Origin: Vandiemenella viatica
Lineage: Eukaryota; Arthropoda; Insecta; Orthoptera; Morabidae
Reading direction: 5' to 3'
DNA: 64,000 bases
Assembly: GCA_031002005.1 (NCBI GenBank)
Contig: JARYHS010009186.1
Coordinates: 258,135,199 to 258,199,198 of the forward strand
Position numbers and translations under genes: made by a program. Shown piece by piece: positions 1 to 64,000 of the stretch. The notes beneath the pieces are model-generated. The model was not told the origin of the DNA. It saw only the letters and a program-made list of their open reading frames with translations, and ran no database searches. The first letter of the stretch is position 1, and each line of letters begins with the position of its first letter.

Positions 1-1420
1 CCGCCTTCCCGCTATCGCAGATTACCACACATAATGCTCCAGGAGAAAAGACGCCGTGAGGTTGCGGAATGACCTTTTATAGAAACCTCCCAAACCAATG
101 ACGTAAGCAACTGTACAACACCTTTCTGCTGCCGCCTAACAAAAAGTGTGTATATTTCACTAAACGATCTAGATTATAAAAAATGTTCAAACTTTGACAG
201 TGTGTAGACTTATCTGCAAGATGCCCAAAGGATGTTTAGTGAGAAATTTTGAATGATTAGTTTTAATTTGCGTAGTGATACCAGGTCTTTTAGCAAGTGG
301 GTATTTACCCAAATGTTTGAATTTATTCAATTTTTTCGAAGTTCTGCTGAATTGCAAGTTACCTAGATAAAATTAGTGTCAACATGTTCTCCAAAAATTC
401 CTGAGTTTAATGGTGTAAATTATACCGAGATTGGTGTCGGGATAATGAAATTACAGCTTAGACAAGATCTGGTAAATTAACTGTTTAGAAGTCATATGGT
501 TTTTCGTTAATAACTCTTAAAGTATTATTAATATCAAAAAGGTAAAATTATTGGAGTTTTCTTTGGATTTAATTACGTGTTTTAAAAGTTATTTTATCTC
601 TGAAAGTGGTTGGGTTTAGTTGTAAATAATTCTTAAGTGAGACACGTGTGTTCCGTAATGAAATAATCTTTAAAATGTTTATAAAATCTGTTTACCTGAA
701 TGGAATGGTCTGAAATTTGGATATGTTAAATTACATTTTTAGTTCTTTCAGGAAATCTACTATTTAGATCGAGAAATTACTAGGAATGTGATAAAAAATG
801 TTAAAAGTGAAGTGCATTTATCGAAGTGTTTAAAAAATTTATTTAAGTTATTTAAAAGGTCAGAAACTACAGAATTTTAGTGAATTTCGCTTTCTTTTGA
901 ATTATTTTAAAATTACTGTATTTCACTTAAAAATGTTCAGAAATAGTGAAATGGTCACGTAACAAAAATCTATTATTTGCAAATGGTACAATAATGGATT
1001 ATCCTATTCCAGGTTGGTTTAAAAGTTTCTTTATTATTACAAAAAGTTTATTTAAATAAGAAAAGAAAGGGAAATTAACCCACCACATACCAAAGTGGAC
1101 GGATGCGATGAGAGAACACTAATGCTGACAAACAAACAACACAATATTTCGGCATTTGCCTTGCTCACAAATAGAAAAAACGGGCCATTAGGCTCGGAAC
1201 GTGTGTGCACACCGAACGTTACCCAATGACTAACCGTGTTGTGGTGAAGGGGGGGGGGGGAACGGATAAGGAGTAGACTATCGATATCGGTATACAATGT
1301 CTGAGATAATATATTTAATATTTTGGCAGGCGATGGTAAAATGAGCAAATGTAGTAATGGTACGGTATAAACATAGCAGGGGGAAAAAAAAAAAAAAATT
1401 AGTGATGGGTTAATTGGAAT
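1..1420. other. Intron sequence, no gene recognised
   Basis: AT-rich sequence with no recognisable exon or domain on either strand. A run of G (about 1246-1260) and a run of A (about 1384-1398) are the only simple repeats. It is probably part of the intron after exon D1. Confidence 0.4.
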
Positions 1421-1712
1421 TTAACGGTGGTTAAGTCCAGGTGGGTGTCTTGTATCCAGGATATTCTGGTACGCTAGTTCCCTTCTCCGGAGTTCTGCTG
1501 CAGTGGTGCTGTCAGGGAAAACTCTGACTGCTCTCACAGTGAAACAGTCGTTGAGGTTGTTGGAATCATGGCTATTGGCATGTTCTGGTACTGGAAGGTA
1601 CAGGTTACGAGTATGGACTGTTTGTCTGTGGCCATTCATTCTAACAGAGAGTTGCTGTGTGGTGAGGCCTATGTAAGAACTGGTGCAAAAGCGGCAAGTT
1701 AGTTGGTATATC
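1421..1712 (-). mobile_element. Penelope-like retroelement fragment (GIY-YIG end)
   Basis: On the minus strand, from about 1712 down to 1421, the translation contains LTCRFCTSSYIGLTTQQLS followed by RMNGHRQT. This resembles the GIY-YIG endonuclease domain found at the C-terminus of Penelope-like elements (a cysteine-rich lead, YIG, then R...H). The frame ends at a stop near 1421. Only this C-terminal part is visible; the reverse transcriptase is missing, and short AATGATTTTATT repeats follow at 1717-1756. It is a dead fragment within the intron after D1. Confidence 0.6.
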
Positions 1713-2704
1713 AGATGAAGTTTATTTAATGATTTTATTAAATGATTTTATTAAATGCTGTGGGTATTTAATGCTTTTAAAATGATTTATTTACTAAATT
1801 AGGTTGTGGTATTAGCTGCTTTATGAAACATTTCATGTCATAACGTGTGTATGCAATGAAAACTATATGTTTAAATGAAAGCTTTCTCCCTCCTTATACT
1901 TGAGGCTAAGAAACTAGAATTTACCAAAATTCTTAGGTGCTTACAACTAATGCTCAAACAATGAATGTAGCACTCACACACAGCTCCGATTTGGGGGTAT
2001 TCCACTATGTCTCACATTTGGAGAGTGCAATTAATTCAAAACAAAGTACTCTGAACCATAGAAAATGATCTACAAGGAATACAAACATCCAATTTATACT
2101 AAACTTCTGATTTGTGGCAAGTTATTAAGAATCTTAAAAAAAAAAAAAAAAAAAGAAGAAGATTAACAGAAAAGCCTTGCACAATCCTAATCATGTATTA
2201 TGAAATTTTACGTGGTACTGGCAATATCTTAGCCAGCCATCTCTATTTCCTTACCTATCTCATTCTTTTAATTTTCCATAGTGTAAAACCTTGCCACGTT
2301 TTTCCTGCTGACACTGGCTCACCTATAAAATGTTTCCTCTCTCTTTATATGAAGGACCTATACAAATGAGAAGATGCGTGGCGAGAATGGAGGCACCCTC
2401 ATAAACAAATAGAACGGCACTGCAGTCCCAATTGTCGCAGTGCGCACATAGGATAAGATGAAGGCAGCGAATGCTGTAGAGATCACCTTTCCACAACACC
2501 ATTGGGCATCAAACGCACATACATTATATTTCAGCGATACGCTGTAAAACCTTTGTTTGCACATTTCTCTAAATGTTATGTCTGAACTTTAACAGTAAAA
2601 AAAGACACTAGCTTGATTCAAAATTGTGCAGCTCTGCACAGTACTTCCTAACTGTATCGAAACACTCGACTTATCGTGATGCGACACTCTTAGTCTGTAC
2701 TGAC

Positions 2705-2867
2705 AAGAAAGTGTGTGGCCGGCACGAGGCCGGCAGGGAGAAACGAAGCTCAGTGCGGCAGACGGTGACAGCAGGCTGCACGTGCATATCAAGTGGGTGT
2801 GCAACATGCACACCCATGGCGCAAGTCCCCTCTGCACAATTCCCGCCTGTTTTTGGAAAGTCGGTTC
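2705..2867 (-). CDS. Serine-protease-homologue module D, exon 1 (His57 region, His replaced)
   Basis: The exon encodes 54 residues plus one base, starting EPTFQKQAGIVQRG. CTCSLLSPSAALSFVSPC aligns with B1 and C1, again with Pro for His57. The acceptor is CTGTTGCAG and the donor T/GTCAGT, phase 1. This is the first exon of a further module whose remaining exons would lie on the minus strand below position 1; nothing resembling exon 2 is visible between 1 and 2700. It shows that the array has at least four modules. Confidence 0.84.
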
Positions 2868-4179
2868 CTGCAACAGAAAAACCGCTGCAGTTGTTTAGAG
2901 TGTCTAAAAAAGAAATTAATCTTAAAATTTCCAGTTAAAATAAATGGAAGAACTGTTGCAATATTTCAATAATTATGGAGAAAAATTATTCATTATCTAT
3001 ACTCCATAAGGTTAGCTCATTTGATTACACAAAGCAAAATAGTAACAATGTTAAGGAAGACTGCCATACAATATGTGTCAAGTCACATCTGAGTAATCCA
3101 CTTCTATTATTCTCAGAGACTAAGAGAGGTAAATATTGTGAGTTACTGTGTTCGTATAGTTTTTGTTTACTTTAATGCACTGTTGTATCATATGGCAAAC
3201 TTACAACTTAATTGTGGTTTGAAGATAAGTCCTGCATGTTATATGCTGAATATGTGTGAACTAGCTAGCCGTTGGACTCACCCATTTAACGATCGGTTTT
3301 CCATTGCTTCAGAATGTATCACAGCTTACACATTCTGTCAATGCTGATTCACGCATAAAATCAAGTTGAGTCAGGGCTAAGATAAAAAAGAAGTCAAGTC
3401 AGGACAATGATCAAAAACACTACAAATGCAATCTCGCTGCATGGTTTGATCAAGTCAGGGGAAGACAGGTCGACCTGAAGATGGTACCGCAACCAATCGA
3501 CAACGGTCAAAGATTGGAGCACTTCTGATTTGATTTGGCCAGACTGCTAGTGAAATCACTCGGGAGTCAAGTCAAATCACCAAGACGATGAACACCTCAT
3601 AGAGCTTGTTCAGCATTTCAGTGAACTCTTGTACTCATTAAAAATATTCTGATTCATCTCACAAAATTATAAATGGATTAAAGTCATAAATAAAGTACTC
3701 AAATGAAGAAAGAAAGTACTTTATTATGCTACAAGGGTTATAAAACTGCACAATGTTCTACTAGCTTACAAGTGGGTCTGGATGAGTAATACACCTGTTG
3801 CCAGTAGTTCTTCCAGAGGCTTGCATCAGCAGTTACCACAGGAGAAAATGGGTCAAACCAAGAAAAATCACTGACAAGAATAAATTGCAGGGATATGAAA
3901 TTAAATTATGACCCTTATATCCTCTGACAAAATTAAACTCCACATTTGGTATTATTAAATATTTTGTTTTTGATTTATAGACGGTCATGTCGTGAAGATC
4001 TGAAAGGTGTATAATGTCAACTAGCAGTCAACTTTATGGACTCTCTGCTTACAACCAAAAAAAGCTGTGGTTTGGTTTGCCTTAACTAACTACATAGCAG
4101 TTGTTGAGTGATGTATCCATTAATACATTTTTGCAGTGCTGAAGTTTACAGAGCATCCATGGTTGGATTGTAGTCTAGT
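2868..4179. other. Intron between C5 and D1, no gene recognised
   Basis: No exon-like block or transposon protein is recognisable. The part at 3360-3640 is less AT-rich and has repeated GTCAAGTCAGG-like words, possibly a non-coding repeat, but I cannot assign it. Confidence 0.35.
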
Positions 4180-5220
4180 TTTGGCAAAAATCTTTTTTTT
4201 TTTATGTAAATTTTGTTTGGTGCTATTGCACCTTGGAATTAACTGGATAAATTATGCCACATTGTTTCTCCTTCTTCTTGGATGAATATTGCCACAGTTG
4301 TTTTGATTTCATTAGCAGAATTTAAAGGAAGTCCATTGCGTTGAGTAATGGGTATGTTATACTTCTACTAGCTGCAGACTTTGCCAGCTGGTCTGCTTTC
4401 TGATTTCCATTAATTCCCATGTGTGTTTTGACCACGTAAATACCGTCTGTTTACCCATTTCTTCTAACCTGTAACAATCTTGAGGATCCTGTATATCAGA
4501 TGGCACCTCTGTGCATTGCTGTTGGGGTGACGGAGGGACTTAGAAGTGCTTCTAGAGTTGGACAATGCAGCCATTTCAGCAGTGAAGATTGAAGCTGGGA
4601 CCCTGTGTTTTGAGAGAAGGCACTTTAACCACTCACAGACCAGTCCACTCGATGTTAGTGTAGAATGTAGATGGTCGTAATGTAATGCTTTGCAATTAAA
4701 TGGGAATCGATGTCGGTAGTAAGCCTCACTGGTTGGTCAGCGTTCAGCGTCTGAATGCCCATTAATAATAAGGAAGGAGGTAATTGTTTTCGATGAACTG
4801 TTATTCTATTCTGTTTTACCATCCTCTCTACTATTTTGAACAGAGGTGGCAATAGCACACTTGTTCTGAAGGCTGAAATCGTTGAAGGATTTTTCCAGGC
4901 TTTGGGATCAAAATTATTCTTATAGTTTTTAATCCCATGATTGGAAGTCTTTTATTCCATGTATTTTGGAAGTATGGACGTTTGATCAATCCATAATGCA
5001 CATTGTGCGTACCTGGAGCAGTATTCCTGTTTTTCTTGGATCTTATCTCATATTCCTCCATAGTATTGAAATAGGGTCATTGGAGTCGTCAATGTGTATT
5101 AAGTTGAAGACTGAATTGACAGAAGGATGCTTCAGCGTTTGTTTCATTATATTCGCTGATATATAAGCTGGTATTGTATGAGCTGTATTGGTTCCAAGTT
5201 TGTAGTTTTTTCTGTTTACC
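4180..5220 (-). mobile_element. Degenerate I/R1-type LINE fragment with RT and RNase H remnants
   Basis: Reading the minus strand: near 5000 the translation has NRNTAPGTHNVHYGLIK, which matches the start of a LINE reverse transcriptase (N.APG.D.I...LIK). Then LIPKPGK and SKIVERMVKQNRI follow in shifted frames. Further on, near 4440-4340, VVKTHMGINGNQKADQLAK matches the RNase H block of I/R1-type LINEs (VK.H.GI.GNE.AD.LAK). Frames are broken many times and the palm motif is not visible, so this is a non-functional relic. It abuts another LINE fragment at about 5220. Confidence 0.6.
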
Positions 5221-5412
5221 ATATATCAGTAAGTGACATGTTTCTGTTCTTATTCTTCTTCTTAAGTCACCTTCTCCTATTGGAGGTTGGCGGTCTGTGC
5301 ATGAAACTGCAGCATGGAAAACCTCTTCTGACATGCAATTGAACCATCTCTGAATGTCCTTCAGCCACGAATTCCTTCTCCTCCCAACAGATCTTTTCCC
5401 TTCAATGCAAAA
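5221..5412 (-). mobile_element. 3' fragment of another LINE (C-terminal region)
   Basis: The minus strand encodes IEGKRSVGRRRNSWLKDIQ and then an extension to a stop. The pattern G.R..GRRR.SWL.DI is the C-terminal tail of RTE-related LINE proteins. It is different from the RTE family at 16.6-19.6 kb. Upstream it stops abruptly where a plus-strand LINE starts at about 5413. Confidence 0.5.
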
Positions 5413-6945
5413 TCATTCTAGACCTCTTCTCAGATCACCATCTTGAACAGCTCGTAACTGAACCAACGCGATGCCTCAATGGTAACGAAAATATTTTAGA
5501 TATAGTTGTTACAAATAGGTCCGAACTATTCACGGATATTTCTACCACCGCAGGAATAAGTGATCACAAAGCTGTAATTGCTACAGTAAAACTAACAACC
5601 ACGCGCAGAAAGAGAAAAGAGAGGACCGTTTACAGATTCGAAAAGGCTTCAAAAGAGTGTTTTAGAGGGTATTTGAGGCATAATTACCACACCTTCTCAG
5701 TAGCAGGAGGCACCGTTGAAGAGAGGTGGCATTGATTCCTACATATACTCGGGGAAGGTATTAACTTGCATATACCGAAATGGACAATCAGGGAAGAGAA
5801 CGATCCCCCGTGGTACACATGGGAGGTTAAAAGGTTCCTCAAGAAGCAAAGGAAGATACATGCACCATCAAAAAGGACGATGCATCGGACTGATTTAGAT
5901 AAGTTAGAGGAGATAAGGGGACGTGTTAAGAATGCGATGCATGAGGCATTTAATAACTTCAGTGAAAATTCTCTCTCTAAGAGCCTCACAGAAAACCCTA
6001 AGAAATTTTGGTCGTATGTAAAAAAAAGTTAGTTGTAGTGGGAACAATAAGCCAGTTATAATTAAAGACGGACGGGAGGTTGAAGACAGCCGCGGCAAGG
6101 CTCCCTTATTTAACACCGAATTCAAAAATTCATTCACGCAAGAAAACATGGAAAACATACCCACTTTGCCACATCGTGTGGAATTAGAGATGGATCCGAT
6201 AGAAATTGATAGCGTAGGAATTGTAAAGCAATTAAAACTCCTGAAGTGGGGTAAAGTGCCGGGTCCCGATGGTATACCGGTAAGAGTATTTTCTGAATAC
6301 GCGGAGGATATTGAACCATTTCTGTCAGATATATTCCGTAAATCACTAGAAGAGAGAAAAGTACCTTCTAGCTGGAAAATAGCCCAGGTAATTCCCGTTT
6401 TTAAGAAAGGAGATCGGAGTGATCCTAGGAATTATCGACCCATATCTCTAACATTGGTCTGCAGCAGAATTCTGGAACATGTCATATGCTCGAACATAAT
6501 GAAGTTTCTAGATGAGAACGAGTTACTTACACCATGTCAACACGGATTTCGGAAGAAGAGATCGTGTGAAACACAATTGGCCCTATTTTCCCACGACATA
6601 ATGAAAGTTATCGATGCAGGTTCGCAAGTTGATGCAGTTTTTTTGGATTTTCAGAAAGCTTTTAATTCTGTGCCACACAACCGACTTTTAGCGAAGATTC
6701 GAGCTTACGGTATTTTGGCTCAGATTTGCGAGTGGATACGTGATTTTCTAACTGGTCGATCACAATATGTCGTTGTTGACGGGGAAGCCTCTTCTAAGAT
6801 AAATGTTACTTCGGGCGTTCCTCAAGGAAGTGTAATAGGTCCACTTCTTTTCTTAATATTTATAAATGATCTAGGTGAAAACGTCAAATGCTGGTAGTGA
6901 TTGTTTGCCGACGATGCGGTTATCTATAGGGAAATAAGGTGATTC
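5413..6945 (+). mobile_element. CR1/Jockey-type LINE, truncated, with endonuclease tail and reverse transcriptase
   Basis: From about 5434, EQLVTEPTRCLNGNENILD and ISDHKAVIA are the C-terminal part of the apurinic-type endonuclease. The longest open stretch (6148-6897) is a reverse transcriptase: [51 protein letters not shown] and [14 protein letters not shown]. Two stop codons (TAG TGA) follow VKCW, immediately before LFADDAVIY, the catalytic palm motif. Earlier stops and frameshifts interrupt the linker near 5730 and 6030. It is 5'-truncated and its 3' end is lost after the palm motif, so it is inactive. Confidence 0.8.
6148..6897 (+). pseudogene. LINE reverse transcriptase, terminated just before the FADD motif
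   Basis: This open stretch of 249 codons covers the fingers and first palm motifs of a LINE reverse transcriptase. It contains the first catalytic Asp ([10 protein letters not shown]) and the [13 protein letters not shown] block. It ends with TAG then TGA four codons before FADD, so the two catalytic Asp residues of the palm are not translated. Upstream codons continue the same frame only in part. Read as a decayed fragment of the element at 5413-6945. Confidence 0.75.
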
Positions 6946-8086
6946 ATGTGACGGGTTGGGATGTGACCACATCTTTCCCCCTGCCATATGTCTCGCTCCA
7001 CATGACTAAGACTAAAGTCGAAATATTGTGCAATTCGTTTTTGTGTTTTTACGTGTCTCGCCCTACTGCCTTCATCTGTGGTAAGTGACGGGTAACTGTT
7101 TATTTTCCCTATCCTATCTTATTTTCAGTGCCTCGTGACAGTTTCTTTGTTTCCTTTATCTAATTTTCATTTATGCAACACAAACATTCAACCATTACAA
7201 AGATTCTCTCACATTTCTTGCAGCCATTTTATTGTTCATATACTTTCTAATCCTGTTTCTCTTCTTCATCTTTAACATTTTCATGGATTCTCCTATCATG
7301 TAATAGTTACACATTTTCCTTTCAGTTTCATGGTCTCAACCTATTTAATTCCTTTCTTACAATAGCTTTAAGTCTCCTAAATGTATTCTATTCGTCATCA
7401 GGTCAATTTCTTCAATAACTTCTCTCGGCAAGGTAGGGAAAAATTTGCTAGCCTTAGGCATTAAGAATTCTTACACAACCATTTACTGTGCCCAAGAATT
7501 TATTTCTAATCTGATTTTTTGTTTGGTAGTTTCCTCACTTCTAGTCAGTCTTAATGTATTCGATTTTAGTGAGCATTTCATTTTATCATACTGCAATCAC
7601 TCTGTATATGCTTCCGAGAATGCTAAATTGTTGATAAACTGGGTTTTGAGCATGTGTTTAGCAATGAAATCATCTGGCTCTGGAATCAACCATGCGTGCT
7701 AGTTCTTATTGATAGTTGTATCAAATTCAACCTTGTGTCACATTTAAGTTAAAAAAAAAAAAAGTAAATAGTTTGAACCTTTGACACTGAGGTTTACCAT
7801 AATAAAGCACTAAGGTAAGCTAATTGGTGAGACCTATATGATCACTATGCTTACACATTTAGTACAGTGGATAGTTTGGTCAAATTGGTATGCAGGAGGT
7901 TACAACAGTCCCAGATTGAAATACAAAACATCACATGCATCTACAGTCAGATTGGAACTTAAACAGTTCCCTGTTAGGTTAAATCAAATTTACTACCACT
8001 GGTAGTCCATGTTTTCATTCACTTTTAAACACACTTAATAAAACTAATAATAATAAATTTAGTGCTAACTAAGAGTGGTTACTCAC
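6946..8086. other. Intron, no gene; 3' part shared with module A flank
   Basis: No coding region recognised. An A-run lies at about 7751. The stretch 7860-7930 resembles 61850-61890 (both carry close matches to ACAACAGT..CAGATTGAAAT at a similar distance from exon 5), evidence that this intron is homologous between modules A and C. Confidence 0.45.
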
Positions 8087-8138
8087 TAGACTTTGCGTTA
8101 CATCAGGAAAGTCAGCCACATTCTTCTTGATCCAATTG
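8087..8138 (-). CDS. Serine-protease-homologue module C, exon 5 (C-terminal helix, reads on)
   Basis: The exon completes Arg and encodes NWIKKNVADFPDVTQSL, the closing helix of the S1 domain. The acceptor is GTTGCAG and the donor CTA/GTGAGT, phase 0, with no stop. It is separated from C4 by the shortest intron of the array (462 bp). The equivalent intron in B is 5,261 bp but shares sequence with this one near exon 4 (8345-8530 against 45665-45860), so the length difference comes from later insertions. The next exon found downstream is D1 at 2867. Confidence 0.83.
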
Positions 8139-8600
8139 CTGCAACAAATAGAGAATGCATTAGTAAAGTCACAGCACATAGAACATTTTAAAATGATTAG
8201 TAACTTCTTGTACAGATGCTGAAGGAGTTGGTTCAATATGCTGTTTCCGTTGGTTCTTTCAGTATTCAATTTCAGGGTATTTAATACCTTGAAAGCACTC
8301 GTGAATACACTAAGCCTTAGAAGGCCACTTGTTGTAATCAAATTAAATTAGTCTTTCGCTATCTGTTGGTTGGAATTGTATCAAGTGGTATGCTTCACAC
8401 ATATTTCAACGTTTTTCATTCCATAGTTTATGTGCTATCTCGGTAATAATTATGATGAGACTGTTGGCTGAAGATGCAAAGGTAAGATACATTTTTATCC
8501 AATAGAATTAGCTAGGTGACAGTGATAGTGATTCAGTATATAACACGGAGAATCACAAGTCTATAGCTTAAGTCATTCGTGAAACTGTGATGTTGCTCAC

Positions 8601-8746
8601 CGGAAGTGACCAGTGTGGAGAAACTTGAGGTTGGAAGTACAGCCCTCGCTGTCCTCCCAGGGCATGGCCACACCCAGCAGTCGCTGGACACCGTCGTCAT
8701 CTGCTCTGCAGAACAGTGGACCTCCCTCATCACCAGGACACGCCAC
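8601..8746 (-). CDS. Serine-protease-homologue module C, exon 4 (Ser195 region, Ser replaced by Glu)
   Basis: The exon encodes 48 residues plus two bases (acceptor ATTGAAG, donor CG/GTGAGC). VACPGDEGGPLFC again has Glu for the nucleophile Ser195; residue 189 is Val. GVAMPWEDSEGC is identical to module B, and HTGHFR joins to exon C5. One Asp is inserted relative to B (ADDDGV against EDDGV). The Ser-to-Glu change appears in both complete modules, so it was fixed before they duplicated or has been retained by selection. Confidence 0.88.
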
Positions 8747-9480
8747 CTTCAATATAAATCACACACACAATCGTGACTCACAGTCATTCAGCCCAAAGAT
8801 TTTTGATTTTTTTTTTTTTTGGGAGTGTGCGAGATTTTAACACTTGTATGCAATGTTTGTTCAATTACGATACATGGCGTTCTGGACACTAAACTTTCCA
8901 TAGCAAAGCTCTCACATTGCAAAGACCTTTCTCCCGTAATCATATGCAATAGACTAATTATAACCTATAACCTAATTATAGCCTATGACAGAAATCACTA
9001 TTAAGCTTATCTTAGTTAAATAATATCTCTAAAATAGAATTTTAGTCTCCCTTGATTCTCAGAATAATATTTAATCAAAGATGGACTTTGTACAATTTAA
9101 CATATGAGAAGTGTGAGCTTAATTTTCAACGCAAATCCTCAACAGACTAATCACAACAGTATGCTGCATTAGTTAATAAAACTCCCAGTTCATATTTTCT
9201 TGGATCAAACAAAATGAATACTTTCACACTTTTCTGTGCAAATATTGTGAGTGGGAGCATAATGATTGAATGTAAACTTTTCAGTTGTGTAGCCGTATGG
9301 TGCCATGGAAACAGAGTGCTTCGTCAGCTGGCTCTGCTGTCTGTAACCATCATGCAGATGTTACAAGCCTGCCTGTGACTGCTTAGACTGTCTTAGCAAT
9401 ACCAGGGTTTTTCCATATTACTGTTGTCTGAGTCTTGTTTTCTTTGAACTCCATTTTTGCCTCATTCATAATTTGAATTT
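8747..9480. other. Intron between C3 and C4, conserved between modules
   Basis: No gene. 8747-8840 matches 46030-46110 and 9020-9100 matches 46720-46800 (shared run GATGGACTTTGTAC and neighbours, with one or two mismatches). This shows that the introns, not only the exons, were duplicated. In module B the corresponding intron is interrupted by a LINE fragment. Confidence 0.5.
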
Positions 9481-10745
9481 GTTATCATGCCAGTTAATTC
9501 GTGATGGATTTTTCTATTAAGATGGTGATTAATGGTGACATTGGGTCAGTGACTGTGGCTAACTGTTCACCTTTTGTGTCTCTGCAATGAAAAACGTGGC
9601 AGGGCTTGCTGAGGCGGCCACGCCGTTCTTGGCAGGCGATTGACGCTGGAGTGGATATATGACAAGGTGCAGCGGGTGGCATATGGCTGTTGGGTGCCAT
9701 GCTGGCCTGTCTGTGAGGGTGGGGGACAGCTACTCTCGTTGCTCTCCAACCTGTTTGACACATCATTGCTAAGAGTGAGCACAAGTTTTTGCGTGTGCGC
9801 AAGTTTATGCATGTGCATGAATCACCTTCTATTTTATTCTGTTACCTTTATTTGCATTGTTTGGGTCTGAAGTTTTAATAATGCTCTATGGTGTGGCTTG
9901 TACTGCAATCTACACTGCAACTGCTATTTTCCAAGATAGATCTGCAATCATAGTAGTAATTGTCTCCATTAGAGACTACACCATGCACAGCAGGATTTCA
10001 TTGTCATTTCTTTACCTCTTGTCAAGTTCGTGTCAGGTCGGTTCTCACCTGGTCTATTGCCAGTGTAGTGTTGAGGAGCAGCATAAACAACACAAAAGGC
10101 TGACGAAATTGGAAAAGATTGAGTTAGCTGAGCGTGCTGAGTTCAATAAAATGATTGTGCTGTCCATGGCTTCTTCTTTCTTGGACTTCATCATAAGTGA
10201 TTCGTTGGAAATCCACTTGAATAAAAGCAACACCAACAGGGATGGCGAGCTCACCTGAGTGATGCCTGGATCCAAGTCATTACAGATCTCCAACAAGATC
10301 ATCATGAAAGGGCAGAAATGGAGCAAATGACACCATCCGGACGTCACAATGAGCAACGAATTAAGTTAGCGATTGTAACACATTCGCATTGGATAGTGTC
10401 TATTGACTCGATGAATAATACGGCTGTCCCTGGGTGTAGTACTCTTCACAACCTAAAACTTTCCAAAAAGCTATCAGCCAACCCGCAGTCACCACATCAC
10501 GATATTAGGCCATTTCGAACAATTATCCGCCATTATGTCAGAAATCTGTCGACAGCTATAGTAGGGACAGTGAGACATAGCACTACCCTAAAGAGGTGCA
10601 TATGGGAAGCTGTGCCTAGGCAGCATTCACAGCCACTTATGATGCAGTCACAACGGGCCTGTCAGCATTGCAGACAGCAAGCTCCAAGTACACGGGGAGT
10701 GGACGCTGTTGGGAGACAATTTTCTGCAAGCCTATTCTAAGCTAT
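9481..10745 (+). other. Unassigned region with two overlapping-frame open stretches
   Basis: This is a GC-richer island inside the large C3-C4 intron. An open stretch at 9857-10258 ends with a charged, helix-forming segment (EEQHKQHKRLTKLEKIELAERAEF) in its second half; it is followed in another frame (10318-10740) by a basic, His-rich stretch. Together they could be the remains of a single frame of a mobile element, for example a gag-like or DNA-binding protein with a coiled coil, but no catalytic motif or terminal repeat is visible. I do not recognise it. Confidence 0.3.
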
Positions 10746-12034
10746 TCTATTCTATATAAAAGGAAGTTTGATATGAGGCTAAGCAAGTCTATGCAGTCTT
10801 AGCATGCTACGTGATGGCTAATGGAGACGGCAGTGCCAGCTGTCGAAATATTGGGTTTTCTAAGACACCAAAGAAGGTAACATTGCTCAAATATTATTAA
10901 GATTTATTTCATGATTATTATTTTTAAAAAAATTCTTGACATTTAAATGAAGTTTGTAAATGTTGCAAAAAAAAGGTGCTGTATTCATTTTTGTTATCTC
11001 ACAAGTCCAGTATTTCAAAAAACAACTGATCCATATGATATAATTGAGCAAAAATAAACGATGAAAATAATTTTTTCATGAGACAGGTTGTCATCGATTA
11101 AATGATTGTAATAAATAATATGTACATTAAAGTTTACTTTATGATTGGTTTGCAGCCCTGTATCGCAACATATACTATCTACTATATAATTTCCTAAGCT
11201 CACTCATCACTCACCTCGATAACTATTGGCTGGAGATCGTCACACACAATTTAACAGTGATCAGAGACATCACTAGAAGAAATTCAAGGTTATGTCCACA
11301 ATTTAATACCTAAGCAATTTCCACATCACATATCTCAGTAGAGCCTTCTTTCATAGTGTCTACATTGGTGATATACATTGAGAGAATTGTCAAGAGAGAT
11401 AGACTTTTGGAGATTGTCAGAGGGTTTTTACTATTCGGTCCCCTTCCCTGACCCATCTGGGTGGACAGGGGGACAAAGCTGAGAGGGGGATGAAGCTGAG
11501 AGGTGCATGGGACTCCATTACTCATGTAATGGTTGAGGTAATTAATTTTATGAGCTTGCAGTTGTTCTGGCACTTTGATACTTGGTCAATTGCTGATCGG
11601 TGTTTTATTTCTGACATTTCTGACCCTCGACTGTTGCTTAAATATTTTATGTTCACCCACCCTGAATACCGACTTAAATAATATGTGATTCTTCAGTGAG
11701 TTATACACCAGTACCACCACAAACTGTGGAGAATGGTCATACTTGACACACTGTTCTATGACTGCAACAAATCAATGGAAGGGGATCTAAATCACATCTT
11801 ATTTCAATGCCGCAAATTCCACACATCAACAGAGTTTCCTGTCTTCCTCAGCGAAAAGCACCAGATGTCAACGCATGTTTCTTGTATATTGTATCATAAC
11901 AGCAAAGAACCTTATAAAATGCTGACAGCCATAATTAAAAATAATGGGATGAGGAGTTAAGTACTAAAATTGTGTTTGACAATATGAAAACCTTTGAATC
12001 TTCACAGCACTGTGTTTACCTTTTTAATAATTTA
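10746..12034. other. Intron, no gene; possible LINE tail near 11.7-12.0 kb
   Basis: Mostly AT-rich without coding signal. At about 11781-11960 the plus strand reads GDLNHILFQCRKF, which resembles the zinc-knuckle tail of I/R1-type LINEs (E...H.L..C..), but it is too short and degenerate to assign. Confidence 0.3.
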
Positions 12035-12195
12035 TTTATTTATTTATTTATTTTCAAATAGCCTACGGCTAATATATATACATACAATTACAATTCATAC
12101 ATCATATTAAACATAAAACAGAAAAAAAAACAAATATAAACAGACTGTTATTTTCAATGAACTCCTTCATGAGAAAATATCACAATCTCTTTCCT

Positions 12196-15028
12196 CTAAC
12201 CATTTACCAGCTTTTCTCTAAAACTTGCAACAGTTTTGGTCCTTTTTATTTCATCAGGTAATTTGTTAAATATTTTTAAACCTTTGTGCAACACTGTTTT
12301 CTGTGCTTTACTACTTTTATTATAGGTCGAATGGAAATGATTTGCCTGCCTTGTCTTATAATTATGTACATCATTATTCTTTTGTACTAATCTAGTCACA
12401 TATCTTGGTAATAAACTACTTTCCAATCTATATACAAAAGTCAGTACATCTCTAATAATTTCCTTTTCAATATGTAAATATCCTAAGTCCTTAAGCATAT
12501 TACTGACATTTTCAGTTCGTCTTTATTTAGAACAGCCCTCATTCCCTTATTAAAAGTATTTTGCAGTTTCATAATTTCTCTTTTGTCTTGCCATGATTAA
12601 TACTGTGGAGCAGTATCTTATGTGAGGCAGCACAATTGCTTTAAACAATAGCTGTTTACCTGGTTTAGATAACACTTTTCTTAATTTTTATATTAAATTT
12701 ACCTTTTTTGCTACTTTTTTATTTATATAATCTACATGATCTATAAACTTAAGCTATTATCAATGACTACCACCAAGGTATTTATAATTTTGAACCCACT
12801 TAATTTTAGTTCCATTAATCACAACAGAATGCTGTGCTTCTGCCTGTTCCCTAAACAACTTTTTCCCCATCACCATACATGTTGTTTTTGCCACATTCAG
12901 ACTTAACAAATTTTTATTTAGCCATTCATTAACTAATTTTAACTCTTTATTATTACCTGTATCATTTTTTCTAGATTATTTCCATAATAATAAATTAGTG
13001 TGTCATCTGCAACATGTGAATTTTACAATACTTCAGTTTTTCTGCCAGATCATTTATATACAATATAAATAATAGGGGACCAAGTTTACTACCTTGGGGG
13101 ACTCCATGTTTCACTTCTCTTTCTTCTGATAGAACCTTATTGAATCTAACCCTCTGATACCTCTTTGTTAAATAATTTTCTAACCATGCATAAACCTCCC
13201 CAGTGATATTATACATATTTTTAATTTTTTTAACAGAAGTTCTCTGTTTGCAGTTTCAAATGCTCGCCTAAAGTCCAAAAATACTGCTATTACTCCCTCT
13301 CCCTTATCAATTGCCTCTAACCAATTTTCTACAACCAACTGAATTGCAGTCTCTGTGCTATGCTGTTCCCTAAATCCTGATTGGTATTCAGTTATGAGAT
13401 CATTTTCCTTTGTAAAACTTAGTAAAGTCTCATAAGCTATTGTTTCAATAAGTTTTTCTATCAATGGCAAATTATTTATTGGCCTAAGATCTACACACTT
13501 AGAACTACCCTTTACTTTAGGAACTGGTGCAATAATAGATGTTTTTAATTGCTTTGGCAACACTCTTTGTTTCAGTGATTCATTAATTATACTAGTTACT
13601 GTACTCCCTACCAAAGGCCATACCCTTCTTAATACCTCACTGCTTATTCCATCAGAACCCACGATATTTCTTAATTTTTGAACTATAACACCAATTTTTT
13701 CCTCCGTCACTTCGTGAAATTTGCTAAGGTTATTATCAATCTTGGGTGTCATTACATATTCATCTATTTTGGGGATATTTTCTATTAACTCCTCAATACT
13801 TTCAATATAGAAGTCATTTAATTTATTTGCTATTTCATTCGAATTATATACATATTCTTTCCCAAATATTACATATTTTAATGCCCTGTCCTTGGTTTTA
13901 TACAAAGTTTTTAAGCGTTTCCATAATTTTGTTGGTTCATTTTTATATCTTGTAAATTCTTCCTCATAAAACTGTTGTTTACTTTCCCTCCATAACTTTA
14001 CAAAATTATTCCTATATTGTTTATACTCATTCCAAGCCTCATCTCTATCTACAGTTGCTTCTTCAATTTCTTTTAATAAGAGAAACTTTTTATAAGCTAT
14101 ATCCCTTTGAATCCTGACTTCTTTGATTTTATTTGAAAACCAAGGACATGGTAAATTCCTCACCAATAAATCTGAATTTCTAGCTTCTTGTATACTCTGG
14201 ATTATGTTCTCATCTTTAATTCAACATATTTTTCCCCTACATGTGTATTATCACAAATTTTACTGTTACCTATTTTATCACTAATTATTTTTATTAGTTT
14301 CTTATAGTCAATCCTACCCTTTACTAGTACATTGCCTCTCCTTTAATATTATTTTTAAACATCCCTGTGATAATGATTAGATTATGATCTGATATTCTAG
14401 GTGTGTCCACTACCGTACATTTCAGATTTAAATTATCAGTAATTACAAGATCAATTAATGTTTCACTGTTGGGAGTGACCCTAGTCATTTTATTAACAAT
14501 TGTTTCATTCCAAGACCTGCTACTTGTGATACTAGTCTTCTAGTATAAAATTCATCTTTTTTTGACCAATCTATGTTAAAGTCCCCCCCTATAATACAAT
14601 CGTTTTGACTGATTTCCAGTATTTCCTCCATTACCATTGAGAACCAATCTATAAATATCCCTTTGCTACTACTAGGTGATCTATAAACACCCACAATTGT
14701 CCCCCATAAATGTGAATCCATGTACAACTTGATAGCTATCATCCACCATTCACCTTGTTTTTACATCAGTCCTTACCACCTCATACGAAAGGTTTTCAGT
14801 AACATATATGACTATTCCACCAGTGTGTTTGCTTTCTGAGTCACATCTTATATGATTATACCTTCTGATTTCAATTAATTTATCTACATCTAATTCAGAA
14901 ACATGTGATTCAACTACAATCATCACGCTTGGTGTGGTCTCATGAGCATATGTGGCAATCATGTCTCTTTTCGCAATAAGTCCACTTATATTTATTACTA
15001 CCATCTCCGCATTTTGGAGACCTTCCAC
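12196..15028 (-). pseudogene. LINE ORF2 (endonuclease and reverse transcriptase), frameshifted
   Basis: The pieces lie in order on the minus strand. Endonuclease: MVVINISGLIAKRD, VESHVSELD, GGIVIYV, then after a frameshift at about 14745, VGVYRSPSSS and IIGGDFNIDW. Reverse transcriptase (14166-13180): SDGISSEVLRRV, PVPKVKGSSKCVDLRPINN, YQSGFREQHSTETAIQ and AVFLDFRRAFET. Next piece (13216-12995): KHGVPQGSKLGPLLFILYINDL. The palm motif then appears as VADDTLIYYYG but only in another frame, so a frameshift lies just before it. The C-terminal part is at 12498-12196. It has several frameshifts, so it cannot make an active enzyme. Confidence 0.8.
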
Positions 15029-15145
15029 ATTTATTGATTGCTATAAACATTCATATGTGATTGACCTCTTTTTTTAAATTTATTCTCCTTTGGTAAACTG
15101 GACACTCCCAGCTTAGCACACTATGCGTCACACTTAAATTTAACT

Positions 15146-16141
15146 TTAGCTTGTTATTTGCCTCGATACAGTTACAACATTTATTTCATTGTTTTTACAA
15201 TCTTTTGCTAAATGGCCCTCTGCACATTTCAGACATTTGATACCATTACTACAATTTTTATTTTTGTGGTCATAAGAATAGCATTTAAAACATCTAAATA
15301 GTCCTAAATATTCTACAACTTGACACCTCTGCCACTTTAGCTTTAATCTTTTCTGAGTCATTACTCTACTAAATGTTTGAGCATCCAAAGCCACTATAAC
15401 CATGTAATTATTTTTTACCTTTTTATTCACCTTGACCTCAATTCTTGATTCTTCAAAAATTGATTCCGGGTTTTGATTCCTTATGCACCTTAACAGTTCT
15501 TCCTCCTCCATCATTTCTTCAACTCCCAAAATTCTAATCCTAGGATCTCTGCGTTCTGGAATCTTTACAACATAGTCACTTCCTAATTTATTCTTCGCCT
15601 CTGCATCCATCTTCCTAATTTCTTCTTTGCTACTGCATGTTATAACAATGCCACCATTTCTGATTTTTCTCACATTTTCAATTCCTATTTTCAGATCAGT
15701 TGGATTTAACTTCTCCTTACAGATGTTTTTTGTAGCCTCACTGTCCTGATTTGGTTTCTTTGGCTGCACTATAATCACCTTCTCTGTTGTCTGCTTCAGT
15801 CGGTCTGCATATGTACCATTTTTTGTTGTTTCATTTGTCCCATTATTCTTTATTAACTCACCAATCTTATCCATAATAAGTTTTTCCATTGCAGTCTTCA
15901 TTGTATCCATCATTTCATTTACCGTCTTCTTAACAATATTATCGATCATCTGGGCGTATTGTGAGTTACAAGTTACACACATCCACTTCATTTGATTATT
16001 TTTTTTTATCAGTGACACTTCTGCAGTTGATAACCCTTCGCATTTAGGATGGAACCAACCTTGGCAAACTCCAACACACCCAATACAGCCATCACCATCC
16101 GCTATTTTCTTCTTACACTTTCCACATTTAACGTCTCCCAT
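15146..16141 (-). CDS. LINE ORF1 protein with PHD finger and zinc knuckles
   Basis: This is an intact frame of 331 codons. Residues about 6-60 form a C4HC3-like PHD finger: CGKCKKKIADGDGC, then WFHPKC and WMCVTC. A Lys/Asn-rich middle follows, then an RRM-like or folded segment. Near the C-terminus are zinc knuckles CFKCYSYDHKNKNC and CLKCAEGHLAKDC, as expected for a nucleic-acid-binding LINE ORF1. The start Met is at 16141 (MGDVKCGKC). The frame has no internal stop, in contrast to the ORF2 beside it, so the copy is probably fairly young. Confidence 0.75.
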   Translation of the reverse strand: MGDVKCGKCKKKIADGDGCIGCVGVCQGWFHPKCEGLSTAEVSLIKKNNQMKWMCVTCNSQYAQMIDNIVKKTVNEMMDTMKTAMEKLIMDKIGELIKNNGTNETTKNGTYADRLKQTTEKVIIVQPKKPNQDSEATKNICKEKLNPTDLKIGIENVRKIRNGGIVITCSSKEEIRKMDAEAKNKLGSDYVVKIPERRDPRIRILGVEEMMEEEELLRCIRNQNPESIFEESRIEVKVNKKVKNNYMVIVALDAQTFSRVMTQKRLKLKWQRCQVVEYLGLFRCFKCYSYDHKNKNCSNGIKCLKCAEGHLAKDCKNNEINVVTVSRQITS

Positions 16142-16170
16142 CTTGTCACTTTAAGGTTAATCGCACTTAT

Positions 16171-16560
16171 TAAATGATTTCAGATTACTGTCTATTTGAA
16201 TAAAAGGAAAATTTACTCATGCTTCAGTATCAGTAATAATCTATTTTTATTACGAATGTAAAAATGAGTGTGACTAAAGAACACGATTGTTTACTTTTGA
16301 ATATTAACCTAAGTACTCCATGTGTTCACTGAGCAGACTTAGAATTTCAGTTTTTTTGCGCGTTACCACTGCATAATCTGTGTTACAATAATTACATTAC
16401 TGTAAGATCCACTGACACAAGGTTTATTTAGTACACTTTCACTCCACAATTGTTTAATATGATTTAAAATATAGTGGACAAAAACTTAACTGCAGCCATT
16501 ACCAAAGATATGGCCATGAAATTTATGTATATGAGAGTGGGTATCAGATGTCTGGATAGA
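16171..16560. other. Between two LINEs, no gene
   Basis: AT-rich sequence upstream of the LINE ORF1; it may include that element's 5' untranslated region. No other feature is seen. Confidence 0.35.
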
Positions 16561-19500
16561 ACATTTTTTTTTTTTTTTGCTGTCGTCAGTCTTTAGACTG
16601 GTTTGATGCAATCCTCCATCCTTTCCTATCCTGTGCCAACCTCTTCATTTCTACATACCCCTTACAATCCACGTCCTCAATTATCTGCATCATATATTCT
16701 AATCTCTGTCTACCTCTACAGTTCTTACCTTCAACTGTTCCCTCCACTAACAAATTAACCAATCCAGCATGTCTCAAAATATGACCTAAAACCCTGTCTC
16801 TTCTTCCTGTAAGCTTCTTCCATAAACTTCTTTTCTCACCCATCAATTCTAAAACTCGTTCATTTCTTACTTTGTCTGTCCACCTAATTTTCATCCCAAG
16901 TAATAGAACTCACTCACTTCTCCTATTGCATCAGATCCTATTTTTATATTTAATCTGCTGATATTGGTATCATTTCTGCTACATTTCATCACTTTTGTTT
17001 TACTTTGATTTATATTCAGTCCAAAATCTTCCTTCAGTATTTTGTTGATGCCATTCAATAACTTCTCAATATCCTCAGCCCTCTCTGCTAATAAGACAAT
17101 GTCGTCAGCAAATCATAGCATACTGATTTTTTCTCCCTGAAAACTTATGCCACATGGAAATTTTTCTTTGACTTTCTTCATTGCTTCTTCTACATACAAG
17201 TTGAATATTAACGGGGATAGACTACAACCTTGTCTCACACCCTTTTTAACTGATGCATGTCTCTCGTGATTCTCTACTTTTATCACAGCCACTTGATTCT
17301 TATATAGCTTATAGAGGATTCTTCTATCTCGATACTTTAGACCTGATTTCTTTAAAATTTTGAACATCTTGTCCCACCTAACATTATCAAAAGCTTTTTC
17401 TAAATCAACAAATGCCATAAAAGTATCTTTGTTTTTCTTGATCCGCCCTTCAAGTATTAATCTTAAAGACAGAATTGCTTCCCTTGTACCACGATTTTTC
17501 CTAAACCCAAACTGATCTTCACCTACTATCTCTTCTACTACCCTTTCCATCCTTATGTATATTATTCTGGTCAGTAATTTTAAAGCATGTGATGTTAGAC
17601 TAATTGTGCGATAATTCTCACATTTGTCAGCTTGTGCTTTCTTTGGAAGTGTGAAGATGATATTTTTATTAAAATCAGTTGGAATTTCTCCTGTTTCATA
17701 ACTTTTTGATATCAGCTTGAATAATCTTTCGATTCCTTCCTCTCCTAGAGATTTAAGAAGTTCTGCAGGGATCTCATCAATTCCAACTGCCTTATTTGCT
17801 TTCAAGTCATTCAGAGCTTTATTAAATTCTGTCCTCAAAACAGGATCTCCTAAGTCATCCATGTCGACATCGCCTTCCTTTTCCAATACACTATTGTTCA
17901 AGTCCCCAACATACAGTTTCTCAATGTATTCCTTCCATCTGTTAGCTCTATCTTGTGACCTTAAAAGAGGTTTCCCATCGGCAGCTTTAATGTTCATACC
18001 TCTTTTCTTCATTTCTCCAAAATTCTTTTTGATCTTTCTATATGCAACATCTACTTTTCCTGCAACCATTTCCTTTTCTACTTCTTCACACTTTTCTTGT
18101 AGCCATTTTTCTTTTGCTATTTTGCATTTCCTATTTATTTGATTTCTAAATTGCCTGTACTGCTCTTTTCCTGCTTCATCCTGAGCATTTTTGTATCTTC
18201 TCCTCTGATCGATCAGCTGCAAAATTTCTTCTGTGATCCAAGGTTTTCGGGCAGCTTGTTCCCTAAAGCCTAAGGTTTCTTTGCCAGCTTTCATTATTTC
18301 GGTCTTTAATGCATTCCATTCGTCCTCTGTTGAGCTCCTTTCACAGTTAATTCTCAGACCTAAGTCTACCATTTCTGCAAATTTTTCTCTTGTGCTAGAT
18401 TGTTTCAGTTTATACACTTCCAGTCTGTTCTGCTTATACTGCTTCCTTATTTGCTTGAATTTCAGCCTGCACTTCATTACTATCAAATTATGGTCCGAGT
18501 CTATGTCTGCTCCCGGGTACGCTTTACAGTCTAGAACTTGATTCCTGAATCTCTGTTTGACCATGATATAATCTAGCTGATATCTGCCTGTATCCCCAGG
18601 ACGTTTCCAGGTGTATATTCTTTTTGCATGGTTCTTAAACAGTGTGTTCGCCACTACTAGCTTATATCTTTCACAAAATTCTAGCAGCCTGCTTCCTCGC
18701 TCATTTCTTTTTCCTAGACCAAAACTTCCTACAGTATTCCCCTCTTTTCCTTCTCCCACTATTGCATTCCAATCACCCATGATTATTAGATTTTCCTCCC
18801 CTTTCACATATTGGATTAATTCTTCAATTTTTGCGTATATTTTTTCTATTTCTTCGTCATCTTCCTGTGACGTTGGCATATACACTTGTACTAATGTGGT
18901 TGGGATGGGCTTAGTTTCTAACCTCATCAAAATAATCCTGTCAATAAATTGTTCATAGTAACTAACCCGTTTCCCTACTTTCTTGTTCATTACAAATCCT
19001 ACACCAGTGACTCCATTGACAGCTTGTGTGCTAATTATCCTGTGTTCCCCAGTCCAGAAATCCTGTGCGTCCTTCCATTTAATCTCACTAATCCCAACAA
19101 CATCTAACTTAAGTTGTTCCATCTCCCTTTTTAAGTTTTCTAACCTACCTGCCCTATTCAGACTTCTAACATTCCACGCTCCGACTCGTAGAATGTTTCT
19201 ATCCATTCTGATGACTCCTCCCTGAGCAGTCCCCACCCGGAGATCCGATTGGGGGACTATTTTACCTCCGGAATATTTTACCCAGGAAGAAGCCATCATG
19301 ATATATGTAATTTGAGAGGATTACATGTCCTCGGGATACCCTTTGGGTCTTTAATGCAGTGGTTTCCCGTTGCCTTCTGCATCCCCATGCCGTTGATCAT
19401 TTCTGATTCATCCGCCTTTAGGGGCCGTTTCCAACCCCAAGGGCAAGAGGGTGCCCTGAACCGTTCCCCGCTCTTCCGCCCTCCTTTCGGAGGCTGTAGG

Positions 19501-19621
19501 CAAGCAGTGGGTGACTCCTTATACCGGGAATCTTTCAGTCGCCAGAGCCTCGTCCGTGCAAACAGGGTGCACCACGTGAAGGAGAGGTTGACATTTGGTT
19601 GGAAAAGACAAGTATAGTCTT
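16561..19621 (-). mobile_element. RTE-clade LINE, nearly complete, one internal deletion and one nonsense codon
   Basis: This is a single-ORF LINE on the minus strand. The 5' leader (about 19621-19300) contains the open stretch INGMGMQKATGNHCIKD, then the endonuclease and reverse transcriptase, and the 3' end (16578-16561) is an A-run. The frame is intact through the YVEEAM region, then a TGA replaces the Arg before FADD; a second copy at 22.2-23.6 kb keeps Arg (CGA). Relative to that copy about 230 bp is missing at about 16893, joining KIRWTDKVRNERVLE directly to the upstream part. Inactive but young looking. It lies in the C3-C4 intron. Confidence 0.85.
17113..19299 (-). CDS. RTE endonuclease-reverse transcriptase, ends at premature TGA
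   Basis: The frame has 728 codons. The N-terminal third is an apurinic-type endonuclease: GAWNVRSLNRAGR, GISEIKW, TGVGFV, MGDWNAIVG and DSDHNLIV (catalytic Asp-His). The middle is coiled and basic. The reverse transcriptase includes ANKAVGIDEIPAELLK, ENYRTISLTSH, QFGFRKNRGTREAI, MAFVDLEKAFDNV and GVRQGCSLSPLIFN. It stops one codon before FADDIVLLAERAEDIEK, which continues in the same frame after the TGA. The product would therefore lack the catalytic Asp pair. The start is at MMASSWVKYSGG; an upstream leader could extend it. Confidence 0.8.
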   Translation of the reverse strand: MMASSWVKYSGGKIVPQSDLRVGTAQGGVIRMDRNILRVGAWNVRSLNRAGRLENLKREMEQLKLDVVGISEIKWKDAQDFWTGEHRIISTQAVNGVTGVGFVMNKKVGKRVSYYEQFIDRIILMRLETKPIPTTLVQVYMPTSQEDDEEIEKIYAKIEELIQYVKGEENLIIMGDWNAIVGEGKEGNTVGSFGLGKRNERGSRLLEFCERYKLVVANTLFKNHAKRIYTWKRPGDTGRYQLDYIMVKQRFRNQVLDCKAYPGADIDSDHNLIVMKCRLKFKQIRKQYKQNRLEVYKLKQSSTREKFAEMVDLGLRINCERSSTEDEWNALKTEIMKAGKETLGFREQAARKPWITEEILQLIDQRRRYKNAQDEAGKEQYRQFRNQINRKCKIAKEKWLQEKCEEVEKEMVAGKVDVAYRKIKKNFGEMKKRGMNIKAADGKPLLRSQDRANRWKEYIEKLYVGDLNNSVLEKEGDVDMDDLGDPVLRTEFNKALNDLKANKAVGIDEIPAELLKSLGEEGIERLFKLISKSYETGEIPTDFNKNIIFTLPKKAQADKCENYRTISLTSHALKLLTRIIYIRMERVVEEIVGEDQFGFRKNRGTREAILSLRLILEGRIKKNKDTFMAFVDLEKAFDNVRWDKMFKILKKSGLKYRDRRILYKLYKNQVAVIKVENHERHASVKKGVRQGCSLSPLIFNLYVEEAMKKVKEKFPCGISFQGEKISML

Positions 19622-20511
19622 TCCCAAACCCTTACGGATAGAACATAACCTAATGCAATAAACAAATAAATAATACCTGGAATGGAGGAATTACTTTACT
19701 ATTTACTGTATTTTATTTTGCTGATTAAAATACAAATTTACAAATGTTCTTCTCAGATCTTTGCAATTAACTAAATTTATATTTGTACATGGTATCTACT
19801 ATATTGATGAAACCATTTTTATCATCATCAAGGTTTAATTGCATTGCACTTGACTCACCAGAAACACGTTTGATTGGCCCAGTTGTGGAGAATGGTTGTT
19901 AAAGTGATCGGTTGTATGTGGTGGTAACTGTTTCCTAGATGGTTGATTTCGCAGTGTTGATGGTTCATGGAGGCGATCATACGTGATCAGAGAAATGTGG
20001 TATAAGGGTAGACCATGCTGCTGTTGCTGTACATGCGGCCGGGTGTGCCCATCTTGTGTAGGCAGACATATCTACCCAAATGGTGGATGGTATGTATTAT
20101 GCTGTAATGGTAGATGTGATGGGCTGTCTCCTTCCATCATAAAGAAACATGCAGCTGTGTTAATAGGGCACCATTGCAATGAAACCTACAATACTTGCAT
20201 ACACAATTGTTATTGTCATGGTATAGTGAGCATTTGCTATGGATTTTGGTCTTCCCTAGCAGTTATCAGGGAGACAAAGGAATATGGCCAAGTAGTGCCT
20301 CACATGCTTGCCCTTTTAATGAGACTACAGTGAATTATTTTTCAACAGGACAATTCCAGATCACTCACAACACAAATTCCATAACATTGCATTTGCACCG
20401 TTAGCAACTTAGGGAGCATCCATATACCAATGTAGCCTTCCAGCCAACCCCTGACCCCCTAGACCGAGCTCCCTTACCTTGGCCTGTCAGGTCTCTGAAC
20501 TTGTGGCTTAC
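19622..20511. other. Intron, no gene recognised
   Basis: No exon or element domain was recognised. An open stretch at 19983-20333 is Cys/His-rich (CCCCCTCGRVCPSC), but its composition is low in complexity and it has no conserved partner, so it is not called. Confidence 0.35.
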
Positions 20512-20677
20512 CGCTGCGCCCGCCTGCTGCCCGCACGTCAGCGCTCCGGTGCTGTCGTCGGCGGCAGCCTGGCAGGTCAACTTGACCACCGCGCACACCT
20601 TGTCTTCGAGCTGGTGGTCGATGCTCCCGAACCCGAAGCCGTATGCGTCGCACGACCTGCTCCAGCCCTTCGGCACA
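20512..20677 (-). CDS. Serine-protease-homologue module C, exon 3 (Cys136 to Cys182 region)
   Basis: The exon encodes 55 codons after the base that completes a split Gly codon. The acceptor is GTGTGCAG and the donor GCG/GTAAGC, phase 0. SRSCDAYGFGFGS matches SILCEMYGFGYGS of B and the '.GWG' region of S1 domains. DKVCAVVKLTC and ALTC carry the same four cysteines as B3. The acidic loop is shorter here (AAADDSTG). The exon is notably GC-rich compared with its AT-rich surroundings, as expected for a coding island in this genome. Confidence 0.86.
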
Positions 20678-21240
20678 CTGCACACCACGACCGTATATTA
20701 AACAGACACTGCTTTCCTGTTTTTGTTACTTTCAAGTTCTTGAGTTATTACTAAATAATTTGCTTAGAAGTAATGGATTTGGGCTGAAGCAACCAGTATA
20801 TTGTACAGGAACAAACTGCTGGCATTCAGCAACTTCGGGCAGGTAATTTCTAGCAAATTTTGATCCTCACTGTCACTCGATTGGCTGAGCTGTATCGACT
20901 GTGCAGCCAACTGTAACACTCCACCATATAGAATAGGTCAAACATATTATCAAATACTCACACAATTAAAACCTGTCACCTGGTTGTTGCAGTGTGAAGA
21001 TATTTAATCACTGAATTGCTTAACAACAACATAGACACAGGATTTTCTTCAAAAAAATTATGCACAAACTTCACAGATTGTTAGCATAATTAACATTAGT
21101 ATATTGCGATCAATACTGTTAATTCATTAAAACAAATTAAACATTGGTTAAAATAAGAGAATTTGAACTGATACTTTACAATATCTTGCCAAGTATGGAG
21201 CAAAATTATTAATTAACTTTAATCAAAACTAATTGCGATA
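20678..21240. other. Intron upstream of exon C3, homologous to module B intron
   Basis: 20690-21160 aligns by eye with 53785-54133 plus 54695-54830: shared blocks include CCTGTTTTTGTTACTTT, CAGCAACTT and TGTTAGCATAA. It provides an empty site for the insertion at 54133-54694. Confidence 0.6.
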
Positions 21241-21299
21241 ATTATATGTACCGGTATCAATTTCCGTACACACCTCATTTCTCAATTATGGTTTTGTTA

Positions 21300-21620
21300 T
21301 CATGATTTCTTTGAGTGCAGTTTCCCTATCCACCAACTTTTGCACTTTACAGATTTTTACATCAACTTCATTCGATGTTTTTGATAAATTGTTCATCATT
21401 TCCTTTGGTAAGTTGTTCCAAAATGCCCTCAATTATTGAAAAAAATTTCCCACTCTCTAATGCCTCTAATGAAATGCCAGCTCATGGTAATATTATTATA
21501 ATAATCAATGTTTGTGGTAGAGTATATGTCGAATTCAGAATTACCATTCATACATAATTGTGGGTAACATCCAAACTCCTTCACAGTTGGAGATTTATTG
21601 TTCAGAACCACCTTCGATAA
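21300..21620 (-). mobile_element. CR1-like LINE C-terminal fragment
   Basis: On the minus strand, shifted frames give HFIRGIREWEIFF and, further on, a stretch like W..LPKEMMN...KT. This is the same C-terminal pattern (H...GVG.F.F.GKGVRDWN.LP) seen clearly in the copies at 31.9 and 39.4 kb. It is strongly decayed. Confidence 0.45.
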
Positions 21621-22246
21621 TTTATTCCAGTGTATGACATTACTAACTACAAGTTAAAAAAATGTTCCTCCCCAATGTCTGAAATCACGTACTCGTTTAT
21701 TTTTAGGGTCATCTCACATACTGCTTACAGTTTGTCTCCATCTGCCCATAAGGTCCTCATCGCCAGTCTATGGTAATACACTGAAAGTACTTGGCCTCAT
21801 GTCTTTGTCACATCAGTAATGCTGCCCATCCAGTGGACGTGTATTCACGCGAATACGCCTGTGTATTTATGTGAACTGTGCTGGCACAAAGACACCCCGT
21901 CCACTGAAAGCATATTCGCATGACTCTGCCGCCTGGTCTCCATTGCAGTTTGTGCCAGAAAAAGCTGCAGCAATGACTTTCTCAGAATTTTTGCAATTAT
22001 TTCGGCTGGAATCAATAATTTTGGATAAGAGAAGAAAAAATGAAAGAAGAATGAATGAATAATATATGTACATAAATATAGTAAGATACACTTTATCGAA
22101 AGACAATTTTTCATCTTTATTGATTCAAAAAAAGAAAATGTGTGTTCATAATTTTTCCATGTTTTAGTTGAGTTATTTGAGGATCCTAGTCAAAAGATTT
22201 GCACCAGATGAAATGCATTTTAAATTCATTTTAATCTTTGTTGGCT

Positions 22247-23567
22247 TTTTTTGCTGTTGTCAGTCTTTCAACTGGTTTGATGCAATCCTCCATCCTTTCT
22301 TATCCTGTGCTAACCTCTTCATTTCTACATACCCCTTACAGCCCACGTCCTCAATTATCAGTTTCATATATTCTAATCTCTGTCTTCCTCTACAGTTTTT
22401 ACCTTCGACTGTTCCCTCCACTAACAAATTAACCAATCCAGCATGTCTCAAAATATGACCTACCAGCCTGTCTCTTCTTCCTGTAAGCTTCTTCCATAAA
22501 CTTCTTTTCTCACCCATCATTTCCAATACTCGTTCATTTCTTACTTTGTCTGTCCACTTAATTTTCAGCATTCTTCTGTAGCACCACATTTCAAATGATT
22601 CAATTTTCTTTATTTCCGATATTCCTAAAGTCCATGTTTCGCTACCATAAAGTGCTGTACTCCACACAAAGAGTTTTAAAAAGTTCTTTCTAATTACTAG
22701 ATTAATATTTGAAACTAAAAGGTTTCTCTTTTTCATGAAGGTTCCTTTTGCTAGTGCTATTCCGCTTTTAACATCTTTCCTGCTTTGGCCATCGGTTATA
22801 ATTTTACTTCCCAAGTAACAGAAATCACTACTTCTCCTATTGCATCAGATCCTATTTTTATATTTAATCTACCAGTATTGGTATCATTTCTGCTACATTT
22901 AATCACTTTTGTCTTGCTTTGATTTATATTCAGTCCAAAATCTTCCTTCAGTATTTTGTTCATGCCATTCAACAACTTCTCAATATCCTCAGCCCTCTCT
23001 GCTAACAAGACAATGTCATCAGCAACTCGTAGCATACTGATTTCTTTTCCCTGAAAACTTATGCCTCATGGAAATTTTTCTTTGACTTTCTTCATTGCTT
23101 CTTCTACATACAAGTTGAATATTAACGGGGATAGACTACAACCTTGTCTCAAACCGTTTTTAACTGATTCTCTACTTTTATTGTAGCCACTTGATTCTTA
23201 TATAGTTTATAGAGTATTCTTCTATCTCGATACTTTAGACCTGACTTCTTTAAAATTTAGAACATCTTGTCCCACCTAACATTATCAAAAGCTTTTTCTA
23301 AATCAACAAATGCCATAAAAGTATCTTTGTTTTTCTTGATCTGCCCTTCAAGTATTAATCTTAAAGACAGAATTGCTTCCCTTGTACCATGATTTTTCCT
23401 AAACCCAAAATGATCTTCACCTAATATCTCTTCTACTACCCTTTCCATCCTTCTGTATATTATTCTGGTCAGTAATTTTTAAGCATGTGATGTTAGACTA
23501 ATGGTGCTATAATTCTCACATTTGTCGGCTTGTGTTTTCTTTGGAAGTGTGAAGATGATATTTTTAT
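22247..23567 (-). mobile_element. Second RTE copy, 5'-truncated
   Basis: It is the same family as 16561-19621 and is truncated inside the reverse transcriptase at about 23567. It keeps FRKNHGTREAI, MAFVDLEKAFDNV, SMLRVADDIVLLAERAED and then the region missing from the first copy (YGSETWTLGISEIKKIESF and CYRRMLKIKWTDKV). It has several frameshifts, and FADD is VADD. It sits inside the PIF/Harbinger-like element. Confidence 0.85.
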
Positions 23568-23859
23568 ATTTTAATCTTATAATCAATTAATTATTTAATG
23601 TTATAATCCATTAATTATTAACTGACTTTTGAAAATATGCAGGTAAATTTGGAAATAGTTTAATGTTAAGAGAAATGCTTAAAATAGAAAAAAAACTCAA
23701 AAGGGCACCGGAAACAACCAACTCAAAGCAAAAATAGAAAGAAAAAATTCCCTCCTAAATTCGAGGAAAAGAAACTATGATAAATTAGGGGAAATGAATT
23801 ATACCATAAATAATCTATTATTAAGTGTCTACATCTACATATATATATTTACTCTGCAA

Positions 23860-24480
23860 TTCATAAAATTGTGGGTTGCAGAGGATGCTCAGCACCAAAG
23901 CTAATCTCTTTCCTGTGCATTCCAATCCCTAATGGTACGAGGGAAAAAAGAATTCATATAAGAATCATTGCGGCATCTTATATCTCTAATCTTATCTTTC
24001 CTGTCATCCCAGCTCAAATATGTTGGTGGACGAAGTATTTCACTACACTCGTAAGTGAAAGTGGGAGTACACATGTTTACCAATAAGTTTAAATGAAACG
24101 TGTGTCGTCTATCTACCAGAGACTCCCAGCCCAGTCTACTAATCAGTTCTGTAACGCTTTCATAAGGACTGTAGCAAGCGGTCACGAATCGAGCGGCTCT
24201 TCTCTGTACTTTTGATCAACCCCTTACGAAACGGATCCCAAATGGCACAACAATAGTCCAAATGTGGACACACAAGAGATTTGTATGCTATCTCCTTTGT
24301 TTGTTCATTACAATTTTTCAAGATTCGAATTCGAATTAGAATTAGTTCTACCTACTAACGAATTAATGTGTAAGTCCTATTCCATGTTCCTTTGTACTGT
24401 TACTCCCAAATTTTTCACAGAATCAACCATATCAATAATTGAATCCTTTAACTCGTATTTCTGAACAATTGGATTCTTTT
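23860..24480 (-). mobile_element. L2/CR1-type LINE C-terminal fragment
   Basis: The minus-strand translation contains RLGWESLVDRRHTFHLNLL and DDRKDKIRDIRCR, ending FFPRTIRDWNAQERD. This is the C-terminal domain of L2/CR1 LINEs (L.W..L..RR......N.....FFPR.I..WN.L). Upstream in another frame is a part matching LGVTVQ....DLHIN. It is decayed. Confidence 0.6.
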
Positions 24481-24974
24481 TGTTAGTTATGCTCTTTGTC
24501 TAAGTGTGTTTTAGTTGTAATAGTATGAAACATGTTGAGTAGTTTTCTAATTTTATATATAAAAAAACCCAGTAAGAAGTATAATCTTAATATATAATAA
24601 ATATTTTAATGCATATACTATGTAAAATATTAGGTAAATAATATCATATTTTCTTTAAATAAACGGATAAATAATATAACTAATAATGTGAAAGATTCAT
24701 TTCAACTTTAATTTCCACCACAGTTTCATTTGAACATTGCTTTGATGGTACTGTCATAATTTTTGAGCCCACAAATGGGCTGTTTCTTCAACAAGAACAA
24801 TCAGCTTTTCAATATTCACAGCGCAAATCCAACAAATCTGGGATCTTGTTGTCCCCGCGACCTAAGCGCTTGCAATTGACGATTCACATTAAATTCTCTG
24901 TGGATTGGAGTGATCTGTTCATGCATATACAGACGTATTTATGTGAATATCTGACCACTGGATGGCCTGCCTAA

Positions 24975-26344
24975 CTGGCATTCTTCTGCGAAAATCTGCG
25001 CAAACAAATCTAGCTGATCAATGTTCCTAATCCAAATTTTTTTTATTGTACCTACAACAAGGTTTCAAGTTTTTGTTGTTCCCTTAGGTACAATGGAACC
25101 GATGATGGTGGCAGTGCAAATCACCGAAAGCTTGTCCTTAGAAAATATTACCCGGCAACAAACCTGTGAAGAATTTGTCAAAGATACGCCAGGAAAGCCT
25201 TGTTTCTCATATTAAGGTGTCAATTTGTTTTACCATAATTCAAGAAAAGACGTTAGCAAGATTTTCTGTCAGTTACCTCAATTCTTTAGTACATTCATAT
25301 ACCACAGTCTCCACTACAGAGAATATTAAAACTTTTCCATACCACCCACCCAACATATTCTTCTCAAATGAGTTTTTAAATATGCAAATAACGTAAGAAA
25401 CAACAAATTAGACATTCCTAGTGGAATAAAGGCAACTTCAAGCAACATTAACAGACTAAACAGACTCTTAATTTAGATTATCATATCTTAAATATCCAAT
25501 CACTAAATCTACAAAATTTAGATTCAATTTGTAGCATCATTTTAAAGGCACCTAGCATTGAAAAAGTGAATGTCGAAATGGTAAGAGAAACAGGAAAATT
25601 AGGAAAGCAATGGCTGTATCATGTATTACGGAAGGAGAAGAAGACCACATAAGTTTGGAAGAAAGGAATATTTGTACCTACCTATCTTTAAAAAAGGAAG
25701 AAGACTAGTTTATTAAATACACAAGAATCACACTGTGCCAATATTATTTTCAATTTAATGTTTTAAATGCTGATGGAGAGGATGCTTCAGTGTCAATTTC
25801 CCAACACACACAGTTAAATGTTTCTTCTTCATCTTTACCCACCTGCCAACTTTTAGCCTTTACTTGTGGAAGACTATTTAGCACTATTCCCGTCTGTGGC
25901 TCCGTTTCTTAAAAAAGGAAATTTTCTCATGCCCTTATGCCTGAAACAATTGCCATTTTCTATCTTATGAGAGGATCATACTGAAAATAATATGTTACAG
26001 GGTTGAAAATGAGTTAATGGAGTGCAGTAGTTAATGAAAGGGGATATAAACTTTTAAGACTTGATGTTTACAAAGAGACAGCTGCAGGATACCCACTACC
26101 AGAATCTGCTGCAGATATTCCCGGATACTGAAAAAGCACACGATTGCACAGAATATACTGTAAAAAAATATAGGTCCTCAATTACAACCACCCATCATTT
26201 CCTGAATTAAAAGGATGAGACATGTAAGAGAACACATATTTACTCTATAAATACAACTAATACTTTGCTGAATCCTGTCTAGTATTAGCAGTTGCAGAAG
26301 AATTACAAAACTTTGCATGGTTTAGGGTTCAAGCCAAGACTTAC
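24975..26344. other. Intron between C2 and C3, no gene
   Basis: AT-rich, without coding signal. The last about 110 bp (26230-26340) are shared with the flank of exon B2. Confidence 0.4.
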
Positions 26345-26522
26345 CCGGCCTGGTCTGGAAGCAGTGCCCAACTGACGGTCGGTGTCTCGTGGAAGGTATC
26401 TTCGAGGATGACCAGCATGAGTCCAGCTGGGTGTGCCAAGAAATCAGAGACCTCCAACTTCTGTGTGTCGGCATCTATCTTGGAGACATCAGGGTACTGC
26501 ACGTTGCCCGCGTAGACATAAG
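26345..26522 (-). CDS. Serine-protease-homologue module C, exon 2 (Asp102 region, Asp replaced)
   Basis: This exon has the same length as B2 (178 nt) and the same phases (acceptor TTGGCGCAG, donor GG/GTAAGT). SYVYAGNVQYPD corresponds to SFVCAGNVQCRD of module B: both cysteines of B are tyrosines here. HPAGLMLVILED aligns with HP.Y..DIALL, again without the catalytic Asp. PTVSWALLPDQAG corresponds to the strand before the Cys136 region. The sequence immediately downstream (26230-26340) is homologous to 56900-57008 beside B2, including a near-identical run around the donor. Confidence 0.86.
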
Positions 26523-26584
26523 CTGCGCCAACAATCCTTACTCAATTTGCAGCAAATTTTAGTACTTAATTTATAAGTTAATTT

Positions 26585-27327
26585 TTTAATTGCAATGGAG
26601 TGCACACTCTGGTGGCAATTTCTCTAGACACCAATACTCCCCCTTTCCTGCACCCACCCACATTTGCCCTCTTCAAATTGCAACTTTAAATTCTTTCAAC
26701 CTTTTTGGTAAATTGTTCATCATCTCTATTGCTAATTTATTCCAATCCCTGACCCCCTATCATATTTTAATATACTTCCATTTGTTATTTTAATAAGTAT
26801 TCTTAAAAAGTCTTGGGGTGAAACTTCAATGCAAACTAAATCAAACTTAAACATTTGAATGATGATAACCTTTCATATAATTCACTGATCATTATTTCTG
26901 TTACATTTTATTAAGACATATCCGAAGATTACAAAGTTCCTTGGCAAGCAGTAGCTATATATCCTCAACCCAAAACTGAACCTTCTTGCTCAACAGCTGG
27001 TTCTTGTTACGCTTGTTGTTGCCATGGCTACCAATTCCTTTTATAATTTCTCCATGCTATGCCACACCCTCTACATAAAAAAAAAAGAATCTGCCCACAC
27101 CCTTGCACCTGAAATCAAGTGACAACTTGTGGTCATGGTCATTTTTTCCCTTCCATGCATTACTTTTAATTCTTACACCAATATCTTTCCATGCCTCATC
27201 ACCAATATATGCCTTGTACACTCCCCTGACCCTCTTCACCCTCCTTCTGTCTTACAATGAATCCCATTACAGCTCTTTTATCATATCTGTTACTGAATGC
27301 GTTCTGTGGTAATTTTGAGAAACAAAC
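26585..27327 (-). mobile_element. CR1-like LINE C-terminal half, left part of an interrupted copy
   Basis: On the minus strand the translation runs SVTDMIKE(L) ... MKRVRGVYKAYIGDEAWKD ... DHDHKLSLDFRCKGVGRFF. Beyond it are the family's 3' words GGGAATTGCC-like and ATTGCAATTAAA. The same domain is seen at 31865-32326. It breaks off at 27327; its continuation is at 29947-30030. The 2.6-kb segment between carries piggyBac coding sequence. Confidence 0.65.
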
Positions 27328-29946
27328 ATCCTCCTCATTTCGCTCGTGTCGTATACGACACATCAAATTCGTGAACTTTGTGTAGACACAGCTCCATTGT
27401 AACGCCAGCGACACAACACCACGTAGTTTCCCCATTGTCCGCCAGATGTCTACACCAATTCCTGCAAGTTTCAGCAGTCTGGTGTGTAAACTGACCAGTC
27501 TACACTTTGTTTCCTAAGTGCATGCAGCCAAAGGCGGACAAAATGATGTCACGATGTTGTAAGTACCGAATTAGGTTATCTTATTTACAATGTATATTAG
27601 AATTATGGGTATAATACTTGAGACTAATACTTCTAGTTAATATGTGACCACTTTAACTCCACAAAATAATATTTTTTCATGGTGCTACATAACAATTAGT
27701 ACACATGTGTCACTTACGACACAATGGAACTGAAGGTGTATTACAATGTACTTGTGAAAATATATCCCTGAAATTATTTGGTGATAGTATATCATCACTA
27801 TCAGGCTTATTAAGTATTAGTGACATTTATTTTATGACGTAATAATTTTAATTATTGATTTCTGCTTCGTTTAAATTAATTAAATAATTTTTTCCTTCCT
27901 TAGTGACAGAAGCACAGATTCTTGAAGAGTTGGAGCGATCTCTAGAGTTCGATGGAAATATCTTAGAAATCGAAGGTATATCCAGTGACGAAGAAGACAA
28001 TGAAGATAGTGTTTTAGCAACAGAAGTCGAAAGAGATGATTCGTGTGACTGTGATTCAGAAATGGTGACTGAAAAATATGTTAGACAGAAATCGAGAAGT
28101 GTCCCCCCTTGGCGCCATACAGATGCCTTTGAGCCTTTACCGCCTGCACCAGAATTTGAAGAAACTGTTTGGCAAGGGAAAGACTGTGACACAAAGGAAT
28201 ATTTTCTTAAATATATTCCTTACGATGTTTTTCAGTTACTCTCCTCTTGTAGCGACCAGTCATCTTTTGCATGCACAGGAAAACCACTAAATACTACTCC
28301 ACAAGAAGTTATGACATTTTTTGGAATATCAGTAAAGATGTCATATCTTGGCTACCCCAGATTAAATATGTATTGGGCATCTGGAACAAGAGTGACTGAA
28401 ATAGCAGAGAAAATGTCAAGGAGGCGGTTTTTTCCCATTAGAAGTGTACTGAAACTAATGTGAAATTGAAAGATAAATATTGGGAAATACGTCGTTTATT
28501 GAACACTGTCAGAGCAGGCTGTTTATTACATCCCAGGACACAGAAGGTGTTCATTGATGAACAGATAATTCCTTTCTGGGGCAAGGCAATGATGCAGCAA
28601 TACATTCGTGGAAAACCCAATCATGTGGCCTCAAAAATTTTGTTTGCACATCTCCAGACGGATTACCACTTGACTTCTTCATGTATGATGGGAAAGGTGA
28701 TACTATATTGGAGGGCTATGATCACTTGAACATTGGCGGAAAGGTGGTAATGAGACTGGCAACTACACTACCTGCAGGGTCTATAATTTATATGGACTGA
28801 TATTTCACATCAGTTGAGCTACTAGATTGTCTCCACTCAGACAGACGCTGTCAGGGTACAGGAACAATCCAGTCATGTAGAGTTCCAAGCGCGTGCCATC
28901 TCCAATCAGATTCACAAATGAAACAGGCAGGTCGGGGCTCAGTTGATCAATGTGTTCGCGGTGATGGACAGGTTGCCATTAATAAATGGCATGACAACAA
29001 ATTTGTTACTGTTGCCTCATCTGTTGAAGGAAAATTGCCTCTAGGACAGTGCAAGCGTTGGTCAAAGCAAGACAGACAATATGTCAGTCAGCAGGCCTCT
29101 TGCTGTAGAAACGTATAATGAAAACATGGGTGGGGTCGACATGTTGGACCGTGTCATTGCTGCATACAGACAAAGTGCAAGAACAAGAAAGTGGGCAGTG
29201 CGAATGATATTGCATCTCTTGTGCTGCTGCATGGATTGAGTACAGGAGAAACTGTTTCGCATTGAACACAAGAAGAAAAAATACGATGGACTATTTACAA
29301 TTTAAGGAGGAGGTATCAGAGTGGCTCCTTCATTCAGGAACTCATTCATTTGACATGCACAATAAATCTACAGAAGAAGATAAAGAAGTGGATACAGTAT
29401 CTAACACCTTGAAAAGAAAAATTTCTCCAGCATCAATCCCGAGTAAGGCCAAACATAAGAGCAGTGCAATTCACATGCCAGAGATCACAGGTGATGAAAA
29501 GACTCATCGCTGTAGACGGCCTGGGTTTAAAAGTGTGAGAGCATGAGTTTTCTACACAGAGTACAAGATTCATTTGTGCCTTGTTAAGGGAAGAAATTGT
29601 TTCCAAGATTTTCATATGCAATGATCTTGGTGAGAAAAATTCTTGAATGTCAGGATAATGTATTTTCAAAATGTTTACATATTAATATTGTTCAATTAAA
29701 TCATTTTTTGTATACTGTTTGCTGAATAAATGAATATAACAATATATGGAGTCACAAACATTCATTCCACAATCGTTTGCCTTCAGTACCGATGTGTCGT
29801 ATACAACACAGCAGTTTTTCAAAAAACTAAAAAACAAAAATTTGAAAAGTGAAAGATTTCCTTACTCATATAGACCACTACATTAAATTACACTCAATTT
29901 TTTTTAGTGAAAATTAAATTTATATTGTAGTGGATCTGAGGAGGAT
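27328..29946 (+). mobile_element. piggyBac-type DNA transposon inserted in a CR1 tail
   Basis: The interval between the two CR1 pieces starts with ATCCTCCTCA (27328-27337) and ends with its inverse TGAGGAGGAT (29937-29946). Near both ends is a GTGTCGTATAC(G/A)ACAC palindrome (27347-27362 and about 29795). Inside is a broken piggyBac transposase on the plus strand. piggyBac elements normally duplicate TTAA; the flanks here do not show TTAA, so either the ends have decayed or they belong to a different or nested element. Confidence 0.65.
27903..29275 (+). pseudogene. piggyBac transposase, frameshifted with stops
   Basis: The first part (27903-28463, 186 codons) has the acidic N-terminus (ISSDEEDNEDS), then the domain start EEVMTFFGIS-like (PQEVMTFFGISVKM) and LNMYWASGTRV. 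After a frameshift: FIDEQIIPFWGKAM (first catalytic Asp region) and RGKPNHVASKI. Near 28790, MD followed by a stop then YFTSVELLD marks the second Asp region (family: DN.FTS..L). At about 29115-29190, [20 protein letters not shown] is the third Asp region, highly characteristic of piggyBac. It has several frameshifts and stops and cannot be active. Confidence 0.85.
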
Positions 29947-30030
29947 ATAGCAGCCTTTTTTTTGCACTAACTCCTGTATTTGATACTAAAAATGTGAGTC
30001 ACATACTACTCCACCATATTCAAGCGATGG
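29947..30030 (-). mobile_element. CR1-like LINE, right part of the interrupted copy
   Basis: The minus strand reads a match to the family sequence THFQYQIQELEKVQ...A (seen here around 'TCAAATACAGGAGTTAGTGCAA' in two pieces). It joins, in family coordinates, to the part ending at 27327. Confidence 0.55.
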
Positions 30031-30415
30031 GTTGACCAAAGTTTTGTAACCAATTCATTTACTTCTCTTGTAAGATCATTTAGCTAGTAAGATAAAAAAA
30101 GGACTTAAATGTAATGTACAAAAGTTATCTGACATTAGAATCATACTGTGATCAGATGCTAAAACAACTGCAAACTATGTCTAATAATCAAACACCCCCT
30201 ACGTCTCACACAATTAGAATGCAGCATGTTTTGTTCATGTGCATGTTTGACAAATTGACCCTGCCTTCACCTCTCTGAATGTGAAAAGCTCAGTTTGAAT
30301 TGAGTTACACAAGTCTTCAACTATGAAGAAATAATTAATTTCTGGACTTCACAGCAGAATTTTTCACAGCCTGTTTTCGTATTTCCTCTTTTGTTGTGCC
30401 AGAAATAACTCCAAC
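30031..30415. other. Intron, no gene; probable further CR1 decay
   Basis: The region continues the CR1-like piece for a short distance (CTACTCCACCATATTCAAGC at 30009-30028 fits the family's 'LLEYGGV' codons) and then has no recognisable content. Confidence 0.35.
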
Positions 30416-30419
30416 TAGA

Positions 30420-31695
30420 TACAAGGTTGAATCAAATATAAACAAGGCTTTTTAAATTGCGCACCCGTCTATGGCATGAGGAGTCTGAAATGGTTTGGGC
30501 AGTAGAATGGTGTCATGTGAAAGGCAGCAATAATGTCGGCAACCAAGTGCTTCTTATTCTCAGCATCAATGACGATGAGCACGAAAAATGTACACTGTGC
30601 CATTTCACAATGTGTTATTATTAAGTGTCTTGTAAGAGAAAAACTAAATGCTGCTAAAATTTGGCTCCATTTACTTCCACATTTCGGGGAAAGAACCTTT
30701 TGATGGTCTCAGGTAAAACACAGGTGTATCAAATTTAAGAAAGGACGGGAAGTGTGTTGGAAACAGTGCCCACCCGTGCCGTCCCCACACCAGCATCACA
30801 CCGCAGAACACCGAGGCTGTTCGTGAACTTCTCGATGGCCATCAGTACATTAGCTGTTCTTAAAATCGCTCAGAAACTTCAGATGAGCTATGGAAGTGTA
30901 CATTAAACATTCGTAATGAGTTGGGGTTCTGAAAAGTGTTGGCTCGGATAGATTCCAAAGTTGCTGAATGCAGAGCAGAAAACTGTGCAGTTTGAAATTT
31001 CTTATAGCCTCCTAAAGAGTTATGAGGGGGGATAGTGTTTTTTGGAAAAAAAAATCATAATGTTCAATGAGACTTGGGTCCCTGATTTCGAAGAGGACCA
31101 GAATGGAATGGCTGAAGACTGGTAAAGGTGAAGTGGTGAAAGCGAAGATGATTCTGTGTGTAGGGAAGGTCTTGGACACTGCAAAGATGTTCTGCTTGTT
31201 GAGTTTCTTCAGGAACATATTGATCCATTAACGCTACCTGTTATCATGATTGTCTTAATATAAATGTTGCAGTCGGTCAGAAAGGCATATCATTCCTATC
31301 AGAACTGTGTTGCTTCTCCATGACAATGCCAGACACACACACACACACACACACACACAGATTGGTTGACATGCACGGAACTGTCCTAGAACTTCCACCC
31401 TACAACCTACACCTGTCGCCATGCGACTTCCATATGTTGTGGACCACTGAAGAAAGCCCTTGGTGAACAGTGCTTCACAACAAAAGAAGAGATGCAGCCA
31501 TACTTGTGCAATCAGTTTGATACATTCTCCCAAGCTTTTTATGATACCAGAATTATAAAATTACCTACCATTGGAGTAAGTGCACAGATAAGAGGGAGAG
31601 CCTATGCAGAAAAATAAGCAAAATGTAAATTTTAATTTATTTTGGAAAAAGTATATATATTTGCAAAAGTCTCATTTATATTTAATCCTCCCTCA
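30420..31695 (+). mobile_element. mariner/Tc1-type transposon, decayed
   Basis: The ends share an imperfect inverted repeat of about 30 bp: GTTGAATCAAATATAAA at 30425 and the inverse of TTTATATTTAATCCTCC near 31690. Inside on the plus strand, in broken frames: LRNFR.AM.V (helix-turn-helix remnant), MFNETWVPDF (around the first Asp position, replaced by Asn), DNAR followed by a CA repeat (second catalytic region, LLHDNAR), and SPCDFH (third Asp region, family SPDLAP.DFH), then KKALGEQCFTTKEEMQ. It has many stops. It lies in the C1-C2 intron. Confidence 0.65.
31333..31359. repeat. (AC)n microsatellite inside mariner coding remnant
   Basis: About 13 AC units directly follow codons for DNAR of the mariner DDE domain. 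The family normally has His-Thr codons here (HDNARPHT), so the repeat probably grew from CAC-ACA codons. Confidence 0.8.
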
Positions 31696-31859
31696 TATAT
31701 TTATCAGTTCGCTATCAGGCCATAGTCTTCAGCAATAAGCTACAACAAGTGTTACAAACAAAACATAAATTTTCCCACAAGCAGACATTTTTATTCTATC
31801 AGGAATCAGCAGGAAGTCGGAATCAGTTTTAATCGACATTTTACCCTAAATATTATCTC

Positions 31860-32410
31860 TGGTCTTGAAACACTATCAAATTAGCTTGCTCGAATATGGT
31901 AGTGTAGTAAGGGACCCACATTTTCAGTATCAAATACAGGAGTTGGAGAAGGTGCAAAGAAGGGCTGCTAGATTTGTTTCTGGAAATTATCGCAGAATGC
32001 AATCAGTGACAGATATGATAAAGGAGCTGGAATGGGATTCATTGCAAGACAGGAGGAGGATGAGGAGAGTAATGGGAGTGTACAGGGCGTATACTGGCGA
32101 TGAGGCCTTGAAAGATATTGCAGTAGGTATGAAAAGTAGTTCATGGAAGGGAAAAGATGACCATGACCACAAGCTGGCACTCGATTTCAGGCACAAGGGT
32201 GTGGGAAGATTTTCTTTTTTAGGTAAGGGTGTCAGGGATTGGAATGAGTTACCAAGGGGAATGATGAATAACCTACCGAAAACGTTAAAAGAATTTAAAG
32301 TTAAAATTTGTAGAGGGCAAATGTAGGTGAGTGAAGGATAGCGGGAAGTTGGGTGTGTAGGGAAATTGCCACCAGAGCCTGTGCTCCATTGCAATTAAAT
32401 TAAATTAAAT
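31860..32410 (+). mobile_element. CR1-like LINE 3' end, best-preserved C-terminal copy
   Basis: An open frame of 153 codons (31865-32326) gives LLEYGSVVRDPHFQYQIQ, ELEKVQRRAARFVSG, then SVTDMIKELEWDSLQDRR, GVGRFSFLGKGVRDWNELP and a stop. The 3' untranslated part has GGGAAATTGCCACCAGAGC and ends with ATTGCAATTAAATTAAATTAAAT, a short tandem tail. This is the reference for the other decayed copies at 26.6, 39.3 and 58.2 kb. It lies just downstream (on the plus strand, before) exon C1 of the host gene, in antisense orientation to it. Confidence 0.75.
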
Positions 32411-32489
32411 CTTTTGAATACAGATTCCGTCGATCGTGGCAGTGTGAATCCTGCTTGTACAGTACACTTAGTTTGATAGTTGTACTGAC

Positions 32490-32655
32490 ACTTGTCTGTG
32501 TGGTTGTCAGGAGGCCGACAGGGGATCTCCGAGCTGAGCGCGACGGACGGAGACAGCAGGCTGCACGTGCATACCACGTGAGTGTGCAGCATGCACACCG
32601 ACCTCGCGTCACCTCTCTCTACTACCACAGTCGACTCCTTGTAGTAAGTCACTTC
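32490..32655 (-). CDS. Serine-protease-homologue module C, exon 1 (His57 region, His replaced)
   Basis: The exon encodes 55 residues plus one base, beginning EVTYYKESTVVVERGD. The block CTCSLLSPSVALSSEIPC matches module B and the S1 pattern around Cys42-Cys58, with Pro in place of catalytic His57. The acceptor is CTGTTGCAG and the donor T/GTCAGT, phase 1. As in B and D there is no IVGG activation site. A possible N-glycosylation site (NHT) lies near the end of the exon. The reading frame joins to exon C2 to give SYVYAGN. It lies 7,918 bp downstream of exon B5. Confidence 0.86.
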
Positions 32656-32829
32656 CTGCAACAGGAGAAACAACACTCAACATTGCGTATTGGTGAGTGA
32701 CACCTGTTAACAACTATTTCTTTTTTAAATGTTTATGCTGTCGCTAAATAAACTGATTTAGTATGTAAAGATATAGGTATTTGTACTAATTAATTAACAG
32801 GAATATGTAATTAACTAACTTCATAATTT

Positions 32830-33905
32830 ATTATGGTATTTGAATAATTGAAGGCGTATGACAACCTCAGCCAAAACAGTGTGTGGGAAGTACTGAAAGA
32901 AAAGTCATTAAAGAAGGGGATAGTGGAAAGAGTGAAAGATATATATGAGTGTAGTAAGAGTTGTATCAAAGTGGGAAGGGATAAGTCCAGATGGTTCCAT
33001 TTGAAAAATTGACCAAAACAAGGAAGTGCCCTATCAACCTTGTTATTTATTGTGGTTATGGATGAAATATTGAAGAAGGTGGTGCACAGCATTTGGGAAG
33101 GAAAAATAAAATCAATGATATTTGTGGATGACCTATTAGTTTGGGGAGAAAATAAAAGAGAGATGCAGGATCAGCTGTATATGTGGGAGAGAGTAGTTGC
33201 AGCTTGTTGCATGAAGTTCTCCACAAGAAAAAGCGAAGTCGGGATCACAACAAGAAAGAAAAACAGGACAGACATAGGCCTATCACTCAGAGGAGAGCAA
33301 TTAAATAATGTTTCAAATATTTGGGAAGCTGGATTGAAGAAAATGGAGGGAACAGGATGGAGATAAATAAAAGAGAACAACATGCAGATAGATTATTAAG
33401 AGTATTGGATGTGTGGTATGATGTAGGGATGTTCTTCAAAAGAGCAAAGGGGCAATCTGTACTTTGTGCCAATTTTAACATATGGATCGGAAACCTGGGT
33501 GATGAAGGAAAGGGACAAAGGGAGAGTACAAGCTATTGAAAAGTAACAAGAAGGGACAGAATAAGGAATAAGATAATCAGAGAGATGATAAAGGAAGTAC
33601 GCCTACAACAGATAATAGAAAACTCTAGTTTACAGTGGTAGGGGCATTTAAAGAGAATGGGAGAGAAGAAGATACCAAGGAAGATGCTGGACATGGAGCT
33701 TTAGGGAAGAGACCAAGCGGAAGACCGAGGGACAGATGGGTTAAAGGTCTTAAGAAATGCGGAAAGGAAAGGAGGAAATTGGGCGACAGTAGAAGAAGAG
33801 AGATGGTGGTTTGACAGGAAGTCTTGGAGAGGCTTTTGTTCCCAAGAGAACCAGCCAGCGGCAGGAAGCTGCCCTAGATGATGATGATGATGATGATGAA
33901 TAATT
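32830..33905 (+). mobile_element. LINE reverse-transcriptase 3' fragment ending in GAT repeats
   Basis: The plus-strand translation has RT motifs: AYDNLSQNSVWEVL (palm 1 region), KQGSALSTLLFIVVMDEI (family QG...SP.LF) and MIFVDDLLVWGENK (palm Asp pair). Then come ILTYGSETWVMKERDKGR and QAIEK, a shared C-terminal block, and lastly LDDDDDDE encoded by a GAT/GATG repeat tail at 33880-33900. Stops and frameshifts occur after 33366. The clade is uncertain (Dong/R4- or RTE-related). Confidence 0.6.
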
Positions 33906-35644
33906 GAACAGCGGCTTAGGATGCTAACAAACAATGTTACTCAAAAGAAGTAAAAGATTATTTAGTAATGCAATCCTGTATAATCTTCACAAAAGTTCCC
34001 ATTATAGTTATCTTGGTTTTCTGGGTGCAACTGCATCAATTTATTGAAACCTAACATGTCAGCCCATTATTCTATGGACTCCTGTGATGAAGGCATTGTA
34101 CTTTGGTTCAGCAATAGGAGCTGGTAAGCATATTTTTCTCTGAACAGTGTAAACAATGTTGGCGTGTCTCACGCATCGGAATATACCAGGAAAGGTTTCA
34201 AATGTTTCCTCTCTGGTTGTATGATTGTTGGATGTGTGTGTTGAGAGCTGCTCACAAACCTGCGATTTTTTGTCATAAGCAAAGTTATTTTAGACTAAAT
34301 TACTTTAAAATCTTTAACTTAGCATCTAAATTCTTAGGATTATTGTTAGTAAGAAGAATTATATAAAAATTTGTCCATAAATAACAGTTTTAAGTTCGAA
34401 TCATTGTAGTTATAGTCGCTTTTCTAGTATTGCAAGTTTCATTGCATTATATACAGCTTAAACTTGTTAATTAATTTAATTAAAATAGTATAATATAGGT
34501 AAACATTTCAGTATAAGTTATTTAGCAGTTTTAATTTCTTATATACCGTAACTAATTCAAATCAGTAGTTAGAACTTCGATTGTTAAGGTTATTGTATTG
34601 TCACATAGTTAGGCTCTGTTCGGTTTCAGATACAACAGTTTGTTATTTAATTAATTTTGGAACAGTAATATAACAACTGCTAACAATAAATAATAAAAAA
34701 ATTATTCATAAATAGTATCCAGTTATTCACAGTAAGTTTATTGAAAATCCCACAGTAAAGTTTACGAAAACAAAACCGTATGTTAAAGTCATTAACCTGT
34801 TCTGCCTGAAATATAATTGTATTTAATTGCTTTCTTATACATTAAAATAAGAACTTCTTAGCTTTTTTTTTTTTTTTAAAAAAATGTAAGTAACTATTTA
34901 GCTGTTACCCATACTAGCACTAAATAGTTTCAACCTTCCATCTTAAGTTTATTTTGAAATTCATTAGCATAAGTTTTATTCATTGGTTCATAAGTACTTT
35001 TGTTATCTACTTACTACTTATAAAGCTTCAATCTAATTATATATATAAAAAAAATTAAGTCAGTTGAGTTTAGAAATCTACAAGTACAGGTTAAATTGAT
35101 TGGTGTGTTCTGTTGGAAATATAATGGTTCTTTAATTATTTTCTAATACATTAAAACAATAATTACCAAATATTTTCTCATTAATAACTGATTAGTTATT
35201 ATTCTCACATTAGCATTAAATAGTATCAACCTGTGAAATTCAATCTTCAGGTTAATTTTGAAAATTTATTTCATTGGTTTTTAAGTACTTTTCACAATGA
35301 AGCAACTGAAGCAATTAAAAAAATCAGTTAAATGAGTTTAATTTTTTCTTTTAATAGACTATCAATTAAATTTAAGATATAGGAATCAAATTAGGACAGG
35401 GAAATGAGCCACCACTTACCTTTAGATGATGGATGTGGGGCGCGAGCACACAGGAAAGACACAAACACAAATAAAAAAGAAATTTTCGGGATAAACCCTT
35501 CGTCAATTGGAGAACATTATGAGAGGTGGGCGCAGATGAAGACTGGCACAGAGAAAAACCGCCGGTCGGGAAAATAGTGGGGGTAAATTCAAACATCGGA
35601 AAAGTAGAGGGGCAATGAATCAGAGATAATACCCGAGCATAGAT
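33906..35644. other. Very AT-rich intron between B5 and C1, no gene
   Basis: Long T-runs (for example 34863-34877) and AT-rich sequence with no recognised coding. A GC-richer patch at 35390-35600 has no recognised domain; it could belong to an unassigned repeat. Confidence 0.4.
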
Positions 35645-36945
35645 ATATATGAGGGTGAGTCAAATGAAAACCTTAAACATTTTTTTAAATATTATTTATT
35701 GTGCAGAAGTGGTACAAAGCTGTATCACTTTTCAACATAATCTCACCCACGTTCAATGCAAATCCTCCAGCGCTTACAAAGTGCATAACTTCCTTTAGAA
35801 AAAAAATTCTTTTGGCAGTCTGCGCAACCAGTCATGCACCGCGTGGCGTACCTCTTCATCAGAACGGAACTTCTTTCCTCCCATTGCTTCTTTGAGTGGT
35901 CCAAACGTATGGAAATCACTTGGGGAAAGGTCTGGTGAGTATGGTGGATGAGGAAGACACTCAAAATGCAGGTCTGTGATTGTTGCAACTGTTGTAGGGG
36001 CAGTGTGGTGCCTTGCATTGTCATGTTGCAAAAGGACACCTGATGACAGCAATCCACGTCGCTTTGATTTGATTGCAGGCCGAAGATGATTTTTTTAGGA
36101 GATCTGTGTATGGTGCACTGGTGACAGTGGTCCCTCTAAGCATGTAATGCTCCAAAATGACGCCTTTTTCGTCCCAAAAGAGAGTCAGCATAACCTTCCC
36201 TGCTGTTGGTTCTGTTCGAAATTCCTTTGGTTTTGGTGACGAGGAATGGTGCCATTCCTTGCACGCTCTCTTCGCTTCTGGTTGGTGGAAGTGAACCCAG
36301 GTTTCGTCCCCAGTAACGATTCTTGCAAGGAAGGCATCACCTTCTCGTTCAAAGCGCCGCAGAAGTTCTTCACAAGCATCAACACGTTGTTATCTCATTT
36401 CAGGAGTCAGCTGCTGTGGCACCCATCTTGCAGACACTTTTTGAAACTGGAGCACATCATGCACAATGTGGTAGGCTGAACCATGACTAACCTTTAAACA
36501 TGCTGCAATGTCATTCAGTGTCACTTGGCGGTTTTCCATCACTATGGCTTCAACTGCTGCAATGTTCTATGGAGTCACAACTCGTTGTGCCTGACCTGGA
36601 TGAGGAGCATCTTCAACTGAAGTCACACCATTTGCGAACTTCCTACTCCATTTGTAGACTTGCTGCTGTGACAAACATGTATCACCGTACTGAACCTTCA
36701 TTCTTCGATGAATTTCAATAGGTCTCACACCTTCACTACTCAAAAACTGAATAACAGTATGCTGTTCTTCCCTGGTGCAAGTCTCAAGTGGGGCAGCCAT
36801 CTTTATACTGATACTGTGACGGTATTTGTGCATTTGCACTATGCTGCCACCTACAGGACATTCTGCACGCTGCTTGTAGCACGCTTACCAATTTACAGGA
36901 TAACGGCGCAAAATTTCGATTTTTTATTACAAATTTAAGGTAGAG
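35645..36945 (-). mobile_element. mariner transposon, full gene length but interrupted by stops
   Basis: The low-coordinate terminal repeat reads GAGGGTGAGTCAAATGAAAA and continues CCTTAAA from 35651. At the other end only ACCTTAAA remains (inverse at 36935-36941), so that terminal repeat has lost its outer 20 bp or so. The transposase on the minus strand spans about 36839-35700. It abuts a CR1-type LINE at about 36955. Confidence 0.8.
35700..36839 (-). pseudogene. mariner transposase (D,D34D), at least two stop codons
   Basis: Start: MAAPLETCTREEQHTVIQF, then the helix-turn-helix part RPIEIHRRMKVQYGD. A stop interrupts after VVTP (about 36568), followed in frame by NIAAVEAIVMENRQVTLND. Next, HIVHDVLQFQKVSARWVP is the WVP linker of mariners. 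A second stop occurs after LTPEMR. The catalytic residues are all present: RIVTGDETWVHF, LLQHDNARHHT and YSPDLSPSDFHTFG, with the spacing of D,D34D mariners. The C-terminus continues to about 35700. Without the two stops the frame would be almost complete; as it stands it is inactive. Confidence 0.82.
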
Positions 36946-36949
36946 ACTC

Positions 36950-39865
36950 CAGAAATTGTGCGGAGAAATAGGTTTGACCTGTTTTCAGAGTCAGATGGGG
37001 AAGAGCCTCATGTAGATGTATGAGTAGGTAAGGTGCAGCAGGTATATAGGAAGATAGGCTTAGAAGAAAAAAATAGTTGATAAAAAGGTTCTGCTGCTAT
37101 GTAGTAGCCATGGGAGAGGATCAGTTAGGCATAGCCTACCAGGTAAGAAGATACCTCAAACCTAGTGCAACAATAGGTCACGTAATAGAGGATATAGGTT
37201 CACATTGTAGGAATTTCAAGAAGGAAATTAGAGTAGTGATAGTGAGAGGTGTGGGGAATAGTACTGATAGAAACGTGAGACAGTGACCTGAGGAAGGTGG
37301 TGAAGGAGATGCAGCATACCAGGGTGGAAGTCATGAAGGTTCTATGCCACCTTGATCTGTTACAGTTGAACAATGCTGTGAGGCAGGTAAATGTAGAAAC
37401 AGAGATGCTACTTGGAAGAGGTATTAGTTCGGTTTTGTGGGTTGTGCCTGTGAATACCATCGGTAGGTGGGGTTTTACTAGGCATGGGCTGCACCTAAAT
37501 AGAAGGGAGTACCTTCTGCGTTGTTAGATAAAGTTGTAAGGGAGCACACTTCCAGTCATGATGGGGTCAGGACTGTGCCTTCTTTAGGTTAGGGGTTGCT
37601 AGTGAGGGGATAAAAGTAAGGGATTGTAAATGCACTATGGGAAAAAACACAAATGTTAAAGAAACAGATGGAGGTATTGAAATAATAGTGGAATTGGATA
37701 AGATTTATGCTGAAAACACCAAAAAGCCAAAAATAAGGGTGTTATTGGTGAACTGTAGACATATAATGAACAAAGTGATAGAATTTGCAAACTTAATAGA
37801 GATACATGAACCATAACTGATTATAGGGTAGAGTCTTGGTTAAAAGAAGAAGTACTAGACAATGAGGTTCTCCCTGAAGGTTACAGACAAGCAATTGGTC
37901 GAGGGGTATTCATACTGGTTAGCAAAGATTACTATAGTTCTCTAGTGTTCATAGATCATGATCATGAAAAAAGGGGTAGATTGTTGGGGGTGATAAAAAA
38001 GAAGAATGACTGATGGAGTTGAGATTCTTGGAGAGAAACTAAATTCACATTCATAGTTTAAGAGGTGAGCATAGAATGGTTATTATTGGAGGGGATTTAA
38101 ATTTACCAGGTGCAACTGGGTGGAAATAACATAAATAACACAAGGGAACAGGGAGATTAACTAATACCTTAGTAAGGGAAGGAGGTTTTAAACAAGTGGT
38201 AGAGCAAAATACGAGGGAAGCAAACATGTTGGACATATTTCTATTAAAGCCTAATGAAAATCTTGCAGGGTGTCAAGTAACTGAAGGAATAAGAGATCAC
38301 TGTGCAGTACTGATGAATATTAGGGGATTCAGTAAACCAGTGACTAAAATAGAAAGGGGAAAATAAGTCTAATTATAAAAAACACACACTTTAGAAGAAA
38401 TATTTCAGGGAAAGGTTCAGCAAATGGATGGATGGCACAAGTACAGTGGAGGTGAAATGGGAAGAGTTTAAGGAGATAATGAAAAAGGATGAGGAAATGC
38501 TTATTCCAAAGTAGAAAATGAAGAGATGTACAAAACCTACATACTACAGTAGGGAGGTGAGAAGGTTAAAGAGGCTAGTAAAATGGACACAACAGAGTTA
38601 AGAGACAGGATGGCAGTAGGGAATACTTAAAACAACTAAACAAGCAATTAATAAGAGCAAAGAGAGAAGCAAAGGATGGGTTTATTATCACTGAATGATG
38701 CATCTAGAAATTTCTATGCCAATATTAGAAAACAGAGTGGAATGGAAAGTAGTCAGACTATTGTAGATAAGAAGTAACTAAGGATTTTAAAATTGGAAGA
38801 GATTATTAGTGACTGGTTTAGTGAGACAACTAGGGACAATCCTACCATAATAGGAGGGAATGAATCAGGGGAGAGTCTCCCTAAAAGTATAAATGAGGAA
38901 ACTACAAAATTTGAAATAAATTCTCTGGAAACTGCCGATGATATAATGGTATACAATATGATCAAAACAGGTCTGTGAACAGCCTTGGGGTGACCTGGAT
39001 AGAATATCTAAATGGTTAGGTCAGTATGGAATAAAGATAAATGCCAAGAATAGTCAGCTTATTAGGTACAGAGGTAAAAAAAAAAAAGGTAAATTGTGAT
39101 TATAGGGTAGGGGTCAGAATTGCTTGTTGAAAGCTTGAAGTGTAAACATCGTGGCATAACATTTGATAACAAATTCAACTGCGCAGAGCACATTGGGCAG
39201 TTGGTAGGAAAAGGTTACAAAAAAATCATTTACTGGAGAGGGTGATGAGAGGATTTACCAGAGAAGTTAGGGAGTTGGGTTACAAAATTTTGGTCAGACC
39301 ATTGGTTGAATATGGTGGTGTGGGACCCACATTTTGGCTATCAAATACAGGAGTTGGAAGGTGTGCAAAAAAGAGCAGCTGGATTTGCTTGTGAAAATTA
39401 ATGCAGGACCCAGTCAGTAACTGATATGATACAGGAGCTGGATTGGGACTCATTGAAGAATGGAGGAGGGTGAAGAGAGTGCTGGGAATGTACAGGGCAT
39501 ATGTTGATGACAGGGGTTGGAAGGATATTAGTCAAAGAATTAGGAAAGGTGTATGGAAGGGGAAAGGCGACCATGACCATAAGCTGGTGCTTGATTTAAT
39601 GCATAAGGGAGTGGGAAAATTTTCTTTTGTTGGTAAGGGTGTCAGGGATTGGAACAAATTATAAAGTGAAGTGATGAATAATTTACCAAAAACACTAAAG
39701 GAATTTAAAATAAAAATTTGTAAATCAGAAAAGTAAATGGTGAGGAATTTAACACTCCAATTATAAAAGAAAATTCAAAACAAATTATAAATAGAGGTAA
39801 TTAGACGACTAGGGGAATTGCCACCTGAGTTATAGTTCTATTGCAATTAAAATTAATAATAATAA
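36950..39865 (+). mobile_element. CR1/L2-type LINE with esterase-like ORF1, heavily decayed
   Basis: In the plus direction, first ORF1 remains: KKEIRVVIVRGVGNSTD and, near 37470, RWGFTRHGLHLNRRE, which matches the last block of the SGNH esterase domain of CR1/L2 ORF1 (DG.HLN..G). Then endonuclease remains from about 37730 (IRVLLVNCRHIMNK). A reverse transcriptase is barely traceable at 38.4-39.1 kb (internal part largely lost). The C-terminal domain is at 39290-39664 (DHDHKLVLDLMHKGVGKFSF, then GKGVRDWN). The 3' end has GGGGAATTGCCACCTGAG and ATTGCAATTAAAATTAATAA. It lies in the B5-C1 intron. Confidence 0.6.
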
Positions 39866-40573
39866 TAAGAATATGAAGTCATCTGAGTTTATCCTTGAGC
39901 GTCATCAAACTGTACAGGTATCTAATGTATTGGTGTCAGTGTAATGCCTGCCCTATAACTCATTACAATACACTCAACTACTTCAAGAAAATATTCAAAG
40001 AGGACAAAAATTTTGATGCATCGAGACTGTAACAGGACGCCAGGCCCAACACTGGATAGGAAGAAGAAGATAAAAAATTTTATATTTTATATTCACGTAA
40101 TGCTAGCCGAGCATGAAGCACAATTTCTCATAGCATCGTGTGCAACATTTATGGGGAAGGGAACGAGCAGGGGATAGTTAAGTTTCACGATCATTGTCAC
40201 AACACAGGCACATTTAGAGAGGCTGTCCACAATGCTGCACACATCCATCTTTTATCGTAATTTGTCTTGGTATGATGCACAGTTTATAGTTACAAACCTA
40301 TCAGAACTCAATACAGACAGGATGAATGCAGTTCCCATCAACGCTGTACGATACATATCTAAAAATGTTAAAGGTACATTAGTTGTGATTTATTGACTCA
40401 TTTCATTTCATGCAGACCATGTTAGATAAGCTAACAACAAACCCATACAAATTTCACTGATCTGAAAAGTTCCAGATGGCTAAGGGTAGACAAGTCTTCC
40501 CTTATAAATTTAAGGATTCGTATCAAGGTAGTAAAAGCCAGCTGTCAAGTGCATTGCCATAGCAGTTACTCAC
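39866..40573. other. Intron downstream of B5, no gene
   Basis: No exon or element protein recognised. Confidence 0.35.
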
Positions 40574-40625
40574 CATTTTGTGTGCCTTATCGGGAGATTC
40601 GGCCATGTTCTCCTCAATCCATGGG
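40574..40625 (-). CDS. Serine-protease-homologue module B, exon 5 (C-terminal helix, reads on)
   Basis: After completing Arg (HYR), the exon encodes PWIEENMAESPDKAHKM, the closing helix of an S1 domain. The acceptor is GTTGCAG and the donor ATG/GTGAGT, phase 0. There is no stop codon; the next recognised exon downstream on the same strand is C1 (32655), also phase 0, so B and C can be read as one chain with almost no linker. The helix has Trp-Ile at the usual place. The short tail is not conserved among A, B and C, as expected for a linker. Confidence 0.83.
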
Positions 40626-42725
40626 CTGCAACAAACAGAGACTGCATTAGTGGTAAGGGATTAAACTGATTATCGGGGTTGTAATAACAGTCTATCACCT
40701 TAGCTCCAACCGTGTAATATATAAGCCACTGGATTATCGATTGTTTTACATTATCTTGGTTGTCACCTGGCTTGATTTAAACTCCAACCAAGGAAAGGTT
40801 AGGTACACATCATTATAAAAGTCACTGCTATTGTTTCAAATTCAAAGTTCACTATATTCTTGAAAAAATTTGCCAAGTTCTTAGATTGCATGTAGAGAAA
40901 TGCGATCAGACCAGACCAAACCCCATTATAAAATTCTGAAAAGTCACATTGAAGTTAGAAAAAATGTTCCACTGTCCTACAGAAATTCTAACATAACGGA
41001 CTGCTCATATGGTTAGATACACAGACATCACTTCCTGTCTCAAGCGCTCAGCACTATACAGACTTACACGTTACCTCTACAGTAGTCACAGCCAACAGAC
41101 AGCACAGACATGCTGCCAACCATATTTATAGAACCCATGCTTTTTCCAGAGATCATTGTGCAGTTCAAAGTCCAAACTGGTATGGAACCTATGTATTCAT
41201 ATGTACTCTGCAACATAGTTCTTCCTATCTTTGCTCTCCCTACTCCTATCTTTCTGGAAATTTACCAGAAGTAATTAAAAATTTAGATCCTTATAAAATT
41301 TCCTGCATCTATTACTGTTTTGCCATTAAAAAATGATTTTGTGTAGTTACGAAATTTGTTTATAATTTTTACAACTTTAACGCTATAAGTTTCAAACAAA
41401 GTTTTTTTTCTCTTTCCGCAACCTCCCCTGACTATGCTTACCACACGAAAATAATTAATTTTCCTTTGAGCACATGACTGGCTTTACCCTGTAATGTTTA
41501 AAAATTATCTTTAAATTATACTAAGCTTTCCAAAACTTTAGTATGTTGTACAAGAAAAATTATGTTTATCTCATGCTATAAATTAACTTCCTACATCTCT
41601 TCTAACATATGATTTCTTGAATTTTAGAGTGCATATTTACGTAATAAAATTCTATACTGGTATTTTTGCTTATAAAGACTTTAAACCTTTTTAGTATGAT
41701 TTCTTGTTACTAAATTTATTATCTTTTGACTGTTTATTATCATGAAGAACTCACAGAGTGAAGAAAAATGTTGATTTTAACAGATTATATCGTGACCAAA
41801 ACATTGCATATACTGATGTTAGGTTGTCTTCTTTTACAGCCGTTTAGGTAGGTTTAGAACTGGGATTTACTATATTAATTTATTTTATTGCTTTAATTAG
41901 CTGCGTAAAAGACTTTAAGGCTGCGGTAAGCCTGTTATACTGTAAACATACTTCGTTACAAGAATTTGCAAAATTCTAAGGTAGCGTACATAGTACAGTC
42001 ACAGCACTTACTATGTTAAAACAATTACTAACCTCTTGTAGGGATGCAGAATGGATAAATTTAAGATATTGTTTTGTTTGTGTTATTCAATATTGCTTCT
42101 CCAGATATTTATATCTTGAAATCAAGGATCTGTAGACAGAGATGCAAGGCCATTCGTAAATTCACCCTAACCATGTTAGCTGCCACTTGTATGGTTTCTT
42201 GCAGGAGCTTAATAGCTACTGTAACAGTTGTATTATCCTCAGCAATTTATCTGCAGGCCTCTACTTGATGGTGTTGCCCGTCTCCATTACAAGAAGTAGA
42301 GGCTCGATATTTGAAAGAAAGCATATTATAGTGAAAAAGGAGGCCCTGAAAATAAAGTGGAATGTGCAGACTGAAGAAAATATATAAAAGAGTCTGAGCT
42401 ATGTTGAGGGAGGAAAAAAAACACAACATATTTGCGGTAATAAAGAAATGGTTTAAGACACGAGAGATCCTTGTCCCAACTTACTATCTATACTTGGCAG
42501 GATTTAGATGATGGATAAGATGGCAGGAAAAACTGAAGAAGAATATATGCTGTTGATCCCTTTTATGTTTTTGTTTTTTTTATTGATCTAAAGGCGCAAA
42601 AAATAAAAATCAAGTGTCAACCAGATATACGAACAAGCAGTGTGAAAATATACATCATGAAATTTAATAACAACAAACATACTTACACAATTACAACCAG
42701 AAAGATGCAGATCGCAAAGAAACGC
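40626..42725. other. Intron between B4 and B5, no gene
   Basis: The first about 30 bases next to exon B5 resemble the flanks of A5 and C5 (CAACAAA.AGAG..TGCATTAGT). The rest is AT-rich with no coding or element domain recognised. Confidence 0.4.
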
Positions 42726-42729
42726 ACAG

Positions 42730-43500
42730 TAATGTTCTTCCCAAAAAGTTTATTATGTACCACAACCAAACAAATCACAACTTAACATACATCTTTGGCC
42801 TACTTTTCTACATATACACCAATTTTCTCAACACATTTCTCCCATTGTGGTACCAGTTTCAATATGCCCTGTTCATAGAAGTCCATTTGTTGGTAGTGTA
42901 GCCATCAGCAGACTGCTGATTTCACTTCCGCATCTGTTGAAAAATGTTGACCGGCCAGGAATTTCTTCATGGGGCCAAACAGATGAAAGTCAGACGTTGC
43001 CAGGTCTGGACTGTATGGTGCATGCTGGAGCACCTCCCACGCAAAAGTGGCGAGTTTCTCACGAACAGGAGCAGCAAGACTCATCACCAGTGATGATTCC
43101 TTTCAGAAAGTCGTGCCCTTCTGTAGTGTAGTGCGTTAAGTGATCCAAGCTTGTCATCATTCTCTGGCCCTTCTGGTTGTCTGTCAGGTTCTTAGGCACC
43201 CAGCGAGCACTAACTTTATGGAATTTCAACATGTCATGAACAATGTCGTACACTTCACCACAGGAAATGTTGAACGTCTGCAATAAGGTTCGCAGGTTCA
43301 CATGCCGGTCCTTCAAGATTGCTGCCTCAATGGCACAGACATTCTGCAGAGTTGAAACTGTTACCAGCCGCCCGGAGTGTGGAAAATCACTAAGGTTCAT
43401 GCGGCGTTGTTGGAAGAATGCACACCACCTGTAGACATTGCTCCAGTCCAAACAGTCATCCCCATATACGCCACACATGTCCCTGTGATCTAAATTATAA
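42730..43500 (-). mobile_element. mariner-like element with internal deletion
   Basis: On the minus strand from 43478: GVYGDDCLDWSNVYRWCAFF, RRMNLSDFPHSGRLVTV, KVSARWVPKNLTDNQK and IITGDESCCSC (first catalytic Asp region; Trp is lost). The next recognised block is YSPDLATSDFHLFGPMKK (third Asp region) only about 100 bp further on, so the part with the second Asp is deleted. It is a different mariner lineage from the copy at 35.6 kb and is not functional. Confidence 0.7.
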
Positions 43501-44880
43501 GGATAATGTGTAATTGTTATGTATTACGAAAAATATGGTTACACATAACAATTGTTAGTAGTTGAAACATTATGAATGTGATTCACTATTTTTCGCACAT
43601 GTATTACAGTGCAGACATGTATCAGTGTCCAGGACAAAGCAGGTTAAATTGACAGGTGTGTGTGTGCGTGTGAGTAGGCACTACAGGGTCACGAACCCAT
43701 TAAGCCTGGAACTTCCCAGGACATCTCTGGATGGAACAATCCTAGATTTCTAACCATCTAGCTGGTTGGCCATATGTATTGGAACTGCACCGATGAGGTT
43801 TCATTTTCGGGCAAATCAAGCCTCAAACATATTTGTCCACATACGCCAACATGATTTGATCTGTTGTAGATGGCTGGTCCCCTTTGTAGACAAAAGTGAA
43901 AAGCATGATGTCAGCTTGTAACTTCAAAAATTAATGTCTAGATAACTCCTTTATATTTTAAGCTGTAATTCAAATACGTCTCTCAGGGCAATCCATTTGA
44001 AATTTTGTGACTATTTTTCACTCAGCGATGCTTCTACAAAATTTTAATATATTTTCGTGACGTAAGCATTAAGGTGCAGAAAGTCAACAATAACTTGACA
44101 ATTAAGCTTAGAAAAATCTACTTTTATCCTAGAAATTTTAATTTTTTTATGAAACTGAAAACATTTTCTTAATCCTTGTCATTTTCCCTATTTTCTTAAC
44201 CTATTTCTATTCATCTATTTTATTACAAATATTTTTTTTCTTTATATTACAAAAATGCATATTTCAAATTTAATTAATTAGTCAGATTTATAACCAGGGT
44301 GTGCCTCTCAATGTTGACAACAACCCATGATATCAAACTCTAATGTAGCTCTTTGCCTTAATTAATAATTTCTAATTTTGTCTTTCACTTCATCTGAACA
44401 CATGGCATAGTATTGCTAAAAACTGAGATATCTTTTAAACCAATTTTTTTAGAGCAAACAAAATACACCTCAAAATCATCCTCATCTTAAGCTTTCTTTG
44501 TGCAAATAAATGCAGCAGAATCCCTTATGTCTGAAAAACCACATTATTTAAATCTTGCCTCTTATGAAAAAGGTTTAAAATCAAGTTAAAAAGTGGTTCA
44601 CTGTTAAGAAAATATTAATAAAAGTTATTTATCGTGTAAATGGAACAGGACCCTGTAACAGCCCTAATACCTGAATTTTGAATAGCATTATACTGCATGA
44701 AGTATTTGTAGTGAGCCAAAGTTTGCTTGAAAGTGATTTGGTATGTTTATTTTGTAATTTCTTGTAAATAAGTGTATATAGACTTTGTTTTAGGTAAGAA
44801 AATTATTTAAAGACCATTTAATATGTTTAAGAACCGAATGGTGCAAGAGAATTTATTAAAAGTTTGTAATTACTTGTATT
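43501..44880. other. Intron, no gene recognised
   Basis: AT-rich; no exon, domain or convincing repeat boundary seen. Confidence 0.35.
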
Positions 44881-44886
44881 AATGTA

Positions 44887-45375
44887 TGTTACGATGTCTA
44901 CAGGACAATTTTCCACCATTTGAAAGGATTTCTGTAAATAATTTTGTATTTAAGTATCTATAATTACCATTTCTAATCATTTTGTAATGTTATTAATTAA
45001 TTTTGTATCAATTCCGATTGTTTTTAATATGTTTGATTGTTTGAGTGATTGTTAATGATCGAGAAATATTGGGCGGATGCCTTTGAAGAATTCTCGTAAA
45101 TTCGATAGACTCTATATAAACAGATCGCCTGGACAGAGTATTCATTAAGTATTAATTCAGTGTTACAGAGACATTCATGCAAGTTTTCATTCAGTTTTCG
45201 ATTCAATTCACGTATTCAGTAAGTCAGTATTGCATCTTTGGATTGTAACAACTATGCTTGTGAATGTCGCAGACTTGTTTTGATTGAAAATAAACGAGCA
45301 TCAACATAACCTTGTTTTTGGTGGACTTTATTAATTAATTAATGCAGTAATAAAACCACCCAAAGAACCTTAACA
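44887..45375 (+). mobile_element. Possible solo LTR
   Basis: The segment begins TGTTACGATGTC and ends about CCTTAACA, with the internal order expected of an LTR: a TATA box (TCTATATAAA at 45111-45120), then about 170 bp later AATAAA (45289-45294) followed by GT-rich sequence. No target duplication or internal retrovirus-like coding sequence is seen, so this rests on composition and signal order only. Confidence 0.35.
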
Positions 45376-45886
45376 ACCCCTTGTTAATGGTTTTTAGTGA
45401 GATTATAGATATATTACAACCACATGATGTAGGTGGCTCACTCAAAGAAGATTTCTGCAAACGGCGAATCTGCCAACCGTTTGCTGAAGCCCTCTTTGCC
45501 CCTGCACTGGCAACACTCGCCGACTGCTCATATTGAGACACCATTACAAGTTTTGCATCACAGTTCTCGAAATTATAAACGTCAAATGGCTTTAGTGATA
45601 AAATTTAGAAAGTTGGCACTCATATTATACATTTTTGTGTCTAAACCCTGTTTTAAACAGATAAATTCATCTTTCACTATCTGTCAGTTGGAAATGTTAT
45701 CTGAGTGATACACTTCACTCATATATCAAATTTTTTCACATGTAACTTCATAAAAGTGTAGTTTCATTAATAATTACAATGTGATTGTTGGCTGGATATG
45801 CAAAGGCAAGATACATTTTTAGCCAACAGATTTTTCATCTGACAATATTTCATTATATTACTTGTAAAAGCTGCAACACCACTCAC
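45376..45886. other. Intron next to B4, conserved with module C
   Basis: 45665-45860 aligns with 8345-8530 (shared blocks ATGCAAAGG.AAGATACATTTT and GTTGGCTG). No gene. Confidence 0.55.
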
Positions 45887-46029
45887 CGGTAGTGACCAGT
45901 GTGTAGAAACTTGACGGTGTAGCTACAGCCCTCGCTGTCCTCCCAGGGCATGGCCACACCTAGCAGTCGCTGGACACCGTCGTCCTCCGTGCACATCAGC
46001 GGGCCTCCCTCGTCACCGGGACACGCCAT
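45887..46029 (-). CDS. Serine-protease-homologue module B, exon 4 (Ser195 region, Ser replaced by Glu)
   Basis: The exon encodes 47 residues plus two bases (acceptor GTTGAAG, donor CG/GTGAGT). MACPGDEGGPLMC aligns with the S1 signature C.GDSGGPL.C: Cys191 and Cys201 are kept, but the nucleophile Ser195 is Glu. Residue 189, which sets trypsin-like specificity, is Met. EGC fits Cys220, and HTGHYR leads into the C-terminal helix on exon 5. About 80% of positions match exon C4 by eye, and the block GVAMPWEDSEGC is identical, so this is the best-conserved part of the array. Intron sequence on both sides is also shared with module C. Confidence 0.88.
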
Positions 46030-47380
46030 CTTCAACATAAATCACACAAATGTGACTTCAGCCCATTCATCCCAAAGAGATTGTTTTTTTGGGAGTGTGA
46101 AAGAGGTAGTACATTATGTCAATTTAACATTATTGAACAGTTGGATGAAATAGAAATAAATAACTTACTTAAGTGAAACTTTTTTATTTTTAAATGTAGT
46201 CTCCCTGTTCACTAATTCACTTGGTTCATCGATATTGCAATGCCTTGATCAAACTCAAAAATTAGACTTCTTGGACATGATTCCCTCCTTGGTAAAGGCA
46301 GACTGGCAAAAGATGTGGTGGGAGGAAAAACAAGAAATAGACCGGTGACAGTGGGCAATAGTAACTGCAATCATGGACAAACCATGGTATGCTCAAACAG
46401 ACCACAGCAGAAGAGATATTATATGCATGAACAGATTAAGAATCGGAAATGTCTTGCTTAGTGATATAAAATTCTTTATGAATATAATTAACTCTCCAAT
46501 GTGTTTGATTTGAACAGAAATGGAAGATGTATATCATTTCATGTTAGGATGCAGTTAATTCTGACAGGAGATATTAGACATTCACTCTCTCACGCAGGCC
46601 CTTGCTTTCACTCATAACAAATCAACATTCTAGAACTAAATGTTATATATAAATCACAATAATTTCACGATAATAATAATATGTAACTGCTGAATTAGCT
46701 TGAGGCTAAAGCCATAAAAATAAATAAAATAGAGCAATATCTCCAAACGAGAAATTTAGTCTTTGGCTGTCCCACCAATTAGATTTAAGCAAAAATGGAC
46801 TTTGTACTGCTTCAAATATATGTACTGTGACATTAATTTGCAAAACAGTATGCACTGTCAAATAATAAAACGTCTGTTTTTCTTTCCTTCAATGTAGCTC
46901 TATTTCAGCATCAAAGAAAATAAACAATGCTGCCTCTTAATGCTCAAATGTTACTCACTTAAAGAGACTAATGAAGATTTTGATTCTTTCTTGACACCAT
47001 TAATATTATAAATTCAAAAGTAACTGTGTCCCTCTGTCATTTGTTATATTTTCACAAATAAGTGGCTAAATCAGCCTTCATTAAAATAGACAAGAAAATA
47101 TGTCATGAAATATTGAAATCTAAAGGAATGGTGAAAGACTGATGGATAGGAAGTGTAATTCTGTGTAATATTCTTGCATTTTGTGCACAATCTTTTCAAA
47201 AATTTTATGTATAAACTTATTATTATATAGTATACATTTGGATTTCTGCTGTATGCAGCACGGCACCATTACTGTTATTTCATTTCTGGCAGATGACATT
47301 TTCTCCAACGGAAGAGGGATTATACAAGGCTTTACTGTGGGTGTGTCTTTTACTTTGGTGTTTGACTGAGTTAGGAGGCT
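46030..47380. other. Intron with inserted I/R1-type LINE tail (about 46250-46720, plus strand)
   Basis: 46030-46110 and 46720-46800 match the single intron region 8747-9100 of module C. Between them the plus strand carries PWYAQTDHSRRDIICMNRL and EMEDVYHFMLGCS, the Cys-His tail of I/R1-type LINEs, with an AT-rich 3' end. The insertion is therefore younger than the module duplication. Confidence 0.5.
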
Positions 47381-47384
47381 GAGC

Positions 47385-50300
47385 ATTCTTTTATGGTGTT
47401 AGTATTGACTGATCATGTTGACTACTGGGTTGTTATTTTGCCTGGCATTGGTATAAAAAGCTTCAGCCATTTGGCGAAATCTCTCTTTCCGTTTCGGTAC
47501 TCGGCTGCCTCATGGAGTGCATCTGTGGGGAACTGGTTTGGTTGGAGAAGGGCTCTCTTTTAGTTCCATGTTTTGTATGATTTGTAGTTTGTTGATGTAT
47601 CTGTCAGCTGGCAGTGTACTCATTCACTGACTGGAGTCGTTGATGTGTGTGCACCGTATTAATCTCCTATAGAGATTTGTCCTCAGATAGCATGCTAATG
47701 TTAAGCAGGTTATGCCTCTACCATATACATGGACTAGAGGGTCCAACTGAAATGGTCAACAGGAGCCGTATCTGTTAGCTAGTATAATGGTCTGATTGTT
47801 GGCAGAGTTGATATTGATTCTCCACCTTCTTGACCGGGTTTCTGTTATCTGAGGACTTCTTGGAGTCGGCGCCTGGTTGTGAGATAGGCAGTAGCATCCG
47901 TTAGGTTGCATTCATGACGCCATTGTTTGTAGGGATGTCGGCGGTGTACAGAGAAAGCAGTATTGGACCCAGCACCGAACCTTGGGGAACTCCCGCCTAG
48001 ATGTTCCTGATGATAGAGTATATGTTACCCACTTTGATGCTGAACGTGCAGCCGAGGGGGTAAGATTTTAGTAACTTCACATATGTTCCATGGATATGAT
48101 TGTAGAGCTAAAGCAGGAGGCCCATGTGCCAGGACTTGTCAAGCATTACATAGTACAGCTTGTAAGCGTGTGTCGCTGCTTCAGCTACCCTCATCAGCTG
48201 CTCAGTGGTTGAATGGAAATGATGAGATCCCAGCTTGTGTTTGGGGATAATGTTGGTGCCCTCAATGTAGGAGGACAGAAACTTTGCTGATTGCTAGAAG
48301 TAGGTTTATGGGCATATAGTGCTTCCCTTACTGCTCTTATGGATGCCTACTATCATCACACGTTTCCAGTGGAGGGAGTTTAGCTGTTTAGGCATGATGG
48401 TGTTAACAATCGCTGCAAGGTGAGCTGAGACTTCTGGAGGTAGTTGTCAGAGAACAGGGTTGCAAATCTCATTGTGCTCTGGAGCTTTATGTGGGTGAAG
48501 CTCTGACAGACAACTTGCATCCTACCTAAGGAAAAGGTTTCTTCAATCTGATGGTCATCTTCTGCTTGTAGATAAAAACTCAGCTGATGATATTCCACTC
48601 CAGATTACGATCCTGTGACAAAAGTATTTGATTTCTCTCTAGAGGCGATCAAGCAGTGTTTTAGTTGCCGGGTTCCTCCTTAGCTAACAACTCTTCTTCA
48701 ACCCGGTTTTTATGTCGGATGTCTGCTAGGGGATTTGGAGGGGGGAAGTAGTGGATTGGGGGCCAACTGGGGTATCCTGGCATATGCTGACAGAGCTGTT
48801 GCCTCTTTAACCACTGCATGGAAAAATTCGAGGGCAAGTGGGCCAGCCAATTTGTCCTGGAGATGCTCTTGGTAGTGCCTCCAGTTTGTCTTGTTGGCTG
48901 AGAGATCATCCAGGGGCTGCCGAGATCTCTTCCGGTAACCACACATCATGTCGTTTCTATTGACCGTCATCTTAGAGATACTCACCAATCAGTAGTTTTC
49001 CATTGATAATGGCCCGGGGCTGAGAATTCAGCCTTTTCTAACTGCCTGCAAGAGAGAGCAAGTAGCAAGAGAATATCATTAACTTGCTGTTCGTGGTTAC
49101 CATTTCGATGCTGACTGATTCCTTCTGGGAAGTGTTGGTAAGACAAGTTCATATTGTGGAATTTTGCTTTTTATAGACACTGCAACTACCCCGTAGACAG
49201 TGAGCCTGTATCAGCGATAGCAGCCTTAGCCATGGCTGCTTGCAGGAAACTCTCTGACACAAGACACATATCGACATCCTAACCTCATACAAACATTCTG
49301 AATTTAAGCAGCTGGTCATGAATGCTCTTGGAATTGTAAAAATAAAGGATAGTGAATATATCGGAGACTGTCTAGCCATGGTGGTTGTGGTGAGGTAATT
49401 TCGGGGCAGCCAGATCATTAGTTACCCCACTGGTCATTTTCTCCAGCAGCTTGGTCAAATGGCACATCACTTTTAAGGCAGACTCCAGCATGTTGTTTAG
49501 TCTCTCAGATTTCTGCTTTCCCTCAATGGCGAATTCGTTTTTCACCTTTTTTCACTGCTGGGAGGTGAAATGGTGACCTGTAGATATTTGGCACTGGATG
49601 GCGGTCTTGCAATGGATGGAGCTGTGGGTCACCCTGGTTCAGCTGAATGATCTTTACTGCCGTCGCTTTGACGGAATACCCGTCGTCCACTACCATTGGT
49701 GCATGTTGTTTGCCTGTTTCACACTGGGGCCCTAACATTTTCTTCTTCTAGAGCACAGTTTGATAGTCATCTTCACCTTTCATTTAGGGGCAAGGTCATC
49801 CCCCTATGCGGAGAGACTATCCTGCTGTGATGCACTTTTGGATAGTGGTGTCCAATCTGTCCACTTTTCATGCTCAGTCTTCAAACCTTTTTATCAGCTA
49901 GGGCCCTCTTGAAGGCTGGGCAGCCCTTACAGCTGGCCATGTGACCACCTACACAATTGACACATCTCCTACCTTCTGCGAGGTACATTGAATGGAGTCA
50001 TGTTACACATTCCACACTTCATGCAGACGGGAGGCATTTTATAAGTCTTCGGCACGAGACTGGAGTGCAGTCAATTATAACACTGAGATGGTCTAGTTGA
50101 TGTCCAAACCTTCATGGTCTTTACTTTAAGGTGGCAATTCCTATTCACCCCAAAAACAGCCCTGTCTTCTTGGTTGCCCACCAGGAATTAACACATTATT
50201 GTCAGGTCCGTGAAGTTGGGCCACCGTCTGTACAGTAGAAGACATAACAGTTAGTTCCTCCTTTAATTCGACCCAGGCAGTGTTCTTGGGATAACCGTGA

Positions 50301-50830
50301 AGACCACTTTTATTAGGTGAACAGCTCTCATAGGGAATGTATAGAATGGGGCTTTGGTGTCCTGTAACAGCTGCATAGTAGCTGTATCATCTTCTGCAGT
50401 AGTGAAAGAGAATTTTATCTTGCCTGTACCAGAAGTATGGGGCATTAACACTGGATGAAGTGTTTTATAGTTTTCCTCATACTGCACAACAATAGGAGTA
50501 ATGTGAGCTGATGCTGGTTGCAATGGTGCTGGCTTCATTTGCAGGGGTTTGAATTGATTCATTGTTTCAGCGGTATTGGGGTACAAACCAGGCGCTGGTT
50601 TGGAAGATCATCTACGGAACATAAAACCCTTCTCTTTGGCTTAATGAGGCTACTGCTGGTGGATGTATTGAATGGTCCAATGGTGTGCAACACTTCTTGT
50701 AGTATTCAGCTTAGTGAAGCTTGCTGTAGGCTGTCTATGAACTGCATGTGGACAGGTACTTTGGTGGAATGTGGGCTGTCACCCCCTTGTTCACCCAGTC
50801 CAGTGCCTTTTTATCCAAAATGATGTTATT
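47385..50830 (-). mobile_element. Jockey-type LINE, long but decayed
   Basis: Order on the minus strand. ORF1: FTTAEDDTATMQLLQ and FYTFPMRAVHLIKVVF (PRE_C2HC-type domain, 50586-50263), then zinc knuckle CVNCVGGHMASCKGC (about 49970-49900). ORF2: endonuclease remains at 49.7-49.0 kb (not individually clear); a linker at 48.9-48.7 kb; reverse transcriptase block AGVPQGSVLGPILLSLYTADIP at about 47995-47930, diagnostic of Jockey-type LINEs. The tail runs to about 47390. Frames are broken throughout. It lies in the B3-B4 intron, sense to the host gene. Confidence 0.65.
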
Positions 50831-52220
50831 ATTATTATTTTCCTGCTTATTGCATTAAACCTCATTGAAGTCATTAGATAGAGGGATTCAGCCATGGCTT
50901 TTTGAAGGAACTATCCTGGCATTCAACTGAAGTGACTTCGGGAAACCAAGGAAAACCAAACTATGGATAGTTGGACAGGATACAAAACCACATCCTACCA
51001 AATGCGAGACCTATGCTAATGGTCGTATAACATGAGTGCTGCTCATTTCTTAAGTATTTAGCGATTTCTGCAGCAAGTGGAGAGACATATCTCTTGGCTG
51101 CGTGGCGTTCATCGTGACCATGGTAAGGTGAGTTGCCATAACAGTATTACAATTGGACGAGGAGTTGTCAGCAAGAAAGTCCAGAATCAGAAGGCAGGTC
51201 ATCGATTCAGTCCGGTAAATGAAAGCGTGGAGAACCGAAGCTCTGTAGTGCAACAAGCGCCATCCGCTTCGGCAATGATCCACCGAGGTGATGTGCAGGG
51301 CCTAGCAGGATTGTCCTGGTCCATAGTTGTGATCATTAGGTTACCAGGACCAGATGTAGTATAACAGATTACTTAAAGAAAAGAATAAGAATAATAATTA
51401 CTCTGAGAGAGAAATTAGTAGCTATGGTAACGTTTAGAAAGAAGATAACAATAAAATCGGGAGAGCGTGAGAAAAGTTCGTGTGTTCACTTTGAGTTCTA
51501 AAAGCAAAGGACCTGTATATCTTTGGATATTTAATTATTAGATAATGTGTTGCTAAATGGAATCAAGTCAAAGAAGTTTTACTATTTATTTCAAATATGG
51601 AAGACGAAACTAATAAGCATTAAGCTGAAAGTTCATTCCAAATGACTTTAAAACGATTTGGTGCTCATGCCGACAGTTGAATCATTTCAAATCCTTAAAA
51701 ATACAACCAAAAATCATATTAAAAAACAACAAGACAAAAATAAAACATGACACAGAGACAACTCAAATCTCACTTTCAGGTGATTACAATGTTGCAATTA
51801 CTTTTTGTGTGTGCTGGGCGAAGACAATAAAAACCAGAAAATAGTGTAATTAAAAATTGGACAGGTGGAGCATGCTTGGAAGAAAAGTAATAAGCTACAA
51901 TCGATCTGTGGCACTAGGATGATCTGGTGGGTTAGAAACCCTACATTGAAACTACTTCCATTGTTACTGGTGTGCCTGAGAGTTACTGAAAAAGCTGAAA
52001 GTATATTTAGTGAAACATAGTAGAGAATATGTTTAAGCGTCAATGAAGAAAGGCTCAAGTTATTGAATCAATCAGGATAGGTGTTCAAGTATCGTAATTA
52101 CGACTTGCTATAGAAATGGTCTGAGGGTCACAGATAGAGATAGAGCAATCTTATGTCTCTCATTACTATAAGCCCAGTAAGCAGTAACAAAAAGTATAAT
52201 TCTTCAAAAAAGTGGAGGAG
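50831..52220. other. Intron; may include Jockey 5' untranslated region
   Basis: The GC-richer part at 51050-51360 has no recognised domain and could be the 5' region of the Jockey-type element. The rest is AT-rich. Confidence 0.3.
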
Positions 52221-52224
52221 AAGG

Positions 52225-53165
52225 TTCAAATATGGGCTACCACTTTTATTTTGATCCTTGTGATTTTCCTGGTCATTCAATATGGATAATTTTGATGTCA
52301 CTTGCTTCTATAAATAATCATGAAGATGATATAAGGGTTAAAAATATCAATAACCAGTTTTAATTTTCCAAAATTAAAGGATTAAAAAAAAAAAATGTAA
52401 AATGACTGATTTTCAGGAGGTGGTAGAAATATGGGCTACTTGTATAAAAAGGGAAATTTATCTCCTAATAAATTAAAGAACACAAAATTGTGTTAAAATT
52501 TTTTATTAACTTGACATTTTACAATCTCCTCATTCCCTTTTTTTATTTTTTTTACTTGCAAAAGTTACTGATATATTTCATTTTACATTCCAGTATTTTT
52601 AGTCTGTGCCCAACCTACACACTTGTAGAACTGAATCCACACTTCGAATATGACATCATCTGAAAAGAGTTCATCACTGAATTTTCATGCTGCATTGTCG
52701 TCACCATGTTTATCCCCAGAGAAATCATCCTTGTCATCATCTTCAATGTCGTCATCAGTAGGAGGGACCCCATGGTCTTCTTCCGAGTCAAACTCTTTGC
52801 TGAGCTTACCTAATGGGTTTTTTGGTTTGGCTTGGCAATTTTGAATTATTTTTCTTTGCTGAGGCAACTGATTACACTTCACAATCATCTGACAATTGTT
52901 CAAGGCAATACACTTCACACTTTACTTAAATAATTCGCTGTAAGGAGATCCAGTTATGATGCAAGTCTTGGCGCACTTGCGTCCAGAATTGCTTTTTCTT
53001 TGCAATGGTAGGGATCGAAGGTACATCAAATGGGTTAACCCGTTTGGACGTTGAAGTTTGAGCAGTTGGTCGTCGCTTCAGGGTGCTGAAATCTTCGCAG
53101 TTTAAAGTCAAGAGCTAGCCTCTTATTGGACCACCAATGGTAGCCCATTTTTAGACCATGCGGTA
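52225..53165 (-). mobile_element. Unassigned DNA element with ATGGGCTACCA terminal repeats
   Basis: GGTTCAAATATGGGCTACCA near 52228 is matched, inverted, by TGGTAGCCCATTTTTAGACC near 53139-53159. A related word (AATATGGGCTAC) also occurs at 52430. Between them on the minus strand is a decayed frame beginning MAAETINLKYRMV and continuing NCEDFSTLKRRPTAQTSTS, then an acidic part DSEEDHG...DDDIEDDDKDDF. No DDE motif is recognised. A piggyBac- or pogo-type origin is possible but not shown. Confidence 0.35.
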
Positions 53166-53600
53166 CTTCAAGTTGATGGTCTCGGCAGCCATTACAAAAC
53201 AAACAAATCAAACAGGAAAGGTATCCTGCATGAAGCTCAGGTCATGTACTTTGAGATAAGTTGGAATCTATTTACTTTATTGACTAAGTAAGAAAGAGAT
53301 AAATTAATGTTTACATACCTTGAAAAGATTTGATTTTTTCAAAAGCACGTTTTCCGATAAAACAATTTGCGCCAACACACGTGTCACGGAGCAAGTTCAT
53401 TTGCTCACTACTCTTCCCCCCACCACTTAATGTTCCTTTTGGTGCCACTCTCGTGCCTGAGCACAAAACCTTTTCCCCATTTTCAGCAAGTAGCCCGTAA
53501 TTAGACTTGTATTTGGACCTTCTCCTCTAATAAGACTGCAGTCATTCAAACCATAGTTAGAGGCCCTACCGCCTGAGTTACTTGTTACGTAGTGACTCAC
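53166..53600. other. Intron between B3 and B4, no gene
   Basis: No coding or repeat recognised beyond the exon. Confidence 0.35.
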
Positions 53601-53775
53601 CGGTTCTGCTTCTTGCTGCCAGCACTTCAGAGCTCCGGTGACATCGCCATCATCATCGTCTGCCTCCTTGCAGGTCACCCTTGTCACTGCGCACACCTTG
53701 TCATTGTCTTCGTGGCGGAAGCTCCCGTAACCGAAGCCATACATTTCACACAAAATGCTCCTGTCCTGTAGCACG
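53601..53775 (-). CDS. Serine-protease-homologue module B, exon 3 (Cys136 to Cys182 region)
   Basis: The exon encodes 58 codons after one base that completes a split Thr codon. The acceptor is GATGTGCAG and the donor CCG/GTGAGT, phase 0. SILCEMYGFGYGS corresponds to the strand around Cys136 and the conserved '.GWG' turn of S1 proteases. Later cysteines (VTC and LKCW) fit Cys168 and Cys182; one further Cys (KVCAV) is extra. An acidic stretch (EADDDDGDV) sits where S1 domains have a surface loop. Intron sequence upstream, 53785-54130, is clearly homologous to 20690-21015 beside exon C3, which supports duplication of a whole genomic block rather than of coding sequence alone. Confidence 0.86.
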
Positions 53776-54126
53776 CTGCACATCACAACCGTACATTAAC
53801 CATAAGTTGCAAAAAATACATTAGATTCCTGTTTTTGTTACTTTAAATTTCTTGGCGATTACTAAGTAATTTGTTCTGAAATAGCGGATTTGGATTGAAG
53901 CATCACCATCATATTGTATAAGACAGAATTGCAAGCATTCAGCAACTTTGGATGGTTAACTCCTGTCAAATTTTGTTTCTCACTGTCATTTGATTGACTT
54001 AGTTGTATCAACTGTCTAGCTAGTTGCAACACTCCATATGGAATAAACCAAACAAATATTTTAATGATCAAATACCCACACGACAAAATGTGGCAGCTGG
54101 CTGTTTCACTACAATAATATTCCATC

Positions 54127-54700
54127 ACTGAACTAAAGCCTACCCCAGTTCCCAGGATTGCACAAGTATCCAAAGTGAAGTAGTTGTGAACAAGGAGAGG
54201 TCAAAAGTAAAATGGGATGATGCTCCTCCACTATAGGCCAAGCACCACTAGCCCAGAAAAAGCATCCAGAAAACATCACAGGAACAATTTGCGTCACCTG
54301 AAAAGGCAAAAATGGAGTTGTGGAAAACCAAGTCTCCAACATCTCGGGATCACTGACAGTCGGGGAACGGTTGCCACCTGGTCAAACAGAGGATTGGAAC
54401 TTCTGGAGTTTCTTAAACTGATTACGGACATGAGTGGGCAGGCCCAAGAAAAATCTAGTAAAATGGGGTTATACTGACACTACCAACATTAAGTGTGAAT
54501 GTGGTGAGAACTAAACAATAAGAAATATGCTTCAGTGCACCATGTGACCATCTTCAGACAACGAAAATGTTCTGTTTCGAGCAACTCTGAATGCACTTTA
54601 TGTTGCATACTACCGGGTGATATGGGTTTACATAGATAATTTGTCCTGTTTTAGCTGTGTATTTGATGTTTCTTACTCAAGAAGAATAATGATGACTGAA
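54127..54700 (+). mobile_element. LINE 3' fragment with 6-bp target duplication (ACTGAA)
   Basis: The module B intron carries 562 bp (54133-54694) that is absent from the homologous intron of module C. The insert is flanked by ACTGAA at 54127-54132 and 54695-54700; module C has a single ACTGAA at 21010-21015 in the same context. Inside, the plus strand encodes WGYTDTTNIKCECGEN and then MLQCTMCPS, the Cys-rich C-terminal pattern (W......C.CG...T..H.L..C) of LINE proteins. It is a dead 5'-truncated insertion, younger than the B/C duplication. Confidence 0.65.
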
Positions 54701-55085
54701 GTGCTTAACAGTAATGAAGAAATTGAAATTCCTTCAGAAAATTATGTACAAACTTTACAGACTGTTAGCATAACTAACATTAGCATATTAGAATGAATAG
54801 TGTGACTGTTTAACTTTTATTAAAATCAATTAAATGTTGTAAATGAATGCAGTTTTTCTTGGCGTTGTTTGTTTACGAATGTTTTTCGGCAAACAAACTG
54901 AGTAATATTACTTGGTCTGTTTCCCGACAATCATTCATACACAGTTAAATGTTGTTTAAAATAAATTAATTTGTACTAATATGTTAAAACAGCTTGAGAA
55001 GTATGTGTTAACTTTAGTTGTATCTAATTGTGCTGGAAAATATGCACCAGTAGCAACTTTCATATACACCTCTTTCCTCATTTTC
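54701..55085. other. Intron homologous to module C flank, no gene
   Basis: 54725-54840 aligns with 21040-21150 (shared ACTTTACAGACTGTTAGCATAA-like words, split by mismatches). Confidence 0.5.
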
Positions 55086-56706
55086 AAACCTAGTGCAACA
55101 TTATGGCAGGTAATACATGATTTAGGATATCTTTGTAGGTATTTAACTAAGGAGAATGGGAGATGTGGGCAGTAGTATTGATAGAAATACCAATTATAGT
55201 ATAGAGAGTGACCTGAGGAAGGTGGTGAAGGAGGCGCAGCAAATCAGGATTTAACTCATGCAGGTCTTTAAGTTTCCATGATCGGCTACAGTTGAAACAG
55301 CATATGAGGCAGACAACTAAACTCGGAGACCTCGCTGCTACTTTGAGTTATTAGCCAAAGCTGTAAGATAGTCCACTTACAGTTATGATGGGGTCAGAAC
55401 TGTGAACTTTTTAAATCCGGGGCTGCTGGTGAGGGGATAGAGACAGATGAGGAATACTGACTGTAGATCCAAGAAGGGAAAAATGACAAATGCTAAAGAA
55501 GTAGCTGAAGCTGCTGAAACAATAACAGACAGGGACAGGGCTGGGAATGCAGAGGTTAGTACTGAAAATATCACAAATTCAGTAATAATAATAATACTAG
55601 AATTTACAAACTTAATAGAGATACACAAACCACAAGAAGCTTCGTTAAAAAAAGAAGTAGTAAACATTGAGATTTTTCCCATTAGTTACAGAGTGTACTG
55701 CAGAGATAGAGGAGTGGCTGGTGGAGGGGCAAAGAGTACTGTGGTATTTATTGATCATGACAATGAGCAAGTTTTAAAGATGTTGAAAAACTTAAAAGGC
55801 AGAGTATAATTTACCAACTTAGGAGCTTTTCTGGGATGTAAACTTCCAGGATGCTCACCATACTAGAAAAATGGATAATGAAGATAAGGCTCTTGGAGAG
55901 ACAATCAATTTATATTTAGAGGTGAGCATAATCTGGACATTATTGGTGAGGATTTAAATTTACTAGGTGTAAACTCGGTAGGAAATAAGATTGGTAACAC
56001 AAGGGAACAGAGATTTTCAAATACCTTAGAAAGGAAAGGAGGCTTTACACATGTGGTAGATGAGAATATTAGGCGACCAAACGTGTTGGATATCTTCCTA
56101 ATAAAGCCTGATGATAATTTTGTGAGCTGTGAAGTAACTGAAGGAAAAAGTGATCATGATAAAGTTCTGATGGATATTAGAGAATTCAGTAAGCCAATGG
56201 CCAAAATTGAAGGAAGAAATAAGCACAATTATAAAAAATCACAAATTTCAGAACTGAGTTGATATTTCGGGGAAAGGTTCAGCAAATAAAATAAAGGCAC
56301 AAGTAGAGTGGAGCCAAGTCGGAGTGGGAAGAGTTCATGGAGAAAATAACAGAGGATGAAGAATTATTTATTCCAAAACAAAAAATTACTTACTAAATTA
56401 GAGAGGTTAGGAGGTTAAAGAGATTGGTGAAAAGAACAAAACAGATATAAGAGAAAGTAATTAATAGTAGCAAAGAGGGAAAATTAAGATTGGTTTATGA
56501 AGAATATTACTGGTGCAAGGGGACCACTAGACGATGCATATAGAAATTTCTATGGCTAAGTTAGAAAACTGAGGGGAGGGGAAGGTATTCAGACAATTAT
56601 AAATAAGGATGGAGCAGAAGTTACTGAGGAGTTGAAAAAATGGCAGAGATATTGAGTGATTGGTTTAATGAGACTATAAGGGACAGATACCCTGTCATTA
56701 TAGGGT
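55086..56706 (+). mobile_element. Second copy of esterase-type CR1/L2 LINE
   Basis: The copy matches the element at 36950-39865 from the shared words AAACCTAGTGCAACA (55086 against 37159) and GTGACCTGAGGAAGGTGGTGAAGGAG (in two shorter identical parts). The endonuclease tail is readable: NVLDIFLIKPDDNFVSCEV and EGKSDHDKVLMDIREF (56053-56262). It stops at about 56706 before the reverse transcriptase. It is decayed and lies in the B2-B3 intron. Confidence 0.6.
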
Positions 56707-57008
56707 TTGTGTAAACACTGTACTTTGATAGGTACTGTTGTTTAACCTTTCATGGCTAGTCAGATTAGTTCACATAGGCATGCTGTCCGTTCTCGACTTT
56801 CCTCCCAAATAAACTGTAAACCTGTATACTGTAACAAAATAGATTTTTCAAAGTATTGTTACAGATGAAATTCAGTGTGAATGAGAATACCTGTATTCAC
56901 TAAAAAAAACACCTAATTCTTTGATTGAAAAATGTGTGCTATCTACTATTAGTAAAAGCAGAAGAATAACAAAACCTTGCACAGTTTAGGGTGCAAGTCA
57001 AGACTTAC

Positions 57009-57186
57009 GTGGTCTCGATGGGCAGCAGTGCCCAACTGACGGTGGGTGTCATCTCGAAGCCGTCTCTGATGATGACTAGCATGAGTCCATCTGGGTGCAT
57101 CAGGTAGTCGGAGACTTTCGAAATCTGAGTGTCGTCATCTATGTCTGAGTCATCCCGGCATTGCACGTTGCCCGCACAGACAAACG
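57009..57186 (-). CDS. Serine-protease-homologue module B, exon 2 (Asp102 region, Asp replaced)
   Basis: The exon has 58 full codons with split codons at both ends (phase 1 in, phase 2 out; acceptor GATGCAG, donor AC/GTAAGT). SFVCAGNVQC corresponds to the S1 strand usually written like 'V.AG'. HPDGLMLVIIRDG matches the family block HP.Y..DIALLKL, with the catalytic Asp replaced by Met or Leu depending on alignment. PTVSWALLP matches the 'P.V.PICLP' strand. Two cysteines (VCAGNVQC) are specific to this module; module C has Tyr at both places. The acidic run DDSDIDDD is unusual. The intron just downstream shares obvious similarity with that beside exon C2. Confidence 0.86.
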
Positions 57187-58190
57187 CTGCATCAAAAATA
57201 CATTTACAATTTGTTGCGAATTGTAATACTTTTAAGCAATTTTAAATGAAAAGAGTGTACTTCTTTCCCAGAAGCCACATAGTATGACAATCACGTTAGA
57301 ATGAGACTCTAAATCCAACTGGGAGCTACCCTCTATATTAAACACACACCTGCCTCTGTTAATAGACCAACTGAAACACAGCATGTTTCTATACTCATCT
57401 CTCTCCCTTAGCTGGAGAGGGTCACTTTTAATCAAACTAGATTAGAATAAGTCACTTACTATCAAGAAAAAGTCACATTTTGAGCTCGCAGCAGACCACT
57501 GAAATTATCATCTTCCTATTTTATTCTGTTTTGAGGAAAGTATTTGAAACTGGACACTATATTTATCACTTAGTTAACAATCCAGTTCACAGTTACGTAT
57601 TGTCTGTAACAAACCATTACAACAAATTTCACATGCTACAGTCTAACCGGAACCACTTAAGTTCTTTGCATTTTGTCAAATCAGGCAGTGGGAATATTTT
57701 GGTGGAAAAATTGTCATGTTACTGTTATTTTCATCAATAATATTTATCCTAAATGTTCATCCAGTGACAATATTTATATAAATTGAGAAGATGTTTCTAC
57801 TGGAGTGTATGTGCAAAGAAGGCTAGGTCACAATCTGCATTTCAATTCTAAACTAGTGCTAAGGAATGCACTCCATGGCTACGGTACTCCCACTAAATTA
57901 GCCATTCTATTTTCACAATGCACTGTTATGGACGACATCGCTGATGGAAGTGGTAACCTTCAGCACCATGTTTCACGACTGGTTTTCTGTCTAAATTTAG
58001 CACCTATCAATTATAGCAGATGCTTTTGGTGCTTAATTATCCTTTTTAAAATTTTTTGCTTTTCGACACCAACTGTTATATAGTTTTATTTTATTTTAAT
58101 AATTAATTTCTATGGAGCATATGATTCACTGGCAATTCTTCAACCCATCTAGTTACCTCCTTCGTACTATTGTTTTATTATTACCTTAAA
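57187..58190. other. Intron between B1 and B2, no gene
   Basis: Open stretches on the plus strand at 57480-57740 and 57805-58083 are of low complexity and not conserved in known domains as far as I can tell. Confidence 0.35.
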
Positions 58191-58194
58191 TAGT

Positions 58195-58444
58195 TTGAGT
58201 GTTAAAATTTGCCCAAATCTATTTTTTCAGTTTTAATTACCTTCAGTGTTTGTAGTAAATTATTTATCGCCACAAATGGTAATTTATTTAAACCCCTGCC
58301 ACCCATGCCCACAAAATCAAAATTTCCCACTCTCTGATGCATGAAATCGAGTGCTAACTTGTGCCAATTATCATTTATTCCATTCCGTGTGCATTTCTTG
58401 GAATTTAATTTGCAATTGGTATACTGGTTGCAACATAGTGGCAC
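58195..58444 (-). mobile_element. CR1-like LINE C-terminal fragment
   Basis: The minus strand reads HKLALDFMHQRVGNFDFVGMG and then LNKLPFVAINN, matching the C-terminal CR1 domain at 31.9-32.3 kb. Only about 80 codons remain. Confidence 0.55.
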
Positions 58445-58927
58445 AGTAGAAACACCTACATTATTTATATAAAATTTATTGCTGGAAATGTAATTTAAAG
58501 GATAAATATTAAGGTTGGAAATAATAGTTATGCAGCCATTATTCCTCCAATGGAAGTGATGTCATGTAAAGAACTAATTGGTGACAATACAAACACGAGT
58601 GGAATATCTTCAAAATGTAAAAAGCATATATTGAAACAGCTCAGTCTTATTCTATCGCCAGTCAGAAAAAAACGATAGGAATGTCTGCCATTCCAACAAT
58701 TTTGGGTCTAGATCTGGTAGAACCATTCCCAAATTTTGGTCTAAATATGCACATTACATTGAGTGTTAACACTGGCCTTGAAACACTGCATAAAGACTCT
58801 GGCTTACTAACACAGATTTTTTTGATAGTAGAAAAAGTATTTTCAATTGTACCGATCAAGGAAGGGCCCCACCCGACATTTTCAGAAACTAACTATACAA
58901 TAGGCTTGGTTTGTCTCTGGTACTGAC
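58445..58927. other. Intron next to B1, no gene
   Basis: 58660-58930 is open on both strands without a recognised domain; I do not call it. Confidence 0.35.
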
Positions 58928-59090
58928 AGGGGTCTTTGCGGCTGTCAGGTGGCCTGCAGGGGCTGGCAGAGCTCAGCGCGGCAGTTGGAGACAGCAGGCT
59001 ACACGTGCATACCACGTGGGTGAGCAACATGCACACCGACGTCACAACGCCCCTGGGCACCACAGTCGCCTCTTTGTGGTAAGATGGTTC
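58928..59090 (-). CDS. Serine-protease-homologue module B, exon 1 (His57 region, His replaced)
   Basis: This exon encodes 54 residues plus one base, starting EPSYHKEATVV. It corresponds to the N-terminal half-barrel of an S1 protease. The segment CTCSLLSPTAALSSASPC aligns with the family pattern C.GSLLSP..ALTAAHC, so Cys42 and Cys58 are kept but His57 is Pro. The acceptor is CTGTTGCAG and the donor T/GTCAGT, phase 1; this donor is the one that keeps the next exon in frame. The usual IVGG activation sequence is absent: the module starts almost directly at the first strand after the previous module's helix. An extra Cys precedes the Cys42 region (VCML). Very similar exons lie at 32490-32655 and 2705-2867. 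Confidence 0.86.
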
Positions 59091-59970
59091 CTGCAACAGA
59101 GAAAAAACTGCATTATTTATCGTGATAAATTCCTTGTAGTTGGTGGCTTTTCCTGTCCCAGGCTGACTGGGTTAGATGATGTGTGCTCCAACAACCGGAA
59201 AGTTTTGATTGAATGTAATTGTACTACTTCCTGACATTAAACAGCTGATGCCCTGAGATCTCAATTGCATGTCCATCCAGATAGAGGACGGACCTTTTAC
59301 ACCATGCCACAATGTATTCCTGGAGCTCGGCAAATAAATTATCTAAATTTCCATTCTGATCACTCTTAAGGAGCTAACAATTGGAATCTTCTACTTACCT
59401 ACTTTATAAAGCATTAGGGGGTGGTTAGTAATATTTGTTTGGAGAAGGGAGCGGTAAGCTATATATCACAGTAAAATACATATCTGCTCTGGTTGGGCTA
59501 GTAATATGTGATGGGTACATAATGTGGATTGTTTGGATTGCAGGTTCTTCTTTATTACAAAATCACTACAGGCATCGCTATACTGTTCACATACACATTT
59601 ACCTATCACCACCAGCAAGTAATATAGTTTATTGACTTTCAATTGCAGCTACTCATCACGCTTTCATTATTTCGACAACACAGCACACTATCCACTGACA
59701 GATTAACTAAAATATGATTCTGTTCTTCTAGAAACACTAGCCTGTCATACCTAAAGAGCCCATTATCCAGTATTTCGATCGTCCATATAGAAACAAATGC
59801 AAGCTGAGGTTGGGAACTATGATATAAGTGATCATGCAAACTTAAATCCTTTCTGTCTTTCTCATTTCTAACGAAAAGGTGTTATTGCTCCCAATTAACT
59901 ACATGTAGTTCCACGAATTTATTTTGTAGCATTCAGTAACAAAAACACAGAAATTGTCACAATGTATGGC
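59091..59970. other. Intron between A5 and B1, no additional exon recognised
   Basis: I searched this stretch for a missing N-terminal exon (an IVGG-like start or a signal peptide with phase 0 borders) and found none. It is AT-rich. Confidence 0.4.
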
Positions 59971-59976
59971 AGAAAA

Positions 59977-61461
59977 CACTCTCGGGATTCTAGCCGCGTC
60001 AAATAAAAGTCGACTGGCGACGTTTCGAGAGCCGGCACTGCTCCCATTGTCAAGCCCTGCTTAACTAACTAAAACTGCTTAGCGGTAGTCTCTATATAGG
60101 GCTACCGGACGGGAGAGGAGGGGAACTCGCGCGGAGGGCGGGTCTGCTTGGTGACGTCATGTTCCGGTTGTTGTTATGCCCAAATATGGTCCGCTCCCGT
60201 GTGTTTCGTAATTGTCTAATAACTGGCCTCCATGTTTGACTTATGTTAAGTCCTTGATCCCGATTTATCACATTGTTTCTAACTCTGATTTCAATCGCCT
60301 CTTTCACGACACTATCCCAAAAATTATTAGCATGGCAGAGGCGTGTCGTCTTGTCAAAGCACGGCTCATGACAGTTTTCAAGGGCGTACTCTACTATAGC
60401 CGATTTTTCCTTCTGCCCCAACTTAAAGTATCTTATATGCTCTTTGCGCCTTTCATCGATCGTTCTCAAAGTCTGTCCTATATAGGAAGAGCCACACTCA
60501 CAAGGAATTTTATACACTCCAGGGGCCCGGAGATTTATACAATCTTTCGGGGTTCGTAATAACTGACGGATCTTAGGCGGGGGCCGAATGATGGAGCGGA
60601 TGCCTTGCTTGTTGAGCAGCCTGGCTATTTTCGATGTCACCGCTCCGCAGAAGGGCAAAAAAGGCACGTGGGGTTTCTCGTTCCCTGTCATCCGTTTTGT
60701 TTTTGTTTCTTCTTCCGATAATCGCATGTCGAATTTCTTTGGAACTATAACCATTGGCCCTAAACACGCGTTCTAAGTGTCGCAGCTCTTCTTGTAGATG
60801 CTGATTGTCGGATACCGCCTTTGCCCTGTGGACCAACGTATTCAGTACGCCACGCTTCTGAGATGGGTGACGAAAACTAAGGGCGTTTAGATAACGATCA
60901 GTGTGTGTGGGTTTTCTATACACACTGTGCCCCAACCTTCCGTTCGGCTTTCGACGTACCAATACATCCAGAAAAGGAAGTGCGCCATCTTTTTCGATTT
61001 CCATTGTGAAGTTGATATTGGGGTGAACGCCGTTGAGATAGTTCACAAATTCATATAGGGCTGGTATCCCATGAGGCCACACGAGGAATGTGTCGTCAAC
61101 AAATCTATAAAAACATTTTGGGATAGTGTCGTGAAAGAGGCGATTGAAATCAGAGTTAGTAACAATGTGATAAATCGGGATCAAGGACTTAACATAAGTC
61201 AAACATGGAGGCCAGTTATTAGACAATTACGAAACACACGGGAGCGGATCATATTTGAGGATAACAACAACCGGAACATGACGTCACCAAGCAGAACCGC
61301 CCTCCGCGCGAGTTCCCCTCCTCTCCCGTCCGGTAGCCCTATATAGAGACTACCGCTAGGCAGTTTTAGTTAGTTAAGCAGGGCTTGACAATGGGAGCAG
61401 TGCTGGCTCTCGAAACGTCGCCAGTCGACTTTTATTTGACGCGGCTAGAATCCCGAGAGTG
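59977..61461 (-). mobile_element. Penelope-like element with self-inverted 5' end
   Basis: The two arms, 59977-60324 and 61117-61461, are near-identical inverted copies of about 345 bp. They flank a minus-strand reverse transcriptase and GIY-YIG coding region. The right arm is an inverted copy of the element's own 3' end, including its last about 70 codons. The left arm ends with CGCGGCTAGAATCCCGAGAG when read on the minus strand. Inverted own-end copies are known for Penelope-like elements. It lies in the A5-B1 intron. Confidence 0.75.
60092..61117 (-). pseudogene. Penelope-like reverse transcriptase and GIY-YIG nuclease, two overlapping frames
   Basis: From about 61117 the frame reads FYRFVDDTFLVWPHG (catalytic Asp pair of the RT palm), FTMEIEKDGALPFLDVLV, YRKPTHTDRYLNALS and ERVFRANGYSSKEIRHAI. 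After a frame change near 60700 it continues FLPFCGAVTSKIARLLNKQG and CINLRAPGVYKIPCECGSS, then SYIGQTLRTIDERRKEHI, a GIY-YIG endonuclease with the C...C lead. It ends SPPLPSGSPI and a stop at 60092. The front half of the RT is absent: the frame there runs into the inverted arm. Not functional. Confidence 0.8.
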
Positions 61462-62113
61462 TTTTTTACAGTGCTGCCGCCGCGAAAACGTTCACAGTTA
61501 TTTGTCACAATGTATGTTTCCTATCATTCAAAATACTTGACAATAAATTTCAAACTGTTATAACATTCATAAATTCCATTATTTCTAGCTAAGGATTCTT
61601 GCCTTAGCTCCATACATCCCCGCTGCGTACCGACGACTGACTAATTGTTGATCGCTGCTGAGCACTGTTTTGCCAGCTAAAATCCCCGAGCTCACATTCA
61701 CTTGTTGTTAACAATGAGGTCTCCAGTAAAGCAAATAATACACCACTGTTAATTTTCTGAGCAATAATCTATAAAAGACAAAAAAGTTAATTAAAATATG
61801 AAGAAACTAAATTAATAGGGGCAGGGAGCAGCCTGATAGTATGGTACAACTTGTCACTGAAGGTACAACAGTATCAGATTGAAATCTTGAAACAGTTACA
61901 ATGGATAATCCTTACCTCAGTTTCCTCGATTAGAGGAGATTCCCACAGGCAGAATTACACAAAGAATAATACATAGTTGAGGCAGATAGAAACTTAATCA
62001 CTTTCCAATTAAGTTATATTTAATGTAGTGCCACTGACAGTCAATGCTTCCAATCACTTCTATAAAAAAAATTCCTGGTGAAGGAATTAAAACTAAAAAG
62101 ATGTACTACTCAC
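61462..62113. other. Intron downstream of A5, partly homologous to module C
   Basis: 61850-61890 resembles 7895-7930. No exon recognised. Confidence 0.4.
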
Positions 62114-62165
62114 CGGTCTGTCTGTTTTGTAGGGAATGTCAGGCTTGTTCTGCTCGATCCATGTG
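62114..62165 (-). CDS. Serine-protease-homologue module A, exon 5 (C-terminal helix)
   Basis: The exon completes a split Arg codon and then encodes 17 residues beginning TWIEQN, the C-terminal helix that closes an S1 protease domain (family pattern: HYR.WI..N). The acceptor is GTTGCAG and the donor is CCG followed by GTGAGT, so it ends in phase 0. A normal S1 protease stops a few residues after this helix; here the frame stays open to the splice site. The earlier exons of this module would lie beyond position 64000. It matches the exons at 40574-40625 and 8087-8138 in length (52 nt), phase and position. The neighbouring intron also resembles module C: both carry a close match to CAGATTGAAAT about 200-250 bp downstream on the minus strand. 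Confidence 0.82.
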
Positions 62166-64000
62166 CTGCAACAAAAAGAGGCTGCATTAGTAAAGACACT
62201 ACACTTACTGCAGAGTTATTTTTTTTTTTTTTAAATAGTTATGTACAGTATGGACATCCAATTGTCAGATTCAACATATTGTTTTCCTTGGCTGATTCAG
62301 TATTCCTTTCTGGGGAATGTTATGTCTTGATAGTAGGGAGTGTACACAGCAGTTTGTTAGGCTACTTACAAGGTTACCACTACTTTTCCACATTTACAGT
62401 GCTACCAGTACTTCATCTGCAAATACACTTCTGTACATAATACCACTGTGCACCTTCCAACATAAGAAGTAGGCGATACACATTTGGGATTGTGATGCAC
62501 ATACTAGGCTTCAGACACCCTGAAGCATGGGACTTCATCAAAGTGTGGCTGATATTTCGGTCAATGGGAAATGTGAATGTGAGGAAAGAAACTATAACCT
62601 CAAAAGCCGCATTGGGAGCAGGCAAAGGTGGAGAAGAGATGAGAGACACTTCATCATTTGGCTTTGTAAGGACCTCATCATGAGGGGTAGAGGAGAATTG
62701 ATCTTCTGATTTCAGCAGCGAAGCATGCAATTGTCAGCTTCATAGTTCATGCATTTAAATTTTCAAGTTTCAGAGGGGACCTCAAATCACCACGCTATAA
62801 CTGTTACTGTCTCAGTTTTGAAACACAGAGCAACAGCCTTAAGGCAGGTGACAGAAGATCGCCTACCTCTGAGACCACGCACAACAACTGCAGTCAATCA
62901 GAAAGCTACCCAATATTCTGCAATGACCTTGTTTGATTTACATCATACAGCTGTATCTTAATCGAAGTGAAGTGATTCTATTGTGATCTTCTTTGCATTG
63001 TCATGCATAGTAGGATAACAAGTGGAGATGATTGTGAACAGCACAGAAGGACCTGAACAGGATACCAATGCTGTAAGGGTCCCATCTGACTGACAACACA
63101 GACAGGGTGGCCGAGGGGTATATTTTGGTTCATTGTGGACTTTAACGGTGGTGGGGCTCTAGAGGAGAGTTTAACTAACCTCGTGGCATTCTTGCCCTTC
63201 TATCTTGATGGTCTTGAGCTCTTGTGTCTTGTGGACTAATTAATAAGATGTATTTCGTCAGGAATAATGTGGCACCAGCTGATTAGTAGGTTCAGCAAAC
63301 AGGATAGGGGAAGGCTGGTACGTGTTAGATGACCAGCTGAGATTCTATCCTATTATGAATGATAACAGGCATTTAGCGGTTATGAGGTCCCATTTAATGG
63401 TCATTGAAAGCCGTGAACATATAGCCGCCAACATGACAGCGAGGACCCTCCCGACAGTGCCTATATGATATGCTAATTGCATCTGATTGAGGTTTTTTTT
63501 TTAATTTACCCTTCATTTATACAGCCTAATAACTTAGTGACTAAATTAGGCCCTTCATATTAATTTTTACATTGTTGATTTACATAGTGTTTTGTACAAA
63601 ATATTTACATGCAAGGAATTTGGCTTACAGTTCCGTTACACTTTGACTTACTGTCTACTAATTATTTCTATAATATTACATTTGGTCTTGCTTACAGTAA
63701 TAACAGTTACAGCTGCTATTGCAAATTTTAATGTTATATTGAATCACAAATATCGCTTATTGTTGTTATAGTGCTAGTGGTTTTTATTGAAATATTCCAG
63801 TTATTCTTAGAGTATCCCATTATTCAGTTAGTTGTAGTTAATCCAGTTTGTACATATCTTTCGGTAATCTATCATTTAGTTATACCGGATTACTGGGTAA
63901 TAACAATTGCTTTTAAGTAACATTCACTTAATTATATGTTCTCAGCCACTACAGTCCTGAGCCAGTTCAAATTTGCAGCATCCTGGCTTACCATTAATAT
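62166..64000. other. Intron upstream of A5, no exon recognised
   Basis: The first about 40 bases are shared with B5 and C5 flanks. Exon 4 of module A (a GDEGGP-like block) is not present before 64000. The stretch 62450-63480 is less AT-rich with short open frames of no recognised type. Confidence 0.4.

Follow-up and report, generated by a model that had tools for sequence, protein, structure and literature searches.

In the genome of Vandiemenella viatica we have found a set of exons that very likely belongs to a single giant gene of 25 S1-like modules. Read as a whole, the locus would be one giant gene whose secreted product, a string of dead protease modules, serves multivalent binding instead of cutting, an interpretation we consider reasonably probable. 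The first-pass annotation had proposed a long, linker-poor chain of dead modules, probably encoded by one gene, and the splice donors, the gaps between modules, the loss of the catalytic triad and the Pfam matches, all read from the genomic sequence, support this proposal.

Results and Discussion

The window, by which we mean the whole 64,000-nt stretch of DNA that was analyzed, carries all twelve exons that had been claimed; they extend on the minus strand from 62165 down to 2705, and their splice borders are valid. Splicing furnishes the two complete modules that were expected, B with 237 and C with 236 codons, both free of stops, and the flanking exons A5 and D1 are indeed the end of the preceding module and the start of the following one. 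The closing exons A5, B5, and C5 were said to lack a stop, and each runs into gtgagt; the opening exons B1, C1, and D1 are all in phase 0, again as described. The exons are listed below in window coordinates.

62114..62165, minus strand: A5, closing exon of module 18 (WI helix), 52 nt, phase 2 to 0, donor gtgagt
58928..59090, minus strand: B1, opening exon of module 19, 163 nt, phase 0 to 1, Pro at the H57 position
57009..57186, minus strand: B2, exon 2 of module 19, 178 nt, phase 1 to 2, HPDGLMLV, Met at the D102 position
53601..53775, minus strand: B3, exon 3 of module 19, 175 nt, phase 2 to 0, GFGYGS
45887..46029, minus strand: B4, exon 4 of module 19, 143 nt, phase 0 to 2, GDEGGPL replaces GDSGGPL
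40574..40625, minus strand: B5, closing exon of module 19, 52 nt, donor gtgagt
32490..32655, minus strand: C1, opening exon of module 20, 166 nt
26345..26522, minus strand: C2, exon 2 of module 20, 178 nt
20512..20677, minus strand: C3, exon 3 of module 20, 166 nt
8601..8746, minus strand: C4, exon 4 of module 20, 146 nt, GDEGGPL
8087..8138, minus strand: C5, closing exon of module 20, 52 nt, donor gtgagt
2705..2867, minus strand: D1, opening exon of module 21, 163 nt

The rest of module 21 lies outside the window, with E2–E4 matches at genome positions 258129085, 258124504, and 258122268. An exon 2 adjoining exon 3 (54031-53907 and 20918-20794) was rejected because the same stretch contains stops in other modules; the true exon 2 is found at 57186-57009 in B and at 26522-26345 in C. 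Within a module the exon phases from E1 to E5 are 0-1, 1-2, 2-0, 0-2, and 2-0, which makes E1–E3, E4–E5, and whole modules frame-neutral. Such symmetric 0-0 modules could serve as a splicing cassette, in which skipping gives many chain lengths from one gene. Tandem duplication by itself predicts this symmetry, however, and we regard the cassette, which is compatible with the single-gene reading, as somewhat unlikely.

The earlier count of at least four modules holds as a minimum and fails as a size, since the neighboring sequence gives 25 modules plus a duplicated tail. In whole-genome searches the 25 modules appear head to tail in the order E1-E2-E3-E4, all on the minus strand of one contig, over ~587 kb (genome 258613721 to 258030159), E3 of module 25 being without a match. 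Strong family matches are confined to this single stretch of the 3.72 Gb assembly. The module table (106 exon matches in 27 rows) combines two whole-genome searches with one exon from a separate search. Weak matches in it are E2 of module 23 (E 0.09) and E4 of modules 25 and 27 (E 0.56 and 0.79), and both of these E4 exons were recovered again at about 1e-6 in other searches. In the first genome search, whose query lacked the true exon 2 and carried a wrong piece, so that its E1, E3, E4, and E5 parts stand, 2 of the 77 matches fell outside the locus (best E 0.195); with the correct module, the number was 15 of 123 (best E 0.005). Because the four long exon types recur in order at the locus and matches elsewhere are weak, we conclude that the exon set did not arise by chance.

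Across a continuous 264 kb, 58 exons join to 8,400 nt, that is 2,799 codons with 0 stops. They include 11 complete modules of 228-237 residues each, and in this genomic sequence the reading frame stays open across 12 module junctions. The open frame argues against a decaying pseudogene array or an assembly artefact, as does dN/dS (NG86), which is below 1 in all 55 module pairs (median 0.42, range 0.24-0.68). Part of the duplicated tail behind the 25 modules is 98.4% identical over 6.6 kb and could be a haplotype copy, and the assembly has one 1,000-N gap here, both of which would suit an artefact. However, recent copies diverge by 6.4-9.1% in introns versus 4.3-7.0% in exons, and eight modules share 57-81% identity with the first row of alignment A1 (9 of the 11 complete modules), so that they are too divergent for assembly copies. 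A defective or artificial array is hence highly improbable. In a tree of the 11 modules, the adjacent modules 10-14 (m254049 to m146288) cluster with support 100/99, while 6 of the 8 inner forks are too weakly supported to be read.

A domain search had been suggested for the S1-like modules, and the three modules given to Pfam all exceed the Trypsin (PF00089) cut-off of 20.6 bits, with weak matches of 26.4, 29.8, and 30.0 bits. In all three, the match begins at profile position 24-25 of 220 and leaves the IVGG start uncovered. Indeed, IVGG is absent from all 11 complete modules, in line with the missing activation site noted before. The modules had also been called catalytically dead, and the exons counted show a replaced triad: the His57 position is Pro in 12 of 13 E1 exons, the Asp102 position is Met in 12/12 E2 exons, and the Ser195 position is Glu in 12 of 13 E4 exons, the exceptions being Tyr and Gln. 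The E2 of the terminal module, which stands outside this count, has by eye a Ser at the Asp position. In 10 of the 11 complete modules, cysteines align with the S1 disulfide pairs 42-58, 136-201, 168-182, and 191-220, whose numbering and pairing we take from the HGF alignment and the usual S1 numbering; in module m113735 the 136 and 201 pair is missing together. The best match among solved structures is the HGF beta chain (E 4.8e-12, with a profile of 9 of the 11 modules). With an S1 domain that has lost triad residues, the modules class as serine protease homologs (SPHs); the triad and the IVGG-type N-terminus of an active S1 peptidase are both missing.

The module junctions support the single-gene reading. 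All 12 internal E5 exons read, which are those of modules 9-20, end in phase 0 in an exact gtgagt donor, whereas both copies of the terminal E5 carry a TAG stop and have lost the donor from the homologous position. This difference argues against ~25 separate single-module genes for secreted SPHs, each with an unseen signal exon and 3' exon, an arrangement like that of the inactive protease gene family of the scabies mite, although phase 0 at E1 and E5 equally suits separate flanking exons and tandem arrays of single S1 genes are common. The gaps from E5 to E1 are as short as 456, 1286, and 1298 bp. In the 456-bp gap, which lies at extended coordinates 73968-73511 and has one TATA-like word, we detected no hydrophobic ATG exon and neither AATAAA nor ATTAAA.

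That the modules have no private signal exon, as proposed in the first-pass annotation, holds for this 456-bp gap and, when a consensus donor is demanded, for 11 of the 12 junction gaps. Two hydrophobic ATG ORFs with consensus donor were found, both in the 54-kb gap that separates modules 13 and 14 and contains the 1,000-N assembly gap. The claim is less secure under a laxer donor rule, which gives hydrophobic ATG ORFs in 6 of the 12 gaps (17 in total, 11 of them in the 54-kb gap, the strongest outside it at 136581 in extended coordinates), so that a start exon may be hidden in some of them. Over the 264 kb, this rule yields 31 such ORFs on the gene strand versus 20 on the opposite one. When any GT donor is accepted and the hydropathy limit is lowered, ORFs appear in 4 of the 5 short gaps examined, and the 456-bp gap has none. 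Ordinary S1 loci in the same genome, however, do show signal exons: in a scan of the same type, a signal-plus-IVGG first exon was found at 6 of 8 loci, a narrow control in that the six are near-identical copies of one exon. Since, in addition, no match better than the above E 0.005 was obtained outside the locus, we judge separate genes to be very unlikely.

A candidate start exon lies 20 kb upstream of module 1 (genome 258633892-258633797, MRQTIIFRVILFSIITYLGYTTQSNTKQKKGE). It is the best of two in 30 kb, and the two strands of the 264 kb have 8 and 12 comparable ORFs, a density of ~0.3-0.45 per 10 kb.

One giant transcript could also give a polyprotein that is cleaved between modules into single dead S1 domains, and the module boundaries do coincide with domain ends. 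The excerpted text on Tenebrio polypeptidases describes seven transcripts that encode two or three S1 domains along with regulatory regions of the Sushi or LDL type, six secreted ones having a predicted activation site ahead of each S1 domain (PMC11172050). In our array, the Pfam start shows that the IVGG-type activation site is absent in 3/3 modules, and the 12 junctions read are not conserved in sequence and contain no dibasic pair. Processing into single domains is thus unlikely.

Likeness to known systems is partial. Insect polypeptidases and human polyserases, as far as the portions consulted describe them, are similar in that several S1 domains, some or all dead, are predicted in one polypeptide. 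Unlike the Tenebrio proteins, as these portions present them, the array has 25 modules, no activation site at the 12 junctions and modules read, and no other domain in the exon chain (PMC11172050), which, over its own extent, closes without Sushi or LDL regulatory domains between the S1 modules. The modules share the S1 signature and the broken catalytic triad with insect SPHs. The latter usually consist of a single domain or have a clip domain, and each has a signal peptide; the array modules read, in contrast, show neither a start nor a stop of their own. The HGF beta chain, in the alignment, is likewise an S1 domain with the His and Ser positions replaced. It acts by binding and is a single, cleavage-activated S1 domain behind kringles, whereas the array is a chain of modules in which no cleavage site was seen. 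The inactivated protease paralogues of the scabies mite are known as separate genes, not as one chain. They are comparable in being, in the parts of the reports considered, a large lineage-specific family of dead S1 domains (PMC4031079, PMC7815109). A protein database search with A1 gave 6,131 candidates, 0 of them at E <= 0.001, and 26 pattern-matching stretches in viral contigs encoded no relative, both collections being presumably poor in animal sequence, so that these results do not establish the family as unique. In the titles and abstract openings that searches of the open-licence literature listed, we found no description of such a chain.

For the single giant gene we propose one pre-mRNA in which exon 5 of each module would be spliced directly to the next exon 1, which fits because both ends are in phase 0. 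The protein would comprise about 25 x 233, roughly 5,800 residues, and should exceed 600 kDa unless it is processed. It is probably secreted: the S1 cysteines are kept and the candidate signal exon lies upstream of module 1, so that the chain may well enter the secretory pathway. The modules would fold as pseudoproteases locked in a zymogen-like state, because each N-terminus continues from the module before it and is not free to make the insertion that goes with activation. Such a chain could be a multivalent scaffold or decoy in the extracellular matrix, a secretion, or a protease cascade; by analogy, we put forward the scaffold role tentatively.

Conclusion

In summary, we lean toward a titin-like giant made from an enzyme fold, with ~125 coding exons over ~600 kb, 25 dead and nearly linker-free S1 domains, and frame-neutral modules that could be skipped to vary the length. 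It would represent a new class of extracellular protein, structural or multivalent in nature. Tandem repeats in giant proteins tend to be small domains, for instance Ig, FN3, or EGF. Here, a whole enzyme fold of ~233 residues has apparently become the repeat unit; catalysis and activation are gone, and most core cysteines are kept. The locus also suggests that large, repeat-rich genomes can conceal giant genes that have transposon-filled introns and that annotation may fragment. The array provides a concrete gene with which the multivalent function of pseudoproteases can be tested. If our reading is true, the S1 fold, familiar mainly from enzymes, can be a polymer building block.

Results and Discussion

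We recovered all twelve exons of the first-pass annotation, which had read them as two complete (B, C) and two partial (A, D) S1-like modules; they lie on the minus strand, their splice borders are valid, and the outer ends, 62165 and 2705, are the same. On translation, the complete modules indeed have 237 and 236 residues, and the five exons of a module (E1 to E5) have the phases 0-1, 1-2, 2-0, 0-2 and 2-0. Upstream of exon 3 lies a conserved stretch (54031-53907 and 20918-20794 in the window). It was tried as an exon and rejected: partly open and exon-like in B and C, it carries stops in other modules. It may be a decayed intron or a lost exon. Five of the nine intron ORFs scanned match Pfam reverse transcriptase, endonuclease, DDE_Tnp_1_7 or Transposase_1 (mariner-type).

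Transposon remains in window introns
17113-19320, minus strand, Pfam match
13180-14220, minus strand, Pfam match just under the family's own cut-off
6022-6897, plus strand, Pfam match
27888-28463, plus strand, Pfam match
36021-36389, minus strand, Pfam match

Two single-module searches of the 3.72 Gb assembly (window at G000:C5206:258135199-258199198) gave 77 matches (88/88 candidates scored) and 123 matches (137/137 scored). Except for 2 of the 77 and 15 of the 123, these are confined to one strand of contig C5206 at 257.957-258.614 Mb, the best match outside the locus having E 0.195 and E 0.005, respectively. A table compiled manually, which includes one further exon from locus reading, holds 106 exon matches in 27 rows. 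The string of at least four modules proposed from the window hence grows, by the searches and this table, to 25 plus a partly duplicated tail, A to D being modules 18 to 21. Modules 1-25 keep the order E1-E2-E3-E4 between 258613721 and 258030159; only E3 of module 25 gave no match in the genome searches. The weakest tabulated matches are those to E4 in modules 25 and 27 (E 0.56 and 0.79 in the genome search, about 1e-6 on reading the loci) and to E2 in module 23 (E 0.09 in the genome search). One assembly gap lies inside the array. The same contig holds further dense clusters of Pfam Trypsin matches at 232.5-233.1 Mb and 245.1-245.5 Mb. Modules 26 and 27 form the partly duplicated tail after module 25, its copies being 98.4% identical over 6.6 kb.

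Tail copies
C5206 257.953-257.985 Mb and 258.026-258.055 Mb (loci L031-L034), about 73 kb apart

E1 of module 26, the first module of the downstream copy, was not detected in the 10 kb read (L034). Either a genuine tandem duplication or an uncollapsed haplotype could account for the two copies.

In a domain search, three modules matched Pfam Trypsin at 26.4, 29.8 and 30.0 bits, above its cut-off of 20.6. Because the matches begin at profile position 24-25, the activation N-terminus is absent. The best solved structure for a nine-module profile is the hepatocyte growth factor (HGF) beta chain (E 4.8e-12), below which active proteases rank among the 66 sequences at E <= 1e-5. Aligning this profile to the HGF beta chain assigned the triad positions: His is replaced by Pro in 12 of 13 E1 exons and by Tyr in module 1, Asp by Met in all 12 E2 exons, and Ser by Glu in 12 of 13 E4 exons and by Gln in one. 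The Asp count leaves out the terminal module's E2 (HDVSLVF), which by eye has Ser there. The aligned places for the cysteines of the four standard disulfides, whose pairing is putative, are filled in 10 of 11 complete modules. Module 16 (m113735, 113735-96481 in extended coordinates, which continue the window numbering beyond 64000 through L009-L028; genome position on C5206 = coordinate + 258135198) is the exception: it lacks both cysteines at the places of C136 and C201, which would pair with each other, and carries GDQGGPL. This joint loss supports the putative disulfide. Across the 55 module pairs, dN/dS by the Nei-Gojobori method ranges from 0.24 to 0.68, with a median of 0.42, and three recent copies differ by 6.4-9.1% in introns and 4.3-7.0% in exons. 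The modules read are dead but maintained. Many modules share a KGDAR or RGDAR motif close to the beginning of their exon 1.

Over 264 kb (the window plus 200 kb upstream), we built an exon chain of 58 exons, 8,400 nt and 2,799 codons with no stop, comprising 11 complete modules of 228-237 residues and 12 inter-module junctions. The claim that closing exons run into gtgagt held for the internal copies: all 12 of those read (exon 5 of modules 9-20) end exactly there in phase 0, with a length of 52 nt in 11 and 43 nt in one. One intron of the chain, after an exon 4, has a GC donor; at this border every other exon 4 copy read keeps GT.

GC donor
Extended 76618 (L010, genome 258211816), CCG/GCAAGT, exon 4 end of m92568 (module 17)

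In the terminal exon 5 of both tail copies, in contrast, the homologous donor position is lost and the exon runs on to a TAG stop (EWIKTNVHDLPEYKPRLTTEVQ*), with ATTAAA 289 nt farther along. Mainly because internal donors are kept while the terminal one is lost and followed by a stop, the array appears to be one gene with one end.

A separate gene for each module would call for a 3' end, a promoter and a signal exon in every gap between exon 5 and the next exon 1. The 12 gaps measure 456, 1286, 1298, 2200, 2434, 3023, 3912, 4914, 5219, 7918, 10483 and 54567 bp. That no private signal exon precedes each exon 1, as first proposed, stood in 11 of them, where a strict scan (ATG exon, hydrophobic start, consensus phase-0 donor) found none, but not in the largest, where it found two ATG exons. 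The same kind of scan, in any phase, did find signal-plus-IVGG first exons at six of eight ordinary S1 loci of this genome (L001-L004, and L005 and L007 on the other strand with IVGG required), not at L006 and L008. This control is narrow, since the six exons are near-identical copies. A laxer donor rule, however, gave 17 hydrophobic ORFs, spread over 6 of the 12 gaps with 11 in the 54-kb gap, and, over 264 kb, 31 on the gene strand versus 20 on the other. When any GT donor was allowed and the hydropathy limit was lowered, four of five short gaps examined contained such ORFs, but the 456-bp gap held none. For the array itself, a candidate start exon at 258633892-258633797 is plausible, though no better than background (2 candidates in 30 kb upstream, compared with 8 on one strand and 12 on the other over the 264 kb).

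Conclusion

The passages of a Tenebrio survey on seven polypeptidases describe two or three S1 domains with Sushi or LDL regions; in six of the seven, every domain is preceded by a predicted activation site. They also cite a few similar proteins from other insects (PMC11172050). The passages of an Ostrinia survey list multidomain types that contain LDLA, Fz, CCP, CUB, SR and Gd domains and describe no long S1 chain (PMC10036332); nor was one found in the open-licence literature by title or abstract opening. Compared with the polypeptidases as these passages present them, the array has a different number of modules (25), lacks, in the modules read, the activation sites mostly predicted in Tenebrio, and its exon chain contains no other domain, with all modules read being dead. 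We file it with the poly-S1 / serine protease homolog kind, holding open the bolder reading that an enzyme fold has become a structural repeat.

We propose that a single pre-mRNA would be spliced from module to module, so that the C-terminal helix of each module would continue into the N-terminus of the next. Such a fusion would make S1 activation, the insertion of a free N-terminus, impossible. Processing of the chain into single domains is disfavoured, because the 12 junctions read contain no dibasic pair and their sequences are not conserved. As a whole module is frame-neutral, splicing could vary the length of the single chain. With catalysis lost and the fold signature and cysteines retained, each module would fit a bead, and a chain of some 25 of them, roughly 5,800 residues long, would present a binding face in many copies. 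The likeliest use would be a secreted multivalent scaffold or decoy.
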